Shown: positions 1-54,932 of the stretch, one piece after another | How the letters are laid out: each line of letters opens with the position of its first letter | Position numbering within the stretch: position 1 is the stretch's first letter | IMG/VR virus record: IMGVR_UViG_3300000477_000001 | Span: 1 to 54,932 of that record | Source: a virus | Strand: one strand, 5' to 3' | DNA: 54,932 bases | The notes under the pieces: generated by a model | Seen by the model: the letters and a program-made list of their open reading frames with translations, nothing else | Database searches by the model: none | Told to the model about the DNA's origin: nothing | Program-made: the position numbers and the translations under genes

Positions 1-2
1 CG

Positions 3-1001
3 CCCGATGGATCAGTAACGCAAGTTTCTGGTGTATTTCCTCAGGGGGTAAAACCTCTATACAAGATTACTTTCTCGGATGGAAGATCAGTTGTCGCAGG
101 TCTAGACCATCAATGGAAAGCAGCCAAGAGTAAAGCTAATGGTAAAAGGGGACGGGATACCAGGGGGACACCGTATTGGCAAACCATTACAACCCGAGAA
201 CTTCTTGATGACTTAGAAGCACACCCTAAGGCAAGATGGTTTATTCCCATGACCAAGCCAGTACACCATGAGAGACAAGATCATGTCCTCCCTCCGTATA
301 CAATGGGCGCGCTGTTAGGTGATGGCCACTTCGGTACAACTAATATTTCATTATATAATGACAATCCGAGTGTTGCCTTACGCGTAAAGCGAGAAGTAGG
401 TTCTGATGTAAGCCAACTCAAAGAATTCTCTAATGAATCTTGTAACTACATTCTTTCATTCCTCTGCCCTGAATCAGGAATAAGAAACAAAGTAAAACCA
501 GAGATATCTCGCCTGGGGCTGGAAAATACGAGATCCTTTGACAAGTTTATACCACAAGAGTATCTCTACGACTCTGTAGAAAACAGAATTGCGTTGTTAC
601 AGGGCTTGATGGATACTGACGGTACCGCTGTTAAAAGGTCTGGGCAGGCTTCTTTCTACACAGTCTCTCCTCAACTTCGCGATGACCTTATGTTCTTGGT
701 ACGAGGTTTAGGTGGCCGCTGTACTTATTCAGAAGACAGCCACAAGAGAGCCCATTGTGAAACCTCCCGCACTGGATATATTATACACATTCTCTTCCCT
801 ACCAATGACTTTCCTATTTTCAGCATAAAGAGAAAACAGGCTATTATAGACTTCCACTTTAACCGATCTCGCGTTAAAAAGAAAACACAACACCTGTACA
901 TTCAAAGTATTGAATTTTCTCATGAGGCGCCTGCCACATGTATACAGGTAGATCACCCTGATAAGTTGTTTTTGACAGATGACTATATAGTCACACATAA
1001 C
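3..1001 (+). other. Intein with LAGLIDADG homing endonuclease domain (N-terminus outside window)
   Basis: A protein-splicing element lies inside the terminase. From the left edge it reads through a Hint-type segment (VFPQGVKPLYKITFSDGRS). It then carries two dodecapeptide endonuclease motifs, MGALLGDGHFG (near 300-330) and LLQGLMDTDG (near 595-625). It ends with VTHN followed by Ser, the classic C-terminal splice junction with penultimate His, terminal Asn and a Ser+1 extein nucleophile; the junction lies between bases 1001 and 1002. About 333 residues are visible. Block A with the N-terminal nucleophile is off the window, so splicing competence is inferred from the C-terminal side only. Confidence 0.9.
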
Positions 1002-2687
1002 AGCACAGCTGCGGTTATCATAACCATGTACATAGCCACCTTGCTGTCTTTCATGAGGGATCCCAAGAAGTATTTCAACCTATCTCCTGCCACCGTATTG
1101 TGTCAGGCTCTCATCTCTTACTCTCTCAAGAAGTCATCCGAGTTGTTGCTTGAGCCGTATTTGAACGTGCTTGAGGTGAGTGATTTCTTTGAGAAGGTCC
1201 ATACCAAAGAGGGGATGATTCGTAAGGATAAAGAGTTTGAAGAGATGGGAGAGAATGTAGATCGAGTGTTCTGGACTACTGCCACACCCAGCTCGGCTTT
1301 GCAATTCAGTAACGGCGCCAACATCAAGATGATCTCCAGTGTACAGAACTTGCTAGGTCTTTCTATTGTGACAGCCGTCCTCACTGAGCTGTCTTTCTTC
1401 ATTGAGGCGGGTAAGAGCCCAGAGTACATCATGCGCTTCTATAATGATACTCGGAGTCGTATCGAATCACGAATGAAGGGTAATTGGTTTGGGCGATCAA
1501 TCTTAGACTCCTCTCCTGATAGCTTTGACAACCCTATCGACAAGTATATCTGGACAGAGGCCAGGCGTGATGAAACCAATTATATTGTGACAGGCTCTCG
1601 ATGGGAGTGGGAGCCTCAGGAGTTTGAAGGCGATTCTCGTTTCCCTGTCTACTTAGGTGGGCCTGGCAAACCTCCTCAAATAGTCACTCCTGGGCAAGAG
1701 GGAATATATGACCCAGCCGATCTACTACATGTTCCAGAACGGTTGAGGACTCTATTTGAGAACGACCTACAAAAGGCAATCAAAGACATAGGCGGCCGTC
1801 CCTCTGGGAACATGCAGAAGCTTATCTACGATCGATCGATCATCGAGAACGTGTTCGAGCGCCGCCTTACAAACGTGTATCTGTATCTTCATGTACCTTC
1901 GGCCCTACCACCTAAGGGGGCTATCTGGGATAAGATTTACCCCGACTTCTTCAAACTGGTAGGTAACCAGATGAGGTTCTATTACCGACCAGAGATCCCC
2001 AGAGTCTTTGCCATTGACCAATCGGAGAACAAGGACGTCACCTCTATATCAATTGCTCACCCTGAATTACTGCAAGATGATTCCATGCTCATAGTATTTG
2101 ACATGACCATTGTTCTCCACCCAGAGAAGAGTGATATCAACTTCGATGCCATTCGGTATTTCATTGAAGACCTTGTAAGGCAAGGAAACATGACCTTCAT
2201 TAAGGGTAACTTTGACCGGTATGAGTCAGGCTCGGCTAAGCAATACATTGAAAGAGAGCTAAACATACCAGTGAGTCGAGCAAGCGTTGACCGCACTATG
2301 GAGCCTTACAAGAACTTCATCTCAGATGTGAAGGCAGGGCGTGTGAAGGTAGGGCGAAACATCTTCATTAAGAACAACCTGAAATCACTTATCGTGTCTA
2401 AGCGTAAGAAGTCAGGTAGCTATAAGATTGACCATACCTTAGGGGAGATGCCTGATGTACATGGTGACTGGGAATGGGAGAGCTCCCTTATAGGACTTCA
2501 CGCCAAGGACGTTACTGACACGATGGCCGCATGTGCGGAATTGTTACGAGAGTACAATGGGCCACTGTACGATCACCATGACTTTGAGGAGCTAAGGTTC
2601 ATTGATTCAGTAACAGGTGATCCGGAGAATTACCTGGAGTACCTGGCTCAAAGGAACTCTTTACAAACGTCCTCGTACACTAATTAA
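3..2687 (+). CDS. Terminase large subunit with in-frame intein (5' partial)
   Basis: This is the DNA-packaging motor: an ATPase plus RNase H-like nuclease that drives DNA into proheads. The frame is open to the left window edge, so the gene starts outside; the ATG at 249 is internal to the intein. After the intein (to 1001) the extein resumes with Ser-Thr-Ala-Ala-Val, which fits the second half of a Walker A P-loop. The segment AVLTELSFF sits where Walker B is expected, with Thr in place of the usual Asp before the catalytic Glu. The C-terminal nuclease is recognisable from AIDQSENKDVTSISI, GNFDRYESG and HAKDVTDTMA, which supply three acidic residues. The stop lies inside an ACTAATTA motif, and the sigma factor gene follows 31 nt later. 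The family call is confident; the P-loop insertion site is inferred because the upstream half is not visible. Confidence 0.9.
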   Translation, partial: PDGSVTQVSGVFPQGVKPLYKITFSDGRSVVAGLDHQWKAAKSKANGKRGRDTRGTPYWQTITTRELLDDLEAHPKARWFIPMTKPVHHERQDHVLPPYTMGALLGDGHFGTTNISLYNDNPSVALRVKREVGSDVSQLKEFSNESCNYILSFLCPESGIRNKVKPEISRLGLENTRSFDKFIPQEYLYDSVENRIALLQGLMDTDGTAVKRSGQASFYTVSPQLRDDLMFLVRGLGGRCTYSEDSHKRAHCETSRTGYIIHILFPTNDFPIFSIKRKQAIIDFHFNRSRVKKKTQHLYIQSIEFSHEAPATCIQVDHPDKLFLTDDYIVTHNSTAAVIITMYIATLLSFMRDPKKYFNLSPATVLCQALISYSLKKSSELLLEPYLNVLEVSDFFEKVHTKEGMIRKDKEFEEMGENVDRVFWTTATPSSALQFSNGANIKMISSVQNLLGLSIVTAVLTELSFFIEAGKSPEYIMRFYNDTRSRIESRMKGNWFGRSILDSSPDSFDNPIDKYIWTEARRDETNYIVTGSRWEWEPQEFEGDSRFPVYLGGPGKPPQIVTPGQEGIYDPADLLHVPERLRTLFENDLQKAIKDIGGRPSGNMQKLIYDRSIIENVFERRLTNVYLYLHVPSALPPKGAIWDKIYPDFFKLVGNQMRFYYRPEIPRVFAIDQSENKDVTSISIAHPELLQDDSMLIVFDMTIVLHPEKSDINFDAIRYFIEDLVRQGNMTFIKGNFDRYESGSAKQYIERELNIPVSRASVDRTMEPYKNFISDVKAGRVKVGRNIFIKNNLKSLIVSKRKKSGSYKIDHTLGEMPDVHGDWEWESSLIGLHAKDVTDTMAACAELLREYNGPLYDHHDFEELRFIDSVTGDPENYLEYLAQRNSLQTSSYTN
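2679..2686. promoter_or_regulatory. ACTAATTA gap motif
   Basis: One copy of the recurrent CTAATTA(G) motif overlaps the terminase stop codon, about 33 nt before the sigma factor start. Its function is unknown; see the finding on this palindrome. Confidence 0.3.
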
Positions 2688-2718
2688 GGACATCATATGA
2701 AATCAAGGAAGGCCTTAC

Positions 2719-3948
2719 ATGCCGCTTAGTACCGAAGCTTTCAACGCTTTTGTTCCTCCTACACAATACAAAAGATCACTTCGACGTGTAGCAGAAGAAC
2801 TAGATACTCTGCCTGAAATGGTAGTTACAGATGAGTATGCTCCTGATCTAATTCGCCTTGCCCAAGCAGGCAATCATGATGCTTTGATGGTACTGTATCG
2901 TCGGAGCCGCCAAGCAATCGCATACATCTTCTGGAAGAACTTCATTGGACCAAACAAGAGGTACGTAGGACGAAGACTAGACAGGGGCGATGATGATCTG
3001 TTTGCCGCTGAGGCTTGGGATACCATGGAGAAGGCCCTGACCTCGTTCGACCCTGATAAGTATGATACCGCAGACACAGTGAACTTTCTAGGCAAGTGGC
3101 ACTATTGGTTCCAACAGTATCTGAAGGCCACAGCTATTCGGTTGAACAAGGAGATTGAACGACAGGGCTTCACCGGTGTTGGCGATAGCGCTGGTCTTCA
3201 TGTAGACCCCATGCCGGAGGATCCTGAGCATCCGGATAGAGGGGCAATCAGCCTAAGTGAACCGGGACTGGAAAGGGAAATGGAAGTAGAGGATGCCCTT
3301 CAATCTTTCATTCAGGACCTGCGCGCAGATATCGACACCAACCGTCGTAAGCGAATCCTTCATGATATACTTACCATGAGGCTTGAGGGCCAGGACATTG
3401 ATACCATTGCTGATCAATTGGGTACTACTGCATGGAATATACGAAAGTACATGCGCGACCTCAAGGGAGAGATGCAGCGCTATGGTATCTTTGAATCCCG
3501 TCAAGCCTTAGATGCTATTCGCGAATTGCAAATACTCTCTCGTTTCATTTTGTTGGATGAGGCTGCAGGGGCCTCTATGGTACCTAAATGGCAACCTCTA
3601 TCGGATTTGAATGTAAACCAAGCGCTGCGCTTCCGGAAACGTAAGCTAAGTGATATGGTCACCCATCACATCTCACCGGCCTACTTGATTGTGGAGACAA
3701 CACTACCTAACAGGCGACCATTCTACACTATCTACTTCCGGCTACCACCTCCCAAGGGAACAACTATTCGGCCGGAATTGGAATATGCAAATCATGTGGA
3801 CCTGTTGGTAAGCAACCACCGTACTCCACGTGTAAAGAGTATGTCAATGGCGAAGCAGTTGATACGGCAACACTTCCATTCGCGTGGCGAAGCGGTGAAG
3901 ACAGGTATCGACCCCGCGTCACCACATGCTTGGCTCCATGCTCTCTAA
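2719..3948 (+). CDS. Sigma-70-like RNA polymerase sigma factor
   Basis: This probably directs host RNA polymerase to phage promoters, as T4 gp55 does for late genes. Residues about 45-140 have a sigma region 2 character: an acidic DDLFAAEAWDTMEKAL stretch, a FDP turn and an aromatic run around FLGKWHYWFQQYLKATAI. Residues about 213-255 form a region 4-like helix-turn-helix (DTIADQLGTTAWNIRKYMRDL). The C-terminal 150 residues are unassigned. A good Shine-Dalgarno (aaggaagg) precedes the ATG. The gene lies between terminase and DNA polymerase, a setting that suits a late-gene regulator. It is the obvious candidate to recognise the repeated TATATTAT element, but that link is inference. Confidence 0.75.
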   Translation: MPLSTEAFNAFVPPTQYKRSLRRVAEELDTLPEMVVTDEYAPDLIRLAQAGNHDALMVLYRRSRQAIAYIFWKNFIGPNKRYVGRRLDRGDDDLFAAEAWDTMEKALTSFDPDKYDTADTVNFLGKWHYWFQQYLKATAIRLNKEIERQGFTGVGDSAGLHVDPMPEDPEHPDRGAISLSEPGLEREMEVEDALQSFIQDLRADIDTNRRKRILHDILTMRLEGQDIDTIADQLGTTAWNIRKYMRDLKGEMQRYGIFESRQALDAIRELQILSRFILLDEAAGASMVPKWQPLSDLNVNQALRFRKRKLSDMVTHHISPAYLIVETTLPNRRPFYTIYFRLPPPKGTTIRPELEYANHVDLLVSNHRTPRVKSMSMAKQLIRQHFHSRGEAVKTGIDPASPHAWLHAL

Positions 3949-3952
3949 TTAG
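3945..3952. promoter_or_regulatory. CTAATTAG gap motif
   Basis: A perfect CTAATTAG palindrome overlaps the sigma factor stop codon and precedes the polymerase-fragment start by 18 nt. It belongs to the recurrent gap motif. Confidence 0.3.
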
Positions 3953-3970
3953 ACGTGATTATTCATCTGT

Positions 3971-4798
3971 ATGAGCACAGCCATCAAAGTTAAGTCTGCG
4001 CGTCTTCGGAAGGAGTCGCGCAAAGTATCTATTGAGGAATTCACAGCTCTTGCCAAGAAGATAGAGATAGACCCTTTTGAAAGTCTCCGTTTCCTTGGTA
4101 AGACCGCAAACTTCTCCCTATTATTTTCTGCTTCCGCTAAGACATTCGCCAACAGCTCTCTTACAGATCTTGAGCCGGATGAGGCCAAGAATATGGTGGA
4201 GCAGTTAGGATTACGGGCTTTGCAGAAGAAGCTTATCTCTGATGGCAAGGTATCTGGGGAGGAGATGAAGGATCACTATTATCTAGATCGTCTTGCCCTA
4301 GCCACCTATATACGTGAGGAGTTTCGGAAGGTATATAAAGGACTGGTGGACTTAGCTGAGAGTCGACGTAAAGAAGCTTCTAACAAGGGGTATGTGCGCT
4401 GCGCTCATGGGGCTGTAAGACGGCTACCCGAGATGAAGCTTCAAGGAAAGCACAATCGTGGTGACCGAGAGCTATTTACTCTCTTCAGCATAGCCATCAA
4501 CTCTCCGGTGCAAAACTTCGAGAGCGTGATCGTCTCCTATGAAGCCGCATATCGCTTCTGGCGATGGCTCATAGATACGGGTAAGGGAACAATGATCTTC
4601 AACATCGTTCATGACAGCATCGACCTTTACATCCACAAGAACGAAGTGCGAGAAGTTGTTGCTAAGATAAAGGAGCTAGCGGAGGAGCAGCATCCTGAGT
4701 TCGAGGGAGTTATCCCAACAGTGAGTGGGACCATTGGTGATTATTTCGGTGAAGGTCACCTATGGAAAGATGGCTATGACATGAAGGAGTTCCTTTGA
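3971..4798 (+). CDS. DNA polymerase family A, C-terminal fragment (fingers and palm)
   Basis: This is the C-terminal part of a Pol I-type DNA polymerase encoded as a separate gene. It opens at the O-helix (R40, K44, F48, F52, matching R754, K758, F762 and Y766 of E. coli Pol I, the last as Phe). It continues with a turn like HGAVRRLPEM, a motif like INSPVQNFES, and motif C as VHDS (H214, D215). The usual Glu of motif C is Ser216. The exonuclease, thumb and motif A (with the other catalytic Asp) are absent, and only 22 nt separate this gene from the sigma factor. The partner half must therefore be elsewhere. There is no clear Shine-Dalgarno before the ATG. It ends overlapping the TTG start of the Rad50-like gene. 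Confidence 0.88.
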   Translation: MSTAIKVKSARLRKESRKVSIEEFTALAKKIEIDPFESLRFLGKTANFSLLFSASAKTFANSSLTDLEPDEAKNMVEQLGLRALQKKLISDGKVSGEEMKDHYYLDRLALATYIREEFRKVYKGLVDLAESRRKEASNKGYVRCAHGAVRRLPEMKLQGKHNRGDRELFTLFSIAINSPVQNFESVIVSYEAAYRFWRWLIDTGKGTMIFNIVHDSIDLYIHKNEVREVVAKIKELAEEQHPEFEGVIPTVSGTIGDYFGEGHLWKDGYDMKEFL

Positions 4799-6837
4799 TA
4801 TTTGAATACCTCTACTTGAAAGACTTTATGAAGATCAAGGAGATGGAATTTCATCTGTCTCCTACTGAGATGATCATCCTTAGTGGTGGTAACGGACAGG
4901 GTAAGTCTGCAGTGTTTGAAGCCATGGCCCTTATCTTGACAGGACACAGGAAAGGGTCTTCGGTTAAGCATTACATACGCAGAGGCCAGAAGAAGTTTCA
5001 TCTTAAAGCTAAGATACGGAAGACCCCTCAATCACCTGTATTTGATGTAGAGATGGTGTGCTCGCATACCACTATGCCTCCTGTAAACAAGACTGTTACG
5101 TATGAGGATACTTCATACCAGAATTCCGAATACGATAATTTCATGCGAGCCCATTTTGATGTGGATCTCATCTCCAACATTACCCTGACTATGCAAGGAG
5201 ACAATAACCTTGCTGGGTTCAAACCCGCACAGCTTAGAGATCTATTGAAGAACGTATTCAAGATCTCCTTCGATCAGGAGCAGGAACAAACCCATCGCAT
5301 TGCTTCCCATTATCGAGAGCGCGCCCACTCTCTAGATAAGCAAATCAAGAGTATACAGGAGTCATTGGAAATCCTGAAGAAGGATGAGCCTATTCTGTTT
5401 CGCCCGCCTTCACAGAAGAAGATCGATGAGGCGCGAGAAGCGTACGAGAAGGCTAAAGAACGACTACAGGAGTTGGAAAGGTCTACCTCTTCTTTGGAAG
5501 CGTTGGAGAGAGAACATAAGCGTGTTCAAAATACCGCCTTAGATAAATGGGGGCAGGTAGAGAGGTATGAGAAGGAACACCAACGCATTGAAAACGCCTT
5601 ACAAGAATTGCAGAAGAAGATCGAAGCCTCCAAAGCTAAGGTAGAGAAGGCTGAGGAACATATCTCTTCATTCGAGTTGAAGACCTCACAAGCGATCAAC
5701 AATGAGCTGGAGACCTTGCGAGAAGGGCTCAGGGACCTCAACAATCAAAAGCATAACCTAGAGCATAAACTTGATCTCCTGGACAAAGGCTCTTGCCCTA
5801 CATGTAACCAAACCCTACCTGAGGACTGGGTGTCTAATAAAGAGGAGTTCGTTGAAAAGCTGTACGAGCTGGAAGAGTCTATAAAGAGCACCAAGCAATT
5901 AGGCGACGCCTACAAAACAATGCTTACCAAGGTGAACAAGGCGGTACAGACTCGCGACCAAGCTCAAAAAGAAGTAGAGATGCAGGAGTCTCAATTAGAC
6001 TTCATGTTGCAGTCCTTTGATCGGGATAACTCTATACAGCAGATTGAGTATTACAAGAAGCTTGCCCAGGATGCCCAAAATGAAGCCGATGAGCTGCATG
6101 GGCGGATACAGAAGCATTACAAGGAAATGGAAGGACTGCTGGAAGAGAAGAAAGAGGTGGATGCCCAAGTTAAAGAGACACGAGAGACTCTTCAGCAGCT
6201 GGAGAACAGTCGCCGTAATTACGAGGCCAAGCTTGAGATTCTCAATGACAACAATGCTCGTAAAGAAGAGATTGAACATCGTCTCAAGACCATGACTGAT
6301 GAGGACATCGATGTACATCAAGACTTAGAGGTGTATGAGGTAGCCGAAAGATTGGTGGATAAGTACTTACCTACCTTCGGTGTATTGACCGCCGGCGAGA
6401 AAGTAGTGCAGGGGATGATCAACATCATTCGGCCGGTAATCCCTTCTTGGGATCTGCGGCTCTCACCTTCTCGTGATGGTGTGTACTTCGAGTACAGAGA
6501 GAACGAAGAAGATGAATGGTCACCTATTTCAATGGCCAGTGGATTTGAGAACGCCCTTTGCAACATCGCCTTCAAGATGAACCTCACCGCCTATTATGGC
6601 CTATCGCTAATGATCTTAGATGAGGTAGATGCTGCGGCTGTGGACGATAACAGCTACAAGGTGTTTGATTCTATAATACAATTTAAGCGCGCCTATGACA
6701 TTCACCAGATCTGGCTAGTGTCACATAAGGGTGAGGTGCTAAGGCAGCTTATAGCAGAATATGGGGAACAGATACAGATGTTCTCCATCGAAGATGGTCT
6801 TATGACTCATTCATGGAAAGGAGGTGCTACACAGTAG
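4795..6837 (+). CDS. Rad50/SbcC-like recombination ATPase (T4 gp46-like)
   Basis: This is an SMC-type ATPase subunit of a recombination nuclease, acting with an Mre11/gp47-like partner to process DNA ends. Walker A (GGNGQGKS) lies at residues 31-38. Two long coiled-coil arms flank a zinc hook, CPTC, at residues 334-337. The C-terminal lobe has an ABC signature-like SMASGFENAL, Walker B (LMILDEVD, near residue 605) and a VSHKGE switch. Translation starts at TTG 4795, inside the polymerase stop overlap, with aaggag just upstream. The N-terminal IFEYLYLKDFMKIKEMEF matches the family's first strand and supports this start. No gp47 homologue is seen in the window; the two phosphoesterases at 30873 and 53395 look too small. 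Confidence 0.9.
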   Translation: MIFEYLYLKDFMKIKEMEFHLSPTEMIILSGGNGQGKSAVFEAMALILTGHRKGSSVKHYIRRGQKKFHLKAKIRKTPQSPVFDVEMVCSHTTMPPVNKTVTYEDTSYQNSEYDNFMRAHFDVDLISNITLTMQGDNNLAGFKPAQLRDLLKNVFKISFDQEQEQTHRIASHYRERAHSLDKQIKSIQESLEILKKDEPILFRPPSQKKIDEAREAYEKAKERLQELERSTSSLEALEREHKRVQNTALDKWGQVERYEKEHQRIENALQELQKKIEASKAKVEKAEEHISSFELKTSQAINNELETLREGLRDLNNQKHNLEHKLDLLDKGSCPTCNQTLPEDWVSNKEEFVEKLYELEESIKSTKQLGDAYKTMLTKVNKAVQTRDQAQKEVEMQESQLDFMLQSFDRDNSIQQIEYYKKLAQDAQNEADELHGRIQKHYKEMEGLLEEKKEVDAQVKETRETLQQLENSRRNYEAKLEILNDNNARKEEIEHRLKTMTDEDIDVHQDLEVYEVAERLVDKYLPTFGVLTAGEKVVQGMINIIRPVIPSWDLRLSPSRDGVYFEYRENEEDEWSPISMASGFENALCNIAFKMNLTAYYGLSLMILDEVDAAAVDDNSYKVFDSIIQFKRAYDIHQIWLVSHKGEVLRQLIAEYGEQIQMFSIEDGLMTHSWKGGATQ

Positions 6838-6844
6838 ATACGCC

Positions 6845-6852
6845 ACTAATTA
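6845..6852. promoter_or_regulatory. ACTAATTA gap motif
   Basis: A copy of the recurrent motif lies in the 80-nt gap between the Rad50-like gene and the ssDNA-binding candidate. The palindrome cgttacgtaacg follows at 6854-6865. Confidence 0.3.
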
Positions 6853-6918
6853 TCGTTACGTAACGCAAGGGTTAGCTAGTTAAGCCGTACCCGTAAATCT
6901 AGTAACAGGAGTTTACAT

Positions 6919-8265
6919 ATGTCAGATCCTCTCGACGTACAGGGTGGTGCAGCAGACATCACCGATGACGAGTTCGACTCATTCGTCAGTCAAAACCAAC
7001 AAGAAGTCAATAACCAAAACAACAGTCAAGGTCGGTCCTTTACAGACATTCTGTATACACCGATCCCTCAGGCAGGATCCAATGCCAGCGTGATGAAGTT
7101 GGTTAGGTTCCGCGGTGGTCCGCCGGATTCCGATCGTACACCTTATACAGCCCGAAGAGCAATCTCGGCGTTGGTTAGGGATGATAGCGATAACCTGATG
7201 AAGCTTCGGCTTCCGGTTGCGGATAAAAACCATCTGTTCTGGCGCATCATCAACACAGTGCTTGAGACTCAAGGACGTGGTGATAAACGTAAGTTTGTCC
7301 ACAAAGATCGAATGCCAGAGGTATTCAATCGAATAAGGTACGGATCCGCTAAGCCCACAGCCAATCAGTTCAAGTACGATCGTGGTTGGAAGGGGCGAGA
7401 ATGGTTGGTGGCCAATGTCATTGACCGAGAACAGATGGACGTTCATCGTGAACACAAGCACACGATGATCCTATGTAAGGATGCTCGGCAGTCGAAGAAC
7501 AACCCAGATGTGTGGTTCTATGATGAGGGAGTACCTGCATACGGATTCGTTCAGCAGTTGGTACAGGCGCTGTTCAAGCCTTACAAGAACTGGGAAAACT
7601 ACGACGTAGGTATTTTCCGTCTTGGCCAAAAACAAATGCCTTACCGACTCATCAACGCCTCTAGATACACTCCAGAGGTACCTGAGTACTTGCAGGACAA
7701 GGTTTATCCAGAAGGTCCGCTCACTGATGAGGAGCTCAGTTGGAATCTATATGATCTCCGACGGCTTACTCGTGTGACCTCTTACACTCGTTTCTTCGAG
7801 CGACAAGGTCAGCTGGTTATTGAGATCGACAACCATCTTGGTACTACCTTCTTCGATGAGCTGCAAGAACTGGTGAACCAAGAAGAGCTTGAGGAACAGG
7901 ATGAGGAACAAGCAACCTCAACTGAATCCGATCCTTCATCGGAAGAGAGTGAAGAAGAGCAGGAAGAGGAGGCACCTGCAGAGGAACCAACTCCTGCTAT
8001 TCGATCTCGAGCACCGAAGAAGGAAGAAGTGCCTACAAGAGAGGCACCAGCTGAAGACGATGCGCTTACGGCCAAGAAAGAAGAACTCAGGGAAAAGGGA
8101 TTCTCTGATGAAGAGCTTGATGCTATCATTGGATATGATCCCAACAACACCGAGAATCCCTTCACGTACAATGTACCAACAGGGCAACTTCTCAGGTGCA
8201 ATGAGTGTGGTGTTCCATCACCAAGCTTCTTTACCAAGTGCCCAGCGTGCTTCACAGAATTCTAA
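6919..8265 (+). CDS. Putative ssDNA-binding protein (gp32-like) with acidic tail and zinc ribbon
   Basis: This is a probable replication protein. The N-terminal two thirds are mixed alpha/beta with many aromatic and basic residues. Residues about 325-395 are a long Glu-rich stretch, as in SSB and gp32 tails that recruit partners. Unlike typical SSBs, a C-terminal zinc ribbon (CNEC then CPAC) follows the acidic region. The gene has a strong Shine-Dalgarno (aggag). It sits between the Rad50-like gene and a run of metabolism and replication genes, and a hairpin follows the stop. I base the SSB idea on tail character and neighbourhood, not on a recognised OB-fold motif; a structural comparison with gp32 would decide. 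Confidence 0.45.
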   Translation: MSDPLDVQGGAADITDDEFDSFVSQNQQEVNNQNNSQGRSFTDILYTPIPQAGSNASVMKLVRFRGGPPDSDRTPYTARRAISALVRDDSDNLMKLRLPVADKNHLFWRIINTVLETQGRGDKRKFVHKDRMPEVFNRIRYGSAKPTANQFKYDRGWKGREWLVANVIDREQMDVHREHKHTMILCKDARQSKNNPDVWFYDEGVPAYGFVQQLVQALFKPYKNWENYDVGIFRLGQKQMPYRLINASRYTPEVPEYLQDKVYPEGPLTDEELSWNLYDLRRLTRVTSYTRFFERQGQLVIEIDNHLGTTFFDELQELVNQEELEEQDEEQATSTESDPSSEESEEEQEEEAPAEEPTPAIRSRAPKKEEVPTREAPAEDDALTAKKEELREKGFSDEELDAIIGYDPNNTENPFTYNVPTGQLLRCNECGVPSPSFFTKCPACFTEF

Positions 8266-8274
8266 ACTTGAAGG

Positions 8275-8299
8275 GGGCCTCCTTGTGAGGCCCTAATAC
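8275..8299 (+). terminator. Hairpin, possible weak terminator
   Basis: GGGCCTC (8275-8281) pairs with GAGGCCC (8287-8293) around a 5-nt loop, followed by an imperfect T-rich run. It lies just after the ssDNA-binding candidate and could attenuate readthrough into the MazG-like gene. Confidence 0.5.
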
Positions 8300-8318
8300 T
8301 TTTACAGGAGGCGGCCGG

Positions 8319-8750
8319 ATGCAAGAAGGGAAGAGAAGACTAGGTGGAAATAAAGGCAAGGCCGTTACACCTCGCCCTCCAGTAACTCCGACCGCACGAG
8401 GAGAGAAAACGTATATGACGTTCAAGGAATATCAAGAACAAGCCATTCACACTTTGCTTTACCCTGGGTCCGGTGACATCATGGGACTGCTTTATGTGGT
8501 GCTGGGAATAAACGGCGAGGCGGGAGAAATGGCCGAGAAGGTCAAGAAGATCCTAAGGGATTCCAATGGACAAGTCTCCGAAGAGAAGAGGCAACAGCTG
8601 ATTCTAGAATTAGGGGATGTGTTGTGGTACGCTGCAGCAACAGCCTATGAATTGGGGACGACTCTTGAGGAAGTCGCCCAGCGAAACGTTGACAAGCTTT
8701 CCAGTCGTCACACTCGGGGTAAGATACAAGGGAGTGGTGACAATAGGTAG
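8319..8750 (+). CDS. MazG-like nucleotide pyrophosphohydrolase
   Basis: An all-alpha NTP pyrophosphohydrolase of the MazG family, which hydrolyses NTPs or dNTPs to monophosphates and may affect nucleotide pools or (p)ppGpp. The metal-binding pattern is visible as E67-xx-E70 plus E73 in GEAGEMAEKVKK, and E97-xx-D100 in ELGDVLWY. About 32 residues precede the domain and look disordered. The ATG at 8319 has a strong aggagg site, so the long form is preferred over the internal Met (codon 33). The next gene starts 6 nt after the stop. Confidence 0.8.
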   Translation: MQEGKRRLGGNKGKAVTPRPPVTPTARGEKTYMTFKEYQEQAIHTLLYPGSGDIMGLLYVVLGINGEAGEMAEKVKKILRDSNGQVSEEKRQQLILELGDVLWYAAATAYELGTTLEEVAQRNVDKLSSRHTRGKIQGSGDNR

Positions 8751-8756
8751 AGACAC

Positions 8757-10061
8757 ATGAGTTCAACAGCAACAGCAGAAGGGGCCGCAAGAGCCCCTTT
8801 GCTAACCACTATCAAAGCAATTTCATTCATCGTACTGAGCATGATAAGCATCTCGCTCAGTGTGTATTTGTTCCTGCAGTTTTCAGGACATCCAGTCGAA
8901 CAGATCTTGTTTGGAGCCTTGGCGGTAGCCTTTGAAGGTTCCAAGCTCTATGCTTTGGTAGACGGACATGTAGACTGGGTGAAGCGTAAGTACTTACCTT
9001 CATTTACCAAGATAGCTATGTATGTCTTATTAGCTGCCCTGAGTGTTATTGCCAGTTACGGATTCTCTCTTGGGGCCCTGCAACGAGCAAACTTAGATCC
9101 AGAGGTAACCCGAACCACTCGTCGCGAACAGCAAATAGAACATCAAATAGAGGAGATCAATCAACAGATTCAGATCTTCCAAGATCAGCGCGCCGAGTTA
9201 CCAGAAGGTTGGGTTACCGCCTCTCAACGGCTACAGGAATCGATCAGTGAACTGGTTGAGCGTAGGACCGATTTATATGATCAGCTGAATGAGATTGAGC
9301 CTCCAGACTTCGATCTTGCTGGCAATGCTTTCGTTTTGATAGGGGAAAGCATAGGAATGTCTGGTGAACAGGTCATGTTCATTCTCCTGATCATTCTAGC
9401 TATTTCAATTGAGCTGTGTATCATCTTCACTTCACCTTCGGTGAAGCATCCCGATAAGCCTGCCCCCGTCAGTGTCCCTCCTGTTAATCTTGATCAAGAG
9501 GACCGGCCTATCGATGAATTGGTCTCATCCTTTCAAGCGCAAGTAAAGGAGGAACCTCATGAAGAAACTATTCCCACGAGGCCAGCGCCCGAAGTCCAGA
9601 CGAAGAAGGAAGAGCCGAAGCCGCAAAAGATCCCCTCAACGAAAAGGGCACCGGCGGAAGAAAAGATAGATGCTCCAGTGAGAGACATACCTAAGAGGGC
9701 TCCACATGAGGCACCTAAGCGTACCAAGGATGGCCTAACGATCTTGATGTCGAAGTTTATCGACCTGTTGTTTGAAGACCCCCATGGGCATGTCACTGAT
9801 CCAGAGGCTATCAAGGAAAGGTTCGTTAAAGCAAACAGAAACACGCTTGATCAGTTGAACCTTACGTTGAGTGAGAAAGATCTGCAAAACTTCGCTAACA
9901 AGATGTGGAATGCCCTTACGCACTTGAAAGGGCCAACAGGATACCTGATGTTCGAGTACCATGACAACACGGGTACCTATGTATCCAATTACACACCGAG
10001 TCTATTGAAGTCCATACTTGGCAAGAAGATCAGGGGCAGCGACGCCCGTGGATATACCTGA
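8757..10061 (+). CDS. Membrane protein with coiled coil, function unknown
   Basis: I do not recognise this family. Hydrophobic segments near residues 18-41, 46-62, 81-104 and 200-225 predict four membrane helices. A polar, Gln/Glu-rich coiled coil (about 118-175) lies between the third and fourth. A Pro/Lys-rich linker (about 235-320) leads to a C-terminal soluble domain of about 110 residues. The layout suggests an inner-membrane anchor with cytoplasmic domains. It follows MazG closely and precedes an HU-like candidate, so a role in host takeover or replication localisation is possible but unproven. Confidence 0.75.
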   Translation: MSSTATAEGAARAPLLTTIKAISFIVLSMISISLSVYLFLQFSGHPVEQILFGALAVAFEGSKLYALVDGHVDWVKRKYLPSFTKIAMYVLLAALSVIASYGFSLGALQRANLDPEVTRTTRREQQIEHQIEEINQQIQIFQDQRAELPEGWVTASQRLQESISELVERRTDLYDQLNEIEPPDFDLAGNAFVLIGESIGMSGEQVMFILLIILAISIELCIIFTSPSVKHPDKPAPVSVPPVNLDQEDRPIDELVSSFQAQVKEEPHEETIPTRPAPEVQTKKEEPKPQKIPSTKRAPAEEKIDAPVRDIPKRAPHEAPKRTKDGLTILMSKFIDLLFEDPHGHVTDPEAIKERFVKANRNTLDQLNLTLSEKDLQNFANKMWNALTHLKGPTGYLMFEYHDNTGTYVSNYTPSLLKSILGKKIRGSDARGYT

Positions 10062-10085
10062 TTCTTCTAATAGGAGAAATCATCT

Positions 10086-10451
10086 ATGGCGAATACTAAG
10101 AAGCGTTTGGGCAAGCGGACTGCCAACAAACAAGAGACAGAGGTAATGGAGATGGTTAGATCATTGACCCATGTACCTTTAACTACTATTCAAGAGGTGC
10201 TGAAAGGTCTCGCCGTCTCTACCGCTTTACAATATGCTGATGCTCTGGAAAAGGGCGAAGAAGTTGAATTGGTGTTGCCCTATATAGGAACCGTACAGAT
10301 GGAATCCGATCAACTGCAGCTGGACTGGGGTAAGCACTCTATGGCCCTCAATGAAATGATAAACGTCAAAAGGGCGGCGAAAGAGGGCGATGACACCCTT
10401 ATTGAAGTTTGGTATAACAGGCTCCGCGACGACCTTAGAGAAAAGGTATAA
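10086..10451 (+). CDS. Small basic protein, possibly HU/IHF-like
   Basis: This 121-residue protein has a basic N-terminus. The segment TTIQEVLKGLAVSTALQYADALEKGEEVELVLPYIGTVQM (given here only as a description of residues about 38-77) follows the helix-helix-strand pattern of HU proteins, with KGEEVEL and IGT resembling the KGE.V.L and FGTF positions. The typical HU DNA-binding arm is not obvious. A good Shine-Dalgarno (aggag) precedes the start, and the stop overlaps the next start (TAATG). The HU relation is a weak inference. Confidence 0.6.
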   Translation: MANTKKRLGKRTANKQETEVMEMVRSLTHVPLTTIQEVLKGLAVSTALQYADALEKGEEVELVLPYIGTVQMESDQLQLDWGKHSMALNEMINVKRAAKEGDDTLIEVWYNRLRDDLREKV

Positions 10452-11278
10452 TGTGCACACTACTCATCACTAGTAATTCAGATCACATCAACCATGCTTT
10501 GAGCTCCCCCTCATTCATGGCCAGAGGAACGCGAGACTCTTCTTTATATTCTCTTGACTTTGGAGACGGCAAAGAGAAGAGTACTTTCATCGCTCCTATG
10601 GAAATGAGTGCGTGGGGTGTACTAGATCAAGAGGATATCATTGGCAGGGGACGGCTGTATGCTCTTCATACACATTCTCCCACAGGCACTACATGGGGTA
10701 GACATCCAGCAGGAGTTTTCCGCATGGCGGAGAAGGGGAAGAGCAATCATAAACTCACAGGTAGACTTTGGCACAATGGTCAAATAATCAACGCCCCTTC
10801 CGATCAATGGGATACTCAATACCTTCTTGACTTATTGATTCCCCCGACGAATAAACCTGATACTTTCGAGTCCGCAATAAAGTGGGATGCTCTGGATAGC
10901 TTACATGGATCGTTTGCGGGACTATTATTGGTAACGATAGTGAACATGCAAACAGGAGCTGCATACTCCCGTCTGTTCATCTTTCGCAATCATATGTCTC
11001 CTTTGATTTGTAAGGCACCACAATCGAGTATTAGGACATTGAAGGCCAAGCCGGATGTGGCACATCCTACTGAAAAGATCTTTCTGGATTCCAGTTCCTA
11101 TGTGGCTTCTGTCCCCTTAGCTGGAGATGAGAAGCAAGAGAAGTGGGGCAACCTGACCACAAACACTGTGTATGAGATACGCCTGTTTGACAGAGGCGGA
11201 GTACCGGTATACTCTTTATCACCAGTCACATACTTCAACAACGTATTTGACCCGTACGGTAGCGGCACTTACCGGTGA
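10451..11278 (+). CDS. Class II glutamine amidotransferase domain protein
   Basis: An Ntn-hydrolase-type glutaminase that would release ammonia from glutamine. Cys2 follows the initiator Met, as needed for the N-terminal nucleophile after Met removal. H73-x-H75, the HNG triad at 108-110 and DTQ at 121-123 match the class II pattern (compare HNGxxxN and SDTE). No synthetase domain is attached, so it must work with a partner. GTP cyclohydrolase and QueD genes are 2-4 kb downstream in the same direction. This raises the possibility of an archaeosine-type amidation (Gat-QueC-like) in DNA modification, which is inference. It is translationally coupled to the preceding gene. Confidence 0.7.
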   Translation: MCTLLITSNSDHINHALSSPSFMARGTRDSSLYSLDFGDGKEKSTFIAPMEMSAWGVLDQEDIIGRGRLYALHTHSPTGTTWGRHPAGVFRMAEKGKSNHKLTGRLWHNGQIINAPSDQWDTQYLLDLLIPPTNKPDTFESAIKWDALDSLHGSFAGLLLVTIVNMQTGAAYSRLFIFRNHMSPLICKAPQSSIRTLKAKPDVAHPTEKIFLDSSSYVASVPLAGDEKQEKWGNLTTNTVYEIRLFDRGGVPVYSLSPVTYFNNVFDPYGSGTYR

Positions 11279-11299
11279 TTTTATTTGGAGGAGAAAAAC

Positions 11300-12373
11300 A
11301 TGCCTGAAAAGCGAATCATGATATCTGGCGCAGCGGGATGCGGGAAAACATCACTGATCAAAGCGATACGAGAGAAGTGGCCAGGCGAGCACCAGAGCTT
11401 AGAAGGGAACAAACTGACCATTCGTGACTTAATTGTGAATCGTGGGTTTAGACCTCCTTCGATGGTAGTAGGTACTGACAGCACATACATACAAGGACAC
11501 TTAGGGTATAATTCTCAAGTATTCTTGCGTGAGTTGATTGACTGGCAAATGGTGCTGTGCAACCTGCATACCATCAACATGACAGAGCCGATACCGGATA
11601 ATACTATTCGGGTTTTAGATCGATGTGCTCTGGATTCATTGGTGTACTTCATCTATGATCTGGTGAAGATGGGTAGCGGATTCGCTGACACGCTATCAAC
11701 GGGGGAGCTGGAAGAATCTGAGGACATCGGAGATAAGGCAAGAGAATACTTCCAAACTGTACGACAAAAGCACATCATCGATCGTGCACAGCATCTTGTC
11801 GATACCACTATTCAGTATGTGTGGACCAAGATCCAACGAGATAGATGGGGTTCATCTTCATCTCAATACTGGGATGCTGTTATAGAGAACGTATATGAAG
11901 TGCTTACCTCTGATGTTCAAGACTATGATGACAAGCGCTTATTCGGAGAAGAAGTTGAGTTTCCTCAGTGGGATTCATATTCACACCTCAAAGAAGATGC
12001 GTGTCGGAGGATTGCATACATCTTAACGCAGTATATAATGCTGATTATGGATACCTCAGGTGTGTACGTATTCTTGACACATAACCCGCATACAGGTCCT
12101 ACTGAAGAAGATGGTTTGAGGGTAACCGACTCTCAGGTTAACTTGACGCTTGAGGCAATTGGGGCTGATGTGATACGGAGTTTGTTTAGAGCTAGGACTG
12201 AGTATAACTCAGTGGCCACGTTCACAGGGGCTTTGCATGTACCTGAAACAAACAGTAAAATGCAATTCAGAATTGAAGGGAGTACTCCAGAACATCGGTC
12301 CGCAGACATTCAGGAAGATATTAAAAGGCGGATACAAGAGATCTATCTGGACTATCAAAGATATCTAAGATGA
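11300..12373 (+). CDS. P-loop NTPase, nucleoside-kinase-like
   Basis: The N-terminus begins directly with a strand and Walker A (GAAGCGKT, residues 10-17). Later there is VLDRCALDSLVYF, resembling the DR(x) lid/catalytic region of deoxynucleoside and NadR-type kinases. The remaining 230 residues do not match a family I recognise. I chose ATG 11300 over the in-frame TTG at 11285 because ggaggag (11287-11293) lies between them at good spacing. The stop overlaps the next ATG (ATGA). Nucleotide phosphorylation is plausible, but the substrate cannot be guessed. Confidence 0.6.
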   Translation: MPEKRIMISGAAGCGKTSLIKAIREKWPGEHQSLEGNKLTIRDLIVNRGFRPPSMVVGTDSTYIQGHLGYNSQVFLRELIDWQMVLCNLHTINMTEPIPDNTIRVLDRCALDSLVYFIYDLVKMGSGFADTLSTGELEESEDIGDKAREYFQTVRQKHIIDRAQHLVDTTIQYVWTKIQRDRWGSSSSQYWDAVIENVYEVLTSDVQDYDDKRLFGEEVEFPQWDSYSHLKEDACRRIAYILTQYIMLIMDTSGVYVFLTHNPHTGPTEEDGLRVTDSQVNLTLEAIGADVIRSLFRARTEYNSVATFTGALHVPETNSKMQFRIEGSTPEHRSADIQEDIKRRIQEIYLDYQRYLR

Positions 12374-13002
12374 AGACCTCCCGTAAGTTCGAGATAGAGT
12401 GGCAGCAATACAAAACGTTCTTCAAGACTGAGCTGCCAGCTAAGACCCGTCAACAGATGGAAGAGAAGATGTACTATGTCGAAGAGGTATACTTTGGCCT
12501 CTTCGTCAATCGATCTCAAGAGCTGGCTTACAACGTGATCAATTGGTTGAACGGTTTGCGCATCTCTATTCAGGACCAAGACAGGAGAGAGGTCATCGAC
12601 CTTACGCTTCAGGAGATCAATACTCATTGGGAAGAAAGCGGCGCGTCTATTTCTGGAGATCCGGAACCAGAGGCATCCTTCTCCTATCAAGCCATTCTCG
12701 ATTTCATACAGCGACCATCCGATCTGTATCGTCATGTAACAGGTAACCAATCTTATAGTTGGGAGCTGCACTTTGCTAACATGACACAGAATCTGGATAT
12801 GCTGATCAAGTGGTTAGGGAATGCTTACGCACATAATGATGGTATAGACTTCGTTTATCATTGTTATGATGCGGCTAATGAGTTCAATAAGCGCATTCCA
12901 ACGAAGATTGATCGACGGATGGAGAAATTGGAAGACTTACGCCGTAAGCAACCAGAGCTACGTAAAGAAGGGAAAGGACACAAGTTTCTATTCGGGACGT
13001 GA
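12370..13002 (+). CDS. Hypothetical protein
   Basis: I do not recognise this 210-residue protein. It looks mainly helical, rich in Trp, Tyr and charged residues, without signal peptide or metal motif. It overlaps the preceding P-loop gene by 4 nt and is followed closely by FolE, so it belongs to the same transcription unit. A role with its neighbours in nucleotide metabolism is possible but not shown. Confidence 0.7.
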   Translation: MKTSRKFEIEWQQYKTFFKTELPAKTRQQMEEKMYYVEEVYFGLFVNRSQELAYNVINWLNGLRISIQDQDRREVIDLTLQEINTHWEESGASISGDPEPEASFSYQAILDFIQRPSDLYRHVTGNQSYSWELHFANMTQNLDMLIKWLGNAYAHNDGIDFVYHCYDAANEFNKRIPTKIDRRMEKLEDLRRKQPELRKEGKGHKFLFGT

Positions 13003-13013
13003 GGAGAAAGGTA

Positions 13014-13883
13014 ATGAGACAGGAAGACTTGAGAAAGAAATACCCAACAGCATATGCATTACGGTGTATAGCGGAACAGACTCACAAGGATCATATGGGA
13101 AGTTACTTTGCTAAGGACTCCATACGATCCGCTATTCGTACATTGGCCCTGCAACAAGAAGGCCTTTCATTAAAGGACTATCAAGTCTTCTTTCCTGATG
13201 AAGAGATGGATTACCCTCAGGCCCTTAAACAGGGTATAGATGATGTGCTGAAAGAGCTGACAGTAGAATGTGCGGAGGCCTTCGAAGAGGTTATGTACAC
13301 GTTAGTCATTGACTACGATAGAGATCCCAATTCCTTCGATACACCTCTTCGCCTGGCCAAGATGTTTATCCATGAGCTCATGCATGGGCGCTATCATAAC
13401 ACGCCCAAGGTAACATCCTTTCCCAACGACAACCAAAACGGTAATGAGGAGAAGCCTAGTAAGGAAAGGGAAGGAGAGATCTTTCATTTCAACAACCTGT
13501 TGTGCGTCCAAGCCCCTTTCGTATCGGTTTGCTCCCATCACTGGCAGCCAGTAAACGGGACTGCTTACATTGGTATTATCCCAGGGAAGAAGATCATTGG
13601 TCTTAGTAAGTACACACGGGTTGTTCAACACATCGCCGCACGAGGGACTTTACAAGAAGAGCTGACGGTGGAGATTGCCAACGCTCTTCAAGAGCATACT
13701 GAAACCGAAGACATCGCCGTAACAGTATTCGCTCGACATGGGTGCTGTGAGAATAGGGGAATACGCGTCCCTAACAGTAATACTTCTACCGCGGAGATGC
13801 GTGGTCTGTTTATGGAGAAGGGTAAACTTCGTGAGGAGTTTTACGACAATGTCAAGATGATGAGGAGAGAGACCCATGATTAG
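13014..13883 (+). CDS. folE: GTP cyclohydrolase I
   Basis: Converts GTP to dihydroneopterin triphosphate, the first step to folate and to 7-deazaguanines such as preQ0. The C-terminal core is clear. The zinc ligands appear in VCSHHWQP (C173, H176) and HGCCENRGI (C244). The family runs GKKIIGLSKYTRVVQ and AARGTLQEELTVEIANAL are also present. The N-terminal 150 residues diverge and are longer than usual. ATG 13014 is preferred to GTG 12999 because aggagaaagg lies between them. With QueD 1.2 kb downstream, the purpose is more likely deazaguanine DNA modification than folate. Confidence 0.9.
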   Translation: MRQEDLRKKYPTAYALRCIAEQTHKDHMGSYFAKDSIRSAIRTLALQQEGLSLKDYQVFFPDEEMDYPQALKQGIDDVLKELTVECAEAFEEVMYTLVIDYDRDPNSFDTPLRLAKMFIHELMHGRYHNTPKVTSFPNDNQNGNEEKPSKEREGEIFHFNNLLCVQAPFVSVCSHHWQPVNGTAYIGIIPGKKIIGLSKYTRVVQHIAARGTLQEELTVEIANALQEHTETEDIAVTVFARHGCCENRGIRVPNSNTSTAEMRGLFMEKGKLREEFYDNVKMMRRETHD

Positions 13884-14265
13884 ACTTACACGATTGCAGT
13901 TACCCGAGGCTACCCTTACTTACATAGGGCAGATTGAAAAGAAGGACCCGGAGAAGATACCGCCACGCAAATATTATAGATGGGAGTTGTTTTGTGATGG
14001 TGAACCTATACTTGAAGGTGAGACTCTACATGCAATAAGAACCCCCGAGCTATTGGAAAGTCTGAGGAAAGAGTATCAACATCTCTTGAAGATAGCTGCT
14101 GCCATACTAGGCTGCTCTTATGAAGAGGCGAAGGCCATATCGATGGCCAATGGGATTCCTTCACCGGATAATGATCTTTGTGGAGATAGTGTACGCACAA
14201 TGGTGGAGGAGATGGATCGATTACGATACCAATCCCAACAGGAGGAGAATGATGAAGATAAGTAA
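13876..14265 (+). CDS. Hypothetical protein
   Basis: This is an unrecognised protein of 129 residues, basic at the start and acidic at the end. It overlaps FolE by 8 nt at its start and QueD by 14 nt at its end, so it is tightly packed between two deazaguanine-pathway genes. No motif is visible. The context suggests co-expression with them, nothing more. Confidence 0.65.
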   Translation: MIRLTRLQLPEATLTYIGQIEKKDPEKIPPRKYYRWELFCDGEPILEGETLHAIRTPELLESLRKEYQHLLKIAAAILGCSYEEAKAISMANGIPSPDNDLCGDSVRTMVEEMDRLRYQSQQEENDEDK

Positions 14266-14740
14266 AGAAATAGAGATTGACATGGGGCATGCCGTGACAG
14301 GGCATAACTCCAAGTGTAAGCACTTACATGGCCACCGATATCGCATTGTGGCTTTCGTCCATGATACCCTTATTGCGGATCCCGAGTCAAGCAGCTTTGG
14401 TATGGTCATTGACTTTGGGGATTTGAAGAAGGCTATGATGTACATGATCGATGAGCCCTTCGACCATGCTTTCGTTATCTGGAAAGAAGATCCACGTGCT
14501 CAGGTTCTGTGGGAGGCTCATACGTCGTGGCACAATGATCCTGGTAAGTTTCACCTACTTGAATTCGTTCCTACTGCTGAGAACTTAGCTCGCTATTGGT
14601 TCCGGATACTGGGAGCGGAGTTGAAGGCCGCGTACAATATCCAGCTTGAAGCCGTGCATGTATACGAGACACCAACCAGTTGTGCTATCTACACGCGCGA
14701 GGAGTTTGAGATGGATGAGTCCGTGGGTGATGTTATATAG
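14252..14740 (+). CDS. queD: 6-carboxytetrahydropterin synthase (QueD/PTPS family)
   Basis: Converts dihydroneopterin triphosphate to 6-carboxytetrahydropterin, the second step to preQ0. The N-terminal DMGHAVTGHNSKCKHLHGHRY holds the three zinc histidines (the first in MGHA, then HLHGH) and the catalytic Cys in SKCKHLHGH. MVIDFGDLKKAM and DHAFV match the family, and PTAENLARYWF with VHVYETPTSCA complete the substrate pocket. The adjacent Mets at 14249 and 14252 both follow ggaggag; 14252 has the better spacing. QueE, QueC and a DNA transglycosylase are not in this window. Confidence 0.92.
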   Translation: MKISKEIEIDMGHAVTGHNSKCKHLHGHRYRIVAFVHDTLIADPESSSFGMVIDFGDLKKAMMYMIDEPFDHAFVIWKEDPRAQVLWEAHTSWHNDPGKFHLLEFVPTAENLARYWFRILGAELKAAYNIQLEAVHVYETPTSCAIYTREEFEMDESVGDVI

Positions 14741-14752
14741 GAAGGAGACTAC

Positions 14753-15850
14753 ATGACAAAAGGCATTAAGGCAGCACTCAAACGACATCAGGAGACTATC
14801 AAGAACCCCACTGAGGCAGGGACCATCGATCGCACTATTCTCGACTCCCCTAACCTGAATTACATTTTCGGGGGTGGGTTTGCTAACGGGCGTATATACG
14901 AACTGTTTGGACCGGAGTCAGGGGGTAAGTCAACGGTTGCTTGGTACATCGCCCATCACATTCAACGAAGGGAATCGAAGAACATCGTCGCCTTCTTTGA
15001 TATCGAGAGAACGTTTGACAAGGATTATGCGCGCGCCGTAGGACTAGACCTCAGTGAAGAGAAGCTACTGTTCCTTCGTCACAAGACTGGGGAGGAGATG
15101 TTTGAAACCGCTCAATCCCTGATGGAGGAGGCTGCAGACGATATCGGTCTTCTTATCTTCGATAGTGTAGCGGCTATTCCCAGTGCCCGTACTGTTGATG
15201 GAGATTACGGGAAAGCTGGCTTTGGTGCTGAGGCCGCTCTCTTGAGTAACGGGCTTAAGAAACTCAATCCTTGGATCAGTGACACCGGCACCTCTCTTAT
15301 CATGGTCAATCAAGTGAGAGAAGATATTGGTGGTTTCTCACCGGTACCTGGTATGACCCCTGAGAAGACTCCTGGTGGACGAGCCCCTAAGTTTTACGCC
15401 TCCTGGAGGGGTCGAGTCTCACGAAGTGGTAAAGACCTAACACGAAAGGGTGTAGTCGTAGGTAACGGAATCAAAGTCAAGAACGTCAAGAGTAAGATCG
15501 GCCCACCAAAACGCGTTGCCGAGATGGTCTTATACTACGACTCAGGCTTTGATACCATGGATGAGTACGTAAGCTTCATCGCTACAGAAGAGTTTGGTCT
15601 GGCGCAGGTGAAAGGTGCTTGGATCTATGGACTCGATGGGTCGCCACTTGAGGGGGAGAAATTCCAAGGTCGCGCTAAGCTCCGTGCTCATCTGGAAGAG
15701 GATGGAGAGACATTGGAGAAGTGCAAACTGGCTATCGTAGAGAAGTTCAAAGAGCACTTGGCCAATGATGTAGATCCGGATGATGTCACCGATGAGGGTG
15801 AGGTGCTTAAAGACCAGCCTACCGGGCAGGAAGATTGGGATCAATTTTGA
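14753..15850 (+). CDS. RecA/UvsX-type recombinase
   Basis: Forms filaments on ssDNA and drives strand exchange in recombination-dependent replication. Walker A is GPESGGKST (residues 53-61), and Walker B lies in IGLLIFDSVAAI. The L1/L2 region includes MVNQVRED and a proline/glycine loop. An acidic C-terminus follows, as in RecA. Its length (365) matches RecA more closely than the larger T4 UvsX. A strong aggag site lies 7 nt before the ATG. The gene sits between the deazaguanine genes and a promoter-led unit. Confidence 0.92.
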   Translation: MTKGIKAALKRHQETIKNPTEAGTIDRTILDSPNLNYIFGGGFANGRIYELFGPESGGKSTVAWYIAHHIQRRESKNIVAFFDIERTFDKDYARAVGLDLSEEKLLFLRHKTGEEMFETAQSLMEEAADDIGLLIFDSVAAIPSARTVDGDYGKAGFGAEAALLSNGLKKLNPWISDTGTSLIMVNQVREDIGGFSPVPGMTPEKTPGGRAPKFYASWRGRVSRSGKDLTRKGVVVGNGIKVKNVKSKIGPPKRVAEMVLYYDSGFDTMDEYVSFIATEEFGLAQVKGAWIYGLDGSPLEGEKFQGRAKLRAHLEEDGETLEKCKLAIVEKFKEHLANDVDPDDVTDEGEVLKDQPTGQEDWDQF

Positions 15851-15874
15851 TCCCCTTCTTCACCTTGCTCTGAG

Positions 15875-15883
15875 TATATTATA
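15875..15883 (+). promoter_or_regulatory. TATATTATA promoter-like element (leaderless class)
   Basis: GTATATTATAGACATG: the first T is exactly 12 nt before the ATG of the next gene, with no room for a Shine-Dalgarno. The same 15-base string recurs at 22304-22318. Confidence 0.6.
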
Positions 15884-15886
15884 GAC

Positions 15887-16267
15887 ATGATTGATGAGTT
15901 ACCTGTGCTTCGAAAGAAGGTGTGGTATACACCGAGGAAAGAGGAGCCTTTCGTAGGTATTGCGCATTACAAGATATCTACGATCGACCCAGATCGTCCC
16001 ACGTACCTGACTAAGTACAGGTTAGTTGAAATAGAGATCTCGTTGCAGGTGCTCACAATCCATCTGGAGAAGGGCACCATGCGAGGGCGAATTATAGGTG
16101 ATGCGCCGATTTCGTTCGTTACCGTCGACGGAGGAATCAAGGAGCTTCATTACAACTCTCTCAAAGAGTGGCCTTTGATTACAACTCCAACGGAAGACCT
16201 GCCAATGACCCCGGAGGACTTAGATGTCATTAGGGACACATTGTGTCGAGGGAGGAGACAGAGATGA
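15887..16267 (+). CDS. Hypothetical protein
   Basis: An unrecognised 126-residue protein rich in beta-prone segments. It starts 3 nt after a TATATTATA element and probably opens a new transcription unit with a leaderless mRNA. Its stop overlaps the start of the next gene (ATGA), indicating coupled translation with the primase-like candidate downstream. Confidence 0.7.
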   Translation: MIDELPVLRKKVWYTPRKEEPFVGIAHYKISTIDPDRPTYLTKYRLVEIEISLQVLTIHLEKGTMRGRIIGDAPISFVTVDGGIKELHYNSLKEWPLITTPTEDLPMTPEDLDVIRDTLCRGRRQR

Positions 16268-17283
16268 ACCATTACCAGCTGATAGCTAGCAAAGCCGACC
16301 TGGCTGGTTTCGTTGATGAGGTACTGCCGGCGCCAGAAGGGCAGGAAAGGGATTACCTAGTGTATTTCCTTTCTATGTCGGCCCGGAACAAGTACCTATC
16401 GGATGAACAGCGGGAAGAGATCCACCTCGGCCGTACGGAAATGTTCAACCGAAAAGGGGTTTACGTACCGGAGGATATGACTCCTGGTGAGGCGGTATAC
16501 CGGACTGTGCGAAGGATGCAGGTCCCAGAAGGAGCCTACTTCAACAAGTCTGGCACACATCCGTTGCCAGTGATCCCGTACGTGTTCACCATTTACATGA
16601 ACCTGGATCTGGCCAACACTTTGGAGGCTTGGAACGCTACTGCCAATCAGATGAACGCTACGATCACCGACAGGGCCTTGGATAGGAATGTCCGTATCCC
16701 TAACCCTGAGTCAGTATACCGAACAGAGTTGCAGCGCAGTAAAAAGAAGAAGACGCTGGTGGACACTGATGTTGATGTACCCTTCTTGACTGAGAAGGAA
16801 AGATATCGATTGGCCCTGGCTATGTTTGATGCTTTACAGAAGCACTCGAACCAGTCGCATATGTCTTTGAAAGGATGGATGGTGCGTACTACATCTGGGT
16901 TTCATCTCTTACTGCTGAAGGATGGTATACGGCATGATTTCATGACAACTATCCGGAACGTAGTATTTGAAGAGAGGCTGTTCAGCGGATTACCTGAGCC
17001 CTTCTCTACCCCAGAGCGGGGTTGCCTTACTATGGATGAAGTGTGTAATCATCGCCTTGCGTTACTTGAAGGGAATTCCGTGGCAATATCTTTTGCCAAT
17101 GGCAGGGATGTTCGCCCTCATAAGGTGTACCCGTATGATCCTTCTCTGTGCAAGTGGGAGGTAGAGCCTAACAAAAACCGGATGCTTCCGTTGCCGGGTA
17201 CATACCAACCCACTCACCATCGACTGGTGAAGCAGGGTCACCCACCTAAGTTCGTAGTAACATATGAGCAGTTACATGAATGA
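16264..17283 (+). CDS. Hypothetical protein, weakly primase-like (AEP)
   Basis: I do not firmly recognise this 339-residue protein. Two signatures recall archaeo-eukaryotic primases. D167-x-D169-x-D171 lies in a hydrophobic strand context (LVDTDVDVPF). TSGFH (210-214) is followed by hydrophobics, like the sGxH nucleotide-binding motif. A third acidic motif is not clear. ATG 16264 follows ggaggag at ideal spacing, so it is preferred to the in-frame GTG 16243. It is coupled to the preceding gene and stands before a terminator. No DnaG-type primase is seen in the window, which is mild support for the idea. Confidence 0.65.
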   Translation: MNHYQLIASKADLAGFVDEVLPAPEGQERDYLVYFLSMSARNKYLSDEQREEIHLGRTEMFNRKGVYVPEDMTPGEAVYRTVRRMQVPEGAYFNKSGTHPLPVIPYVFTIYMNLDLANTLEAWNATANQMNATITDRALDRNVRIPNPESVYRTELQRSKKKKTLVDTDVDVPFLTEKERYRLALAMFDALQKHSNQSHMSLKGWMVRTTSGFHLLLLKDGIRHDFMTTIRNVVFEERLFSGLPEPFSTPERGCLTMDEVCNHRLALLEGNSVAISFANGRDVRPHKVYPYDPSLCKWEVEPNKNRMLPLPGTYQPTHHRLVKQGHPPKFVVTYEQLHE

Positions 17284-17333
17284 AGGGATGATTCTTCGAT
17301 CAAGAAACTATCGCGCCAATGTAAAAAAGTGGA

Positions 17334-17363
17334 TCAGCCTCCGACACAGGAGGCTGATTTTTT
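17334..17363 (+). terminator. Strong intrinsic terminator with an SD-like 3' arm
   Basis: TCAGCCTCC (17334-17342) pairs perfectly with GGAGGCTGA (17349-17357) around a 6-nt loop, followed by six T. It ends 4 nt before the nuclease ATG. The 3' arm contains GGAGG, the only Shine-Dalgarno-like sequence upstream of that ATG. Confidence 0.9.
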
Positions 17364-17367
17364 AGCT

Positions 17368-18318
17368 ATGAGTGAATACATAACCGAAGACAAAAAGGGA
17401 CGTAAGAAACTCGCCAAGGGTTACTTCAGCCCTTCCAGATTGAAGACATTGGAAGCCTGTCCATGGCAGTATGAACTGAAGTACAACCGGAAGATCTATC
17501 CATACGAACGGATCATTGAACCTCATAGTGAGTTAGGTAGCGCGATGCACTACTTCGCCGAACACTATGATGGGAGTGGTGACCCACGGAAGATATCTCT
17601 CCTGACTCACAACGCCAAGAACAAGTTTACCTTGGAAGAGGCCCAGCTGGAAGAACTGGATGTCATGATTGACAATCTGGTCAACGGGATCTGGCCTTTG
17701 TTGGAAGGTAAGGGAGAACGAGAATTCTCTTTTACTCCTAAGAAGATTCAGACAGAGGTGAATATCAAAGGCGAGATAATGGTCCCGAGTAGCGATAAGC
17801 AATTTCGGGTAATGCCCCTCAACATGAAGATTGACCGATTGGTCACCACCGAAGATAATCGCCACATCATAATTGACTTCAAGAAAGGTCAGCCTAATAC
17901 TCACCGGCATCTCTTTCAGGTGTTGTTCTATGCGGTTGCCTATTCTCAACGCTTCCGTGTCCTGATCCCCGACATAGAGATCTGGCTAATCTTCCCCAAT
18001 GAAAAGAAGAACTGGATCCGTATCATCGATGGGGCGCAGGTACTGGAGCACGTACAAGACTTTGAAGAGGACCTTAAAGAGAAGTTTGACCTCATTGAAC
18101 AGAAGGCCCCTTTCACCGAAGAGGATGCCCAACCCAGTTTCTTGTGTAACTTCTGTCCGTTTCACGCAACCGACCTCTGTCCAACCACTAAGATGTTGGA
18201 AGGGGCAAAGTATCCGGAGAACGCCGAACGCAAGTTTTACATAGGGAGTTATGTAAAGGGACGGCAAGTAAAGACTCCGGTGAACCCTGAGAAACAGCTT
18301 AACACACCTTCGTGGTGA
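17368..18318 (+). CDS. RecB/Cas4-like PD-(D/E)xK nuclease with Fe-S cysteines
   Basis: A probable DNA exonuclease or endonuclease. It begins with SPSRLKTLEACPWQYELKY, typical of the PDDEXK_1 family, and has H61. The catalytic D156 and D170-F-K172 are present, followed by Q184-xxx-Y188. Four cysteines (C31, C260, C263, C271) have the spacing that holds a 4Fe-4S cluster in Cas4 and AddB. I chose ATG 17368. An in-frame GTG at 17329 would require translating through the terminator and has no Shine-Dalgarno. Its place after UvsX suggests a recombination or host-DNA processing role. Confidence 0.8.
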   Translation: MSEYITEDKKGRKKLAKGYFSPSRLKTLEACPWQYELKYNRKIYPYERIIEPHSELGSAMHYFAEHYDGSGDPRKISLLTHNAKNKFTLEEAQLEELDVMIDNLVNGIWPLLEGKGEREFSFTPKKIQTEVNIKGEIMVPSSDKQFRVMPLNMKIDRLVTTEDNRHIIIDFKKGQPNTHRHLFQVLFYAVAYSQRFRVLIPDIEIWLIFPNEKKNWIRIIDGAQVLEHVQDFEEDLKEKFDLIEQKAPFTEEDAQPSFLCNFCPFHATDLCPTTKMLEGAKYPENAERKFYIGSYVKGRQVKTPVNPEKQLNTPSW

Positions 18319-18340
18319 TTATATCTAATAAGGAGATCGT

Positions 18341-18790
18341 ATGAAGAATACTAAAGTACCCATGAACAAGGTCGTGGTAGCCTCTCGTATTGGGGCTATT
18401 GAACGATTGATCAGTAGCAGTAGTAAAGTGGTTGCGGAGAACTGGAGCGAGATGTTCCAGTGGTATCGGGAGGCCACAAACATCGTATCAAGCTTTGATC
18501 AGGTTCTGCGGGAGATCCATGAAAGCGTAAAGAAGGGATCCCGTACATCGGAAAAGGCAGATCAATTGATCACGCGTCTAATCTCCAAGGATATCCAGAT
18601 GCAAATACCCGACAAAGCCCCTTTCAAATATGAAGAGCTCTTTCCCGAGGTACCTCAGCAGGAAGATCCTCCTACCATCAAGCAGGCCGATGTCTTGGCT
18701 GCTTTGGGCATACTGAAGGTAGGGGATGATAAGAAGGCTTCCGTTACCGCTGATAAGCTGTGGGGTATGATCACAGACGACGAGGAGTAG
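18341..18790 (+). CDS. Hypothetical protein
   Basis: An unrecognised 149-residue protein, largely helical with an acidic C-terminus. It has a good Shine-Dalgarno (aaggag) and lies 3 nt before the HldE-like gene, so it is co-transcribed with the nuclease and the heptose module. No membrane segment or metal motif is seen. Confidence 0.7.
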   Translation: MKNTKVPMNKVVVASRIGAIERLISSSSKVVAENWSEMFQWYREATNIVSSFDQVLREIHESVKKGSRTSEKADQLITRLISKDIQMQIPDKAPFKYEELFPEVPQQEDPPTIKQADVLAALGILKVGDDKKASVTADKLWGMITDDEE

Positions 18791-18793
18791 TTT

Positions 18794-20452
18794 ATGCCTC
18801 AACGAAACATAATTGTGATCGGGGATGCAATCCTCGATCACTATTGCTATGCCACTGTCTCGGACAAGGGCAACCCCGAGCAATTCACTGCGTCTTTATA
18901 TGAGGTTAATGAGGAACAGTTTTACCCAGGTGGCGCAGCTAATGTAGCTGTGAATGCCGCAGCAGCAAATGAGTTTGCAAAGGTATACTTCTTGACCTTG
19001 GTGTCAGAATCTATTAGCGCATACGTATCTGAGGAAACCCAGGAGCAAATCTTCGATCGCGCCTTTGAGTCCGCCAACAATAAGCTAGGGTTCAACATCT
19101 CAATGCGTAAAGCTCAATCCCCTTCTATCCTAGGCTTTACCAAGAAAACCCGAATGTTCATCAATTGGGAAGGGGATGAATGGAAATACGTCCATCGTTT
19201 GGATCATGACGCTCAGTGTGCTCGCATTCCCGTATGGCCCCAAATGTTCATGGATCAGTTTGAGACTATTCTCAAACATACCCCCTCTTCCGATGAGAAG
19301 GAAACCATTGTCGTAATCTCAGACTATGACAAGGGCGCTGTCCCTTACCCCATGGAAGTTATTTCCATGGCAAAGAAGTATGGATGTGAAGTTATCGTCG
19401 ACGGGAAGAAGCCTTGGAACAAATACCTCAACTCTGACATACTCAAGGTCAACTTACGAGAGTTGAATGAACAGTTTCAGCGGATGCAACGAGCACATTT
19501 GTTCCTAATGGATGAGGAAACAGAGAAGCTGGAACTGGATGATGCAGAAGGGGAGTGGGCTTTTATATGTCCGTCTAATCTAAAGTTGGTCCATCTAAAC
19601 TCTTATAGCGCCTCTGAAACTGAGGCCGTGGAGAAGTCTCTTCGAGACAGAGTACTGTACCTGATGATGAAAGAGGCACGAGTAGAGGACCTAATAATCA
19701 CTATGGGTAATCGAGGAGTCTTCTATATCTCATCGCGGCCTCTCGGAGGAAAAGCGGCATATTTCCCAGCGTCGGAACCTGAGGTAGTTAGGGACCCCTC
19801 TGGAGCAGGAGATTCCTTCACAGCTGGATTTGCTGTCAAGCGCCTACAGGGTGAAGATATGAACTCTGCAATCAAGTATGGAATGAGCCTCGGGAGAAGG
19901 GCGGTATCCTATAGAGGGATCTGGCGCACAGGAATAAGCACTGTACCAACCAGAACCCAAGATCCGGTAGGGGCAAGGGAATCCGCTGAAACCAAGGAGA
20001 ACGTTCAAAGGTGCATTAGGGCTTTCCCTCCGACCACTACCATACTCTTCACCAATGGATGCTTTGATGGATTACATCCGGGCCACATTCGGCTGTTCAA
20101 GAAGATTAAGGCCAAGTATCCTCATGCGGCCGTTGTAGTGGGCTTGAACAGTGATATCTCTTATGAAAAGGTAAAGGGTCATAAGCCCACCTATTCTGAG
20201 GAACATCGTAAAGAGGCTCTGGAGGCGTTGAAACAAGTCGACTGTGTAATCATCTATGACAACGAAACGCCTTTAGAAATCATTGAACACCTCTCTCCAA
20301 ACATCTTAGTTAAGGGAGGGGACTACACATCCCATGACCAGATAGTGGGCAGTGATTTTATGAAGAAGGTTCAAGGGATAACTGACATCATTCCCCTGGA
20401 TGAAGACACCGCCCATTATGGGTCTTCAGGCCCTAAGGTGGCTAAGGAGTAA
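18794..20452 (+). CDS. HldE-like bifunctional sugar kinase / nucleotidyltransferase
   Basis: The domain order matches bacterial HldE, which phosphorylates heptose 7-phosphate at C1 and adenylates heptose 1-phosphate. The N-terminal PfkB/ribokinase domain has PGGAANVAVN (45-54) and the C-terminal signature DPSGAGDS with catalytic D340. The cytidylyltransferase-like domain has NGCFDGLHPGH, with HPGH at 428-431, and later LVKGGDYT. An insertion of about 60 residues (near 215-275) makes it longer than E. coli HldE (477). It is followed 3 nt later by an epimerase and then a GmhA-like isomerase. The exact sugar is inferred from this trio. Confidence 0.85.
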   Translation: MPQRNIIVIGDAILDHYCYATVSDKGNPEQFTASLYEVNEEQFYPGGAANVAVNAAAANEFAKVYFLTLVSESISAYVSEETQEQIFDRAFESANNKLGFNISMRKAQSPSILGFTKKTRMFINWEGDEWKYVHRLDHDAQCARIPVWPQMFMDQFETILKHTPSSDEKETIVVISDYDKGAVPYPMEVISMAKKYGCEVIVDGKKPWNKYLNSDILKVNLRELNEQFQRMQRAHLFLMDEETEKLELDDAEGEWAFICPSNLKLVHLNSYSASETEAVEKSLRDRVLYLMMKEARVEDLIITMGNRGVFYISSRPLGGKAAYFPASEPEVVRDPSGAGDSFTAGFAVKRLQGEDMNSAIKYGMSLGRRAVSYRGIWRTGISTVPTRTQDPVGARESAETKENVQRCIRAFPPTTTILFTNGCFDGLHPGHIRLFKKIKAKYPHAAVVVGLNSDISYEKVKGHKPTYSEEHRKEALEALKQVDCVIIYDNETPLEIIEHLSPNILVKGGDYTSHDQIVGSDFMKKVQGITDIIPLDEDTAHYGSSGPKVAKE

Positions 20453-20455
20453 GTT

Positions 20456-21658
20456 ATGGATGTATATGGGACTGAGTACCACGAAGAATTAAGAGACTGG
20501 ATTGACATAGCAGCAACCAAGCTCAAGATAATCAAGACCCCTGCTATCGTCGTTACAGGCGCCGGAGGGTTCATAGGGAGCAATGTGGTTAGGTCTCTAT
20601 TGGATGCTGGAATCAAGGTTGTAGCAATTGATGATCTATCGTCCGAACGCATCCAAGAAACCTTAATGGAATTCCCTCAATTGGAGAAGGTGTTCGATCT
20701 TCAAGATGTCATACACCTGTCACATGAAGAGCTAGCATCTTATCTTGAACCCTTTGCTGGTGTTATCCACTTAGGGGCAAACTCCAGCATTGCAGACTCT
20801 CGCAATCCCCAATTGCGAAAAGACATCTTCCACCGCAACTACATATTCACGCGTAATATGTATTGGGCTACAATGGATAGTGTGTTTCCTTCTGGGGCAA
20901 CTACCTTTCGCCCTTCTTTCGTGTTCGCGAGTTCAGCTGCCGTATATGGATCCGATCCTTCCAACTTCGATAGGATTCAAGAAGAACGTGACATTAACCC
21001 TTCTACTTGGTATGGGTGGACAAAGAGTCAAGCGGAACAAGCTCTCAATACCTGGCCTCCACTACGGATGAATGTTGAATCACCGGTAAAGGTAACCATC
21101 CTTCGCCCCTATAACGTATTCGGTCCGGGAGATGAGCGGAAGCCGAAGGAGTCTCAAAGCTTCATCACTCGATGTATCATCGATTGGTATCACCATTCTA
21201 AGCCTTTGGTATTTCATCATCCAGATGGAAGACGTGCGGCGCGAGACTTTGTACCTGTCAGTCAAGTGGTACGAGCTGTTTTCGCGTCTCTCCTGCGACC
21301 AACAAAGGAGTCCATGCAGCCTGTTGTTGTTGATGTGGGGAATGGGGATACTTGGGATCTATTGACCTTAGCTCGAAGAATAGGTCAGATGATGGTGACC
21401 TATGATTGGATACGAGATATTGATGAGGAGACAATCGCCCATCATGAAAGCACCTCTACTCCTATGATCCCTACAATAGATGGAAAGATAATTCAAAACC
21501 CCACAAAGCTTCCTGGATTTCAATTCCGTACCGAGGCAGACCTTCACCCTATGAAAGAATACTTGGGGTTGTCCCGGTTACAGGAATGGGAATTTGAAAG
21601 AGAGCTCCACGAACAAATAAGGAGGGTCGTTTCTTATGTTGAAGACAGCCGACCATGA
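20456..21658 (+). CDS. NAD-dependent sugar epimerase/dehydratase (SDR), HldD-like role
   Basis: An extended short-chain dehydrogenase. The Rossmann motif GAGGFIG is at residues 35-41, after an unusual N-terminal extension of about 30 residues. ASSAAVYG and catalytic Y186-xxx-K190 (YGWTK) follow, then LRPYNVFGPGD. In this setting it most likely acts on the nucleotide-activated heptose, as HldD converts the 6-epimer of ADP-heptose. The sequence alone would also fit UDP-glucose 4-epimerase or a dehydratase. It overlaps the GmhA-like gene by 23 nt. Confidence 0.85.
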   Translation: MDVYGTEYHEELRDWIDIAATKLKIIKTPAIVVTGAGGFIGSNVVRSLLDAGIKVVAIDDLSSERIQETLMEFPQLEKVFDLQDVIHLSHEELASYLEPFAGVIHLGANSSIADSRNPQLRKDIFHRNYIFTRNMYWATMDSVFPSGATTFRPSFVFASSAAVYGSDPSNFDRIQEERDINPSTWYGWTKSQAEQALNTWPPLRMNVESPVKVTILRPYNVFGPGDERKPKESQSFITRCIIDWYHHSKPLVFHHPDGRRAARDFVPVSQVVRAVFASLLRPTKESMQPVVVDVGNGDTWDLLTLARRIGQMMVTYDWIRDIDEETIAHHESTSTPMIPTIDGKIIQNPTKLPGFQFRTEADLHPMKEYLGLSRLQEWEFERELHEQIRRVVSYVEDSRP

Positions 21659-22295
21659 AATGTTGAATGAGTATGCTGGTCAGGTGCAAGAAGCCCTGAA
21701 TGACATCTTCCTGCATGAGGACACCTTTGACAAGCTCCTGAAGATGGCCACTCTTATCCGAGAGGCTTTTTCTCGCGGGAACAAACTTATCATCATGGGT
21801 AATGGGGGCTCGGCGACGGATGCTGATCACATTGCTTCCGAATTTGTAGGTAAGTTCGGTCAACCTAAGCGTCAGGGGTATCCAGCTATAGCCCTAACAA
21901 ATCCTGCTTTCCTTACCGCTTGGGCCAATGACTTCAATTACAATACTACGTTCTCTCGCGCCGTCAATGCTTACATTGCCGACGGAGATGTTGTATGGGT
22001 GTTGTCAACCTCCGGGAACTCACGCAACATCATTACCGCTATTGATTACTTACGGGCTCGTCAAGAGAAGACCTTCTCCGTTATAGGATTTCTGGGGTAT
22101 GCCCTTAGATCCCCTGCCATGGATAATTCTTATCCAGGGGTTGACGTTAACATTCGTGTCCCGTTGTACCATCCATATATGACCTCACAGGAGGCGGAGG
22201 AGACAATGCTCACAGCAATCATTCAGGATGTACACCGAGTGCTGTACCATATGATTGTCATGCATGTCGATATGGAATTAGCCACTAAATCCTGA
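21636..22295 (+). CDS. gmhA: Sedoheptulose 7-phosphate isomerase (GmhA-like, SIS domain)
   Basis: Expected to convert sedoheptulose 7-phosphate to heptose 7-phosphate, the entry step of ADP-heptose synthesis. The SIS domain is clear. MGNGGSATDADHIASEF holds H65 and E69, matching the metal/catalytic H61 and E65 of E. coli GmhA. ALTNPAFLTAWANDF resembles the family's nucleotide-free sugar pocket, and STSGNS (124-129) binds phosphate. A C-terminal helix keeps the expected EE..L..IIQDVHR pattern. A ggaggg site lies in the end of the epimerase gene. A dedicated GmhB phosphatase is not seen. Confidence 0.88.
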   Translation: MLKTADHEMLNEYAGQVQEALNDIFLHEDTFDKLLKMATLIREAFSRGNKLIIMGNGGSATDADHIASEFVGKFGQPKRQGYPAIALTNPAFLTAWANDFNYNTTFSRAVNAYIADGDVVWVLSTSGNSRNIITAIDYLRARQEKTFSVIGFLGYALRSPAMDNSYPGVDVNIRVPLYHPYMTSQEAEETMLTAIIQDVHRVLYHMIVMHVDMELATKS

Positions 22296-22303
22296 AAGGC
22301 AGG

Positions 22304-22312
22304 TATATTATA
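22304..22312 (+). promoter_or_regulatory. TATATTATA promoter-like element (leaderless class)
   Basis: GTATATTATAGACATG, identical to the element at 15875, again with the first T exactly 12 nt before ATG 22316. Confidence 0.6.
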
Positions 22313-22315
22313 GAC

Positions 22316-22627
22316 ATGGAAAAGATCGAAGGACAGAAAGCCGAAATTGGCTCGCCAGGACTTGGGCAGAAGCCTAAAGCAGAGAACCAGGAGAAGCAGG
22401 AGAAGCCGGCTGACAAGAAAGAGCAGCCCAAAAAGCAGACCCTGCGATTTATGACCAGATCACGCCATGGCAACAAGGTTCGAGTAATCGGACCTAACGA
22501 TCCTCCTAATCGCCATGAGCGGCGTCGTCGCGATGCGACCATGCTCCGGAAACCACGGGTAAACAAAGGCCCGAAATCGCAAAGAGCGAACACGCCCGGG
22601 GCATTCGGTCGACAAGGACGTGTGTAA
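22316..22627 (+). CDS. Small basic, probably disordered protein
   Basis: A 103-residue protein rich in Lys, Arg, Gln, Glu and Pro without a hydrophobic core, so probably disordered and nucleic-acid or protein binding. It has its own TATATTATA element and an intrinsic terminator, making a one-gene unit with a predicted leaderless mRNA. I recognise no family. Confidence 0.7.
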   Translation: MEKIEGQKAEIGSPGLGQKPKAENQEKQEKPADKKEQPKKQTLRFMTRSRHGNKVRVIGPNDPPNRHERRRRDATMLRKPRVNKGPKSQRANTPGAFGRQGRV

Positions 22628-22661
22628 CCTCCCACACTGGTAGAGAGGTGATTCCGCAGCG

Positions 22662-22687
22662 GCCCCAGAGAAATCTGGGGCTTTTTT
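22662..22687 (+). terminator. Intrinsic terminator
   Basis: GCCCCAGA (22662-22669), a GAAA tetraloop, TCTGGGGC (22674-22681), then six T. It closes the one-gene unit at 22316. Confidence 0.92.
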
Positions 22688-22723
22688 ATGCTCTCAGGGG
22701 TGGATTTCTTGGTTGGGCGGGGG

Positions 22724-22729
22724 TATAAT
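22724..22729 (+). promoter_or_regulatory. TATAAT promoter-like element
   Basis: GGTATAATTAAGACATAC lies between the terminator and ATG 22760. It shares the TATA...AGACAT shape of the main element but is not identical, and no good -35 is seen. Confidence 0.4.
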
Positions 22730-22759
22730 TAAGACATACTACAGGAAAGGAGAGACAAG

Positions 22760-23320
22760 ATGGGTAGGCAATTGAAGACGGAGAAGCAGAGAGAGAAGCT
22801 GTTGGCAGCGTTATATGGTATCCAAGGAATCACCGAAAAATTAAAAGGTATGGCGTTGCGATATTTTGCGGCTGAGGAGCTTATTGCACTATTTTCACGA
22901 AACCTTCTGTTTGATTCACAAGGGTTTGTTACGCACAAGGAAATGCAAGCGTTTTCGCGCGCACTTTACAATGAGCTTATATTACCCATAACAGGTATCA
23001 AGTGGTCCTCGTGCACGTGTCTAGTTACAGACGAGATGTTTGGGCGAACCTATATAGCTGGCATAATCGTGAGGTTTTTTGATCAGGGGTATACACCGGA
23101 ACAGGTAAGAGAATGGTTTGAACACAATGTCTATCGATATAAATGCAAAGTACCCTCGACATTCAATCAACTGATCAGCAAGGGAGAAGGGGATATAGCT
23201 ATACAGCGAAAACTCATCGAAGGGGCTTTTGAATCTGAAGATGCTTTCCTTCGCGCATACAAAGAGGAATTACGGAAGTTTTATATTAGATGGGCGGAAG
23301 AGCTCCGTGCCATCGCCTGA
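22760..23320 (+). CDS. Hypothetical protein
   Basis: An unrecognised 186-residue, mostly helical, basic protein with ggaaaggag before the start. It stands alone between two promoter-like elements. No motif supports a function. Confidence 0.7.
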   Translation: MGRQLKTEKQREKLLAALYGIQGITEKLKGMALRYFAAEELIALFSRNLLFDSQGFVTHKEMQAFSRALYNELILPITGIKWSSCTCLVTDEMFGRTYIAGIIVRFFDQGYTPEQVREWFEHNVYRYKCKVPSTFNQLISKGEGDIAIQRKLIEGAFESEDAFLRAYKEELRKFYIRWAEELRAIA

Positions 23321-23325
23321 TTATG

Positions 23326-23333
23326 TATATTAT
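23326..23333 (+). promoter_or_regulatory. TATATTAT promoter-like element
   Basis: The element starts 26 nt before ATG 23352. Twelve nt on from its first T begins aggaga, the Shine-Dalgarno of the RNA ligase gene. Confidence 0.55.
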
Positions 23334-23351
23334 CGTTAGGAGACCATCTAC

Positions 23352-24584
23352 ATGTATCCACTGAAGATCCAACAAATGATACAACGTTACGGGTACCACG
23401 ATGCTCACAACATGCTGCGAGGTGAGCCGTGGAATATCGAAATCAAGCAAGAGGAATTTGCGGGGGAGATCCTGTACCTGTACAAGTACAACCAGATCTC
23501 CACTGACTTCTCTCAGCCTGAGAGTAGAGAGGCCCGTGGGTTGATACTCTTTCGACGGCACAATGACAGAGGCATACCACAGCCTGACATCGCCAACATT
23601 GGGTTCGACAAGTTCTTTAACTTCAATGAGCCCAACGCCGATCCCATTGACTTCCGCAAGGCCTACATCTTGGAGAAGGTTGACGGGTCCATCATCAAGA
23701 TCACTCGTATAGGGAATGACTTGCTCATCTCTACCAACGGGTCGATCAACGCAATGAACACCGATCTACCTTTTCCTTCCAAGGAGTATAAGACCTTTGG
23801 CCAGCTGGTGAAGGATCACATTAGGCAGGCGGAGTTCGAGGGCGGCTTTGAAGAGGGGATGTCTTATATCTTCGAGCTGGTTGGTCCGCATAACCGAGTG
23901 GTGGTTCCCTATCCCAAGGATGCCCTATATTTCTTGGGCGCACGGAGCAAGGAGACCGGCCGGGAGTACCTCCCCAGTGAGACCCCTTACTTCCTAAGTG
24001 AGTTTCGTACACCGAAGGTCTTCACCCATCCGAACAAGAGTTCAAGTGAGGAAGTGCAGAGGGTGCTGGAGCAGATCTGCACCACTTTAGATTGGACTCA
24101 GGAAGGGTTTGTTCTGTTGGAACCCTCGGATGAGGGTAAGTTTACTCGGGTGAAGATGAAGGGTGCCGACTACCTTGTGGCTCATCGGCTGCGCGGGGAA
24201 ACAACTCCCACACCTCGGCGAATCTTGGACATGATCCTAACCGAGTGCGACGATGACTTCATTAGCTACTTCCCCGAGTACCGAGACATGGTGTACGAGG
24301 TAAAGGACAAGCTCCGAGGGTTGATTGAAGAGATCACCATTGACGTCAGGACAATCATCGATGAGGGTTGGGACAAAGTTGAACGAAAGACTTTCGCTAA
24401 CCAGTTCGCCAAGAAGCGAATCGCACCGGCTATTCTGTTTGCCATACGAGACAAGATAGAGGCCGGGGAGAAGCTCTCTTCGTGGGACAACCCTAACAAG
24501 GTCCAGGAGCTACTTGTAAACAAGTTGTCCAATGACAAGATTCTTTCTCTCATGGACAAGCTCGCCGACGAAGGATTGATATAG
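23352..24584 (+). CDS. rnlA: RNA ligase, T4 Rnl1 type
   Basis: An ATP-dependent ligase that seals RNA breaks, classically host or phage tRNAs cut in the anticodon loop. The adenylated lysine is K109 in motif I (KVDGS, 109-113). Upstream RGLIL and downstream EGFVLLEP (motif IV) and RVKMKGADYL (motif V) match Rnl1. The C-terminal helical region resembles the tRNA-specific domain of Rnl1. The gene has its own promoter element and lies 4 kb from a polynucleotide kinase-phosphatase, its usual partner. Confidence 0.92.
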   Translation: MYPLKIQQMIQRYGYHDAHNMLRGEPWNIEIKQEEFAGEILYLYKYNQISTDFSQPESREARGLILFRRHNDRGIPQPDIANIGFDKFFNFNEPNADPIDFRKAYILEKVDGSIIKITRIGNDLLISTNGSINAMNTDLPFPSKEYKTFGQLVKDHIRQAEFEGGFEEGMSYIFELVGPHNRVVVPYPKDALYFLGARSKETGREYLPSETPYFLSEFRTPKVFTHPNKSSSEEVQRVLEQICTTLDWTQEGFVLLEPSDEGKFTRVKMKGADYLVAHRLRGETTPTPRRILDMILTECDDDFISYFPEYRDMVYEVKDKLRGLIEEITIDVRTIIDEGWDKVERKTFANQFAKKRIAPAILFAIRDKIEAGEKLSSWDNPNKVQELLVNKLSNDKILSLMDKLADEGLI

Positions 24585-24593
24585 GAGACCGAT

Positions 24594-25223
24594 ATGCGAA
24601 ACTTGAGCATAACCACTGATCGCTTTCCCGTGCAAATAACTGCACGGGATGGTCTTTGGGAATTGAAAGACGTTGCTGTAATTGATTTAGGCAGCGTACC
24701 TAAGTATGAACCTTCTGTTTTGGATTTGCAGGAGGCTCCAGGGATCACTTACATAAAGACCAGTGACATGCTTGCTATGCTTCGCGTGGAAGTCGATCAC
24801 TTCGTAACCCTCCTACAACGGGTGGTGACAAACATCTGGGATGATCCATATGGACCGCCTTGGGGAGTGCTTGCGGGCACATACCCTTACTATGACATGT
24901 GTGTGCATCCTTTTTCCGAGTCCTATCCTTATCATAAAGGACTAGGTAACCCCATCCCCATCGACATTGAAAGTGGGAAGGAGCCCTATGTCACCGCGCT
25001 CGCTCGGCATAGTATGTTCGTACCTAAGAACTCGATCTTCGGGATCGATGTGCTCAACGGGGAGGCTGATTTTTTCGGTATAGCTCAATCCTTCGGTATG
25101 TGGTGGACCAGTGTTCTTAATCATGAGGATGTAGGTCATTGGCCATTGGATCTGAGGGATAGTTTACATGATGATCCGGATTACCAACGGATCACGCTCA
25201 CACAAGGAGAAGGATGGCCATGA
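24594..25223 (+). CDS. Hypothetical protein
   Basis: An unrecognised 209-residue protein with many aromatic residues (repeated Tyr-Pro, Trp, His), globular in character, with no signal peptide. It lies 9 nt after the RNA ligase and overlaps ThyX by 10 nt, so it is part of that operon. No function can be read from it. Confidence 0.7.
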   Translation: MRNLSITTDRFPVQITARDGLWELKDVAVIDLGSVPKYEPSVLDLQEAPGITYIKTSDMLAMLRVEVDHFVTLLQRVVTNIWDDPYGPPWGVLAGTYPYYDMCVHPFSESYPYHKGLGNPIPIDIESGKEPYVTALARHSMFVPKNSIFGIDVLNGEADFFGIAQSFGMWWTSVLNHEDVGHWPLDLRDSLHDDPDYQRITLTQGEGWP

Positions 25224-26053
25224 TAGCACATCAGGAAGTATTTGTATTTTGCGCGGAGCCTGGGGATAAGACAGGAATGGGTACGCATGCGCGTATTGGA
25301 GCGGTGGAACTATTGGGGGCGTTTGGGGATGACGAATTCATCGCTAATGCTGCTCGTACGTCTTTCAACAAGGAATCGACAGATACCGAGCGCAACCGAA
25401 AGCTCATTCACTACCTGTACCGGAACAAGCACACATCTCCATTGGAAATGGGTAACATTACCTTCCGGATAACCGCTCCCATCTTTGTGGCACGTCAATG
25501 GGTACGTCATCGAACTGCGAAGATGAATGAGGTCTCTCGACGATACGTGGATTCGGAGCCTCATTTTTATATCCCTGACTCTTACCGAGCACGACCGGAA
25601 AAGAGTGTCAAACAGGGAAGCGATCCGTACGCCGCAGTATCTAAATCCGATGTCCTAAGAGCGGATGTGATAGAGCTGTATGATGAGGCCCTGCGCATCT
25701 ACGACAAGATGATCGAAGAAGGGGTGGCACCGGAACTTGCGCGTATGCATCTTCCCTTGTCAACCTATACTACATGGGTGTGGCAGATGGATTTGCACAA
25801 CCTCTTTCACTTCTTAAAGCTTCGGGAAGACTCCCACGCTCAGGCAGAGATCAGGGAATTCGCTCATACCATTCATGACATGATCAATGCCCATCTTCCG
25901 CAGTTTAGTGCTGCAATGGAAGTCTTCGAAGACATGCAAGGGCTGGAGGAAGCTGTACGTACCGCGGCAAACGTATATAAGGACGATCTCTCCGAACTTG
26001 AGATGGCAATCCTGGATATAGCAAAAGACAAGGAGTTAGAAAATGCCGAATGA
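25214..26053 (+). CDS. thyX: Flavin-dependent thymidylate synthase
   Basis: Makes dTMP from dUMP using FAD and methylenetetrahydrofolate. The ThyX signature is RHRTAKMNEVSRRY (residues 98-111). It fits RHRxxSxNExSxRY except that Lys103 replaces the first Ser. HLPLSTYTTWVWQMDLHNLFHFLKLR and HAQAEIR complete the FAD and dUMP sites. Length (279) is normal. The N-terminal ATG follows aaggaga. It supplies thymidylate for phage replication and overlaps the next RNA ligase by 11 nt. Confidence 0.93.
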   Translation: MAMIAHQEVFVFCAEPGDKTGMGTHARIGAVELLGAFGDDEFIANAARTSFNKESTDTERNRKLIHYLYRNKHTSPLEMGNITFRITAPIFVARQWVRHRTAKMNEVSRRYVDSEPHFYIPDSYRARPEKSVKQGSDPYAAVSKSDVLRADVIELYDEALRIYDKMIEEGVAPELARMHLPLSTYTTWVWQMDLHNLFHFLKLREDSHAQAEIREFAHTIHDMINAHLPQFSAAMEVFEDMQGLEEAVRTAANVYKDDLSELEMAILDIAKDKELENAE

Positions 26054-27341
26054 AAACAGAGCCTTAGCTACCATTGAAACGGTTCTCGACGTTGGTCCTA
26101 TTGAAGGGGCCAACAAGATCGAGGTCGCCAAAATCCGAGGATGGAAGTGTGTAGTCCGTAAGGGCCAGTTCAAACCCGGGGACAAGTGCGTCTTCTTTGA
26201 AGTGGATTCCGTACTGCCGGTTGATGATCGTTTCACATTCCTGAAAGACTCCTGGAATGAGCGGGTGCAGGGGTATCGCCTCAAAACTCGGAAGCTTCGT
26301 GGTCAGATCTCACAGGGACTTGCTCTGCCCATTTCAGAGTTTCCGGAAATTGAGTATGGTGTTAAAGATGGAACACTGCCACCAGGTACCGACGTCACTG
26401 ACCTTCTGGAGGTGAAACTGTATCAGTCACCCGATGAAGGGAAACCAGCAGGGGAACCTAAGAAGAATGACTTCCCGGGCTTCATCCCGAAGACAGATGA
26501 GGAACGGGTACAAAACGTTAACGTCAAGAAATTCGTTGAGACGTTGGCGGAAGTATACTCCTATGATGCTACCGCCTATCTCACGTCTTCACAGAACATC
26601 GACATGGTAGACCTCCTGTTGGACCAAGGTAAACACATGGTGAAGGGTGGTCCCTTCAGTGAGGATCCCATGACTCCAGGTCTTGTCACCTACGTCTCCG
26701 AGAAGGTCGATGGTACCTCATTCACAGTATACATCCGAGATGGGGTGTGGGGTATGTGTTCTCGCAATAGAGAATTGGTATACCAGGATGGAGATACAGA
26801 GCACCGGTACTCCGGGGTGGTTACTGAGAACGACCTGAAGAACCAGATGCTTCGTTATGCCGAGCAGTATGATGATATGCCGAAGTTGAAGCAGGCTGGA
26901 TTCCCTAAGAACCTAGCCCTTCAGGGAGAGATCGTAGGACCGGGTATCCAGAAGAACGTATACGGTCTTCATGAACCACACTTCTTGATCTACTCGGTGT
27001 TTGACATCGATACTCAGACTCATGTGGCAGTAGACACTATGATCCAAGTAGCAAACCACTTTGGATTGGAAACCTGTCCCTTCCGGGCTGTAATACCAAC
27101 ACCCTTTGTGGTACACCAGCTACTCAAAGATCGGGATGAATTCCAGAAGGCCTTTGGACCTCAGTCGGAGGACGACCTGGTAAAGGCAGGAATGAGAAGC
27201 GAACGGTCGTTCTTCTCGGCCCTAAATGATGTTGCCCCGGAAGGTGAAGTGTACCGTCCCTTCTGGAGTATCCCGCGTGACAAGAAGAGCCAATTGACCT
27301 TCAAAATCGTAAACGCGGAGTACTTACTCTCCTCGGAATAA
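26043..27341 (+). CDS. Second RNA ligase, N-terminal OB-fold type (DraRnl-like)
   Basis: The N-terminal about 150 residues form an OB-like module (IRGWKCVVRKGQFKPGDKCVFFEVDS), followed by a nucleotidyltransferase domain with motif I KVDGT (K221). CSRNRELV resembles motif III, LQGEIVGPGIQ motif IIIa/IV, and LTFKIVN the terminal motif V. This order is that of the Deinococcus Rnl (Rnl5) family, which seals nicked RNA ends. Length (432) is larger than that family because of an insertion near 120-170. With Rnl1 and the end-healing enzyme nearby it forms an RNA repair set. Confidence 0.85.
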   Translation: MPNENRALATIETVLDVGPIEGANKIEVAKIRGWKCVVRKGQFKPGDKCVFFEVDSVLPVDDRFTFLKDSWNERVQGYRLKTRKLRGQISQGLALPISEFPEIEYGVKDGTLPPGTDVTDLLEVKLYQSPDEGKPAGEPKKNDFPGFIPKTDEERVQNVNVKKFVETLAEVYSYDATAYLTSSQNIDMVDLLLDQGKHMVKGGPFSEDPMTPGLVTYVSEKVDGTSFTVYIRDGVWGMCSRNRELVYQDGDTEHRYSGVVTENDLKNQMLRYAEQYDDMPKLKQAGFPKNLALQGEIVGPGIQKNVYGLHEPHFLIYSVFDIDTQTHVAVDTMIQVANHFGLETCPFRAVIPTPFVVHQLLKDRDEFQKAFGPQSEDDLVKAGMRSERSFFSALNDVAPEGEVYRPFWSIPRDKKSQLTFKIVNAEYLLSSE

Positions 27342-27353
27342 ACACTGGTTGTC

Positions 27354-27361
27354 ACTAATTG
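27354..27361. promoter_or_regulatory. ACTAATTG, variant of the gap motif
   Basis: It lies 12 nt after the RNA ligase stop and precedes a hairpin and a TATATTAT element. Confidence 0.25.
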
Positions 27362-27369
27362 TTATCTGT

Positions 27370-27388
27370 CCCCCTCGTTAAGAGGGGG
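27370..27388 (+). terminator. Hairpin between RNA ligase and next gene
   Basis: CCCCCTC (27370-27376) pairs with GAGGGGG (27382-27388) around GTTAA. There is no T run, but a promoter element begins 4 nt later, so it could insulate the two units. Confidence 0.45.
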
Positions 27389-27392
27389 CTGT

Positions 27393-27400
27393 TATATTAT
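27393..27400 (+). promoter_or_regulatory. TATATTAT promoter-like element
   Basis: It directly follows the hairpin and begins 49 nt before ATG 27442, giving the longest predicted leader of the set. Confidence 0.5.
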
Positions 27401-27441
27401 TCCCGCAACACCAAGGACAATGTTCTTGTGGGAGGGGTAAC

Positions 27442-27681
27442 ATGTCAGTACAACTACATTCTTTCTCGGATGAATCATTCCTGAGAGAGAACACCACCGT
27501 CTATCGTATTTATCAGTACATGGACCAAGGGATCACCTACCTATGTGTGACTTGTCATCAACCTTTTACCGGCTCTCAGGAATACGTCATAGCTCAAGGG
27601 TTTTCACACATACATACTCTATGTGAATACCTACGGCAGAAGGGAGTTGTGTCAACTTGTTTGGACAAGCTTTCTGCTTAA
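27442..27681 (+). CDS. Small Cys/His protein, possible zinc finger
   Basis: A 79-residue protein with CVTCHQPF in the middle and HIHTLCEYL near the end, a C-x2-C ... H-x-H-x2-C pattern that could bind zinc. It has a gggaggg site and promoter-like elements on both sides. No family is recognised. Confidence 0.65.
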   Translation: MSVQLHSFSDESFLRENTTVYRIYQYMDQGITYLCVTCHQPFTGSQEYVIAQGFSHIHTLCEYLRQKGVVSTCLDKLSA

Positions 27682-27704
27682 TCCCCATTTTGTTGTGATT
27701 TCTG

Positions 27705-27713
27705 TATATTATA
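27705..27713 (+). promoter_or_regulatory. TATATTATA promoter-like element
   Basis: It starts 22 nt before ATG 27727 of the kinase-phosphatase gene. The predicted leader of about 10 nt contains only a weak purine run. Confidence 0.55.
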
Positions 27714-27726
27714 GTCGGAAAGAATT

Positions 27727-28842
27727 ATGCGAACAGTGAAGTTTATATTCCCTGTCGGGCTACCGGCCAGCGGAAAGAGTACGTGGGTGAGAGAAGAAGT
27801 AAGCAGGCTCAGTAACGAAGAAGGAGTGGCCTGTAAGATATACAGCTACGATTTGTATCGTAAGCAGGTACCTTACAGGGACATGACTGACATCCAGAAG
27901 CGCGAGAACCTGATCAAGGAGCAGCTTCGGACTGATCTTCGGAACCTACTCGCAGCCTACGGGCGTAAGGACGTGCTTGCGGATGCACATACCTTCTACA
28001 TCTTCATCGACAACACCAACTTGAGTGAAAAGTCGGTGAGCAAGCTAACTCACTTTATCAACACCACATGCGAGGAGTTGCAAAAGGAAGCAGAGGATCC
28101 GTGGCAGCATTGCTTCGAGTTCAATTGGTCCTTCTTGGATGTTGATCTGCATACCTGCCTCATTCGTGATGAGGAGCGTGAGGGGCGCGTAGGCCCGAAG
28201 GTAATCCTTCGTATGTACAACCAGCATGTGACCAAGATAAAGCGTGGGGACATCGATGCCAAGCGTAAGGCTTTTGCCCAGCAACTATGGTGGGCGAAGT
28301 TCGATGCCCCGGCTCATGCCAAGCATACGATCGTGGTTGACATCGACGGAACCTTAGCCCTCATGGGCAATCGTTCCCCTTACGATGGGTCTAAGTACTA
28401 CGGGGACAAGGTCAACCATCCGGTTGCTCATCTCGTGGAAAACTGGGTGGCAGGGCAGATAATGCAAGGGCTCAACGCTCACGTGGTATTCCTTTCCGGC
28501 CGAGAGGCCACGGAAGAAGGTGTACGTGGGACTCGTCAGTGGCTGGAGGATTTCTTCTTACCCCAGATCTGGGCAGTGGAAGAAGAGGGGGAATTCCGGA
28601 AGGAAGATCATCCTGAGTATCCTCGGTACGGTGAGTTCACTTGGGAGCTGCACATGCGGAACGAAGGTGATCATCGCCCCGACAACGTGGTGAAGGAAGA
28701 GATGTTCGATGGGTTAGGTATCTGGCCCTCGGAGGATCTTGAGTACGTTCTGTACTTCATTCTGGATGACCGAGACCAGGTCGTCAACATGTGGAGGAGC
28801 AAGGGACTGCCGTGCTTCCAGGTGGGTCCAGGTAACTTCTAA
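27727..28842 (+). CDS. pseT: Polynucleotide 5'-kinase / 3'-phosphatase (T4 PseT-like)
   Basis: Heals RNA or DNA ends so that a ligase can seal them, adding 5' phosphate and removing 3' or 2',3'-cyclic phosphate. The kinase P-loop GLPASGKST is at residues 11-19. The C-terminal HAD phosphatase begins with DIDGT (205-209) and has LSGRE and ILDDRDQV as later motifs. The kinase-then-phosphatase order equals T4 Pnkp, with extra residues in the phosphatase (371 versus about 300). It sits 400 bp from one RNA ligase and 3 kb from the other. Confidence 0.93.
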   Translation: MRTVKFIFPVGLPASGKSTWVREEVSRLSNEEGVACKIYSYDLYRKQVPYRDMTDIQKRENLIKEQLRTDLRNLLAAYGRKDVLADAHTFYIFIDNTNLSEKSVSKLTHFINTTCEELQKEAEDPWQHCFEFNWSFLDVDLHTCLIRDEEREGRVGPKVILRMYNQHVTKIKRGDIDAKRKAFAQQLWWAKFDAPAHAKHTIVVDIDGTLALMGNRSPYDGSKYYGDKVNHPVAHLVENWVAGQIMQGLNAHVVFLSGREATEEGVRGTRQWLEDFFLPQIWAVEEEGEFRKEDHPEYPRYGEFTWELHMRNEGDHRPDNVVKEEMFDGLGIWPSEDLEYVLYFILDDRDQVVNMWRSKGLPCFQVGPGNF

Positions 28843-29096
28843 TGTCCGATCAGTATAAAGACATGCTCGCCAGGTTCGTAAGGAAAACCAATAAGGTAAC
28901 CGCGACCTGGCGGCACCAACACTCAACATCAGCAATCAAAGATAAAGACATGGCCCAGTTGTACGAGTTGCAGCTTGAGGCCGAATGTCTGCTTAAACAA
29001 GGAGATATGAATGAAGCAGCTTCTGATAACTGGGCTTGTGGTGGTTACTCTGGGACTTGTGGTAACCCTAACCGTAATTCTTCTTCATGTGGATGA
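28842..29096 (+). CDS. Hypothetical small protein
   Basis: This 84-residue frame starts at the overlapping TAATG of the kinase gene. The first 55 residues look like a normal helical protein. The last 28 are Gly/Asn/Cys/Ser-rich and overlap the peptidase gene by 86 nt in another frame, so that tail may be tolerated rather than selected. Function unknown. Confidence 0.5.
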   Translation: MSDQYKDMLARFVRKTNKVTATWRHQHSTSAIKDKDMAQLYELQLEAECLLKQGDMNEAASDNWACGGYSGTCGNPNRNSSSCG

Positions 29097-29655
29097 ACTA
29101 TACGAAACCTTGGCCCTGACTGAGCAACACTTAATGGAGGCCTCGGAACAGCTAACTGAGTACGAACAGCGGGGTGGTGTAGAGGTAGCCTTCAACCCAG
29201 ATGTACCTGAGGCCGTCATTGGATTCCCTATTCACCCGGATGACTTTCTAAGGTACACCTCCCCTTTCGGATTACGACGAAGTCCTTTCTTTGGGGTTGA
29301 AGTCCATCACACCGGAGTTGATATTGCCACCATTTGGAAGGCCCAGGTAGTAGCGGTGGCCGATGGCGTTGTCAAAGAACATTGGCCGGCGCCAGGCAAC
29401 TATGGTGGCACAGAGTTTCGGGGGCATAGTGTGTATGGTGGCATGGTGCTGATTGATCATGGAGAGTTTGAATCGCTGTACGCGCACTTGGATACTACAC
29501 GAGTGCGTACAGGTACGGAGCTGGAAGAGGGTGATGTAATAGGTAGGGTAGGCAATACCGGCCGTACCACTGGCGCGCACTTACACTTCGAGCTACACGT
29601 ACAAGAGGAACGGGTTAACCCTCTTCTGTACATGAAAGAAATTGAAGAGAGGTGA
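29011..29655 (+). CDS. Membrane-anchored M23 (LytM-type) peptidase
   Basis: A zinc peptidase that cuts peptidoglycan cross-bridges. Residues 4-26 form an uncleaved signal/anchor helix, then a short coiled segment. The M23 core has H100-xxx-D104 (HHTGVD) and H190-x-H192 (AHLHFE), with YGGMVLIDHG between. An aaggagat site precedes the ATG. A membrane anchor suggests it reaches the periplasm and helps lysis or wall remodelling late in infection. It could instead be a virion entry enzyme, but then an anchor would be unusual. The next gene also encodes a single-span membrane protein. Confidence 0.85.
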   Translation: MKQLLITGLVVVTLGLVVTLTVILLHVDELYETLALTEQHLMEASEQLTEYEQRGGVEVAFNPDVPEAVIGFPIHPDDFLRYTSPFGLRRSPFFGVEVHHTGVDIATIWKAQVVAVADGVVKEHWPAPGNYGGTEFRGHSVYGGMVLIDHGEFESLYAHLDTTRVRTGTELEEGDVIGRVGNTGRTTGAHLHFELHVQEERVNPLLYMKEIEER

Positions 29656-29659
29656 GTCT

Positions 29660-29998
29660 ATGGAAGACTACCGCGATGCCCAGCATATGGGGTGGTATAT
29701 TTTCTTCGTTCTGGTCATAGGCATCTTCCTTGCTGCTATCATGGTAATAGGTGATCGATCGCATGAACGAGTGATATTAGAGAACCGATTGATTAAGGCC
29801 AACAACACCATTTACGAACAGGAAATGGAGTTGATGCGATGGCGCGCCTTAGAAGGTGGGGAGATCTCCGCCCATGAAATGGAGTGGGAACACAGGGACG
29901 ATCAGTACATCGTTCAAATCCTATATTACTTTCGGTCTCGCGCTGAAGCGGATGATTTTTTAGGTACAATAGCCCCAGTGGTCGATCCGCAGGAGTAA
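29660..29998 (+). CDS. Single-span membrane protein
   Basis: It has one strong membrane helix near residues 11-30 followed by a coiled, charged region, 112 residues in all. I start it at ATG 29660 after agaggtgag, not at the upstream TTG. Being directly after the anchored peptidase, it may belong to a lysis group (for example spanin-like), but no lipobox or other diagnostic motif is seen. Confidence 0.65.
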   Translation: MEDYRDAQHMGWYIFFVLVIGIFLAAIMVIGDRSHERVILENRLIKANNTIYEQEMELMRWRALEGGEISAHEMEWEHRDDQYIVQILYYFRSRAEADDFLGTIAPVVDPQE

Positions 29999-30002
29999 GA
30001 AT

Positions 30003-30539
30003 ATGCAACGGTTCGTTTTCTTAGACATTGATGGAGTACTCAATTCCGCACAAACAGCCATCGACAAAAGGAAGGAGATCAATCAGTCTGATTGGCCTGC
30101 CTCCTATCAAAATTACTTCAGTCGAGTGGCGTTTGACATTCCTTCCCCCAACAAGCTGCAGGACCTTAATTGGTTGCATAATCACTTCCTACCTGAAGAG
30201 GTACATTACGTGTTAACCTCCACTTGGCGCCTATGCACCCCTCTTAGAGACATACGCATGCTGTTTTACGCTTCAGGGTTTACAGGAATGCTTACATACA
30301 TGACTCCTGTATTACGAGGGCGAATGCGTGGAGGGGAAATCAGGCAGTTCCTGTGGAGGGCCGTACTGCCCCAAGATGAATACTCCTTCGTTATTATCGA
30401 TGATGAGAGTGACATGGGGCCGTTAGCAGATAGACTAATTCAAGTGGATAACCAGATAGGTCTTGAACCATGGCACGTTAGCGCGGCCATAGCAATGCTT
30501 TCAAAGCCAGTGGAGAAGAAGACATGGGTCTCCGAGTAA
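30003..30539 (+). CDS. HAD-superfamily phosphatase-like protein
   Basis: The HAD motif I is FLDIDGVLNS with D8 and D10. Motif II appears as VLTSTWR, and a late acidic motif is IIDDESD. The FLDIDGVLN plus TSTWR combination is typical of the small HAD domains found in multi-domain RNA repair proteins, so it may act with the kinase and ligases nearby. A GmhB-like role in the heptose pathway is an alternative, but it lacks that family's zinc cysteines as far as I can see. Confidence 0.75.
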   Translation: MQRFVFLDIDGVLNSAQTAIDKRKEINQSDWPASYQNYFSRVAFDIPSPNKLQDLNWLHNHFLPEEVHYVLTSTWRLCTPLRDIRMLFYASGFTGMLTYMTPVLRGRMRGGEIRQFLWRAVLPQDEYSFVIIDDESDMGPLADRLIQVDNQIGLEPWHVSAAIAMLSKPVEKKTWVSE

Positions 30540-30880
30540 TAGTAACAGGCGGCAGGGACTACCAAAACCCCAGCAGGGTATTCAAGGTGTTGGATGAGAT
30601 TCACCGGACCGAAGGTATAAGGGTAGTGGTCCATGGCGCCTGTCCAAGAGGGGTAGATACCTATGCTCACCTGTGGGCAATGAAGAATCAAGTACACATT
30701 GAACCTCACCCAGGTGAATGGAACAAGTATGGGAAAGGCGCCGGACATAAGCGTAACCGACTTATGGCCCAGTTAGGCGCAGATCTGTGTGTGGTGTTCC
30801 CCGGAGGTAGAGGAACACAGAACATGCTTGGGAATGCTATCGAGCATAATATACCTTATAGGATTGTATCAGATGAGTAG
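30524..30880 (+). CDS. SLOG-family protein (DUF2493/YspA-like)
   Basis: A small Rossmann-like protein beginning VIVTGGRDY, then VVHGACPRGVD, GKGAGHKRNRLM and CVVFPGGRGT. These are the hallmarks of DUF2493, a SLOG family predicted to bind nucleotide-derived ligands. The 118 residues are a complete domain. It overlaps the HAD gene by 16 nt and the phosphoesterase gene by 8 nt, so the three are co-expressed. The ligand is unknown. Confidence 0.85.
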   Translation: MGLRVIVTGGRDYQNPSRVFKVLDEIHRTEGIRVVVHGACPRGVDTYAHLWAMKNQVHIEPHPGEWNKYGKGAGHKRNRLMAQLGADLCVVFPGGRGTQNMLGNAIEHNIPYRIVSDE

Positions 30881-31670
30881 AACATTCGTATGTGGAGACA
30901 CCCACAACACCATAGACATACAGAAACTCAGGGCTTTCGCCGAAGAAGAAGGAAAGAACCTCAGCAAAGAAGACTATGTTATCATCGCAGGAGACTTCGG
31001 TGGCATCTGGAACAACTATAGTGATATACGCGAAAAGGAGCTCCTACGAGAGTATAATGGGTTTCCATGGACTACCCTATTCATTGATGGCAATCATGAA
31101 AACTTCGACCGATTGTTCAGCCCCGAGTTCCCAGTGAGATACCACCCAGACCTCAAAGGCAACGTTTCTCGAATCTCAGAGAGCGTGTTCCGATTGCGGC
31201 GAGGGCATGTGTACCAGATCAATGGCAATACCATCTTCACAATGGGTGGTGGAGTGTCAATGGATAAGGGTAACCGAGCTGCCCATATCTCTTGGTGGGC
31301 TCAAGAACTACCCACAGCAGGTGACTATATCCAAGGATTGGATAACCTCAAGTTTGCCCCCGCCCCCATCGATTTCGTGATCTCTCATACGTGTCCGGAG
31401 AAGGTGTATCAGCGAATGTTGGTTACAGATCTTCGTGGGTTTAACTTACACATGGCATCATCTCGGGCAAGCGAAGATGAACGTAACCTACGAGGTTTTT
31501 TGGACGAGGTTGATACTCTTACCCGAGAGTCTCGTATCGGTTGGTATTTTGGGCATTTTCATACAGATCAAGTTTATGAGATCGATGGACATTATTACCA
31601 CTGTCTCTACAACAGAGCGCCTATGGAAATCAGCAAGTGGAATGATGTACTCAGTCCGTTGACTGATTAA
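30873..31670 (+). CDS. Calcineurin-like metallophosphoesterase
   Basis: The metal-binding motifs are in family order: GDTH (8-11), GDFGG, GNHE and GHFH. The true start is ATG 30873, which overlaps the SLOG gene stop. An open frame extends further upstream but runs against that gene. Length (266) is smaller than Mre11/gp47. It may be a nucleotidase or 2',3'-cyclic phosphodiesterase working with the RNA repair genes. Its stop overlaps the stop of the convergent helicase gene. Confidence 0.85.
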   Translation: MSRTFVCGDTHNTIDIQKLRAFAEEEGKNLSKEDYVIIAGDFGGIWNNYSDIREKELLREYNGFPWTTLFIDGNHENFDRLFSPEFPVRYHPDLKGNVSRISESVFRLRRGHVYQINGNTIFTMGGGVSMDKGNRAAHISWWAQELPTAGDYIQGLDNLKFAPAPIDFVISHTCPEKVYQRMLVTDLRGFNLHMASSRASEDERNLRGFLDEVDTLTRESRIGWYFGHFHTDQVYEIDGHYYHCLYNRAPMEISKWNDVLSPLTD

Positions 31671-33148
31671 AAAGACACCTCATCCATCAGTCGATCTGTG
31701 GCTGATGGATCTACATCCGATTCACCGATCAAGTTATTAGACCCTAAGGATTCATCGTACACAGGTAGAATCTCCCCATACTCTCCGTGGAACCGATAAG
31801 CCAGTTCTTGTCCTACCTCACCTTGGTTCTGCTTCAACACTTGAGCGTACATAATGTCTTCCATGGCCTCTGTTTCTTCTGTCCCTGGTAGGTACCTGAG
31901 GGCATAGTAGTAAGGACGCCACACACTCAACACAGCTCGTGCCCTCTCGCCTAATGCCGCGCTATTCTTCACGTCATTCAATGTAGGACGTGTCTTACGG
32001 AGGTCTGCTACCTCCTGTATGTCTACGGTATCGGCGTTACGGTTGAACTGAGCTGTGTCAATGAAACACACATTCTGCATCTTGGCTATGGCATTCTGTT
32101 GGTTGGCAGCAGCCTCATAGTTGTTAGCCAGAGAGTAACCCTTCTGGCCCTGCATGAAGTCTTTAACCATAGTGACGAGGTCGATCCCCACAATAATCCG
32201 CTGCTCCCAAGGTATTTGATGCTTACTTCGATACTCACCTATGATGGCGTTGATGTCAGCCAACGAAAGAGATGGATCCTCTACAATCTCCACCATCCCG
32301 TTGTTGGATAGATACTCCACCTCGGGTTTGAGCTTACGGCGTAGGTTAACCAACTTCTCTGCATCATACCAATCCTGAATAGGAGTCTTGGTACGAAGAG
32401 CGGCCAATCGATCTATGGTAGAGATCATGTCCATTTCAAGAGTAATGTAGATGGCGGGAATCCCTAAATCGATAAACCCATTCATCAGGTTGAGCATGTA
32501 TAGAGACTTACCACTACCCGTGGAACCGGCGATCAATATTATCTGTCCTCCGGCGGTCTTTCTCACCAAGGCTCTATCCAACAGTAGATCCCCACTAGCG
32601 GCTATCTTACCTGCGGCTCTTTCGGTAAGCTCTTTGTCATATCGTTCCAGAGCCTCACTCATAGTGATGAGCGGTGAACCACTCCTATTCATGGCTTCTG
32701 TCTGAGCCTCAACCAGTCCTTTGCTTACCTTGTCAAAGTATTTCTGGTCAGGGACAGAGGGCTGAGCCATGAACTCCAGAGTCTCTTCGACCTTCTTGTA
32801 GATGCGTGCACGAGTCTCACTTGCTGAGAGATCCCTTTTGAGGATCTCCAGATCCCCTTCATTGAAGGTATAGTCTTCTTGTCCGGAGAAGAGAAGGTTC
32901 TTTATCTCAGGTAGGGATAGCTTGCTATCTTTCTTGTTTGCAGCTTGAGCAATGCTTGAGGCATCAACGGTAGCGTTTTCCCCTAACAACTCATGGATTG
33001 ACTCATACAATATCCGAGCTGTCTTATGGATGAACATGGAAGGACGGAACTCATGACGTCGAGCTGGGAACTGCATCATGTAACGCAGCGCGCGCGTTTC
33101 GGCTAATACCAAGTAGGTTTCGTTATCTCTTCTGTTTTGCTGAGCCAA
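31667..33148 (-). CDS. DnaB-like replicative helicase
   Basis: A hexameric 5'-3' DNA helicase for fork progression. The N-terminal helical domain (residues 1-130) is followed by a RecA-like core with Walker A GSTGSGKS (208-215) and ITLEMD. A GIDLVTMVKDF strand fits Walker B, and DTAQFNRNAD a sensor region. Start codon is TTG 33148 with aggaggagctc in front; no ATG is near. The gene is co-directional and nearly adjacent to its putative loader, in the order loader then helicase. Confidence 0.9.
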   Translation of the reverse strand: MAQQNRRDNETYLVLAETRALRYMMQFPARRHEFRPSMFIHKTARILYESIHELLGENATVDASSIAQAANKKDSKLSLPEIKNLLFSGQEDYTFNEGDLEILKRDLSASETRARIYKKVEETLEFMAQPSVPDQKYFDKVSKGLVEAQTEAMNRSGSPLITMSEALERYDKELTERAAGKIAASGDLLLDRALVRKTAGGQIILIAGSTGSGKSLYMLNLMNGFIDLGIPAIYITLEMDMISTIDRLAALRTKTPIQDWYDAEKLVNLRRKLKPEVEYLSNNGMVEIVEDPSLSLADINAIIGEYRSKHQIPWEQRIIVGIDLVTMVKDFMQGQKGYSLANNYEAAANQQNAIAKMQNVCFIDTAQFNRNADTVDIQEVADLRKTRPTLNDVKNSAALGERARAVLSVWRPYYYALRYLPGTEETEAMEDIMYAQVLKQNQGEVGQELAYRFHGEYGEILPVYDESLGSNNLIGESDVDPSATDRLMDEVSF

Positions 33149-33157
33149 GAGCTCCTC

Positions 33158-33970
33158 CTATGCGAAGATGTCTTTCACATCAAAATCATTCTTTAGCTTC
33201 ATGTAGTTGTCTTTGAAGTCCAACTCCCCATTCACCTGTTTGATCGTTCGGTCAAGCAGGTCTCGTAGGGCGCTGAAGTTGTTATCGATTCCGCTTATGG
33301 GAATGTTCGACACAAAGATGATAGGCTTACCTTGCTTGTCTATTCTGGTGCGAATGAATTCGTCCAAGAAAGGTATCTGGTAGTTACTCTTGTACAAGGT
33401 CATCTTAGTCAGATCGAAGCTCTCATCTATAATAAGTACCTTGCACTCTCTAGCGCGCTGCAGGATGTTCTTGCGTTCGTTCTTGATTTCAGGATCCTCA
33501 TCAGCTCTATCGTACATGTCTTCCACCAAAGCGTTGGTGAGTGTTCTCATGAGAATGTAATACACATCGATGCCGTAATCCCTGATTAGGGCCATACCAG
33601 CCCAACGTGCTAATGTAGTCTTCTGAGTCCCGTAGGGGCCTCTGAGGTAAAGACTTTGTTGCCAGTACTTCTCAGGAAACGCCCCCACGTATATCATTAG
33701 CTTGGTAACGCTGTCCCAAGAATTCTTCCCAACATAATCTTCTTTCGGATCATAGGTAAGAATAGCGGGTGGAAGGTTACCCTTCTTCACCGCCAGATAG
33801 GTCTCTACCTTCTTGCTGTATGCCACGTAACACTCGCAAGGTACCAAGATGCGGTACTTGGTTCCATTGTCTTCGATTACCTTAGTCATGTAGCCCGGAG
33901 AATTCCCTCCAGCGCATTTCCTACATGGCATGAATTGGGGTAACCCCGTGTTAGTATTGTCAAACGCCAT
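33158..33970 (-). CDS. Helicase loader, DnaC/DnaI-like AAA+ ATPase with zinc cysteines
   Basis: Expected to load the replicative helicase on ssDNA. An N-terminal C16-xx-C19 ... C45-x-C47 set suggests a zinc site as in DnaI-type loaders. Walker A is GPYGTQKTT (111-119), and VLIIDESFD is Walker B. VSNIP and an arginine-rich segment RDLLDRTIK near the end fit sensor motifs. I prefer ATG 33970 over GTG 33976, because the GTG lies inside the agaggtgg ribosome site. The stop codon overlaps the helicase Shine-Dalgarno. Confidence 0.85.
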   Translation of the reverse strand: MAFDNTNTGLPQFMPCRKCAGGNSPGYMTKVIEDNGTKYRILVPCECYVAYSKKVETYLAVKKGNLPPAILTYDPKEDYVGKNSWDSVTKLMIYVGAFPEKYWQQSLYLRGPYGTQKTTLARWAGMALIRDYGIDVYYILMRTLTNALVEDMYDRADEDPEIKNERKNILQRARECKVLIIDESFDLTKMTLYKSNYQIPFLDEFIRTRIDKQGKPIIFVSNIPISGIDNNFSALRDLLDRTIKQVNGELDFKDNYMKLKNDFDVKDIFA

Positions 33971-33980
33971 ATCCACCTCT

Positions 33981-33989
33981 ACTAATTAG
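33981..33989. promoter_or_regulatory. ACTAATTAG gap motif before the helicase loader
   Basis: It lies just upstream of the minus-strand loader start, 11 nt from the ATG. A TATATATTG string also occurs on the minus strand near 34019-34027. Confidence 0.3.
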
Positions 33990-34022
33990 CAGCATGAGAG
34001 ACCTAGGTCTTTCCCTTCAATA

Positions 34023-34028
34023 TATAAT
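34023..34028 (+). promoter_or_regulatory. TATAAT element before the ncRNA candidate
   Basis: TATATAATCACAG would place a start point near 34035, at the foot of the closing helix described for the RNA. A near copy, TATATAATCATCAG, occurs at 34226-34239. Confidence 0.4.
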
Positions 34029-34034
34029 CACAGC

Positions 34035-34266
34035 ATACATTGGAGATCTCGGCATTGTTGTATGGTAGTCACACTGGTTACCTAGGCATGCAAGGTTTAT
34101 CCCAGGTTGACGGCGGGTTCAACTCCTGTCCTGCGTTGTAAAGCGCATCCAGCCCAGGGTTATCATACGCAATCAACGTATGCGCTGACTAGGGAGCAGT
34201 AAGTGGTGCGTCCGAGACCCTCCTCTATATAATCATCAGTGGTCCTCAATTGAGGGCCACTTTTTT
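34035..34266 (+). ncRNA. Structured non-coding RNA candidate
   Basis: The 340-nt gap between the divergent helicase loader and 34311 has no credible gene but strong structure. GGAG (34042-34045) plus TCTCGG (34047-34052) pair with CCGAGA (34212-34217) plus CTCC (34220-34223), a closing helix of 10 bp. Inside, CAGG/CCTG and TTGA/TCAA stack into one hairpin (34103-34129), and CATACG pairs with CGTATG (34164-34182). GCGCAT (34143-34148) can instead pair with ATGCGC (34180-34185), which excludes the previous helix. An intrinsic terminator ends the unit. A tRNA T-arm-like sequence is present, but no acceptor stem fits. The RNA class is unknown. Confidence 0.6.
34239..34266 (+). terminator. Intrinsic terminator after the ncRNA candidate
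   Basis: GTGGTCCTCA pairs with TGAGGGCCAC (34239-34260), followed by six T. No coding gene ends here on the plus strand, so it probably terminates an RNA gene. Confidence 0.85.
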
Positions 34267-34298
34267 GTTTTTTGTGCCCCACCTTAGCCTAGGGGTTG

Positions 34299-34306
34299 TA
34301 TATTAT
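34299..34306 (+). promoter_or_regulatory. TATATTAT promoter-like element (leaderless class)
   Basis: GGTTGTATATTATTATCATG: first T exactly 12 nt before ATG 34311, with no Shine-Dalgarno. A C4/G4 hairpin precedes it. Confidence 0.6.
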
Positions 34307-34310
34307 TATC

Positions 34311-34820
34311 ATGAGCAACGGAAAAACAGTCGAAAGAATCAGTGACTTGTACGTCGGAGACATTGTTCGCCACAAGGCCCGGAAGACCCTGAATTTCAAG
34401 ATCACCAAGCGCCTTGGTCGAACGAGCCTTGCGATGCAGCGCTGTGACATGGCTGGCAACGTCGATAGCCGCTACAAAGGATATCGAATCGGTCCGTCGG
34501 ATGTTTCCAAGGGGTATATTACCCTGGTGAAGAAGGTGGATGAAACTTCCGCCCCTGAGATCGAATTCACCGAAGCTCCGGTGAAGAAGCAGGTAACCCA
34601 GGGTGTGACTGTTGACCAGCTGGAAGAGAAGGACATCCTTCGTTCCCACGTCAACATCATCGCCGAATTCCGACGCCTTGAGGCGCAGCTTTCCCCGGAG
34701 AACCTCACCTGCGATGGTGAAGCTTCGGCCAATCAGGTCGCGTTCCTTAAGAAGCAGATCATGGATAAGTGGGCCCTTCTCGAGGCTTACGTCGGCCAGA
34801 AGGTGGAGCCGGTAGTATAA
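34311..34820 (+). CDS. Hypothetical protein
   Basis: A 169-residue unrecognised protein, basic at the N-terminus and helical at the C-terminus. The in-frame TTG 15 nt upstream lies inside the promoter element, so ATG 34311 is the start. The gene has its own promoter-like element and terminator, so it is a one-gene unit with a predicted leaderless mRNA. Confidence 0.75.
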   Translation: MSNGKTVERISDLYVGDIVRHKARKTLNFKITKRLGRTSLAMQRCDMAGNVDSRYKGYRIGPSDVSKGYITLVKKVDETSAPEIEFTEAPVKKQVTQGVTVDQLEEKDILRSHVNIIAEFRRLEAQLSPENLTCDGEASANQVAFLKKQIMDKWALLEAYVGQKVEPVV

Positions 34821-34825
34821 TAAAG

Positions 34826-34849
34826 GGGTGGGGCAACCCACCCTTTTTT
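34826..34849 (+). terminator. Intrinsic terminator
   Basis: GGGTGGG (34826-34832), GCAA loop, CCCACCC (34837-34843), six T. Confidence 0.92.
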
Positions 34850-34879
34850 GTTCTTACTAACTTAACACAGGGGAGTTTT

Positions 34880-35203
34880 ATGAGTCGCATAGAATACAAA
34901 GTCGCCAATAGGGGTAGTTGGCATAACGCCGATGGATCGGAAGATGTGCCATATGAAGCCCTTCGGAAGGTAATGATCCACCGAACGTTGGCTACGTATA
35001 CAAACGAAAATGTTCAGATACACCTCGATTATCATACATTCGCCGGAGAACCGGTTTGGTACCCAATCACCGTTAGTGTGTATGAGTATGAACCGGGTAT
35101 AGGCACCCGGGTAAAGAAAATGCCCACTGAACACCAAGGGTTTACCTCGTTGGATGCGGGTGTAGAAGCCTTCAATCTTGTGAAGAGGAAGTATGATGGG
35201 TAA
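34880..35203 (+). CDS. Hypothetical protein
   Basis: An unrecognised 107-residue protein with alternating polar and hydrophobic residues. ATG 34880 follows aggggag. An upstream extension of the frame would run through the terminator and the previous gene, so it is rejected. It overlaps the next small gene. Confidence 0.65.
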   Translation: MSRIEYKVANRGSWHNADGSEDVPYEALRKVMIHRTLATYTNENVQIHLDYHTFAGEPVWYPITVSVYEYEPGIGTRVKKMPTEHQGFTSLDAGVEAFNLVKRKYDG

Positions 35204-35453
35204 TACTCAAGATTATGAAGTGATGACAATCAATGAACTTGGCAATAAGGTCGTCAGAACCTCATACCAAGGCCTTCATGTACGAGTAGAGTTTCGCAGG
35301 GCCTCTGTTAAGGACGTTAATTCGTACTTCGTTGTAGATACATCTATATATGGAAAAGATGGGGAGGCGGGGTCAGAAATCACGTGGATGTTTGCCGCTG
35401 ATGCCCTGATGGAGATTATAGGGTATATCCGGCAAAGGTTTGACATTTGGTAG
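35193..35453 (+). CDS. Hypothetical protein
   Basis: An unrecognised 86-residue protein. Two adjacent ATGs (35193, 35196) follow agaggaag within the end of the previous gene. Mixed strand/helix pattern, no motif. Confidence 0.6.
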   Translation: MMGNTQDYEVMTINELGNKVVRTSYQGLHVRVEFRRASVKDVNSYFVVDTSIYGKDGEAGSEITWMFAADALMEIIGYIRQRFDIW

Positions 35454-35476
35454 CCCCATGTTAACGTTACCGGTTG

Positions 35477-35485
35477 TATATTATA
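35477..35485 (+). promoter_or_regulatory. TATATTATA promoter-like element
   Basis: GGTTGTATATTATA starts 25 nt before ATG 35502. The predicted start point (+12) is at agggag, the ribosome site. Confidence 0.6.
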
Positions 35486-35501
35486 GGCAGGGAGATTAAC
35501 A

Positions 35502-36026
35502 ATGGCTAGTAAATGGCACCAGATGACCGACGAAGAGAAAAAGGCTCACATGGAAAAGGCCAAGGAATATCGGTACGCCCGCAAGGCGAAAGCGCTTGGC
35601 ATTACCGTGGAGGAGTACAAGGAGCGGCTCAATGAGCGCGCTGCTGGTAAGAAGGTCAAGCTCAAGAGCGGTCGTAAGAAGCTGAATCCTGCCTACCGCG
35701 CCAGCCTGGATAATATCCTGGAGAAGGATTACCGGATCAACAAGCGCGGCCTGAAGAAGAACAAGGGGCAGATTGATCAGGGGGTTACCGTCAACCGTGG
35801 TGATGGTTCGATGACGGTTATGTTCCGGAAGGGTAACCTTGTACTGGCTTCCCTGTACAAAGAACCGCTTAACAACGGAGAAGATCGAGAGAAGGGTGTT
35901 GTCGCACCGGTGTTCTTCATTGACACGGAAAGCGGCAAGATGAAGCGCCTCAATCGTGAGACAGACGTGAAGAAGGGCCGCAAGGTCCAGGGCCCCGAAG
36001 ACATCAAGTGGCCCAAAACGGTGTAA
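35502..36026 (+). CDS. Basic hypothetical protein
   Basis: A 174-residue protein, very rich in Lys and Arg in its first 90 residues and possibly nucleic-acid binding. It is a one-gene unit with a promoter-like element and a strong terminator. No family recognised. Confidence 0.75.
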   Translation: MASKWHQMTDEEKKAHMEKAKEYRYARKAKALGITVEEYKERLNERAAGKKVKLKSGRKKLNPAYRASLDNILEKDYRINKRGLKKNKGQIDQGVTVNRGDGSMTVMFRKGNLVLASLYKEPLNNGEDREKGVVAPVFFIDTESGKMKRLNRETDVKKGRKVQGPEDIKWPKTV

Positions 36027-36048
36027 CCCCGTTACACCATCCCGCCTC

Positions 36049-36075
36049 GCCCTCCCACCCTGGGAGGGCTTTTTT
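36049..36075 (+). terminator. Intrinsic terminator
   Basis: GCCCTCCCA (36049-36057), CCC loop, TGGGAGGGC (36061-36069), six T. A second hairpin, GGTGTAAC/GTTACACC (36020-36038), holds the stop codon just before it. Confidence 0.93.
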
Positions 36076-36079
36076 ATGC

Positions 36080-36087
36080 ACTAACTA
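36080..36087. promoter_or_regulatory. ACTAACTA, variant of the gap motif
   Basis: It is wedged between a terminator and ATG 36090, with only 2 nt before the start codon and no Shine-Dalgarno. Confidence 0.3.
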
Positions 36088-36089
36088 TC

Positions 36090-37445
36090 ATGATTACAGA
36101 GCGCACCCAACCTCGTGATGTTATCACCGATGAGCAATTAGCGCAGGTAGAGAAATACATAGATCGCCTGTACGACAACCTAGGGTTAGACGTGGAGTTT
36201 AGTAAGCATTTCAAACAAAGGGTGCGAGATGAGCGCAACATACGACCTATAACCGCGGCCGAGCTTGTGCGTCTGTTCAAGCAGGTATATAAGCGATATG
36301 GTAAGAAGATCGCCCAACTCACTGATGAGGCGGAGATGGTCTTGCGTGACATGAAGACAGATATCAATGTACCAGTGGCCTTGAACGTTGATGAAAATGG
36401 TGATGTTCACATGATGGCTGGTAAGACTATCATGCGTAAGGATGACTTCCGTACATCCAATCCTGTGTTGGCTGTGGAGAACGTACATCGGTCACTAATT
36501 AACATGCCAGTACCAAACCCAAGAGACAATGAATCCCAGCAAGACTTCCACTCACGTTGTATGAGTAAACTCGTTGGGGACGAAGACTACGATCAAGACC
36601 AAGCGAATGCTATCTGCTACGGCAAGTGGGAGGAAAGCGTGACACGTAATAACCCGAAATCAATCCTGGAGAAGATTTCCCCACAGCGAAACCTGGAAGA
36701 GGGTATCAACTCCGATACCGTGTCCAAGAAGTTCTTTGAGCAGCTGCTCGATACAATAGAGGCCTTGGAAGATGAAGAGGGCTTGGATGATGACGAACGA
36801 TGTCGTCTAATGGCCCAGCTCATCAATGCCGAGGCTAAGAAATACATGAAGCCAGCTCAATGGAAGAAGGTTGTGGCTAAGCTCCATGACAAGCACAATG
36901 GAGGTGGGGAACAACCCCTGACTGAACCTGCTCCAGAAGGTGAACCTGCACCTACTGGTACTCCAGGTGGGTGGCCGTCACCTGTTTCACGTCCAGGACG
37001 ATTTGAATCCAAGCGCGTGGAAGAGGTAGCCCCTGCGGTAGAATTCTTCACTGATCCTACAACCGGTAACGTACAAGCTCGCATGGCAGGTAAAACTCTC
37101 GATCTCAAGTCATTCGTACAGAAAGCAGGAGAGCATGAAGAGGTCGCCAATCTCATACGCGCCCTCCAGAATCGAATCGAAGGTGAGGGTTACCACCCCA
37201 AACAAGACTTCAAGCCCTTCATCAAGAAGTACCTGTATAAGAAGGACGAGAACCCAGATGTGATCGTTCGGAGTCATCCTGAGAAGGATACTATGACTGC
37301 GCAATTTGATGAGGACGAGATTGAAGGCGCAATGGAAGAAGACGAGTTCTTCGCATCCATTATGGGTGAGGCCAATAATACCGACGACCTGTCGGACAAA
37401 TCCTTACTCGAGAAACTCAAGCAAGTATTGATAGACGAGTCCTAA
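36090..37445 (+). CDS. Hypothetical phage protein, possibly virion or head related
   Basis: A 451-residue protein. The N-terminal 110 residues (VEKYIDRLYDNLGLDVEFSKHF, then FKQRVRDERN, KQVYKRYGKKIAQL) resemble conserved hypotheticals of T4-like phages. Around residues 150-180, FHSRCMSKLVGDEDYDQDQANAICYGKW resembles segments found in phage head-maturation or portal-linked proteins. A Pro-rich linker near 275-310 and an acidic C-terminus follow. It starts directly behind a terminator without a ribosome site. Its stop overlaps the stop of the convergent membrane-protein gene. Confidence 0.7.
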   Translation: MITERTQPRDVITDEQLAQVEKYIDRLYDNLGLDVEFSKHFKQRVRDERNIRPITAAELVRLFKQVYKRYGKKIAQLTDEAEMVLRDMKTDINVPVALNVDENGDVHMMAGKTIMRKDDFRTSNPVLAVENVHRSLINMPVPNPRDNESQQDFHSRCMSKLVGDEDYDQDQANAICYGKWEESVTRNNPKSILEKISPQRNLEEGINSDTVSKKFFEQLLDTIEALEDEEGLDDDERCRLMAQLINAEAKKYMKPAQWKKVVAKLHDKHNGGGEQPLTEPAPEGEPAPTGTPGGWPSPVSRPGRFESKRVEEVAPAVEFFTDPTTGNVQARMAGKTLDLKSFVQKAGEHEEVANLIRALQNRIEGEGYHPKQDFKPFIKKYLYKKDENPDVIVRSHPEKDTMTAQFDEDEIEGAMEEDEFFASIMGEANNTDDLSDKSLLEKLKQVLIDES

Positions 37446-37822
37446 GACTCGTCTATTTCCTCTTCCTGATTGTCCCACTTACTCAGGTCATGCTTCTCTT
37501 CGAAGGTCGGCATTGGTTCTAGACTCTTATCCGAATCTCCGAAGTAATAGTTAATCACTGACCCGAAGAAGGCACCCGTAAGAGCGGATACCAGGGCGAT
37601 AACCACGTCCCGGTTACCACTTGGAATGTCACGTGTGAATAGGAAGAACATACATCCTATAACGATGACCGCAAGTATAGAAGCGAACACAATTCGTATA
37701 TAAGACTTGCGGCGTGTAGACTGAGCATACATGTCCATCTTACGTTCAAGGAACTCCAACCGCTTCATTTCATAATGAATCCGAAGATCCAACAATTTTT
37801 CTTTCCACGTCTGTTCTGCCAC
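37442..37822 (-). CDS. Two-span membrane protein, holin candidate
   Basis: A 126-residue protein with a charged N-terminal helix (1-38) and hydrophobic spans near residues 41-62 and 73-92. The sequence between and after them (ALVSALTGAFFGSVINYYFGDS) resembles the end of three-helix holins of phages and gene transfer agents. The tail is acidic. Shine-Dalgarno aaaggag is well placed on the minus strand, behind an ACTAATTA copy. The holin call rests on resemblance and topology only. Confidence 0.6.
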   Translation of the reverse strand: MAEQTWKEKLLDLRIHYEMKRLEFLERKMDMYAQSTRRKSYIRIVFASILAVIVIGCMFFLFTRDIPSGNRDVVIALVSALTGAFFGSVINYYFGDSDKSLEPMPTFEEKHDLSKWDNQEEEIDES

Positions 37823-37838
37823 GGGTTTTCTCCTTTAG

Positions 37839-37846
37839 TAATTAGT
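37839..37846. promoter_or_regulatory. ACTAATTA gap motif (minus-strand reading)
   Basis: It is placed 17 nt upstream of the membrane-protein start. A GCCCCA/TGGGGC hairpin lies next to it at about 37850-37868. Confidence 0.3.
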
Positions 37847-37872
37847 GTGCCCCATCTCTTTTGTGGGGCGTG

Positions 37873-37880
37873 TATATTAT
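37873..37880 (+). promoter_or_regulatory. TATATTAT promoter-like element (leaderless class)
   Basis: GTATATTATGAACATG: first T 12 nt before ATG 37885, matching the other leaderless cases and favouring that ATG over the one at 37879. Confidence 0.6.
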
Positions 37881-37884
37881 GAAC

Positions 37885-38184
37885 ATGACTAGGATCAATG
37901 TAAAGGTGTACGGATTGAAAGGCGCAGATGGAACGGGCCGGGTAATGCAGCTCCCCATCGATGCCACAATCATGGAGAGAGATTACAACCCCTGTTACGA
38001 TCGGGTTGTTGTTCCCGATACCACGGATGAGGGGTTCGATCCTATCCAGCAGCTTATGCACTTCAACAAGATCGTCGGACCGATGTTTGACGGCGACTAT
38101 TGGATTGATCCTTCGACGGGTGAAGAGCTGAAGGTCATGAATCGATATGAGACCATGGCCCTCAGCCATGAGCTGTCTATATAA
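37885..38184 (+). CDS. Hypothetical protein
   Basis: An unrecognised 99-residue protein with beta-prone N-terminus. Its start is set by the fixed 12-nt distance from the TATATTAT element. It is followed 10 nt later by a small membrane protein gene. Confidence 0.7.
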   Translation: MTRINVKVYGLKGADGTGRVMQLPIDATIMERDYNPCYDRVVVPDTTDEGFDPIQQLMHFNKIVGPMFDGDYWIDPSTGEELKVMNRYETMALSHELSI

Positions 38185-38194
38185 GGAGTGAACG

Positions 38195-38386
38195 ATGAGG
38201 TTCTTACTGTACCTTGCCATTTTTATTACCGTCCTTTTTGCAGTTGGATTCCGAGCGGGAATTCACGTACGGGTTGGGGGTGAGCAGGCCACCGAATACC
38301 GGATATCTTTTGATTCCGAGAACATCAATTGGGACTTTCTGAGCGACGTTCTGGACAACGTGGTCACCATTGAGCGCGGAGAGTAA
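38195..38386 (+). CDS. Small membrane or exported protein
   Basis: 63 residues. Positions 3-23 are a hydrophobic helix preceded by a short basic start, so it is either membrane-anchored or secreted. The remaining 40 residues are polar. A taaggag site is present and the gene is probably co-transcribed with the one before. A weak hairpin TCCAC/GTGGA (38387-38401) follows the stop. Confidence 0.6.
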   Translation: MRFLLYLAIFITVLFAVGFRAGIHVRVGGEQATEYRISFDSENINWDFLSDVLDNVVTIERGE

Positions 38387-38428
38387 TCCACATAAAGTGG
38401 AGACACAACAACGGAGAAGGAGTGATTC

Positions 38429-38434
38429 TATAAT
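38429..38434 (+). promoter_or_regulatory. TATAAT element before the DUF932 gene
   Basis: TTCTATAATCACGAGG starts 21 nt before ATG 38450. It shares TATAATCAC with the element before the ncRNA candidate. Confidence 0.4.
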
Positions 38435-38449
38435 CACGAGGAGAGAGTA

Positions 38450-39304
38450 ATGGGGTTTACATTCGTTAACGCCTATAGGGATAAGACAGACTTCAACTTC
38501 GACGTAGGTCGAGAGAAGCTGGCGTTGTCCGATGGTACTCCCGTACATGCGGATGCGCTGTATCGGGAAGACACCGGAAAGGTCCTTTCGGTAGTGAGTC
38601 CATCTTATGCGGTGGTAACCCACAAAGAAGCTAACAACTTCGCCGAGGAACTGTTCCGCAAGTCCGGCCTGAACTTTGAAGAGGGCCATGTCGCGGTCGA
38701 CCAAAAGGGCGCGCGCTTCTATCGAGAATTCCGATTCCCTGATATGAAGTTTGCCGGCACAGGTCAAAGCACGGCTGTGGACTATCAGGGGAATGCCGAC
38801 GAGCATGTACCTACGGTTATCCTGCGTAATAGCTTCGATCGATCGAGCGCACTGGATTTCATGTTCGGTACCCTTCGGCTGGTATGTTCCAACGGAATGA
38901 TGATCGGTGAGAAGGTTCACGCGATCAAGTATCGTCATACCAAGGAACCGGATTTTGCCCGCATGCGTAGTGAGCTTCTCGAAGGTTTGGAGAAGACCAT
39001 CGAAGGCTTCAAGGCGCTGTATCAGGAACTCAACCACAAGCCGGGGCAGCCGTACATGGATCTCATGATTGCCAAGGGGATGATCAACCAGATGACCCTT
39101 CACATCATGGAGACGATGGTGCCGGGCCTTATTGACCCACCGGTGGTCAATCCGGATGGGAACATCGAAAAGGTTAACGTTCACCCTGATCTTTCGGCTT
39201 ACGCCCTACTGCAGGTGGTAACCGAAATTATCACCCACCGATCGCGGAAGTATACCCGCGCGGTACAGGCCCAGAATCGCCTGACCAAGATCTTCAGAGT
39301 ATAG
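38450..39304 (+). CDS. DUF932-family phage/plasmid protein
   Basis: A 284-residue protein with the typical DUF932 course: an N-terminal VSPSYAVVTHKEA segment, VTVILRNSFDRSSALDF-like strand (written PTVILRNSFDRSSALDF) and RLVCSNGM. Such proteins are common in phages and plasmids, are often highly expressed, and have no settled function. A gaggagag ribosome site, its own promoter-like element and a strong terminator make a one-gene unit. Confidence 0.85.
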   Translation: MGFTFVNAYRDKTDFNFDVGREKLALSDGTPVHADALYREDTGKVLSVVSPSYAVVTHKEANNFAEELFRKSGLNFEEGHVAVDQKGARFYREFRFPDMKFAGTGQSTAVDYQGNADEHVPTVILRNSFDRSSALDFMFGTLRLVCSNGMMIGEKVHAIKYRHTKEPDFARMRSELLEGLEKTIEGFKALYQELNHKPGQPYMDLMIAKGMINQMTLHIMETMVPGLIDPPVVNPDGNIEKVNVHPDLSAYALLQVVTEIITHRSRKYTRAVQAQNRLTKIFRV

Positions 39305-39325
39305 GGTAACGTCACCAAAGTGTAA

Positions 39326-39348
39326 GGCCCCTTCGGGGGCCTTTTTTT
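39326..39348 (+). terminator. Intrinsic terminator
   Basis: GGCCCC (39326-39331), TTCG loop, GGGGCC (39336-39341), seven T. A second hairpin, GGCGCC...GGCGCC, follows at 39349-39370. Confidence 0.92.
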
Positions 39349-39425
39349 GGCGCCTTTGCGCGTTGGCGCCTGATTTGGGTCCCTAAAAAGTTACAACGTA
39401 TGTCCCCACATCTCTCCTTCGGTTG

Positions 39426-39433
39426 TATATTAT
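39426..39433 (+). promoter_or_regulatory. TATATTAT promoter-like element
   Basis: GGTTGTATATTATT starts 23 nt before ATG 39449. The predicted start point is at aggagg, the ribosome site. Confidence 0.6.
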
Positions 39434-39448
39434 TAGCAGGAGGATACG

Positions 39449-39874
39449 ATGGGCGTATTCAAAGAAGAAGTAAACAAACTGGAGCAGCTTGAAAATCAGC
39501 AGACCCGGGTTTATCCGGATGCCTGCGACGTAGGTATTCCGGCCACCCTTGAAGTGAAGAACATCATGCGTCCGATAATCAAGACTCTTCTTGAGCTTGA
39601 CGAATCACGGGTTGTTCACAAGGTTGACACCGAGTTTATCACCGAGCGTCAGTACAAGCTCGTTGTTTACTTTTCGCAGGAAGATGGAGTGGAGTTTGAC
39701 GTTCTTTATCATGGAGACAAGAAGCACGAGTTCTTCTCCATCGAGAGCCGACGGGTGGGACCTCCGCAGCACATTAACACTTGGCAGACCCGTCCTCGCC
39801 AGCCGGTGAATCCTATGGCGGCGCTGTACAAGGAATCACACAACGTGAGCGATGAAGAGCTTCGCACGGGTTGA
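39449..39874 (+). CDS. Hypothetical protein
   Basis: An unrecognised 141-residue protein, soluble, with a central strand-rich part. It has a perfect aggagg site, its own promoter-like element, and a terminator shared with the converging gene. Confidence 0.7.
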   Translation: MGVFKEEVNKLEQLENQQTRVYPDACDVGIPATLEVKNIMRPIIKTLLELDESRVVHKVDTEFITERQYKLVVYFSQEDGVEFDVLYHGDKKHEFFSIESRRVGPPQHINTWQTRPRQPVNPMAALYKESHNVSDEELRTG

Positions 39875-39890
39875 GTTTAACCAACATTTA

Positions 39891-40319
39891 CTAAACCCTA
39901 CCTTCGTGGTAGGGTTTTTTATGCTTGCGCTCCGTTACTTTGCCCTTGTCTTTCTTCTTGGCATACTTACGCAGCTGTTGTAAGAATGTAGGAACGTCAA
40001 CCACTTCCACACTGCCTATCATGTCGTCTCTGTCGTAGCTGCCTTTATAGGCCTTCATAGCCTTCTTTTTAGAGTCGAACCCAATGAGACACTTGTCTTC
40101 GTCGTACTCTCGCGTGCCGGGCTTTACCTGATGCACCACGTATACGTTACTTGCGTTGTCGGGATTGGGGCCTAAGAAGACATCCAGATAGTCCCCATCA
40201 ACGGCATCTAACCCATTGATATAGCCATAGTCGGCTTTGAGTTGAGTGCGCCACCTGTTACCATCTGGGTCAACCCCTTCTCGGTACGTACCGGCCTTAT
40301 TCTCAATGTGTATAGGCAA
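39891..40319 (-). CDS. Inorganic-pyrophosphatase-like domain protein of phages
   Basis: This 142-residue protein matches the phage InPase-like domain. IHIENKAGTYREGVDPDG, then DYGYINGLDAVDGDYLDVFLG, VYVVHQV and DEDKCLIGFDS are its usual landmarks. In many phages the domain is fused to head-morphogenesis proteins; here it stands alone. The acidic DGDYLD resembles a pyrophosphatase metal site, so hydrolysis of PPi or a structural role are both possible. A basic tail ends in the terminator hairpin. Confidence 0.75.
   Translation of the reverse strand: MPIHIENKAGTYREGVDPDGNRWRTQLKADYGYINGLDAVDGDYLDVFLGPNPDNASNVYVVHQVKPGTREYDEDKCLIGFDSKKKAMKAYKGSYDRDDMIGSVEVVDVPTFLQQLRKYAKKKDKGKVTERKHKKPYHEGRV
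39893..39920 (+). terminator. Intrinsic terminator, overlaps the end of the converging gene
   Basis: AAACCCTACC (39893-39902), TTCGT loop, GGTAGGGTTT (39908-39917), T run. Read on the minus strand, the same hairpin encodes the last residues (KPYHEGRV) of the converging gene. Confidence 0.9.
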
Positions 40320-40357
40320 TCCATGCCACGTTGTCTTAGCTTGTATCTGGTGATCCC

Positions 40358-40367
40358 ACTAATTAGT
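40358..40367. promoter_or_regulatory. ACTAATTAGT gap motif
   Basis: A complete 10-bp palindrome between the diverging genes at 40319 (minus) and 40430 (plus). Confidence 0.35.
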
Positions 40368-40402
40368 AACATCAGCAATACCCACGCGCCAGCGCGGTTT
40401 TG

Positions 40403-40410
40403 TATATTAT
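40403..40410 (+). promoter_or_regulatory. TATATTAT promoter-like element
   Basis: TTTTGTATATTATCG starts 27 nt before ATG 40430. The predicted start point is at aaggag, the ribosome site. Confidence 0.6.
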
Positions 40411-40429
40411 CGAAAGGAGTAAACACGTC

Positions 40430-40711
40430 ATGACAGATAAAACACCAGCCAATCAGCCTGGGTGGGCGGAGATAGTTGAAGACATTGAAGATTGCTATGA
40501 ACTCTTCAATGACATCAAGGTTCGCCTGAAGGAACTTTACGGAAGACTTGGAATAGAAACTACGGGGGAGCTCGCCGGCAAGCGACAGCCTAAGATCGTT
40601 AAGAAGCTCTTTCACTTTCCTGGGGACATCACACCACCGATGCTTCGAACTCTTGCCCGTGAAGTAGAAGAGTTGGGCATGTTCACCACCGGAGGTGAAG
40701 AAGGCGACTAA
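40430..40711 (+). CDS. Hypothetical protein
   Basis: A 93-residue, helical, unrecognised protein. The in-frame TTG 30 nt upstream lies in the promoter element, so ATG 40430 (after aaaggag) is the start. It is a one-gene unit closed by two hairpins. Confidence 0.7.
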   Translation: MTDKTPANQPGWAEIVEDIEDCYELFNDIKVRLKELYGRLGIETTGELAGKRQPKIVKKLFHFPGDITPPMLRTLAREVEELGMFTTGGEEGD

Positions 40712-40734
40712 CGCGCAATTCACTAACAGATAAT

Positions 40735-40758
40735 AACCCTACCAGTGGTAGGGTTTTT
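40735..40758 (+). terminator. Intrinsic terminator
   Basis: AACCCTACC (40735-40743), AGT loop, GGTAGGGTT (40747-40755), T run. The stem nearly repeats that of 39893-39920. Confidence 0.9.
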
Positions 40759-40776
40759 ATTTGCCTGAGCATAAGA

Positions 40777-40806
40777 AACCCGCTCCCGGAGGAGCGGGTT
40801 ATTTTT
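40777..40806. terminator. Terminator hairpin between converging units
   Basis: AACCCGCTCC (40777-40786), CGGA loop, GGAGCGGGTT (40791-40800), then ATTTTT. It lies 22 nt beyond the capsid gene stop on the minus strand and could serve both directions. Confidence 0.8.
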
Positions 40807-40827
40807 CCTACTTTACTCTAACTCGGC

Positions 40828-42438
40828 TTAGCCGTTGTTATTGTAGTAGTCAGCGTTCGGGAACAGCTGGATGAGGTTTCGGAACTTCATACGACCGAAA
40901 TACTTCGGCTGTAGAACCTGATGGTCACCATAGTAGGCTACACCAGCTTCCTTGTAGAAGGTCTTCCTCTGCAGTGTACCTGTGCTGAAGAACGGAACGA
41001 GAACGCCGAATGCCGCAGCAACGTCTGCCTCGTTGTAATCGTTCTTCCAGAAGAGCACCAACTCGTCATCAGGGACAACGCTTGATGGTACCTTGAACAC
41101 TGGAATTCCTGCTAGAGTACCGGCCTTGTGAGGTCCGATTTGTACCTGCGCACCTGCACTTGAGAAATCATCGTGCAATGTCAGATAACTGACAGCCGCC
41201 GGTCCACCGACGATGCGGCTTACGCCACCACGAAGAAGTTCGTTGTACATCATGTCACCGATACGCGCGAGTGCGTGGGTAACAAGCTGTGCGTGCTGGA
41301 TGTACGTATCGTTGTACACCGATGCGCTTTCGTCGCCAGCTGCCTGTACCGAGAACGGACGTGCGTCCCAGTCCAGGAAGAATTCTGACTTGAGAGCTTC
41401 TTGTCGAGCAATCCGAACCGCCTTGATGTCGATCGCCTTTCGGATCTCTTCACCAACTGCCTGGTACAGCAGCTCTTCAACGCTAGCGTTGAAAGAAGAG
41501 CCTAAGATGATCTCACTCAAGTGAGTCCATGAAAGACCCATTGTGATCGGACGTGGCTGGAACTGATAAGACTCCATTCGGAGCTTGGCGTCACCAAGGT
41601 GCTCACCATCAATGTCCAACTCACTGTTGTACCGACCAACGAAGAAGTCAGGAGCCCAATCAGAATCGGCGTCGTTCCAGTTTACACCACTCTGGGCTGT
41701 TACTGTTACGCCGTCGCCTGCTAGGTAACCTTCCACGCTTGCGATTCGGTCGGTGTCGATGATTACCCAGTCACCATTTCGGCGCTGGAAGGCAAGAGGC
41801 TCACCCTGTGTGGTATAGATTGTGCTCCAACCATCAAGGTAACCGTGCTTCCACTCGCTATCATCGGTCGGAAGCGTAAAGATACGCTCCGTAGTACCTG
41901 AAGTAGACGGAGCCAGCTGAGCAAGCTCAGTCGGAATTCGTCCCTCAGGGCTTTCCACCATCGGCTTCTCAGTGAAGTTAGGATTGAAGCTTCTGTTGAT
42001 CGGCTGCGGAGTTGTTCCAGCACCTGCTCCAGATCCCTTCTCATTGTAGAAGGCTCTGATGTACTTGATGGAGTCCTTAGCCGTCTCCATCTGGAACTCT
42101 GTAAAGAGCTCAGGGCGTATTGAGTTTGGATACGAGAACATAACCAGGCGGAGCATATGGTCCGGCGCTGCGCCGAAGAAACCATCACTCACCTGAGTCT
42201 CAGTAAGAGTGTTCATGTATCGTGTCTGCTGCTCAAGGCGGAGAGCCGTGGTCTTAGCCGCGTTCTCATTGAGCCCCTTCAGCTTCTCACCGATCTCTGG
42301 AATGTTCTTCCACTTTTCGTAGAGCATGTCCAGCCGGTAAGAGCGCTCTTGGAGCTTCTTCATGTACTTGGGATCATTCTTCGGATCCAAGTGAGCCGCC
42401 TGAGGCTGCTTCTCCTGCATTTTCTGTTTCAGTGACAT
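40828..42438 (-). CDS. Major capsid protein (T4 gp23-like)
   Basis: The 536-residue product fits a T4-type major capsid protein in length, position and pattern. A charged helical N-terminal region of about 70 residues is probably removed by the prohead protease. It is followed by LRLVMFSYPNSIRPELFTEFQ and by a domain ending in the SYLTLHDDFSSAG and PVFKVPSS strands. It is the last gene of the minus-strand portal-protease-capsid series. Upstream lies a 224-nt leader with a promoter-like TAATATATAGACAG and a hairpin. Ribosome site gaggaaag. Strong expression is expected. Confidence 0.85.
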   Translation of the reverse strand: MSLKQKMQEKQPQAAHLDPKNDPKYMKKLQERSYRLDMLYEKWKNIPEIGEKLKGLNENAAKTTALRLEQQTRYMNTLTETQVSDGFFGAAPDHMLRLVMFSYPNSIRPELFTEFQMETAKDSIKYIRAFYNEKGSGAGAGTTPQPINRSFNPNFTEKPMVESPEGRIPTELAQLAPSTSGTTERIFTLPTDDSEWKHGYLDGWSTIYTTQGEPLAFQRRNGDWVIIDTDRIASVEGYLAGDGVTVTAQSGVNWNDADSDWAPDFFVGRYNSELDIDGEHLGDAKLRMESYQFQPRPITMGLSWTHLSEIILGSSFNASVEELLYQAVGEEIRKAIDIKAVRIARQEALKSEFFLDWDARPFSVQAAGDESASVYNDTYIQHAQLVTHALARIGDMMYNELLRGGVSRIVGGPAAVSYLTLHDDFSSAGAQVQIGPHKAGTLAGIPVFKVPSSVVPDDELVLFWKNDYNEADVAAAFGVLVPFFSTGTLQRKTFYKEAGVAYYGDHQVLQPKYFGRMKFRNLIQLFPNADYYNNNG

Positions 42439-42598
42439 TTGTCTTTCCTCTGTCGTTTTCAGTTTGAGTCCGCGTGGTGTTTATTAGTCAGGATTTACCA
42501 GAAGTCCTATATAGCCGCAATGAAGGTCGGCTAAGAACCTTCTCTTCAACTCTTCATTGAATGTGTCCTCAAAAGGAGGCTCGAAGGTTGAAGACCCA

Positions 42599-42617
42599 AC
42601 CAATGTACCACATTGGT
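42599..42617 (-). other. Hairpin in the capsid gene leader
   Basis: ACCAATGT/ACATTGGT (8 bp, 3-nt loop) begins 3 nt downstream, on the minus strand, of the TAATATATAGACAG element. It would stand at the 5' end of the capsid mRNA and may stabilise it. The rest of the 224-nt gap holds a CCTC-AAAA-GAGG-like hairpin near 42567-42580 and no gene. Confidence 0.45.
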
Positions 42618-42620
42618 GCT

Positions 42621-42634
42621 CTGTCTATATATTA
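42621..42634 (-). promoter_or_regulatory. TAATATATAGACAG promoter-like element for the capsid gene
   Basis: Read on the minus strand, ACTAATATATAGACAG shares TATAGACA with the plus-strand TATATTATAGACATG elements and with 45136-45149. It is the best candidate start of the capsid transcript. Confidence 0.45.
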
Positions 42635-42662
42635 GTGGGAGCTATTAGAGAAACCCCCCTAA

Positions 42663-43031
42663 TTATTCCTCGTCCAAGTCCTCGTCATGATCATCGGTTA
42701 GATCCATTTCTTCATGCTCTAACCAATCCTCATCGTACTCTACATCTTCCCTTTCAGCGGGGTCGACGTCTTCTAGGTCCATAACCTTGGAGAACCACTC
42801 AAGATCGTTCTCGGTGGCATAATCTAATACAGATTCCACTGCTCGAGTAAGGTCAACCGAATCAACCCTGATCCGATAGACAGCGGGAGGCCTTCCAGCT
42901 CCCCCGCTCATCTCGTTATGGATTCGTTGGATGACCGCATATGCTTGGGCCTCATCTCCGGAGGTGAAACCTTCTTCGGTTCCGTCGACAACGTAAATAG
43001 CCCCTGGGTTACTCTTCCCTTTATATGCCAT
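42663..43031 (-). CDS. Small acidic protein of the head module
   Basis: 122 residues. The last 35 are almost entirely Asp/Glu. By position between scaffold and capsid genes it may be a core or scaffolding component, comparable to T4 gp67/gp68, but no sequence motif proves this. It starts 2 nt after the protease-scaffold stop, so the two are coupled. Confidence 0.6.
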   Translation of the reverse strand: MAYKGKSNPGAIYVVDGTEEGFTSGDEAQAYAVIQRIHNEMSGGAGRPPAVYRIRVDSVDLTRAVESVLDYATENDLEWFSKVMDLEDVDPAEREDVEYDEDWLEHEEMDLTDDHDEDLDEE

Positions 43032-43033
43032 GC

Positions 43034-45100
43034 TTACTCTCCCGCCATCATGGCTTCGTAGATCATTGGATTTTCCATGTCAAGAAGAGTATCAGCACTC
43101 ACATGAGTACGTGAATCAAGGATCCGCATGTATCGGTTCACCGCCTCTTGATAGTTGCTGGCTTCCAAGATCTCCTGACTATATGGAAGGATGGCCGAAC
43201 CATGCTTCTTCAACAGCGAATCAAAGTACTCTTGTACTTCGCGCTTGCTCTCTGAGATGCGCTTGGAGTTAGCTGTCTCCGTGATAGAGCGTGACTGACG
43301 TCGATGCTCTTCTGCGCGATTACCTGCGCCCTTGGCTCCTTCTACCAAGTAACGTACTTCCTCACCCATTGTGGATTCAACGTAATGCGAAGCGTTCTCC
43401 TTGAGCTTCTGAGCCTGTTCCTTGATCTTTTTCGATCGTTGCTTTTCTTGAGCCAGCGCCTCTCTCAATTGAGACTCGCGCTGCTTGGACTCTTTAATGT
43501 AACGTCGTAGAGCATCGTGAGCCTTGGTTAGATCACCTTCCAGCTCCTTAATCCGCTTATCCCGTTTTTGACGTGAGTCCTTCATCTGGGCTCGTAGGGA
43601 TTCTTGAATCTGCTTGTTGCGCTTTTTGAGATTCTCATGAGTCTCGATAGTTGGGCGATTCTTGAGAATCTGGACAGCCTCGACGAACTTCTTAAGGTGC
43701 TCAGCAGTCTTGACTGCGACCTTCTTCCAATCGTAAGAGCTTTCCTTGAGGTTATTCCTCACGGAGCTGAGATTTTTCAACGCACCCTTAAGATCGGCCG
43801 CCGAGATATCTGTACCGAAGATCTCCTTGAATTCCTTACCGGACTCAACCAACTTGTTGATCTCCTCTTCGGTGGCTTCGATCTTGGTTTGAATCTCTTC
43901 CTTTAGCTCCGGGATATCTACATCCTGGAGGTATGTCTGGATCTCTTTGAACTCCGAAAGCCTTTCATGTGGGCTACTCAATTGTGAGGCGCTGTCGATG
44001 AATCGTGTGATATCATCATAGGCTCTTCGCTGTTCAAAGGAGGTCAGGGTAGGCTTGGTTCTTGGTTCCATGGTCTTTCCTTCACTTCCTGTGTCTTTGT
44101 AATCCCGCCGCCGTCGTCCGGGTTCAGTTACTGTTGTTACGTTTTCTGGCGCCTCTGCATAAGCACCCTGAGAATCGACTCCGCCTCCGGCCACAGCAGT
44201 GCCCGCTGCCCCGGCATCACCCCCGCCGTCTCCGGCTTCACGTAGAGAGGTATCCCCGCTTACCCACACAACACGTGGATCAGCGGCTTCATCTGGGGCA
44301 TCATATCCTGCATGAGGATCCTCAGGCAAGTCTGCCTCTTCTCCTTCCAATGGAGGATGCTCTTCAGCTGTGGCTGGCTGCCGCTTATCATCAGCCGGAT
44401 TCAATTTCTGTGCGGCACCAGCATCAATAGCTGCTTCGGAAACCTTCATGTCTCCGAATCCAAATACGTCTTGACTCGGATTTGGTACTAGATCGGCTAC
44501 GCGTTCGATGATGAACTCATCGGGAATTACATCATAGAATTCCATGTAATTGCCATCAACATGTTCGGTCACCTTCTCAAGATCACCAAGCCCTGCTGTT
44601 GAAAGCCCAACTTTTCCGCCGGACTCCAGTATGTCCTCTGCTAGCCTACCCATCTCTCCTACGAAGATGGCATCGGCCCATACAAGTTTGTTGGTCTCAT
44701 CCAACGAGAGGTTGTTCCAGATAACTGCGGAATCCTTGAAAGAAGGATCGGCGCCCTGGGCGGGGTGATCAGCCAACCCTACACAACCTTCCCAGATATC
44801 CCTTTGGTTATTGATGACCTTCTCCCACAGATCCTTTGAATATCTCCGTCGGTTCTGGTTGATGAAGTCAAAACGGCTGATGGGTAGTCGCCATTTATTC
44901 TTCCCGATGTTCTCTCTGATAATTGAGTTGGCCTTTTCTTTCAGCTCTTTAGTAACCTTACCTCCGTTGGCCATATGAGATGCTACAGATTCGGCAATCT
45001 CTTGCCGGTCTGCATCTGACAGGCTTCGCGATTGCTTGATGGCCTGTGCCTTGGTTAAGGTAATGTTTTCATAAAGTCTTTGCTTCGCCATAGTAGACAT
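43034..45100 (-). CDS. Prohead protease fused to a scaffold-like coiled coil (T4 gp21 + gp22-like)
   Basis: The first about 220 residues resemble the T4 prohead protease: NQNRRRYSKDLW, then GLADHP with H112, IWNNLSLDETNKLVWADAIFV, and GGKVGLSTAG with S167 as candidate nucleophile. A Pro/Gly/Glu-rich linker (about 225-345) follows. Then come some 300 residues of Lys/Glu-rich coiled coil typical of scaffold cores. In T4 these are two genes; here they are one frame of 688 codons. An ATG at 45091 is an alternative start. The scaffold part is expected to be cut by its own protease during maturation. Confidence 0.8.
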   Translation of the reverse strand: MSTMAKQRLYENITLTKAQAIKQSRSLSDADRQEIAESVASHMANGGKVTKELKEKANSIIRENIGKNKWRLPISRFDFINQNRRRYSKDLWEKVINNQRDIWEGCVGLADHPAQGADPSFKDSAVIWNNLSLDETNKLVWADAIFVGEMGRLAEDILESGGKVGLSTAGLGDLEKVTEHVDGNYMEFYDVIPDEFIIERVADLVPNPSQDVFGFGDMKVSEAAIDAGAAQKLNPADDKRQPATAEEHPPLEGEEADLPEDPHAGYDAPDEAADPRVVWVSGDTSLREAGDGGGDAGAAGTAVAGGGVDSQGAYAEAPENVTTVTEPGRRRRDYKDTGSEGKTMEPRTKPTLTSFEQRRAYDDITRFIDSASQLSSPHERLSEFKEIQTYLQDVDIPELKEEIQTKIEATEEEINKLVESGKEFKEIFGTDISAADLKGALKNLSSVRNNLKESSYDWKKVAVKTAEHLKKFVEAVQILKNRPTIETHENLKKRNKQIQESLRAQMKDSRQKRDKRIKELEGDLTKAHDALRRYIKESKQRESQLREALAQEKQRSKKIKEQAQKLKENASHYVESTMGEEVRYLVEGAKGAGNRAEEHRRQSRSITETANSKRISESKREVQEYFDSLLKKHGSAILPYSQEILEASNYQEAVNRYMRILDSRTHVSADTLLDMENPMIYEAMMAGE

Positions 45101-45135
45101 GTCCTTGTTTTGAGCAACTTGAGAGTTGCGATTTG

Positions 45136-45149
45136 TGTCTATAAATTAG
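45136..45149 (-). promoter_or_regulatory. TAATTTATAGACAC promoter-like element
   Basis: Read on the minus strand, ACTAATTTATAGACACAAAT lies 36 nt before ATG 45100. It combines the ACTAATT gap motif with the TATAGACA core. Confidence 0.45.
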
Positions 45150-45169
45150 TATACAAACACGTTCACCCT

Positions 45170-47197
45170 TTATCCCTGAATTACCTTCCCCTGTTCCTCT
45201 CGCGCATGTAGTACAGCATCGAATACGAACTTGAGGGGCCCTTCTTTGTTGGCGGGTAGATCAGTTATACGATAATGCTTCCCTTGACTAGATCCTTCTG
45301 TTAGCTGGAACCTAACTGCGGTCTTCAGTAGCACATCTCCGCGGATTTTCTTATAGTTCTCCACAATCTTCTGATTGGTTTTTGGGTCTCGTCTCTTCTC
45401 ATGAAGGACGCTTGCTTGTAAGTAATCCCGTAAAGAGCTTTCAGCAAACAGATCCGCCATGTCGCCTTCTTCTGCGCCCTCCTCTTCTTCTGGGGCCTCT
45501 TGAGTGAATAAATTGGGATTCCTCTTACGAATGATGGCCATCCACTTCTCAAGGTCCTTACCTTCAACGAAGCTCATCTTCAATAGGATGTCCTTAACCA
45601 CCTCAAAAGGCAGTGGCCCATCAACACCCATGATGTTACTGATGGTATCGATGACCTCTGTAGCGAGGTTCAATGAGGAGCTCTTGGCCTGCTGTCGTGT
45701 TTCATCGACCTCGGCGTTAGGGAAGTTCATACTCAGTTTGAAGGGTTCTCGGTGATCATACTCTCCAGTAATAGCATAATGCAGCCTGAAGATGTCTGCT
45801 AGGCCTTCCAAGTAAGCCGATTGTAGGTTGTAGATTCGTCGGGCGAAAGGCTTATGCTGTTCTACCAACGAGATCCCTGAGTTACCGAACCCACCCCATT
45901 CCTGTACAAGGTATCCCTTAGGAGCCCCGCTTGCAATGGCTACTCTGTCAGTGAGCAGCTCAATGTCTCCTACAAAGTCCAGTTCCACTCTACTCTCGTG
46001 AATATTCAACCCCATCAAACCCTCTGGAGTCCATACAGTAGACATAAGAGTATAAGGGTCAGCTGCAATGTCGGGCATCTCATACCCCTGACCTTCATAC
46101 ATTTCCCGTACGCGATTGATGCGGTCAAACTGATCAGCTTCATTCATTCCTTGAGTGGTCTTTACCTGCATCTCTCTTACAGGGAAGCTCATGATACGAG
46201 CCATGGCTTGTAAGATGTATGCACTAGACATTTGTTTGAAGGGCGCAAGCGCTCGTACAAAGCTGCTCTTACCCATTGGGAAGAATTCACTCCGGCCAGG
46301 ATTCAATCGAAAATGATACACACTCCAAGGCGGTACTAGGGTGCCGCCTACGTCATATCCGAACAGGTAGGTATCGAACATGTCAGAGAAGTCTTGTATC
46401 TGGTTGGATTCAATGGTCTGTAGGAGCTGTTTGATCTTGGCATCCCTATGTCGATAGCTATCCCAAGACTTGTGAAGGTCCTCCAACCTCTCTTTCACCT
46501 CCAGAGGGTTGAATTCCAATCGCTCGCGAAGCAACCGAGGATGTACGGGCTTAACCCCTACAATCCCGCGCTCCGTTACCTTCAATCCCCATAGAGCATC
46601 TCCATAGAACCCTATGTTGAAGATGGTATCACAACTTCGTCCCTGATCCACATTCCACTGATTAAGCAGTGAATACATGTGCTGGGTCTGCTCATCACTG
46701 GAGGCTTCAATAGAGATAATGTTGTCCTGCTGGTCAATTTGGGTAGCCTCATCTGCTTGCATGTCTGCGACCGCTGAGATAAATGGGTCATTCAAGTACA
46801 TGAAGTCCAAGGAGTTATACCGGTCCTGTTTCTCCCGTAAAGTCTCCTGAGTCTCATGTGTATCAGACACATAGGCATTGAATAGTTTGCCTAACTCCCC
46901 GCTTAGCGCTTGTGGGATACTTCGGATCTCACCAGTACGAGGATCTCGAAAATCCTTTAGCTTCTCTATATCACTCGCGCGCCCTGAAGACCCCAAGCCG
47001 TGGACAAAGGCGTTTTGTCCACTACTTCGAGGCTTAACCCTAATACCAAAGAGCCCTAACAATCGATCGCCGAAAGGCCTTCGTGCAGTAGATTGTGCTT
47101 GAGCCTTGCGAGCCATAGCTAAGGCTTTGTTGTAGTAGTCCCGAGTAACCGCTTGCCCCGGGGCTTGTAGATTCTGTTGTCTGTTGATATCACTCAT
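45170..47197 (-). CDS. Portal protein (T4 gp20-like)
   Basis: A 675-residue portal vertex protein, the dodecameric DNA gate where packaging starts. The central region carries portal landmarks: a long helical clip/stem segment around YNSLDFMYLNDPFISAVADMQ, FNIGFYGDALWGLK, and PPWSVYHFRLNPGRSEFFPMGKS. Its position upstream of protease, scaffold and capsid genes is as in T4. Start ATG 47197 lies 4 nt after the stop of the preceding small gene and has no strong ribosome site, so coupling is likely. Confidence 0.88.
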   Translation of the reverse strand: MSDINRQQNLQAPGQAVTRDYYNKALAMARKAQAQSTARRPFGDRLLGLFGIRVKPRSSGQNAFVHGLGSSGRASDIEKLKDFRDPRTGEIRSIPQALSGELGKLFNAYVSDTHETQETLREKQDRYNSLDFMYLNDPFISAVADMQADEATQIDQQDNIISIEASSDEQTQHMYSLLNQWNVDQGRSCDTIFNIGFYGDALWGLKVTERGIVGVKPVHPRLLRERLEFNPLEVKERLEDLHKSWDSYRHRDAKIKQLLQTIESNQIQDFSDMFDTYLFGYDVGGTLVPPWSVYHFRLNPGRSEFFPMGKSSFVRALAPFKQMSSAYILQAMARIMSFPVREMQVKTTQGMNEADQFDRINRVREMYEGQGYEMPDIAADPYTLMSTVWTPEGLMGLNIHESRVELDFVGDIELLTDRVAIASGAPKGYLVQEWGGFGNSGISLVEQHKPFARRIYNLQSAYLEGLADIFRLHYAITGEYDHREPFKLSMNFPNAEVDETRQQAKSSSLNLATEVIDTISNIMGVDGPLPFEVVKDILLKMSFVEGKDLEKWMAIIRKRNPNLFTQEAPEEEEGAEEGDMADLFAESSLRDYLQASVLHEKRRDPKTNQKIVENYKKIRGDVLLKTAVRFQLTEGSSQGKHYRITDLPANKEGPLKFVFDAVLHAREEQGKVIQG

Positions 47198-47201
47198 ATG
47201 T

Positions 47202-47471
47202 TTACCAATTCGTCTTCTGGGTTCCGTTCATCATCTTTTTCGCCGAATCGTAGGTCTCAGAATGATCATTCGCTGCCCTCATATAGAACGGTATTATAGA
47301 GAAGGACGCGGCGAAGTTTTTGTAAGCCAACTTACCTGTGGGTGTATATACAAACTTAGGAGGGGAATCTCCCGTAGGCACCTCCAGTATTACTACCTCA
47401 CCTGTCTCTCGACAGATGTACTCATGCTCCCACATCACTCTGTCTTCTGGTTTTACTTCGGTCTTACCCAT
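47202..47471 (-). CDS. Hypothetical protein
   Basis: A 89-residue unrecognised protein placed between the nuclease and portal genes. ATG 47471 follows taggagga at ideal spacing. It overlaps the nuclease stop by 8 nt. The N-terminal half has a strand-rich, CRETGE-containing segment; a structural role is possible. Confidence 0.65.
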   Translation of the reverse strand: MGKTEVKPEDRVMWEHEYICRETGEVVILEVPTGDSPPKFVYTPTGKLAYKNFAASFSIIPFYMRAANDHSETYDSAKKMMNGTQKTNW

Positions 47472-47940
47472 TTGCACTCCTCCTAAGAGTTTCTATTGTT
47501 ATAGGCTCGAAGGCCTTTACCCTATCCTTTGAGATGCCAGTGTATGGCAGTGCTTGTAACATCTGTTGAGTGACAGATGTAAGATTGTCTTTCTCGTAAG
47601 CCTCTTTTAACGTGCTATACGGGAAAGTATAGACTTGAGACTTACGAGGCACGAAGCAACATAAAATCACCCATAGCTCGGGGGGATTGCTTACCTGTGA
47701 AAAGGTATCAAAGGTCTCCATCTGATGACCACGCGTGCCTTCAAACACCTCTTTCAGGTTGAAAGCATACACACCCTTCATTGCTTTGCCTTCCCAGAAC
47801 ACCAACCGACCTTCGTAGATACCAATGCCATCGAAAGGTCTTCGTTGAGCTTGACCTCCAGCTACATCACTGATCTTGTATCCGTATCCGTGTCCTTCCA
47901 GAGTCTTCTTAACTATGGTATTGAATCGTGTCTCTTTCAC
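47464..47940 (-). CDS. RecU/Hjc-like PD-(D/E)xK nuclease, possible Holliday junction resolvase
   Basis: A 158-residue nuclease. RPFDGIGIYEGRLVFWEGKAM gives D37, E50 and K52, the PD...(E)xK site typical of small resolvases such as RecU and Hjc. A packaging phage needs an enzyme to resolve branches, and it lies next to the portal gene. I start it at GTG 47940. The frame is open 25 codons further, but that part crosses an ACTAATTAGT palindrome and has a hydrophobic composition unlike the family. The GTG immediately follows the palindrome and has no ribosome site. Confidence 0.7.
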   Translation of the reverse strand: MKETRFNTIVKKTLEGHGYGYKISDVAGGQAQRRPFDGIGIYEGRLVFWEGKAMKGVYAFNLKEVFEGTRGHQMETFDTFSQVSNPPELWVILCCFVPRKSQVYTFPYSTLKEAYEKDNLTSVTQQMLQALPYTGISKDRVKAFEPITIETLRRSANG

Positions 47941-47950
47941 ACTAATTAGT
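47941..47950. promoter_or_regulatory. ACTAATTAGT gap motif between divergent units
   Basis: A full palindrome touching the GTG start of the minus-strand nuclease and lying 58 nt before the plus-strand gene at 48009. Confidence 0.4.
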
Positions 47951-48008
47951 GATAATGCAAAGAACACTGAGATTGACTCAGTGGACAGACAAGTAAGGAG
48001 ACTTAGAT

Positions 48009-48380
48009 ATGGCATTTCTTAATCATGATGTTCTTGACGATGGACTTCGAGTACTGACCACTTACGTAAACCGCGTGGACATTTGCTCTCAGCTTCCTTC
48101 AAACTACGGAGAAGCAACGAGCGACTATTCATTAGGTCGTTACGTAGGGCATAGTGTAGGAGATCCCGAGCCAGGTGATCCCAATGGTCGTCAAGTGGAA
48201 TCTGCGGCTGTTGAAGACGGAAGCGTTACAGATACTGGCGAAGCCACTCATTATGCTTTGGTTGATACAAACAACACCCGGCTTCTGGCAGCAGGTAGTC
48301 TGACTAACCCGCAGGTGGTGACAGATGGAAACGATTTCACCCTGACACCATTCACAATCCGTATTCCGGATGCTCAGTAA
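48009..48380 (+). CDS. Virion-associated protein, common phage type
   Basis: 123 residues. The course (AFLNHDVLDDGLRVL, then DICSQLP, ATSDYSLGR, TATHYALVD-like ATHYALVDTNNTRLL, and FTIRIPD at the end) is that of a small conserved family found near head and tail genes of many phages. It is probably a capsid decoration or neck component. Ribosome site aaggaga. It opens the plus-strand structural series. Confidence 0.65.
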   Translation: MAFLNHDVLDDGLRVLTTYVNRVDICSQLPSNYGEATSDYSLGRYVGHSVGDPEPGDPNGRQVESAAVEDGSVTDTGEATHYALVDTNNTRLLAAGSLTNPQVVTDGNDFTLTPFTIRIPDAQ

Positions 48381-48405
48381 GCCTAGACTTACTTGAGGAG
48401 GTTAT

Positions 48406-48903
48406 ATGACTAAAAACGAACTACTACAGGATCTCGCTGGGCGCTCTTTTATCAAAGCTGTTGGAGATCCCGTTCTTAGGGAAGTCAAAGATGTGGGTGC
48501 TACTTGGTATACTGTCAATGTAGCTGAAACCTTCCAAAATACCGCGGTATTCCGGAACATAGACTTCTACGTATTCGATGAGGGGGGACCAGAAGAAGAG
48601 GCCTATTACAAGGATCAAGACCCTAAGATGAATGTGGCTCCCTCAGCATTTTCTGATAAGATACGGACCGAGTTCTTTACTGATCCAGACATTAAGGCTT
48701 GGAACATTCGGACCTCAGACGAATACCATAAGGCCGCGATCGTAGAGGCACTGATTGAAGATCCAGAGGACCCAGAGGCTGTTACACCTACATTGTTTTT
48801 GGTAGGAGAACACCCTGAAACTGAGGAGCTGGTGCGCATTAGGATATCAGGAATCTCTACAGACGTTATCGCGCAAACGGCCAATCTTCCTATGGTAAGA
48901 TAA
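48406..48903 (+). CDS. Hypothetical structural-region protein
   Basis: 165 residues, acidic, strand-rich at the start and end, not recognised. It has a gaggagg site and lies between two virion-type genes, so a structural role is likely by position only. Confidence 0.65.
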   Translation: MTKNELLQDLAGRSFIKAVGDPVLREVKDVGATWYTVNVAETFQNTAVFRNIDFYVFDEGGPEEEAYYKDQDPKMNVAPSAFSDKIRTEFFTDPDIKAWNIRTSDEYHKAAIVEALIEDPEDPEAVTPTLFLVGEHPETEELVRIRISGISTDVIAQTANLPMVR

Positions 48904-48915
48904 AAAGGATAGGGC

Positions 48916-51912
48916 ATGGCCCAGTTTGGAACATCTTTTACATGGCCATATAAGATAAGACTCACCATTCGGCCGGAGTACGTACCGGCCGATTTTAATG
49001 ATTGGACTCTGGTCTTTGACCAAGATTTCAATCCTATCTTCCAAGAACCTGATAGCCCTCTTGCACTTAATGGTCCTCGTCCTATGGGGCCCCATGGAGG
49101 AGATATACGCTTCTCCTTGGATAAAGAGGGCGAACAACGTCTACCTTGCCACATACGAGAGGCCACGTTAGCTGAAGATCCGGCTGATGCCCGGTTTGAG
49201 GTAGCCGTTAAACTTCCATTTGTTAGCTCCTCTAATCTCAATATCATTTGGATGTGGTGGGGAGTGCCGGATGTCACACAACCATCTCCCGCAGGGGAAT
49301 TCGGGCAATTCAATACTTATCGAGAATCCGCATATGCTTATATCCCCGATGCTTATGTTGATGATGTAACTGATCCTGAAAATAGTCCGATAGTAGATAC
49401 TCAAGGAGGATTAGTTCTAACTCCAGATGAAGGTTTAGTAGGCCCCTCTCTTGACTCGACAACAAACACAGGACAAATAAGATACACTCCTGAGCGAAAT
49501 ATAATGGGGACTGCCTTCACTACTATCTTTGGGTATTACAAGAGAGGCAAAGGTGGAGGTGATAGAGGCTCCTTCTTAGGAGAAAATGCCAATAATCGGT
49601 TTGGCCATAGAACCACCGCCGGCGACGAATCTCTACATTTAATTGTAGCCGGCACCACTCGCACACAAACGCCTCAACTTCCCAATAATGAATGGCATGC
49701 GGTTGCTGTAAAGCGTGACGGAACAACATGGACCTCTCGGGCCAATAGAGTAGCTGGTACCACTGGAAGTAGCACTACAGTATACCCTGTTGATGCAACC
49801 ATCGGTATGGGTACCACAGCTAACCGTGCTCCTGACGGCATTATCGATGAATATCAAATATATACTGAGGCCCTTTCAGATACATATATCGATGTCACTC
49901 AAGACAACCTGCTAAACACTGATGCCCCCAGAGGTATCTTGACTTGGGGTTATGTCTTTTATCCAGAAGACATTACCACTGGTGAGCCAGAGGTCAACTC
50001 CCCTACTATTCATCAGACTCATCATCTAGGCACAGAGAACATTGAGACAAATCACCCTAGGGTAAACGATGCTGTTCTTGAAGCTGAAAGATTATTTATA
50101 CCCGAAAATCTAAGAACAGGTCCTCCGGAAATAGAAGGAGCCACGCTTATATATACCAATCATCTTGAAGCTGATGACTTGGTAGGACCAGCGCCTGTAT
50201 TGCAGGAGACCATTCTTCTCTTACAGATTCATCGTTTAACATCTACTCCTATACAGACAGATGCTCCAGAGCTTGATGAGTCGATTATCCATCAAACACA
50301 TAACATCGTGAAGGAGCAGTTAGCAGGAAGCACCCCTGTTCTTGAAGACTCATTCATACATCAAACTCACAACATTATCAAAGAGCAATTCGTTGGTCCT
50401 ACACCTGAATTAGACGATGCCTTTATAGGTAAGGGACATTTGGTAATGCCAGAAGACCTAACAGGACCAATTCCTGTTGTTGGGTCTCCCGCTTTCAAAG
50501 GTATTCATAACTTCGGTGCTTTCGATCTTTGGACTACTCCAACAATATGGATGCCGGAGCTAGGACGACCTGTCTTCCGAGAACGACATAACTTCGTACC
50601 TCAAGACATAGCCACTCCTCCACCGTCTAAGATCGTTGGTGTGAAGGTATTCATTTATCTGCATCCGGAAGAGAATGAAATAATAGCCGGAGTACCAGAG
50701 GTAAATGATGCAGACAACAGACAGCTGCATAAGGTACGCCATGATCAGACGACTATGCCTACCCCTGACTTGGGAACAGCGGGCATCACTCAAACCCATA
50801 GAGGAATACGGCCAAGAGACCTTCCGCGGTACTTGATATTCCAAGGACATGTGTACGAACCTAAGTTCACAGATCCAACTCTAAACTCAACTCATGAAAT
50901 ACTTGCGGACGATCTAATCGGGCAAGCTCCGGAGGTCAATGATGCCACCCTAACGGTTGTATTCAACTTCGATGGTGACAACATTGTAGGAGAGGCCCCT
51001 GTAGTAGGTGAAAGCGATCTCACTGAAAGATATGTGTTCTTCACTGAGGGTATCACAGGCGAGGCTGCAGTAGTAAATGAAAGTGAGATTTCTCAAACAC
51101 ATGTACTGGCCTTAGAGGATCTTGAAGGGGCAATGCCGTTTATTGACACATCGTTCCTAATTCAAGATCATGTGTTCGGCGGTGATGGTATCACAGCCTC
51201 ACCTCCAGTACTTGGTGAACCAGAATTGGTAATGTCTGTAAGCTATATAGCTGCAGACATCTTTACCGACGAACCTGTTGTAGGTGAATCGATCATTGAC
51301 CAGATTCATAACTTGGCCGCAGATCAGCAGTCGTCTCCTTCACCGATACTTGGGGACTCAGTACTCTTCATCAAAGAAACTCAGGAGCTAATAGCAATGA
51401 GCTTTAGGACAGGATTCCCCGTAGTAAATAGAACAGGTATCAACGGATTTGATGAGCCGCCTCCTATTGAAGCCCCGAACGCTGGAGTAGGAACAGAAGG
51501 TATTACCTTATCAAGGGACGCCCAGATTATTCGGCAGCTTGGATATCTCCGAAGATACTCACCAACACAGATACGTGATGCGTGGCATAATACAGGTCAA
51601 CGCATGGCCACTCCTCATACCCCAGTATACGGAGGTGGTGGACTCTTCAAAGTCAATGATATCAATTCTTCAATGAATGGAGCTATCCTCCTATTCTTGG
51701 CCCCTCGCTTCACACCTGTTGATTGGAGCAAGTATGAGATCACCGGAAGGATGGGAGCCCCCTATCCACGTAATAAGGAAACGGGTACTCGATTGATGCG
51801 AGCTTACGTACTGCTTACCCCAGATGAGGTACAAGCTATTGAAGAGGATGTGGATGCTGATTTCGAGGCCTTCTACGTACGAAGAAAGCGCATACCACTA
51901 ATTACTGAATAA
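48916..51912 (+). CDS. Large virion protein with LamG-like domain and tandem repeats
   Basis: 998 residues. The N-terminal about 120 form one domain (RPEYVPADFNDWTLVFD). Residues about 150-335 resemble a concanavalin/LamG fold, with FTTIFGYYKRG, NNEWHAVAVKRDGTTW and IIDEYQIYTEALS as its usual strands. Residues about 345-820 are some twenty degenerate repeats of about 23 residues. The last 150 residues form a separate domain (NTGQRMATPHTPVYGGGG). The LamG domain suggests carbohydrate binding, so this may be a tail fibre, baseplate or head-fibre protein. A membrane anchor is not present. Confidence 0.75.
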   Translation: MAQFGTSFTWPYKIRLTIRPEYVPADFNDWTLVFDQDFNPIFQEPDSPLALNGPRPMGPHGGDIRFSLDKEGEQRLPCHIREATLAEDPADARFEVAVKLPFVSSSNLNIIWMWWGVPDVTQPSPAGEFGQFNTYRESAYAYIPDAYVDDVTDPENSPIVDTQGGLVLTPDEGLVGPSLDSTTNTGQIRYTPERNIMGTAFTTIFGYYKRGKGGGDRGSFLGENANNRFGHRTTAGDESLHLIVAGTTRTQTPQLPNNEWHAVAVKRDGTTWTSRANRVAGTTGSSTTVYPVDATIGMGTTANRAPDGIIDEYQIYTEALSDTYIDVTQDNLLNTDAPRGILTWGYVFYPEDITTGEPEVNSPTIHQTHHLGTENIETNHPRVNDAVLEAERLFIPENLRTGPPEIEGATLIYTNHLEADDLVGPAPVLQETILLLQIHRLTSTPIQTDAPELDESIIHQTHNIVKEQLAGSTPVLEDSFIHQTHNIIKEQFVGPTPELDDAFIGKGHLVMPEDLTGPIPVVGSPAFKGIHNFGAFDLWTTPTIWMPELGRPVFRERHNFVPQDIATPPPSKIVGVKVFIYLHPEENEIIAGVPEVNDADNRQLHKVRHDQTTMPTPDLGTAGITQTHRGIRPRDLPRYLIFQGHVYEPKFTDPTLNSTHEILADDLIGQAPEVNDATLTVVFNFDGDNIVGEAPVVGESDLTERYVFFTEGITGEAAVVNESEISQTHVLALEDLEGAMPFIDTSFLIQDHVFGGDGITASPPVLGEPELVMSVSYIAADIFTDEPVVGESIIDQIHNLAADQQSSPSPILGDSVLFIKETQELIAMSFRTGFPVVNRTGINGFDEPPPIEAPNAGVGTEGITLSRDAQIIRQLGYLRRYSPTQIRDAWHNTGQRMATPHTPVYGGGGLFKVNDINSSMNGAILLFLAPRFTPVDWSKYEITGRMGAPYPRNKETGTRLMRAYVLLTPDEVQAIEEDVDADFEAFYVRRKRIPLITE
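49960..51380 (+). repeat. Tandem degenerate protein repeats (about 23 residues each)
   Basis: Each unit reads roughly QTHNL-x(4)-DL-x-G-x-x-PVL-x-DS-x-I. Clear copies include HQTHHLGTENIETNHPRVND, HQTHNIVKEQLAGSTPVLED and HQTHNIIKEQFVGPTPELDD, and later more diverged ones such as FNFDGDNIVGEAPVVGESDL. The repeats are similar in protein but much less in DNA, so they are old rather than recently duplicated. They probably form an extended rod. Confidence 0.8.
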
Positions 51913-51924
51913 GGTAACCTGACT

Positions 51925-53094
51925 ATGCAGATGGATCGAATCATTGATTTCCTACTCAACTACATGCCTTCCCGACGAAGGGATACATGGGTTTACCTTG
52001 GACAAAACATAGCCACGAACGAGACCCCAAACTACTTCGCCGGACTTGTATATAGGATCGATGCACCTGCCTCCGCAGTCAATGGCTTCTTTATTCTTTG
52101 CACCGAGAATGTATCCACTCCTGTCGACTGGGACATGTATGACTATGTTAACAATGAGCTGCAGCGCACAGACACCCTTCATGTACCCAGCGAATTCTTA
52201 GTTGTTCTTACCAAGAGCGACCGAGATGCAATTACAGAACCCTACGATCCTAACTTCGTTCCCTTCTTAGGGATGCTCGAATTTGAAGATACGGGGGAAG
52301 ATCAATATCCATCTGTCATCATCCCTGAGCATGAGCTTCATATCATCCTTAGAGATGCGGGCATACCCTTTGTCAAGTGGGAAGAGTTGGAATACGATGT
52401 GCGCACTATGCGCTACCTTATCGTCCGCCCCGCAGTAGAGCAATTCTACAAGTACTTCCCTATCATTGAACATGAGACCATTCCTGTACAAGCCCAGGGG
52501 CGCTTTGAGAAGGAGTTGCCTAAGGATCCTAACTTCATTCATGTAAGGGCTGTCTTTGGTACCAACGCCTCTCAAGCCGCACAAGGATCAGGAATGGGTA
52601 ACCCGTTCCAATACTACCGAGACCAGATGATCGGTGGATTGTTCATGGGTGGGCATGCCTTCGGGCGACCACAAGGACGCCCTGGACGAGCTGGGCGTAT
52701 AGCGCGAATGGCTTTCAATCACAACGACATTGTTAGCAACTTACATCATCAAGCAGTGTACAATAGCATGCTCAACCGATACGCGCGGATCAAGTATACT
52801 ATCAACGGAAACAAGGTTGAAGGGTATCATACCGGTGCTCGTTATGTTACCATTGAATGGGGGTATATGAGCGATGATTGGGAAGACATCCCACATGATC
52901 GTAAACTTGAAGTACGTGAGTTAGCCGCCGCTTACGCTCTTCGTACCTTTGGTAATCTTCGATTGCAAACCCCTGACAACTCTCCTGGCAAGGTAGACTA
53001 CTCAAGATGGATTGAACGAGCTGGAGAGCTAGAAGAGAAGATTCTTACTCACTGGCATGAGTTCACCAAGCCTATTGTGGTTAGGAACCGCTAA
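51925..53094 (+). CDS. Hypothetical virion structural protein
   Basis: 389 residues, soluble, with a Gly/Arg-rich flexible loop near 245-265 (GRPQGRPGRAGR). The first half shares a theme with the preceding protein's last domain: STPVDWDMYDYV here and FTPVDWSKYEIT there, each followed by a PDE/TKSDRDAI helix. The two may therefore carry the same fold and bind each other. It is placed with tail/neck genes; no exact function is recognised. Confidence 0.7.
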   Translation: MQMDRIIDFLLNYMPSRRRDTWVYLGQNIATNETPNYFAGLVYRIDAPASAVNGFFILCTENVSTPVDWDMYDYVNNELQRTDTLHVPSEFLVVLTKSDRDAITEPYDPNFVPFLGMLEFEDTGEDQYPSVIIPEHELHIILRDAGIPFVKWEELEYDVRTMRYLIVRPAVEQFYKYFPIIEHETIPVQAQGRFEKELPKDPNFIHVRAVFGTNASQAAQGSGMGNPFQYYRDQMIGGLFMGGHAFGRPQGRPGRAGRIARMAFNHNDIVSNLHHQAVYNSMLNRYARIKYTINGNKVEGYHTGARYVTIEWGYMSDDWEDIPHDRKLEVRELAAAYALRTFGNLRLQTPDNSPGKVDYSRWIERAGELEEKILTHWHEFTKPIVVRNR

Positions 53095-53102
53095 TTAGCG
53101 GT
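53087..53102. promoter_or_regulatory. ACCGCTAATTAGCGGT, extended gap palindrome
   Basis: A perfect 16-bp palindrome containing the CTAATTAG core and overlapping the stop of the previous gene, 61 nt before the next start. Confidence 0.4.
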
Positions 53103-53162
53103 CCGCTAACACATCCATAGACATGATTTTACTCTCAGTATGAAATGGGAAGGAGAATCACC

Positions 53163-53411
53163 ATGCCGACACAAGACTCTACAACAGGACCCGCTAAGCC
53201 GGGCATGTTCACACATGTGGAAGAGACTATGGACCCGTTGGTTGCGTCCGTCACGGAGATGCACGATGAGGCCGTCCACTATGCAGTACTGGCGGAAAGG
53301 TATCGTACGGCATTGATTATGGTTGCTGGCGGCAATGAAATAAGTGCAGACACTCGTGAGGTCATAACAGCTTTACTAGGCAAGGAAATGCCGAATGAGA
53401 ACGGTGAATAA
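53163..53411 (+). CDS. Hypothetical protein
   Basis: An 82-residue helical acidic protein, not recognised. ATG 53163 follows ggaaggag at good spacing. It overlaps the phosphoesterase gene by 17 nt. Confidence 0.65.
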   Translation: MPTQDSTTGPAKPGMFTHVEETMDPLVASVTEMHDEAVHYAVLAERYRTALIMVAGGNEISADTREVITALLGKEMPNENGE

Positions 53412-53955
53412 GAACGTCTTCTTCGCGGCAGACCCTCACCTTCATCATGCTAACATCCTCACCTTCAAGAAAGATGATGGTACCCCATTAAGGGACTTCA
53501 AGACCATTGATGAGATGAACGTATACATCATTGAGGCCTACAATTCTGTGGTCAAACCCGATGATAAGTTATACATCTTGGGTGATATGGTAATGAAGGA
53601 CAGTGCGTGGGCTCATGAGATCTTGGGTGAGATCAATGGAGAGAAAATCCTAATTCGCGGGAACCATGATCGCGCCAAGTTATCTATCTATGCCCGATAC
53701 TTCAAAGATGTACGTAGTGAGATCACTTACCGGCTAGCCAATGGCCAACATGTCATCTTTACCCATCGCCCGGTTGTCCTTCATGAAGACCACAAGCTTG
53801 TGTTCAACGTTCATGGACACACCCACCATAAACACCTGGACGACTGGAGGTATTACAATTTGTGTCCTGAGGTCGCGGGATATGTACCCTATAGTTGGGA
53901 CTACCTGCATAAGGTGTTTATGGAGACGTTGAAGCAGAAAGGTCTTCTTCATTAG
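53395..53955 (+). CDS. Small calcineurin-like metallophosphoesterase
   Basis: Metal-binding motifs in order are ADPHLHH, GDMV, RGNHDR and HGHTHH, all in 186 residues, a minimal phosphoesterase. Such phage enzymes are often 2',3'-cyclic or nucleotide phosphodiesterases. It lies immediately before the RNA gene cluster, so a role in RNA end processing is conceivable. ATG 53395 lies in the end of the previous gene; GTG 53404 is an alternative start. Confidence 0.85.
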   Translation: MRTVNKNVFFAADPHLHHANILTFKKDDGTPLRDFKTIDEMNVYIIEAYNSVVKPDDKLYILGDMVMKDSAWAHEILGEINGEKILIRGNHDRAKLSIYARYFKDVRSEITYRLANGQHVIFTHRPVVLHEDHKLVFNVHGHTHHKHLDDWRYYNLCPEVAGYVPYSWDYLHKVFMETLKQKGLLH

Positions 53956-54201
53956 TCCCCAATTTTTTTTTGTACTGGATTGGAATCACTACGAGGCAGG
54001 TGGGGACATTGTAATGTACAAGCTTCACATCCCTTCCAGTGGTGCAACACCGGTTTGATGAGGTGCTGTGGATTTCTTCCACTAAGTAATAACATGATAC
54101 AGGTAATGCAACGCCAGCAGAATAACAATCTCGTCTTCGCCAATGAAGATTGGAATAGGGAGAGAAGTGTGCGGCGTTAAGGGTTACCCTTTATGAGATG
54201 T
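53956..54201. other. Gap before the RNA cluster, no confident gene
   Basis: This stretch begins with a run of nine T (53962-53970) and has no frame with a ribosome site. The longest plausible ATG frame (54094-54180, 28 codons, MIQVMQRQQNNN...) lacks one. An unrecognised leader or remnant is possible. Confidence 0.4.
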
Positions 54202-54229
54202 AACGTCGCCACTAGGCGACGTTTTTTTT
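54202..54229 (+). terminator. Intrinsic terminator
   Basis: AACGTCGCC (54202-54210), ACTA loop, GGCGACGTT (54215-54223), T run. It separates upstream transcription from the RNA cluster promoter 25 nt later. Confidence 0.92.
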
Positions 54230-54253
54230 GCCCCGCTATGATATGCCTACAAG

Positions 54254-54262
54254 TATATTATA
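54254..54262 (+). promoter_or_regulatory. TATATTATA promoter-like element of the RNA cluster
   Basis: AAGTATATTATAGCATAG lies just after a terminator and ahead of the tRNA-like genes, with no coding gene behind it. The predicted start point is near 54266. Confidence 0.6.
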
Positions 54263-54265
54263 GCA

Positions 54266-54433
54266 TAGGCAGGGTTCTTTGAAATCATGAGAGAAGGGAG
54301 TAACTAGGAATTGAAACACAGGGGCATATGCCCATGTGTGATAGAAAGGCTAGGTAGTCGACCCGAGCTGATCGGGCGGAGGATTCAACCACGTTGAGGC
54401 CAGGAGGTGATGGCGGCGTGACTCAACATATAT
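54266..54433 (+). ncRNA. Leader or unidentified structured RNA ahead of the tRNA genes
   Basis: No gene fits, but several helices do: ACACA/TGTGT around GGGC-ATAT-GCCC (54316-54339), CCCGA/TCGGG (about 54362-54376), and TCAAC/GTTGA. Near its end a strong aggaggtg is followed by ATG-GCG-GCG-TGA, a four-codon frame. It may be a processed leader of the tRNA transcript or a separate RNA. Confidence 0.4.
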
Positions 54434-54578
54434 GCAGATGTGGGCAAAGTGCAGCCGAGCGCGTGCTGTGAGGTAAAGCCACCGGACTGCTAATCCGGCG
54501 GGGACAAGCGTGAATGGTACCGAGTGATCATTAGGTGCTATAAGCTCCCCACTGTAGGTTCAAATCCTACCGTCTGCA
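54434..54578 (+). tRNA. tRNA-Ser(GCT), greatly enlarged
   Basis: Acceptor GCAGATG (54434-54440) pairs with CGTCTGC (54571-54577). The anticodon arm is CCGGA-CTGCTAA-TCCGG with anticodon GCT (54489-54491). The T-arm is GTAGG-TTCAAAT-CCTAC. The gene spans 145 nt instead of about 90. The D-loop (54446-54477) holds an extra 6-bp hairpin (54450-54470), and the variable region is about 52 nt with a GGGGA/TCCCC stem. Sequence identity with ordinary tRNA-Ser is otherwise good. Confidence 0.75.
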
Positions 54579-54584
54579 TCTATT

Positions 54585-54658
54585 GGGCTGGCATGTACCA
54601 AGGCTGGCGAGTCTCCCTTGCAAGGAGACTGTGGAGGGTTCGATTCCCTCGCGGTCCA
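54585..54658 (+). tRNA. tRNA-Ala(TGC), degenerate D-arm
   Basis: Acceptor GGGCTGG pairs with GCGGTCC with one mismatch and contains G3:U70, the alanine identity pair. The anticodon arm is TCTCC-CTTGCAA-GGAGA with TGC at 54619-54621. The T-arm is GAGGG-TTCGATT-CCCTC. Length is 74 nt. A normal 4-bp D-stem cannot be drawn, and position 8 is C rather than T, so it may be non-functional or unusual. Confidence 0.65.
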
Positions 54659-54668
54659 CGAATGCTTT

Positions 54669-54714
54669 GCGGTGAAGCTGTCTATGGGTAGGTTAACGTG
54701 ACCTACTAAACCGC
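54669..54714 (+). other. Hairpin between RNA genes
   Basis: An outer GCGGT/ACCGC stem and an inner GTAGGT-taacgtg-ACCTAC hairpin. It could be a spacer processing signal or a small RNA. Confidence 0.4.
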
Positions 54715-54717
54715 TCT

Positions 54718-54839
54718 ATATGGGCCTCGGACGTCGGAGGCGGAGGGAGTATATAACAACGACACAAGATGGGTTGACTTGCGCCCGTCAAAAGGCAAGC
54801 TACAGATACTCCGGTAAGACTAAGTCTTACCGCCCATAT
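54718..54839 (+). ncRNA. tRNA-like four-way junction RNA of unknown class
   Basis: ATATGGGC (54718-54725) pairs with GCCCATAT (54832-54839), like an acceptor stem. Inside are three arms: CCTC/GAGG; a 7-bp GGAGTAT/ATACTCC stem with a large loop where TTGAC/GTCAA and CTTGC/GCAAG interlock as a pseudoknot; and CGGTAAGAC-TAA-GTCTTACCG. The geometry is a cloverleaf, but there is no TTC T-loop and no anticodon loop, so it is not an ordinary tRNA. Confidence 0.5.
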
Positions 54840-54849
54840 TTCTTAAAGT

Positions 54850-54932
54850 ACGGGCATGGCGGAATTGGCAGACGCGCGGAGCGATGTGACAACCCGTGCG
54901 GCTTGCAAGTCACAGACAAGCCGCGATGCAGG
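54850..54932 (+). tRNA. tRNA-Leu-like gene, enlarged, cut by the window edge
   Basis: ACGGGCA then TGGCGGAATTGGCAGACGC is a near-perfect leucine-type acceptor start and D-arm. What follows is not a normal anticodon arm. GTGAC (54886-54890) can pair with GTCAC (54909-54913) across an 18-nt loop. GCGGCTTG pairs with CAAGCCGC (54898-54905, 54917-54924) as an alternative. The T-arm is outside the window, so identity and anticodon are unresolved. Confidence 0.5.

Follow-up and report, generated by a model that had tools for sequence, protein, structure and literature searches.

A repeated AT-rich box and an upstream C box point to a probable phage-specific bipartite promoter class in a T4-like virus record

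The IMG/VR virus record IMGVR_UViG_3300000477_000001 carries the octamer TATATTAT repeatedly in the gaps between its plus-strand genes, raising the question of what reads this box and where the corresponding messages begin. The window analysed here is a stretch of 54,932 nt, nearly the whole of the 54,974-base record. It contains 12 copies on the plus strand and one on the minus strand, while dinucleotide shuffles gave a mean of 1.25 copies and a maximum of five. No other 9-mer in the window is as over-represented as the extended form GTATATTAT (10 plus-strand copies and one minus-strand copy, with 0.4 expected). A sequence-only reading of the same DNA had listed eleven plus-strand copies in gaps, nearly always preceded by G, as a promoter class. 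All eleven are found at the coordinates that it gave, 10 of them follow a G (the copy at 27393 follows a T), and each lies in an intergenic gap on the plus strand; RNA genes follow one of them and other genes the remaining ten. Intergenic positions amount to only 6.4% of all 8-mer positions, making this placement highly improbable by chance (P ~8e-13), and it also stands out when the comparison is with 8-mers of equal composition (Fisher P 0.007). The zones within 90 nt before start codons make up 9.6% of the window and contain ten of the 12 plus-strand copies. The eleven sites, referred to here as class I, open transcription units on the plus strand only, after terminators or gene ends. The copy at 54254 had been described as following a terminator and preceding RNA genes only, and it does lie between a terminator (54202-54223, with a T run) and tRNA genes.

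Two further copies, absent from the earlier list, lie within genes at 777 (plus strand) and 30846-30853 (minus strand). Two is roughly the number due to chance; neither copy has the upstream C box described below, and both were left out of the promoter class. The repeated box is real. Because sites were picked by an exact match to TATATTAT, its apparent invariance is partly a product of selection. An origin in chance or base composition, or a non-promoter role such as an operator or replication site, would fit a plain AT-rich word with two copies inside genes. This is very unlikely given 13 copies where 1.25 are expected and the agreement of strand, gap, C box and start-codon register.

According to the sequence-only reading, no -35 sequence is shared among the sites. 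This is contradicted by a CCC(C) run 20-23 nt upstream of the box. When the eleven sites are aligned on the first T of the box, C occupies position -22 in 10/11, -21 in 11/11 and -20 in 10/11. The best three-column block of a single letter reaches 31/33; in a control of 3,000 random draws, each of eleven intergenic positions, the maximum was 23/33 and no draw reached 31/33. The position of the C box played no part in choosing the sites. CCC or a longer run is present at nine sites, mostly as CCCCA, with CC at 22304 and TCC at 23326. CCCC and GGGG form the two arms of a hairpin at three sites, where CCCC might be part of the terminator of the upstream gene. A complete CCCC starts at -23 or -22 from the first T, and a one-base shift of this kind is typical for the spacing between -35 and -10 elements. 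A two-element weight matrix scored the eleven sites at 18.8-25.5, the next best match, within a gene, at 13.5, and the minus strand at 10.0 at most; no convincing one-mismatch box with a C box emerged from the matrix scan of the window. This gap in scores, together with the conservation of the C columns, indicates that the element is bipartite, oriented and nearly all-or-none. The overlooked second element would turn what had been taken for a T4-late-like single box into a bipartite promoter. The coordinates are collected in Table 1.

Table 1. Coordinates of the class I sites and associated features in the window
Feature	Position	Strand	Details
Class I site	15852..15887	+	CCCC 15852-15855; box 15875-15882; predicted start 15887 = A of ATG, leaderless
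Class I site	22282..22316	+	weak CC 22282-22283; box 22304-22311; predicted start 22316 = A of ATG, leaderless
Class I site	23304..23338	+	TCC 23304-23306; box 23326-23333; predicted start 23338 = A of AGGAG
Gene after 23326 site	23352-24584	+	RNA ligase/tail-fibre attachment
Class I site	27370..27405	+	CCCCC 27370-27374 (GC hairpin arm); box 27393-27400; predicted start ~27405; ATG 27442
Class I site	27683..27717	+	CCCC 27683-27686; box 27705-27712; predicted start 27717 = first G of GGAAAG
Gene after 27705 site	27727-28842	+	polynucleotide kinase
Class I site	34277..34311	+	CCCC 34277-34280; box 34299-34306; predicted start 34311 = A of ATG, leaderless
Class I site	35454..35489	+	CCCC 35454-35457; box 35477-35484; predicted start 35489 = A of AGGGAG
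Class I site	37850..37885	+	CCCC 37850-37853; box 37873-37880; predicted start 37885 = A of ATG, leaderless
Class I site	39404..39438	+	CCCC 39404-39407; box 39426-39433; predicted start 39438 = A of AGGAGG
Class I site	40381..40415	+	CCC 40381-40383; box 40403-40410; predicted start 40415 = A of AGGAG; ATG 40430
Class I site	54231..54266	+	CCCC 54231-54234; box 54254-54261; predicted start ~54266; tRNA genes downstream
Probable tRNA	54457-54578	+	Rfam tRNA match, below gathering score
tRNA-Ala(TGC)	54586-54659	+	served by the putative 54254 promoter
Sigma-factor-like ORF, 409 aa	2719..3948	+	weak region 2 + region 4 similarity

We infer promoter function and start sites from the motif, its placement and its fixed distances to downstream features. 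As the earlier reading had noted, the first T is exactly 12 nt before the ATG at 15875, 22304, 34299 and 37873, and at 23326, 35477, 39426 and 40403 the same step leads to AGGAG or AGGGAG. The site at 27705, where a step of 12 nt leads to GGAAAG, is a Shine-Dalgarno case missing from the earlier list. Exceptions to the register are 27393, which has a longer leader, and 54254, which serves RNA genes. An independent initiator signature is found 12 nt from the first T, with A at +1 in 8/11 sites and C at -1 in 8/11. C(-1)A(+1) is a usual bacterial initiator. This signature supports the proposal of a promoter class with a predicted start about 12 nt past the first T and leaderless messages at four genes. 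Messages appear to start either at the AUG itself (the four leaderless genes) or exactly where the Shine-Dalgarno sequence opens (five genes). An archaeal TATA box was considered and rejected, since a TATA-to-ATG distance of 12 nt would be too short for an archaeal promoter.

Scored along their full length, all four leaderless ORFs look coding in frame. The first 20 codons are clearly coding-like in the ORFs that begin at 15887 and 22316, and marginally so in those at 34311 and 37885. None of the four contains a strong alternative start with a Shine-Dalgarno sequence; the 37885 ORF has a weak alternative start at codon 11. A Shine-Dalgarno sequence of at least 4 bases accompanies at least 42 of the 60 gene starts of the window, as chosen without curation, and Shine-Dalgarno initiation is thus the norm there. 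Phage transcripts are often leaderless, according to the AR9 paper (PMC5312081), and so the leaderless feature alone is not new. If the start sites are as predicted, leaders would be cut to zero or to a bare Shine-Dalgarno sequence, providing a natural test of leaderless phage mRNA translation. A broader proposal is that promoter and translation signals are fused by a specificity factor of the phage whose -35 code is C-rich. The start would be positioned to make almost all messages of the class open precisely at AUG or the Shine-Dalgarno sequence, leaving near-zero leaders in an entire temporal class; this proposal is rather doubtful.

By its gene set, the record belongs to a T4-like tailed phage that has no close relative among those known; the match to the T4 portal is weak. 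The genes encode a C-terminal part of DNA polymerase A, an SbcC-like protein, a UvsX-like recombinase, DnaB/DnaC-like proteins and thymidylate synthase; other genes encode a terminase with a LAGLIDADG domain, GTP cyclohydrolase, a QueD-like protein, RNA ligases and polynucleotide kinase. Downstream of class I sites lie small orphan genes, the RNA ligase/tail-fibre attachment gene, the polynucleotide kinase gene and tRNAs, while the box is absent before the terminase, portal-like and other structural genes of the minus strand. Because the genes served are non-structural (small genes of unknown function, RNA repair, tRNA), the class looks early or middle, and its timing is probably one of the two.

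With moderate confidence, we favor the reading that the eleven sites form one phage-specific bipartite promoter class, early or middle in kind. In order, each promoter would consist of CCCC(A) and (T)G-TATATTAT, separated by 18-19 nt counted from the last conserved C, with a start 12 nt after the first T. The C box would lie at about -35 to -31 and the T box at -12 to -5, the geometry expected for an RNA polymerase holoenzyme of the sigma type. In such a complex, TATATTAT would be melted by a domain like region 2, while CCCC, in place of the host TTGACA, would be read by another DNA-binding domain at the -35 position; transcripts would begin at the C/A initiator, whether this is the AUG or the first Shine-Dalgarno base. 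TTGACA, the -35 feature of host sigma-70 promoters, is absent from the sites, and the C-rich box stands in its place.

Evidence on specificity came from searches with the strict bipartite pattern. It has two matches in the 55 kb record. Across 257 Gb of bacterial and archaeal genomes, it has 21 scattered matches, never more than one to a record and without clustering by taxon, indicating that it is not the common promoter of any sampled host group. Scans of viral contigs returned only single matches per record, which were taken as chance. Relatives of the sigma-like ORF, the terminase and the portal-like protein were absent from viral contigs, as were relatives of the sigma-like ORF from the bacterial genomes searched, and tblastn with the sigma-like ORF, the portal-like protein and others found none in 50,697 phage records. 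The UvsX query recovered only loci of ~22% identity, without the motif; across the viral contig, bacterial genome and phage record searches, no relative carrying the class I motif was found. The two conserved elements at -35 and -10 are unlike the promoters of the sampled genomes, and, as far as the sampled hosts go, the specificity data argue for a phage-specific class.

A host-based reading would make the sites ordinary early promoters of an unusual host, whose primary sigma, without modification, prefers a C-rich -35. The gene content is early-like, phage early promoters read by host sigma can be strict and numerous, and canonical sigma-70 promoters are not enriched (17 against 23 expected in the 36-54.9 kb scanned). 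However, the strict motif is unrepeated in any of ~85,000 species genomes, a set in which the host may be unsampled, and this reading is unlikely. Given that the C box differs from the usual host -35 and that the motif is unrepeated in the searched genomes, the phage is the most likely source of the specificity, through either a sigma factor of its own or an activator that works with host sigma. The promoter class is most likely new and phage-specific, its general kind being already known. If this is true, this orphan phage would use CCCC/TATATTAT as a promoter code unseen as a repeated motif in the searched genomes, and the promoter with its reader would make a compact orthogonal pair.

Early promoters of phiKZ-like jumbo phages have similar boxes, and class I sites might likewise serve a virion-packaged multisubunit RNA polymerase. 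The AR9 early consensus is AAATATATATTAT-6N-G (PMC5312081), and its 3' end is identical to TATATTAT; a TATATTAC/T-like box of the phiKZ type is in this sense present here. The box is also very close to the early boxes of phiKZ (TATATTAC) and of OBP and N1M2 (KATATTAT; PMC7058600), and these, too, are strict and serve early genes. Nevertheless, the known boxes form a continuous AT-rich block, or adjoin TTTCARR, with no C box at -35. Transcription starts farther downstream in those systems: AR9 starts lie 6 nt past the box, while here the start codon is 4 nt past it, leaving no room. No beta or beta' domain (PF00562, PF00623) is encoded in the 55 kb record, and the genes are T4-like (portal, UvsX, SbcC) rather than phiKZ-like, both points being read with the record probably a fragment. 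A virion polymerase is improbable.

A specific form of the favored phage-specific reading is sigma appropriation, whereby the host primary sigma reads the -10 and a phage activator at CCCC replaces the -35 contact. The precedent is T4 middle transcription, in which a sigma-70 -10 is combined with a MotA box centred at -30 in place of the -35 (PMC2988021). Class I would share with it the replacement of the -35 by a phage-specific box, and it serves similar gene types: the RNA ligase and kinase resemble T4 prereplicative genes. TATATT matches TATAAT at 5/6 positions. The MotA box has a GCTT core at -30, tolerates change and accompanies a host-type -10; class I, by contrast, has CCC(C)A at about -35 to -30, the C box at ~-35 to -31 being slightly upstream of the MotA box centre, and a -10 far stricter than a host -10. 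No MotA- or AsiA-like protein was recognised in the window. Sigma appropriation is possible, with the balance tilted against it. SPO1 middle promoters are read by gp28, a phage sigma that has -35 and -10 sequences of its own. They are of the same phage-sigma type as class I would be, but their consensus sequences are unrelated.

The sequence-only reading had instead compared the sites with T4 late promoters. These consist of a TATAAATA box read by gp55, lack a -35 element and serve structural genes. The likeness lies in a strict 8-mer, rich in AT and placed about 12 nt before the start. The single-box analogy is not supported, however, since CCC fills 31/33 positions at -22 to -20, adding a -35 box to TATATTAT, and class I genes are not late; structural genes in the window are without the class I motif. 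A second motif, CTAATTA, occurs in 16 copies (2.9 expected) on both strands. It is at most 90 nt upstream of a start at 9/11 places (P ~3e-8, for a motif chosen post hoc), preceding the sigma-like gene, the polymerase gene, a gene for a helicase loader and, on either strand, genes of structural type. No -35 partner is seen at its sites in the window. CTAATTA, rather than TATATTAT, would resemble a single-element class in the T4 late style.

The only sigma-like ORF in the window is that at 2719, and its similarity is weak. By eye, it contains SFDP...WF.QYLK followed by a helix-turn-helix. TIGR02937 matched it with E 3e-4 in a six-frame search, as the sole match, and with E 0.017 in a protein library; the match spans positions 34-163 of 165 in the model, covering regions 2 and 4, and scores 14.9 bits against a family cut-off of 42.9. 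With a T4 gp55 profile built from nine gp55 proteins, ORF 2719 is the best of the 60 window proteins (E 0.0034; next 0.53). PF04542 and PF04545, the Pfam models for regions 2 and 4, had no match in the record, and ORF 2719 had no Pfam or PHROG match at the default threshold. Its structure, predicted without an alignment, was unusable (pLDDT 38).

In a second specific form of the favored reading, the ORF 2719 protein itself would read class I, with region 2 on TATATTAT and the region 4-like helix-turn-helix on CCCC. Besides the two profile matches and the lack of another sigma-like ORF in the window, this proposal draws on the need for a region 4 where a -35 element is read and on the sigma of phage 7-11, SaPh711_gp47, which reads bipartite late promoters, GTAAtg-(16)-aCTA; phiEco32 promoters have a single box (PMC8948821). 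Phage 7-11 and class I promoters are alike in being bipartite and phage-specific, in a start, predicted for class I, 6-9 nt from the downstream element and in having about eight copies before transcription units. They differ in that phage 7-11 has a late class and a proven reader, whereas class I combines CCCC-(18/19)-TATATTAT with early/middle-like genes and a candidate reader. Interpretation is complicated by a similarity far under the family cut-offs, a fold model too poor to use, a neighborhood that recalls gp55, the late sigma, and the occurrence of CTAATTA before structural genes and ORF 2719 itself, which may make CTAATTA its box instead. The proposal is tentative. The candidate sigma may read class I, CTAATTA or neither. 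ORF 2719 lies near the gp46/SbcC-like gene and the DNA polymerase gene, and in several phages gp55-type sigmas adjoin gp47 or sit close to it. This location is a slight hint of a late role; the helix-turn-helix of ORF 2719, similar to region 4, is a slight hint of a bipartite promoter.

The second over-represented word in the window, (C)ACTAATTA, is a candidate late promoter or operator. On either strand its copies stand directly before the starts of genes; the palindromic form is frequent among them, and the genes that follow include structural, sigma-like and polymerase genes. Two large gaps likely contain minus-strand genes (37442-37822 and 39891-40319), and CTAATTA is found 5' of each of these putative genes, on the same strand as the gene. 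At three class I sites, the bipartite promoter candidates, an inverted repeat, CCCC...GGGG, lies within the spacer and has the CCCC (-35-like) box as one of its arms.

Coordinates of gaps, repeats and word copies
Feature	Strand	Position
Large gaps		37446-37884; 39875-40423
CCCC...GGGG inverted repeats		27370-27388; 34277-34295; 37849-37869
(C)ACTAATTA sites		2679; 3944; 6845; 47941; 51897; 53090
(C)ACTAATTA sites	-	33990; 37846; 40367; 42636; 45150

The RNA gene at 54457-54578 is probably a tRNA, likely Ser-GCT; it was matched by Rfam below the gathering score, and ARAGORN made no call for it. Its variable region is unusually long, and its anticodon loop reads CTGCTAA.

The LAGLIDADG homing endonuclease domain within the terminase-like gene (249-2687) is likely an intein. 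Adjacent GTP cyclohydrolase and QueD-like genes (12999-14740) suggest 7-deazaguanine-type DNA modification.
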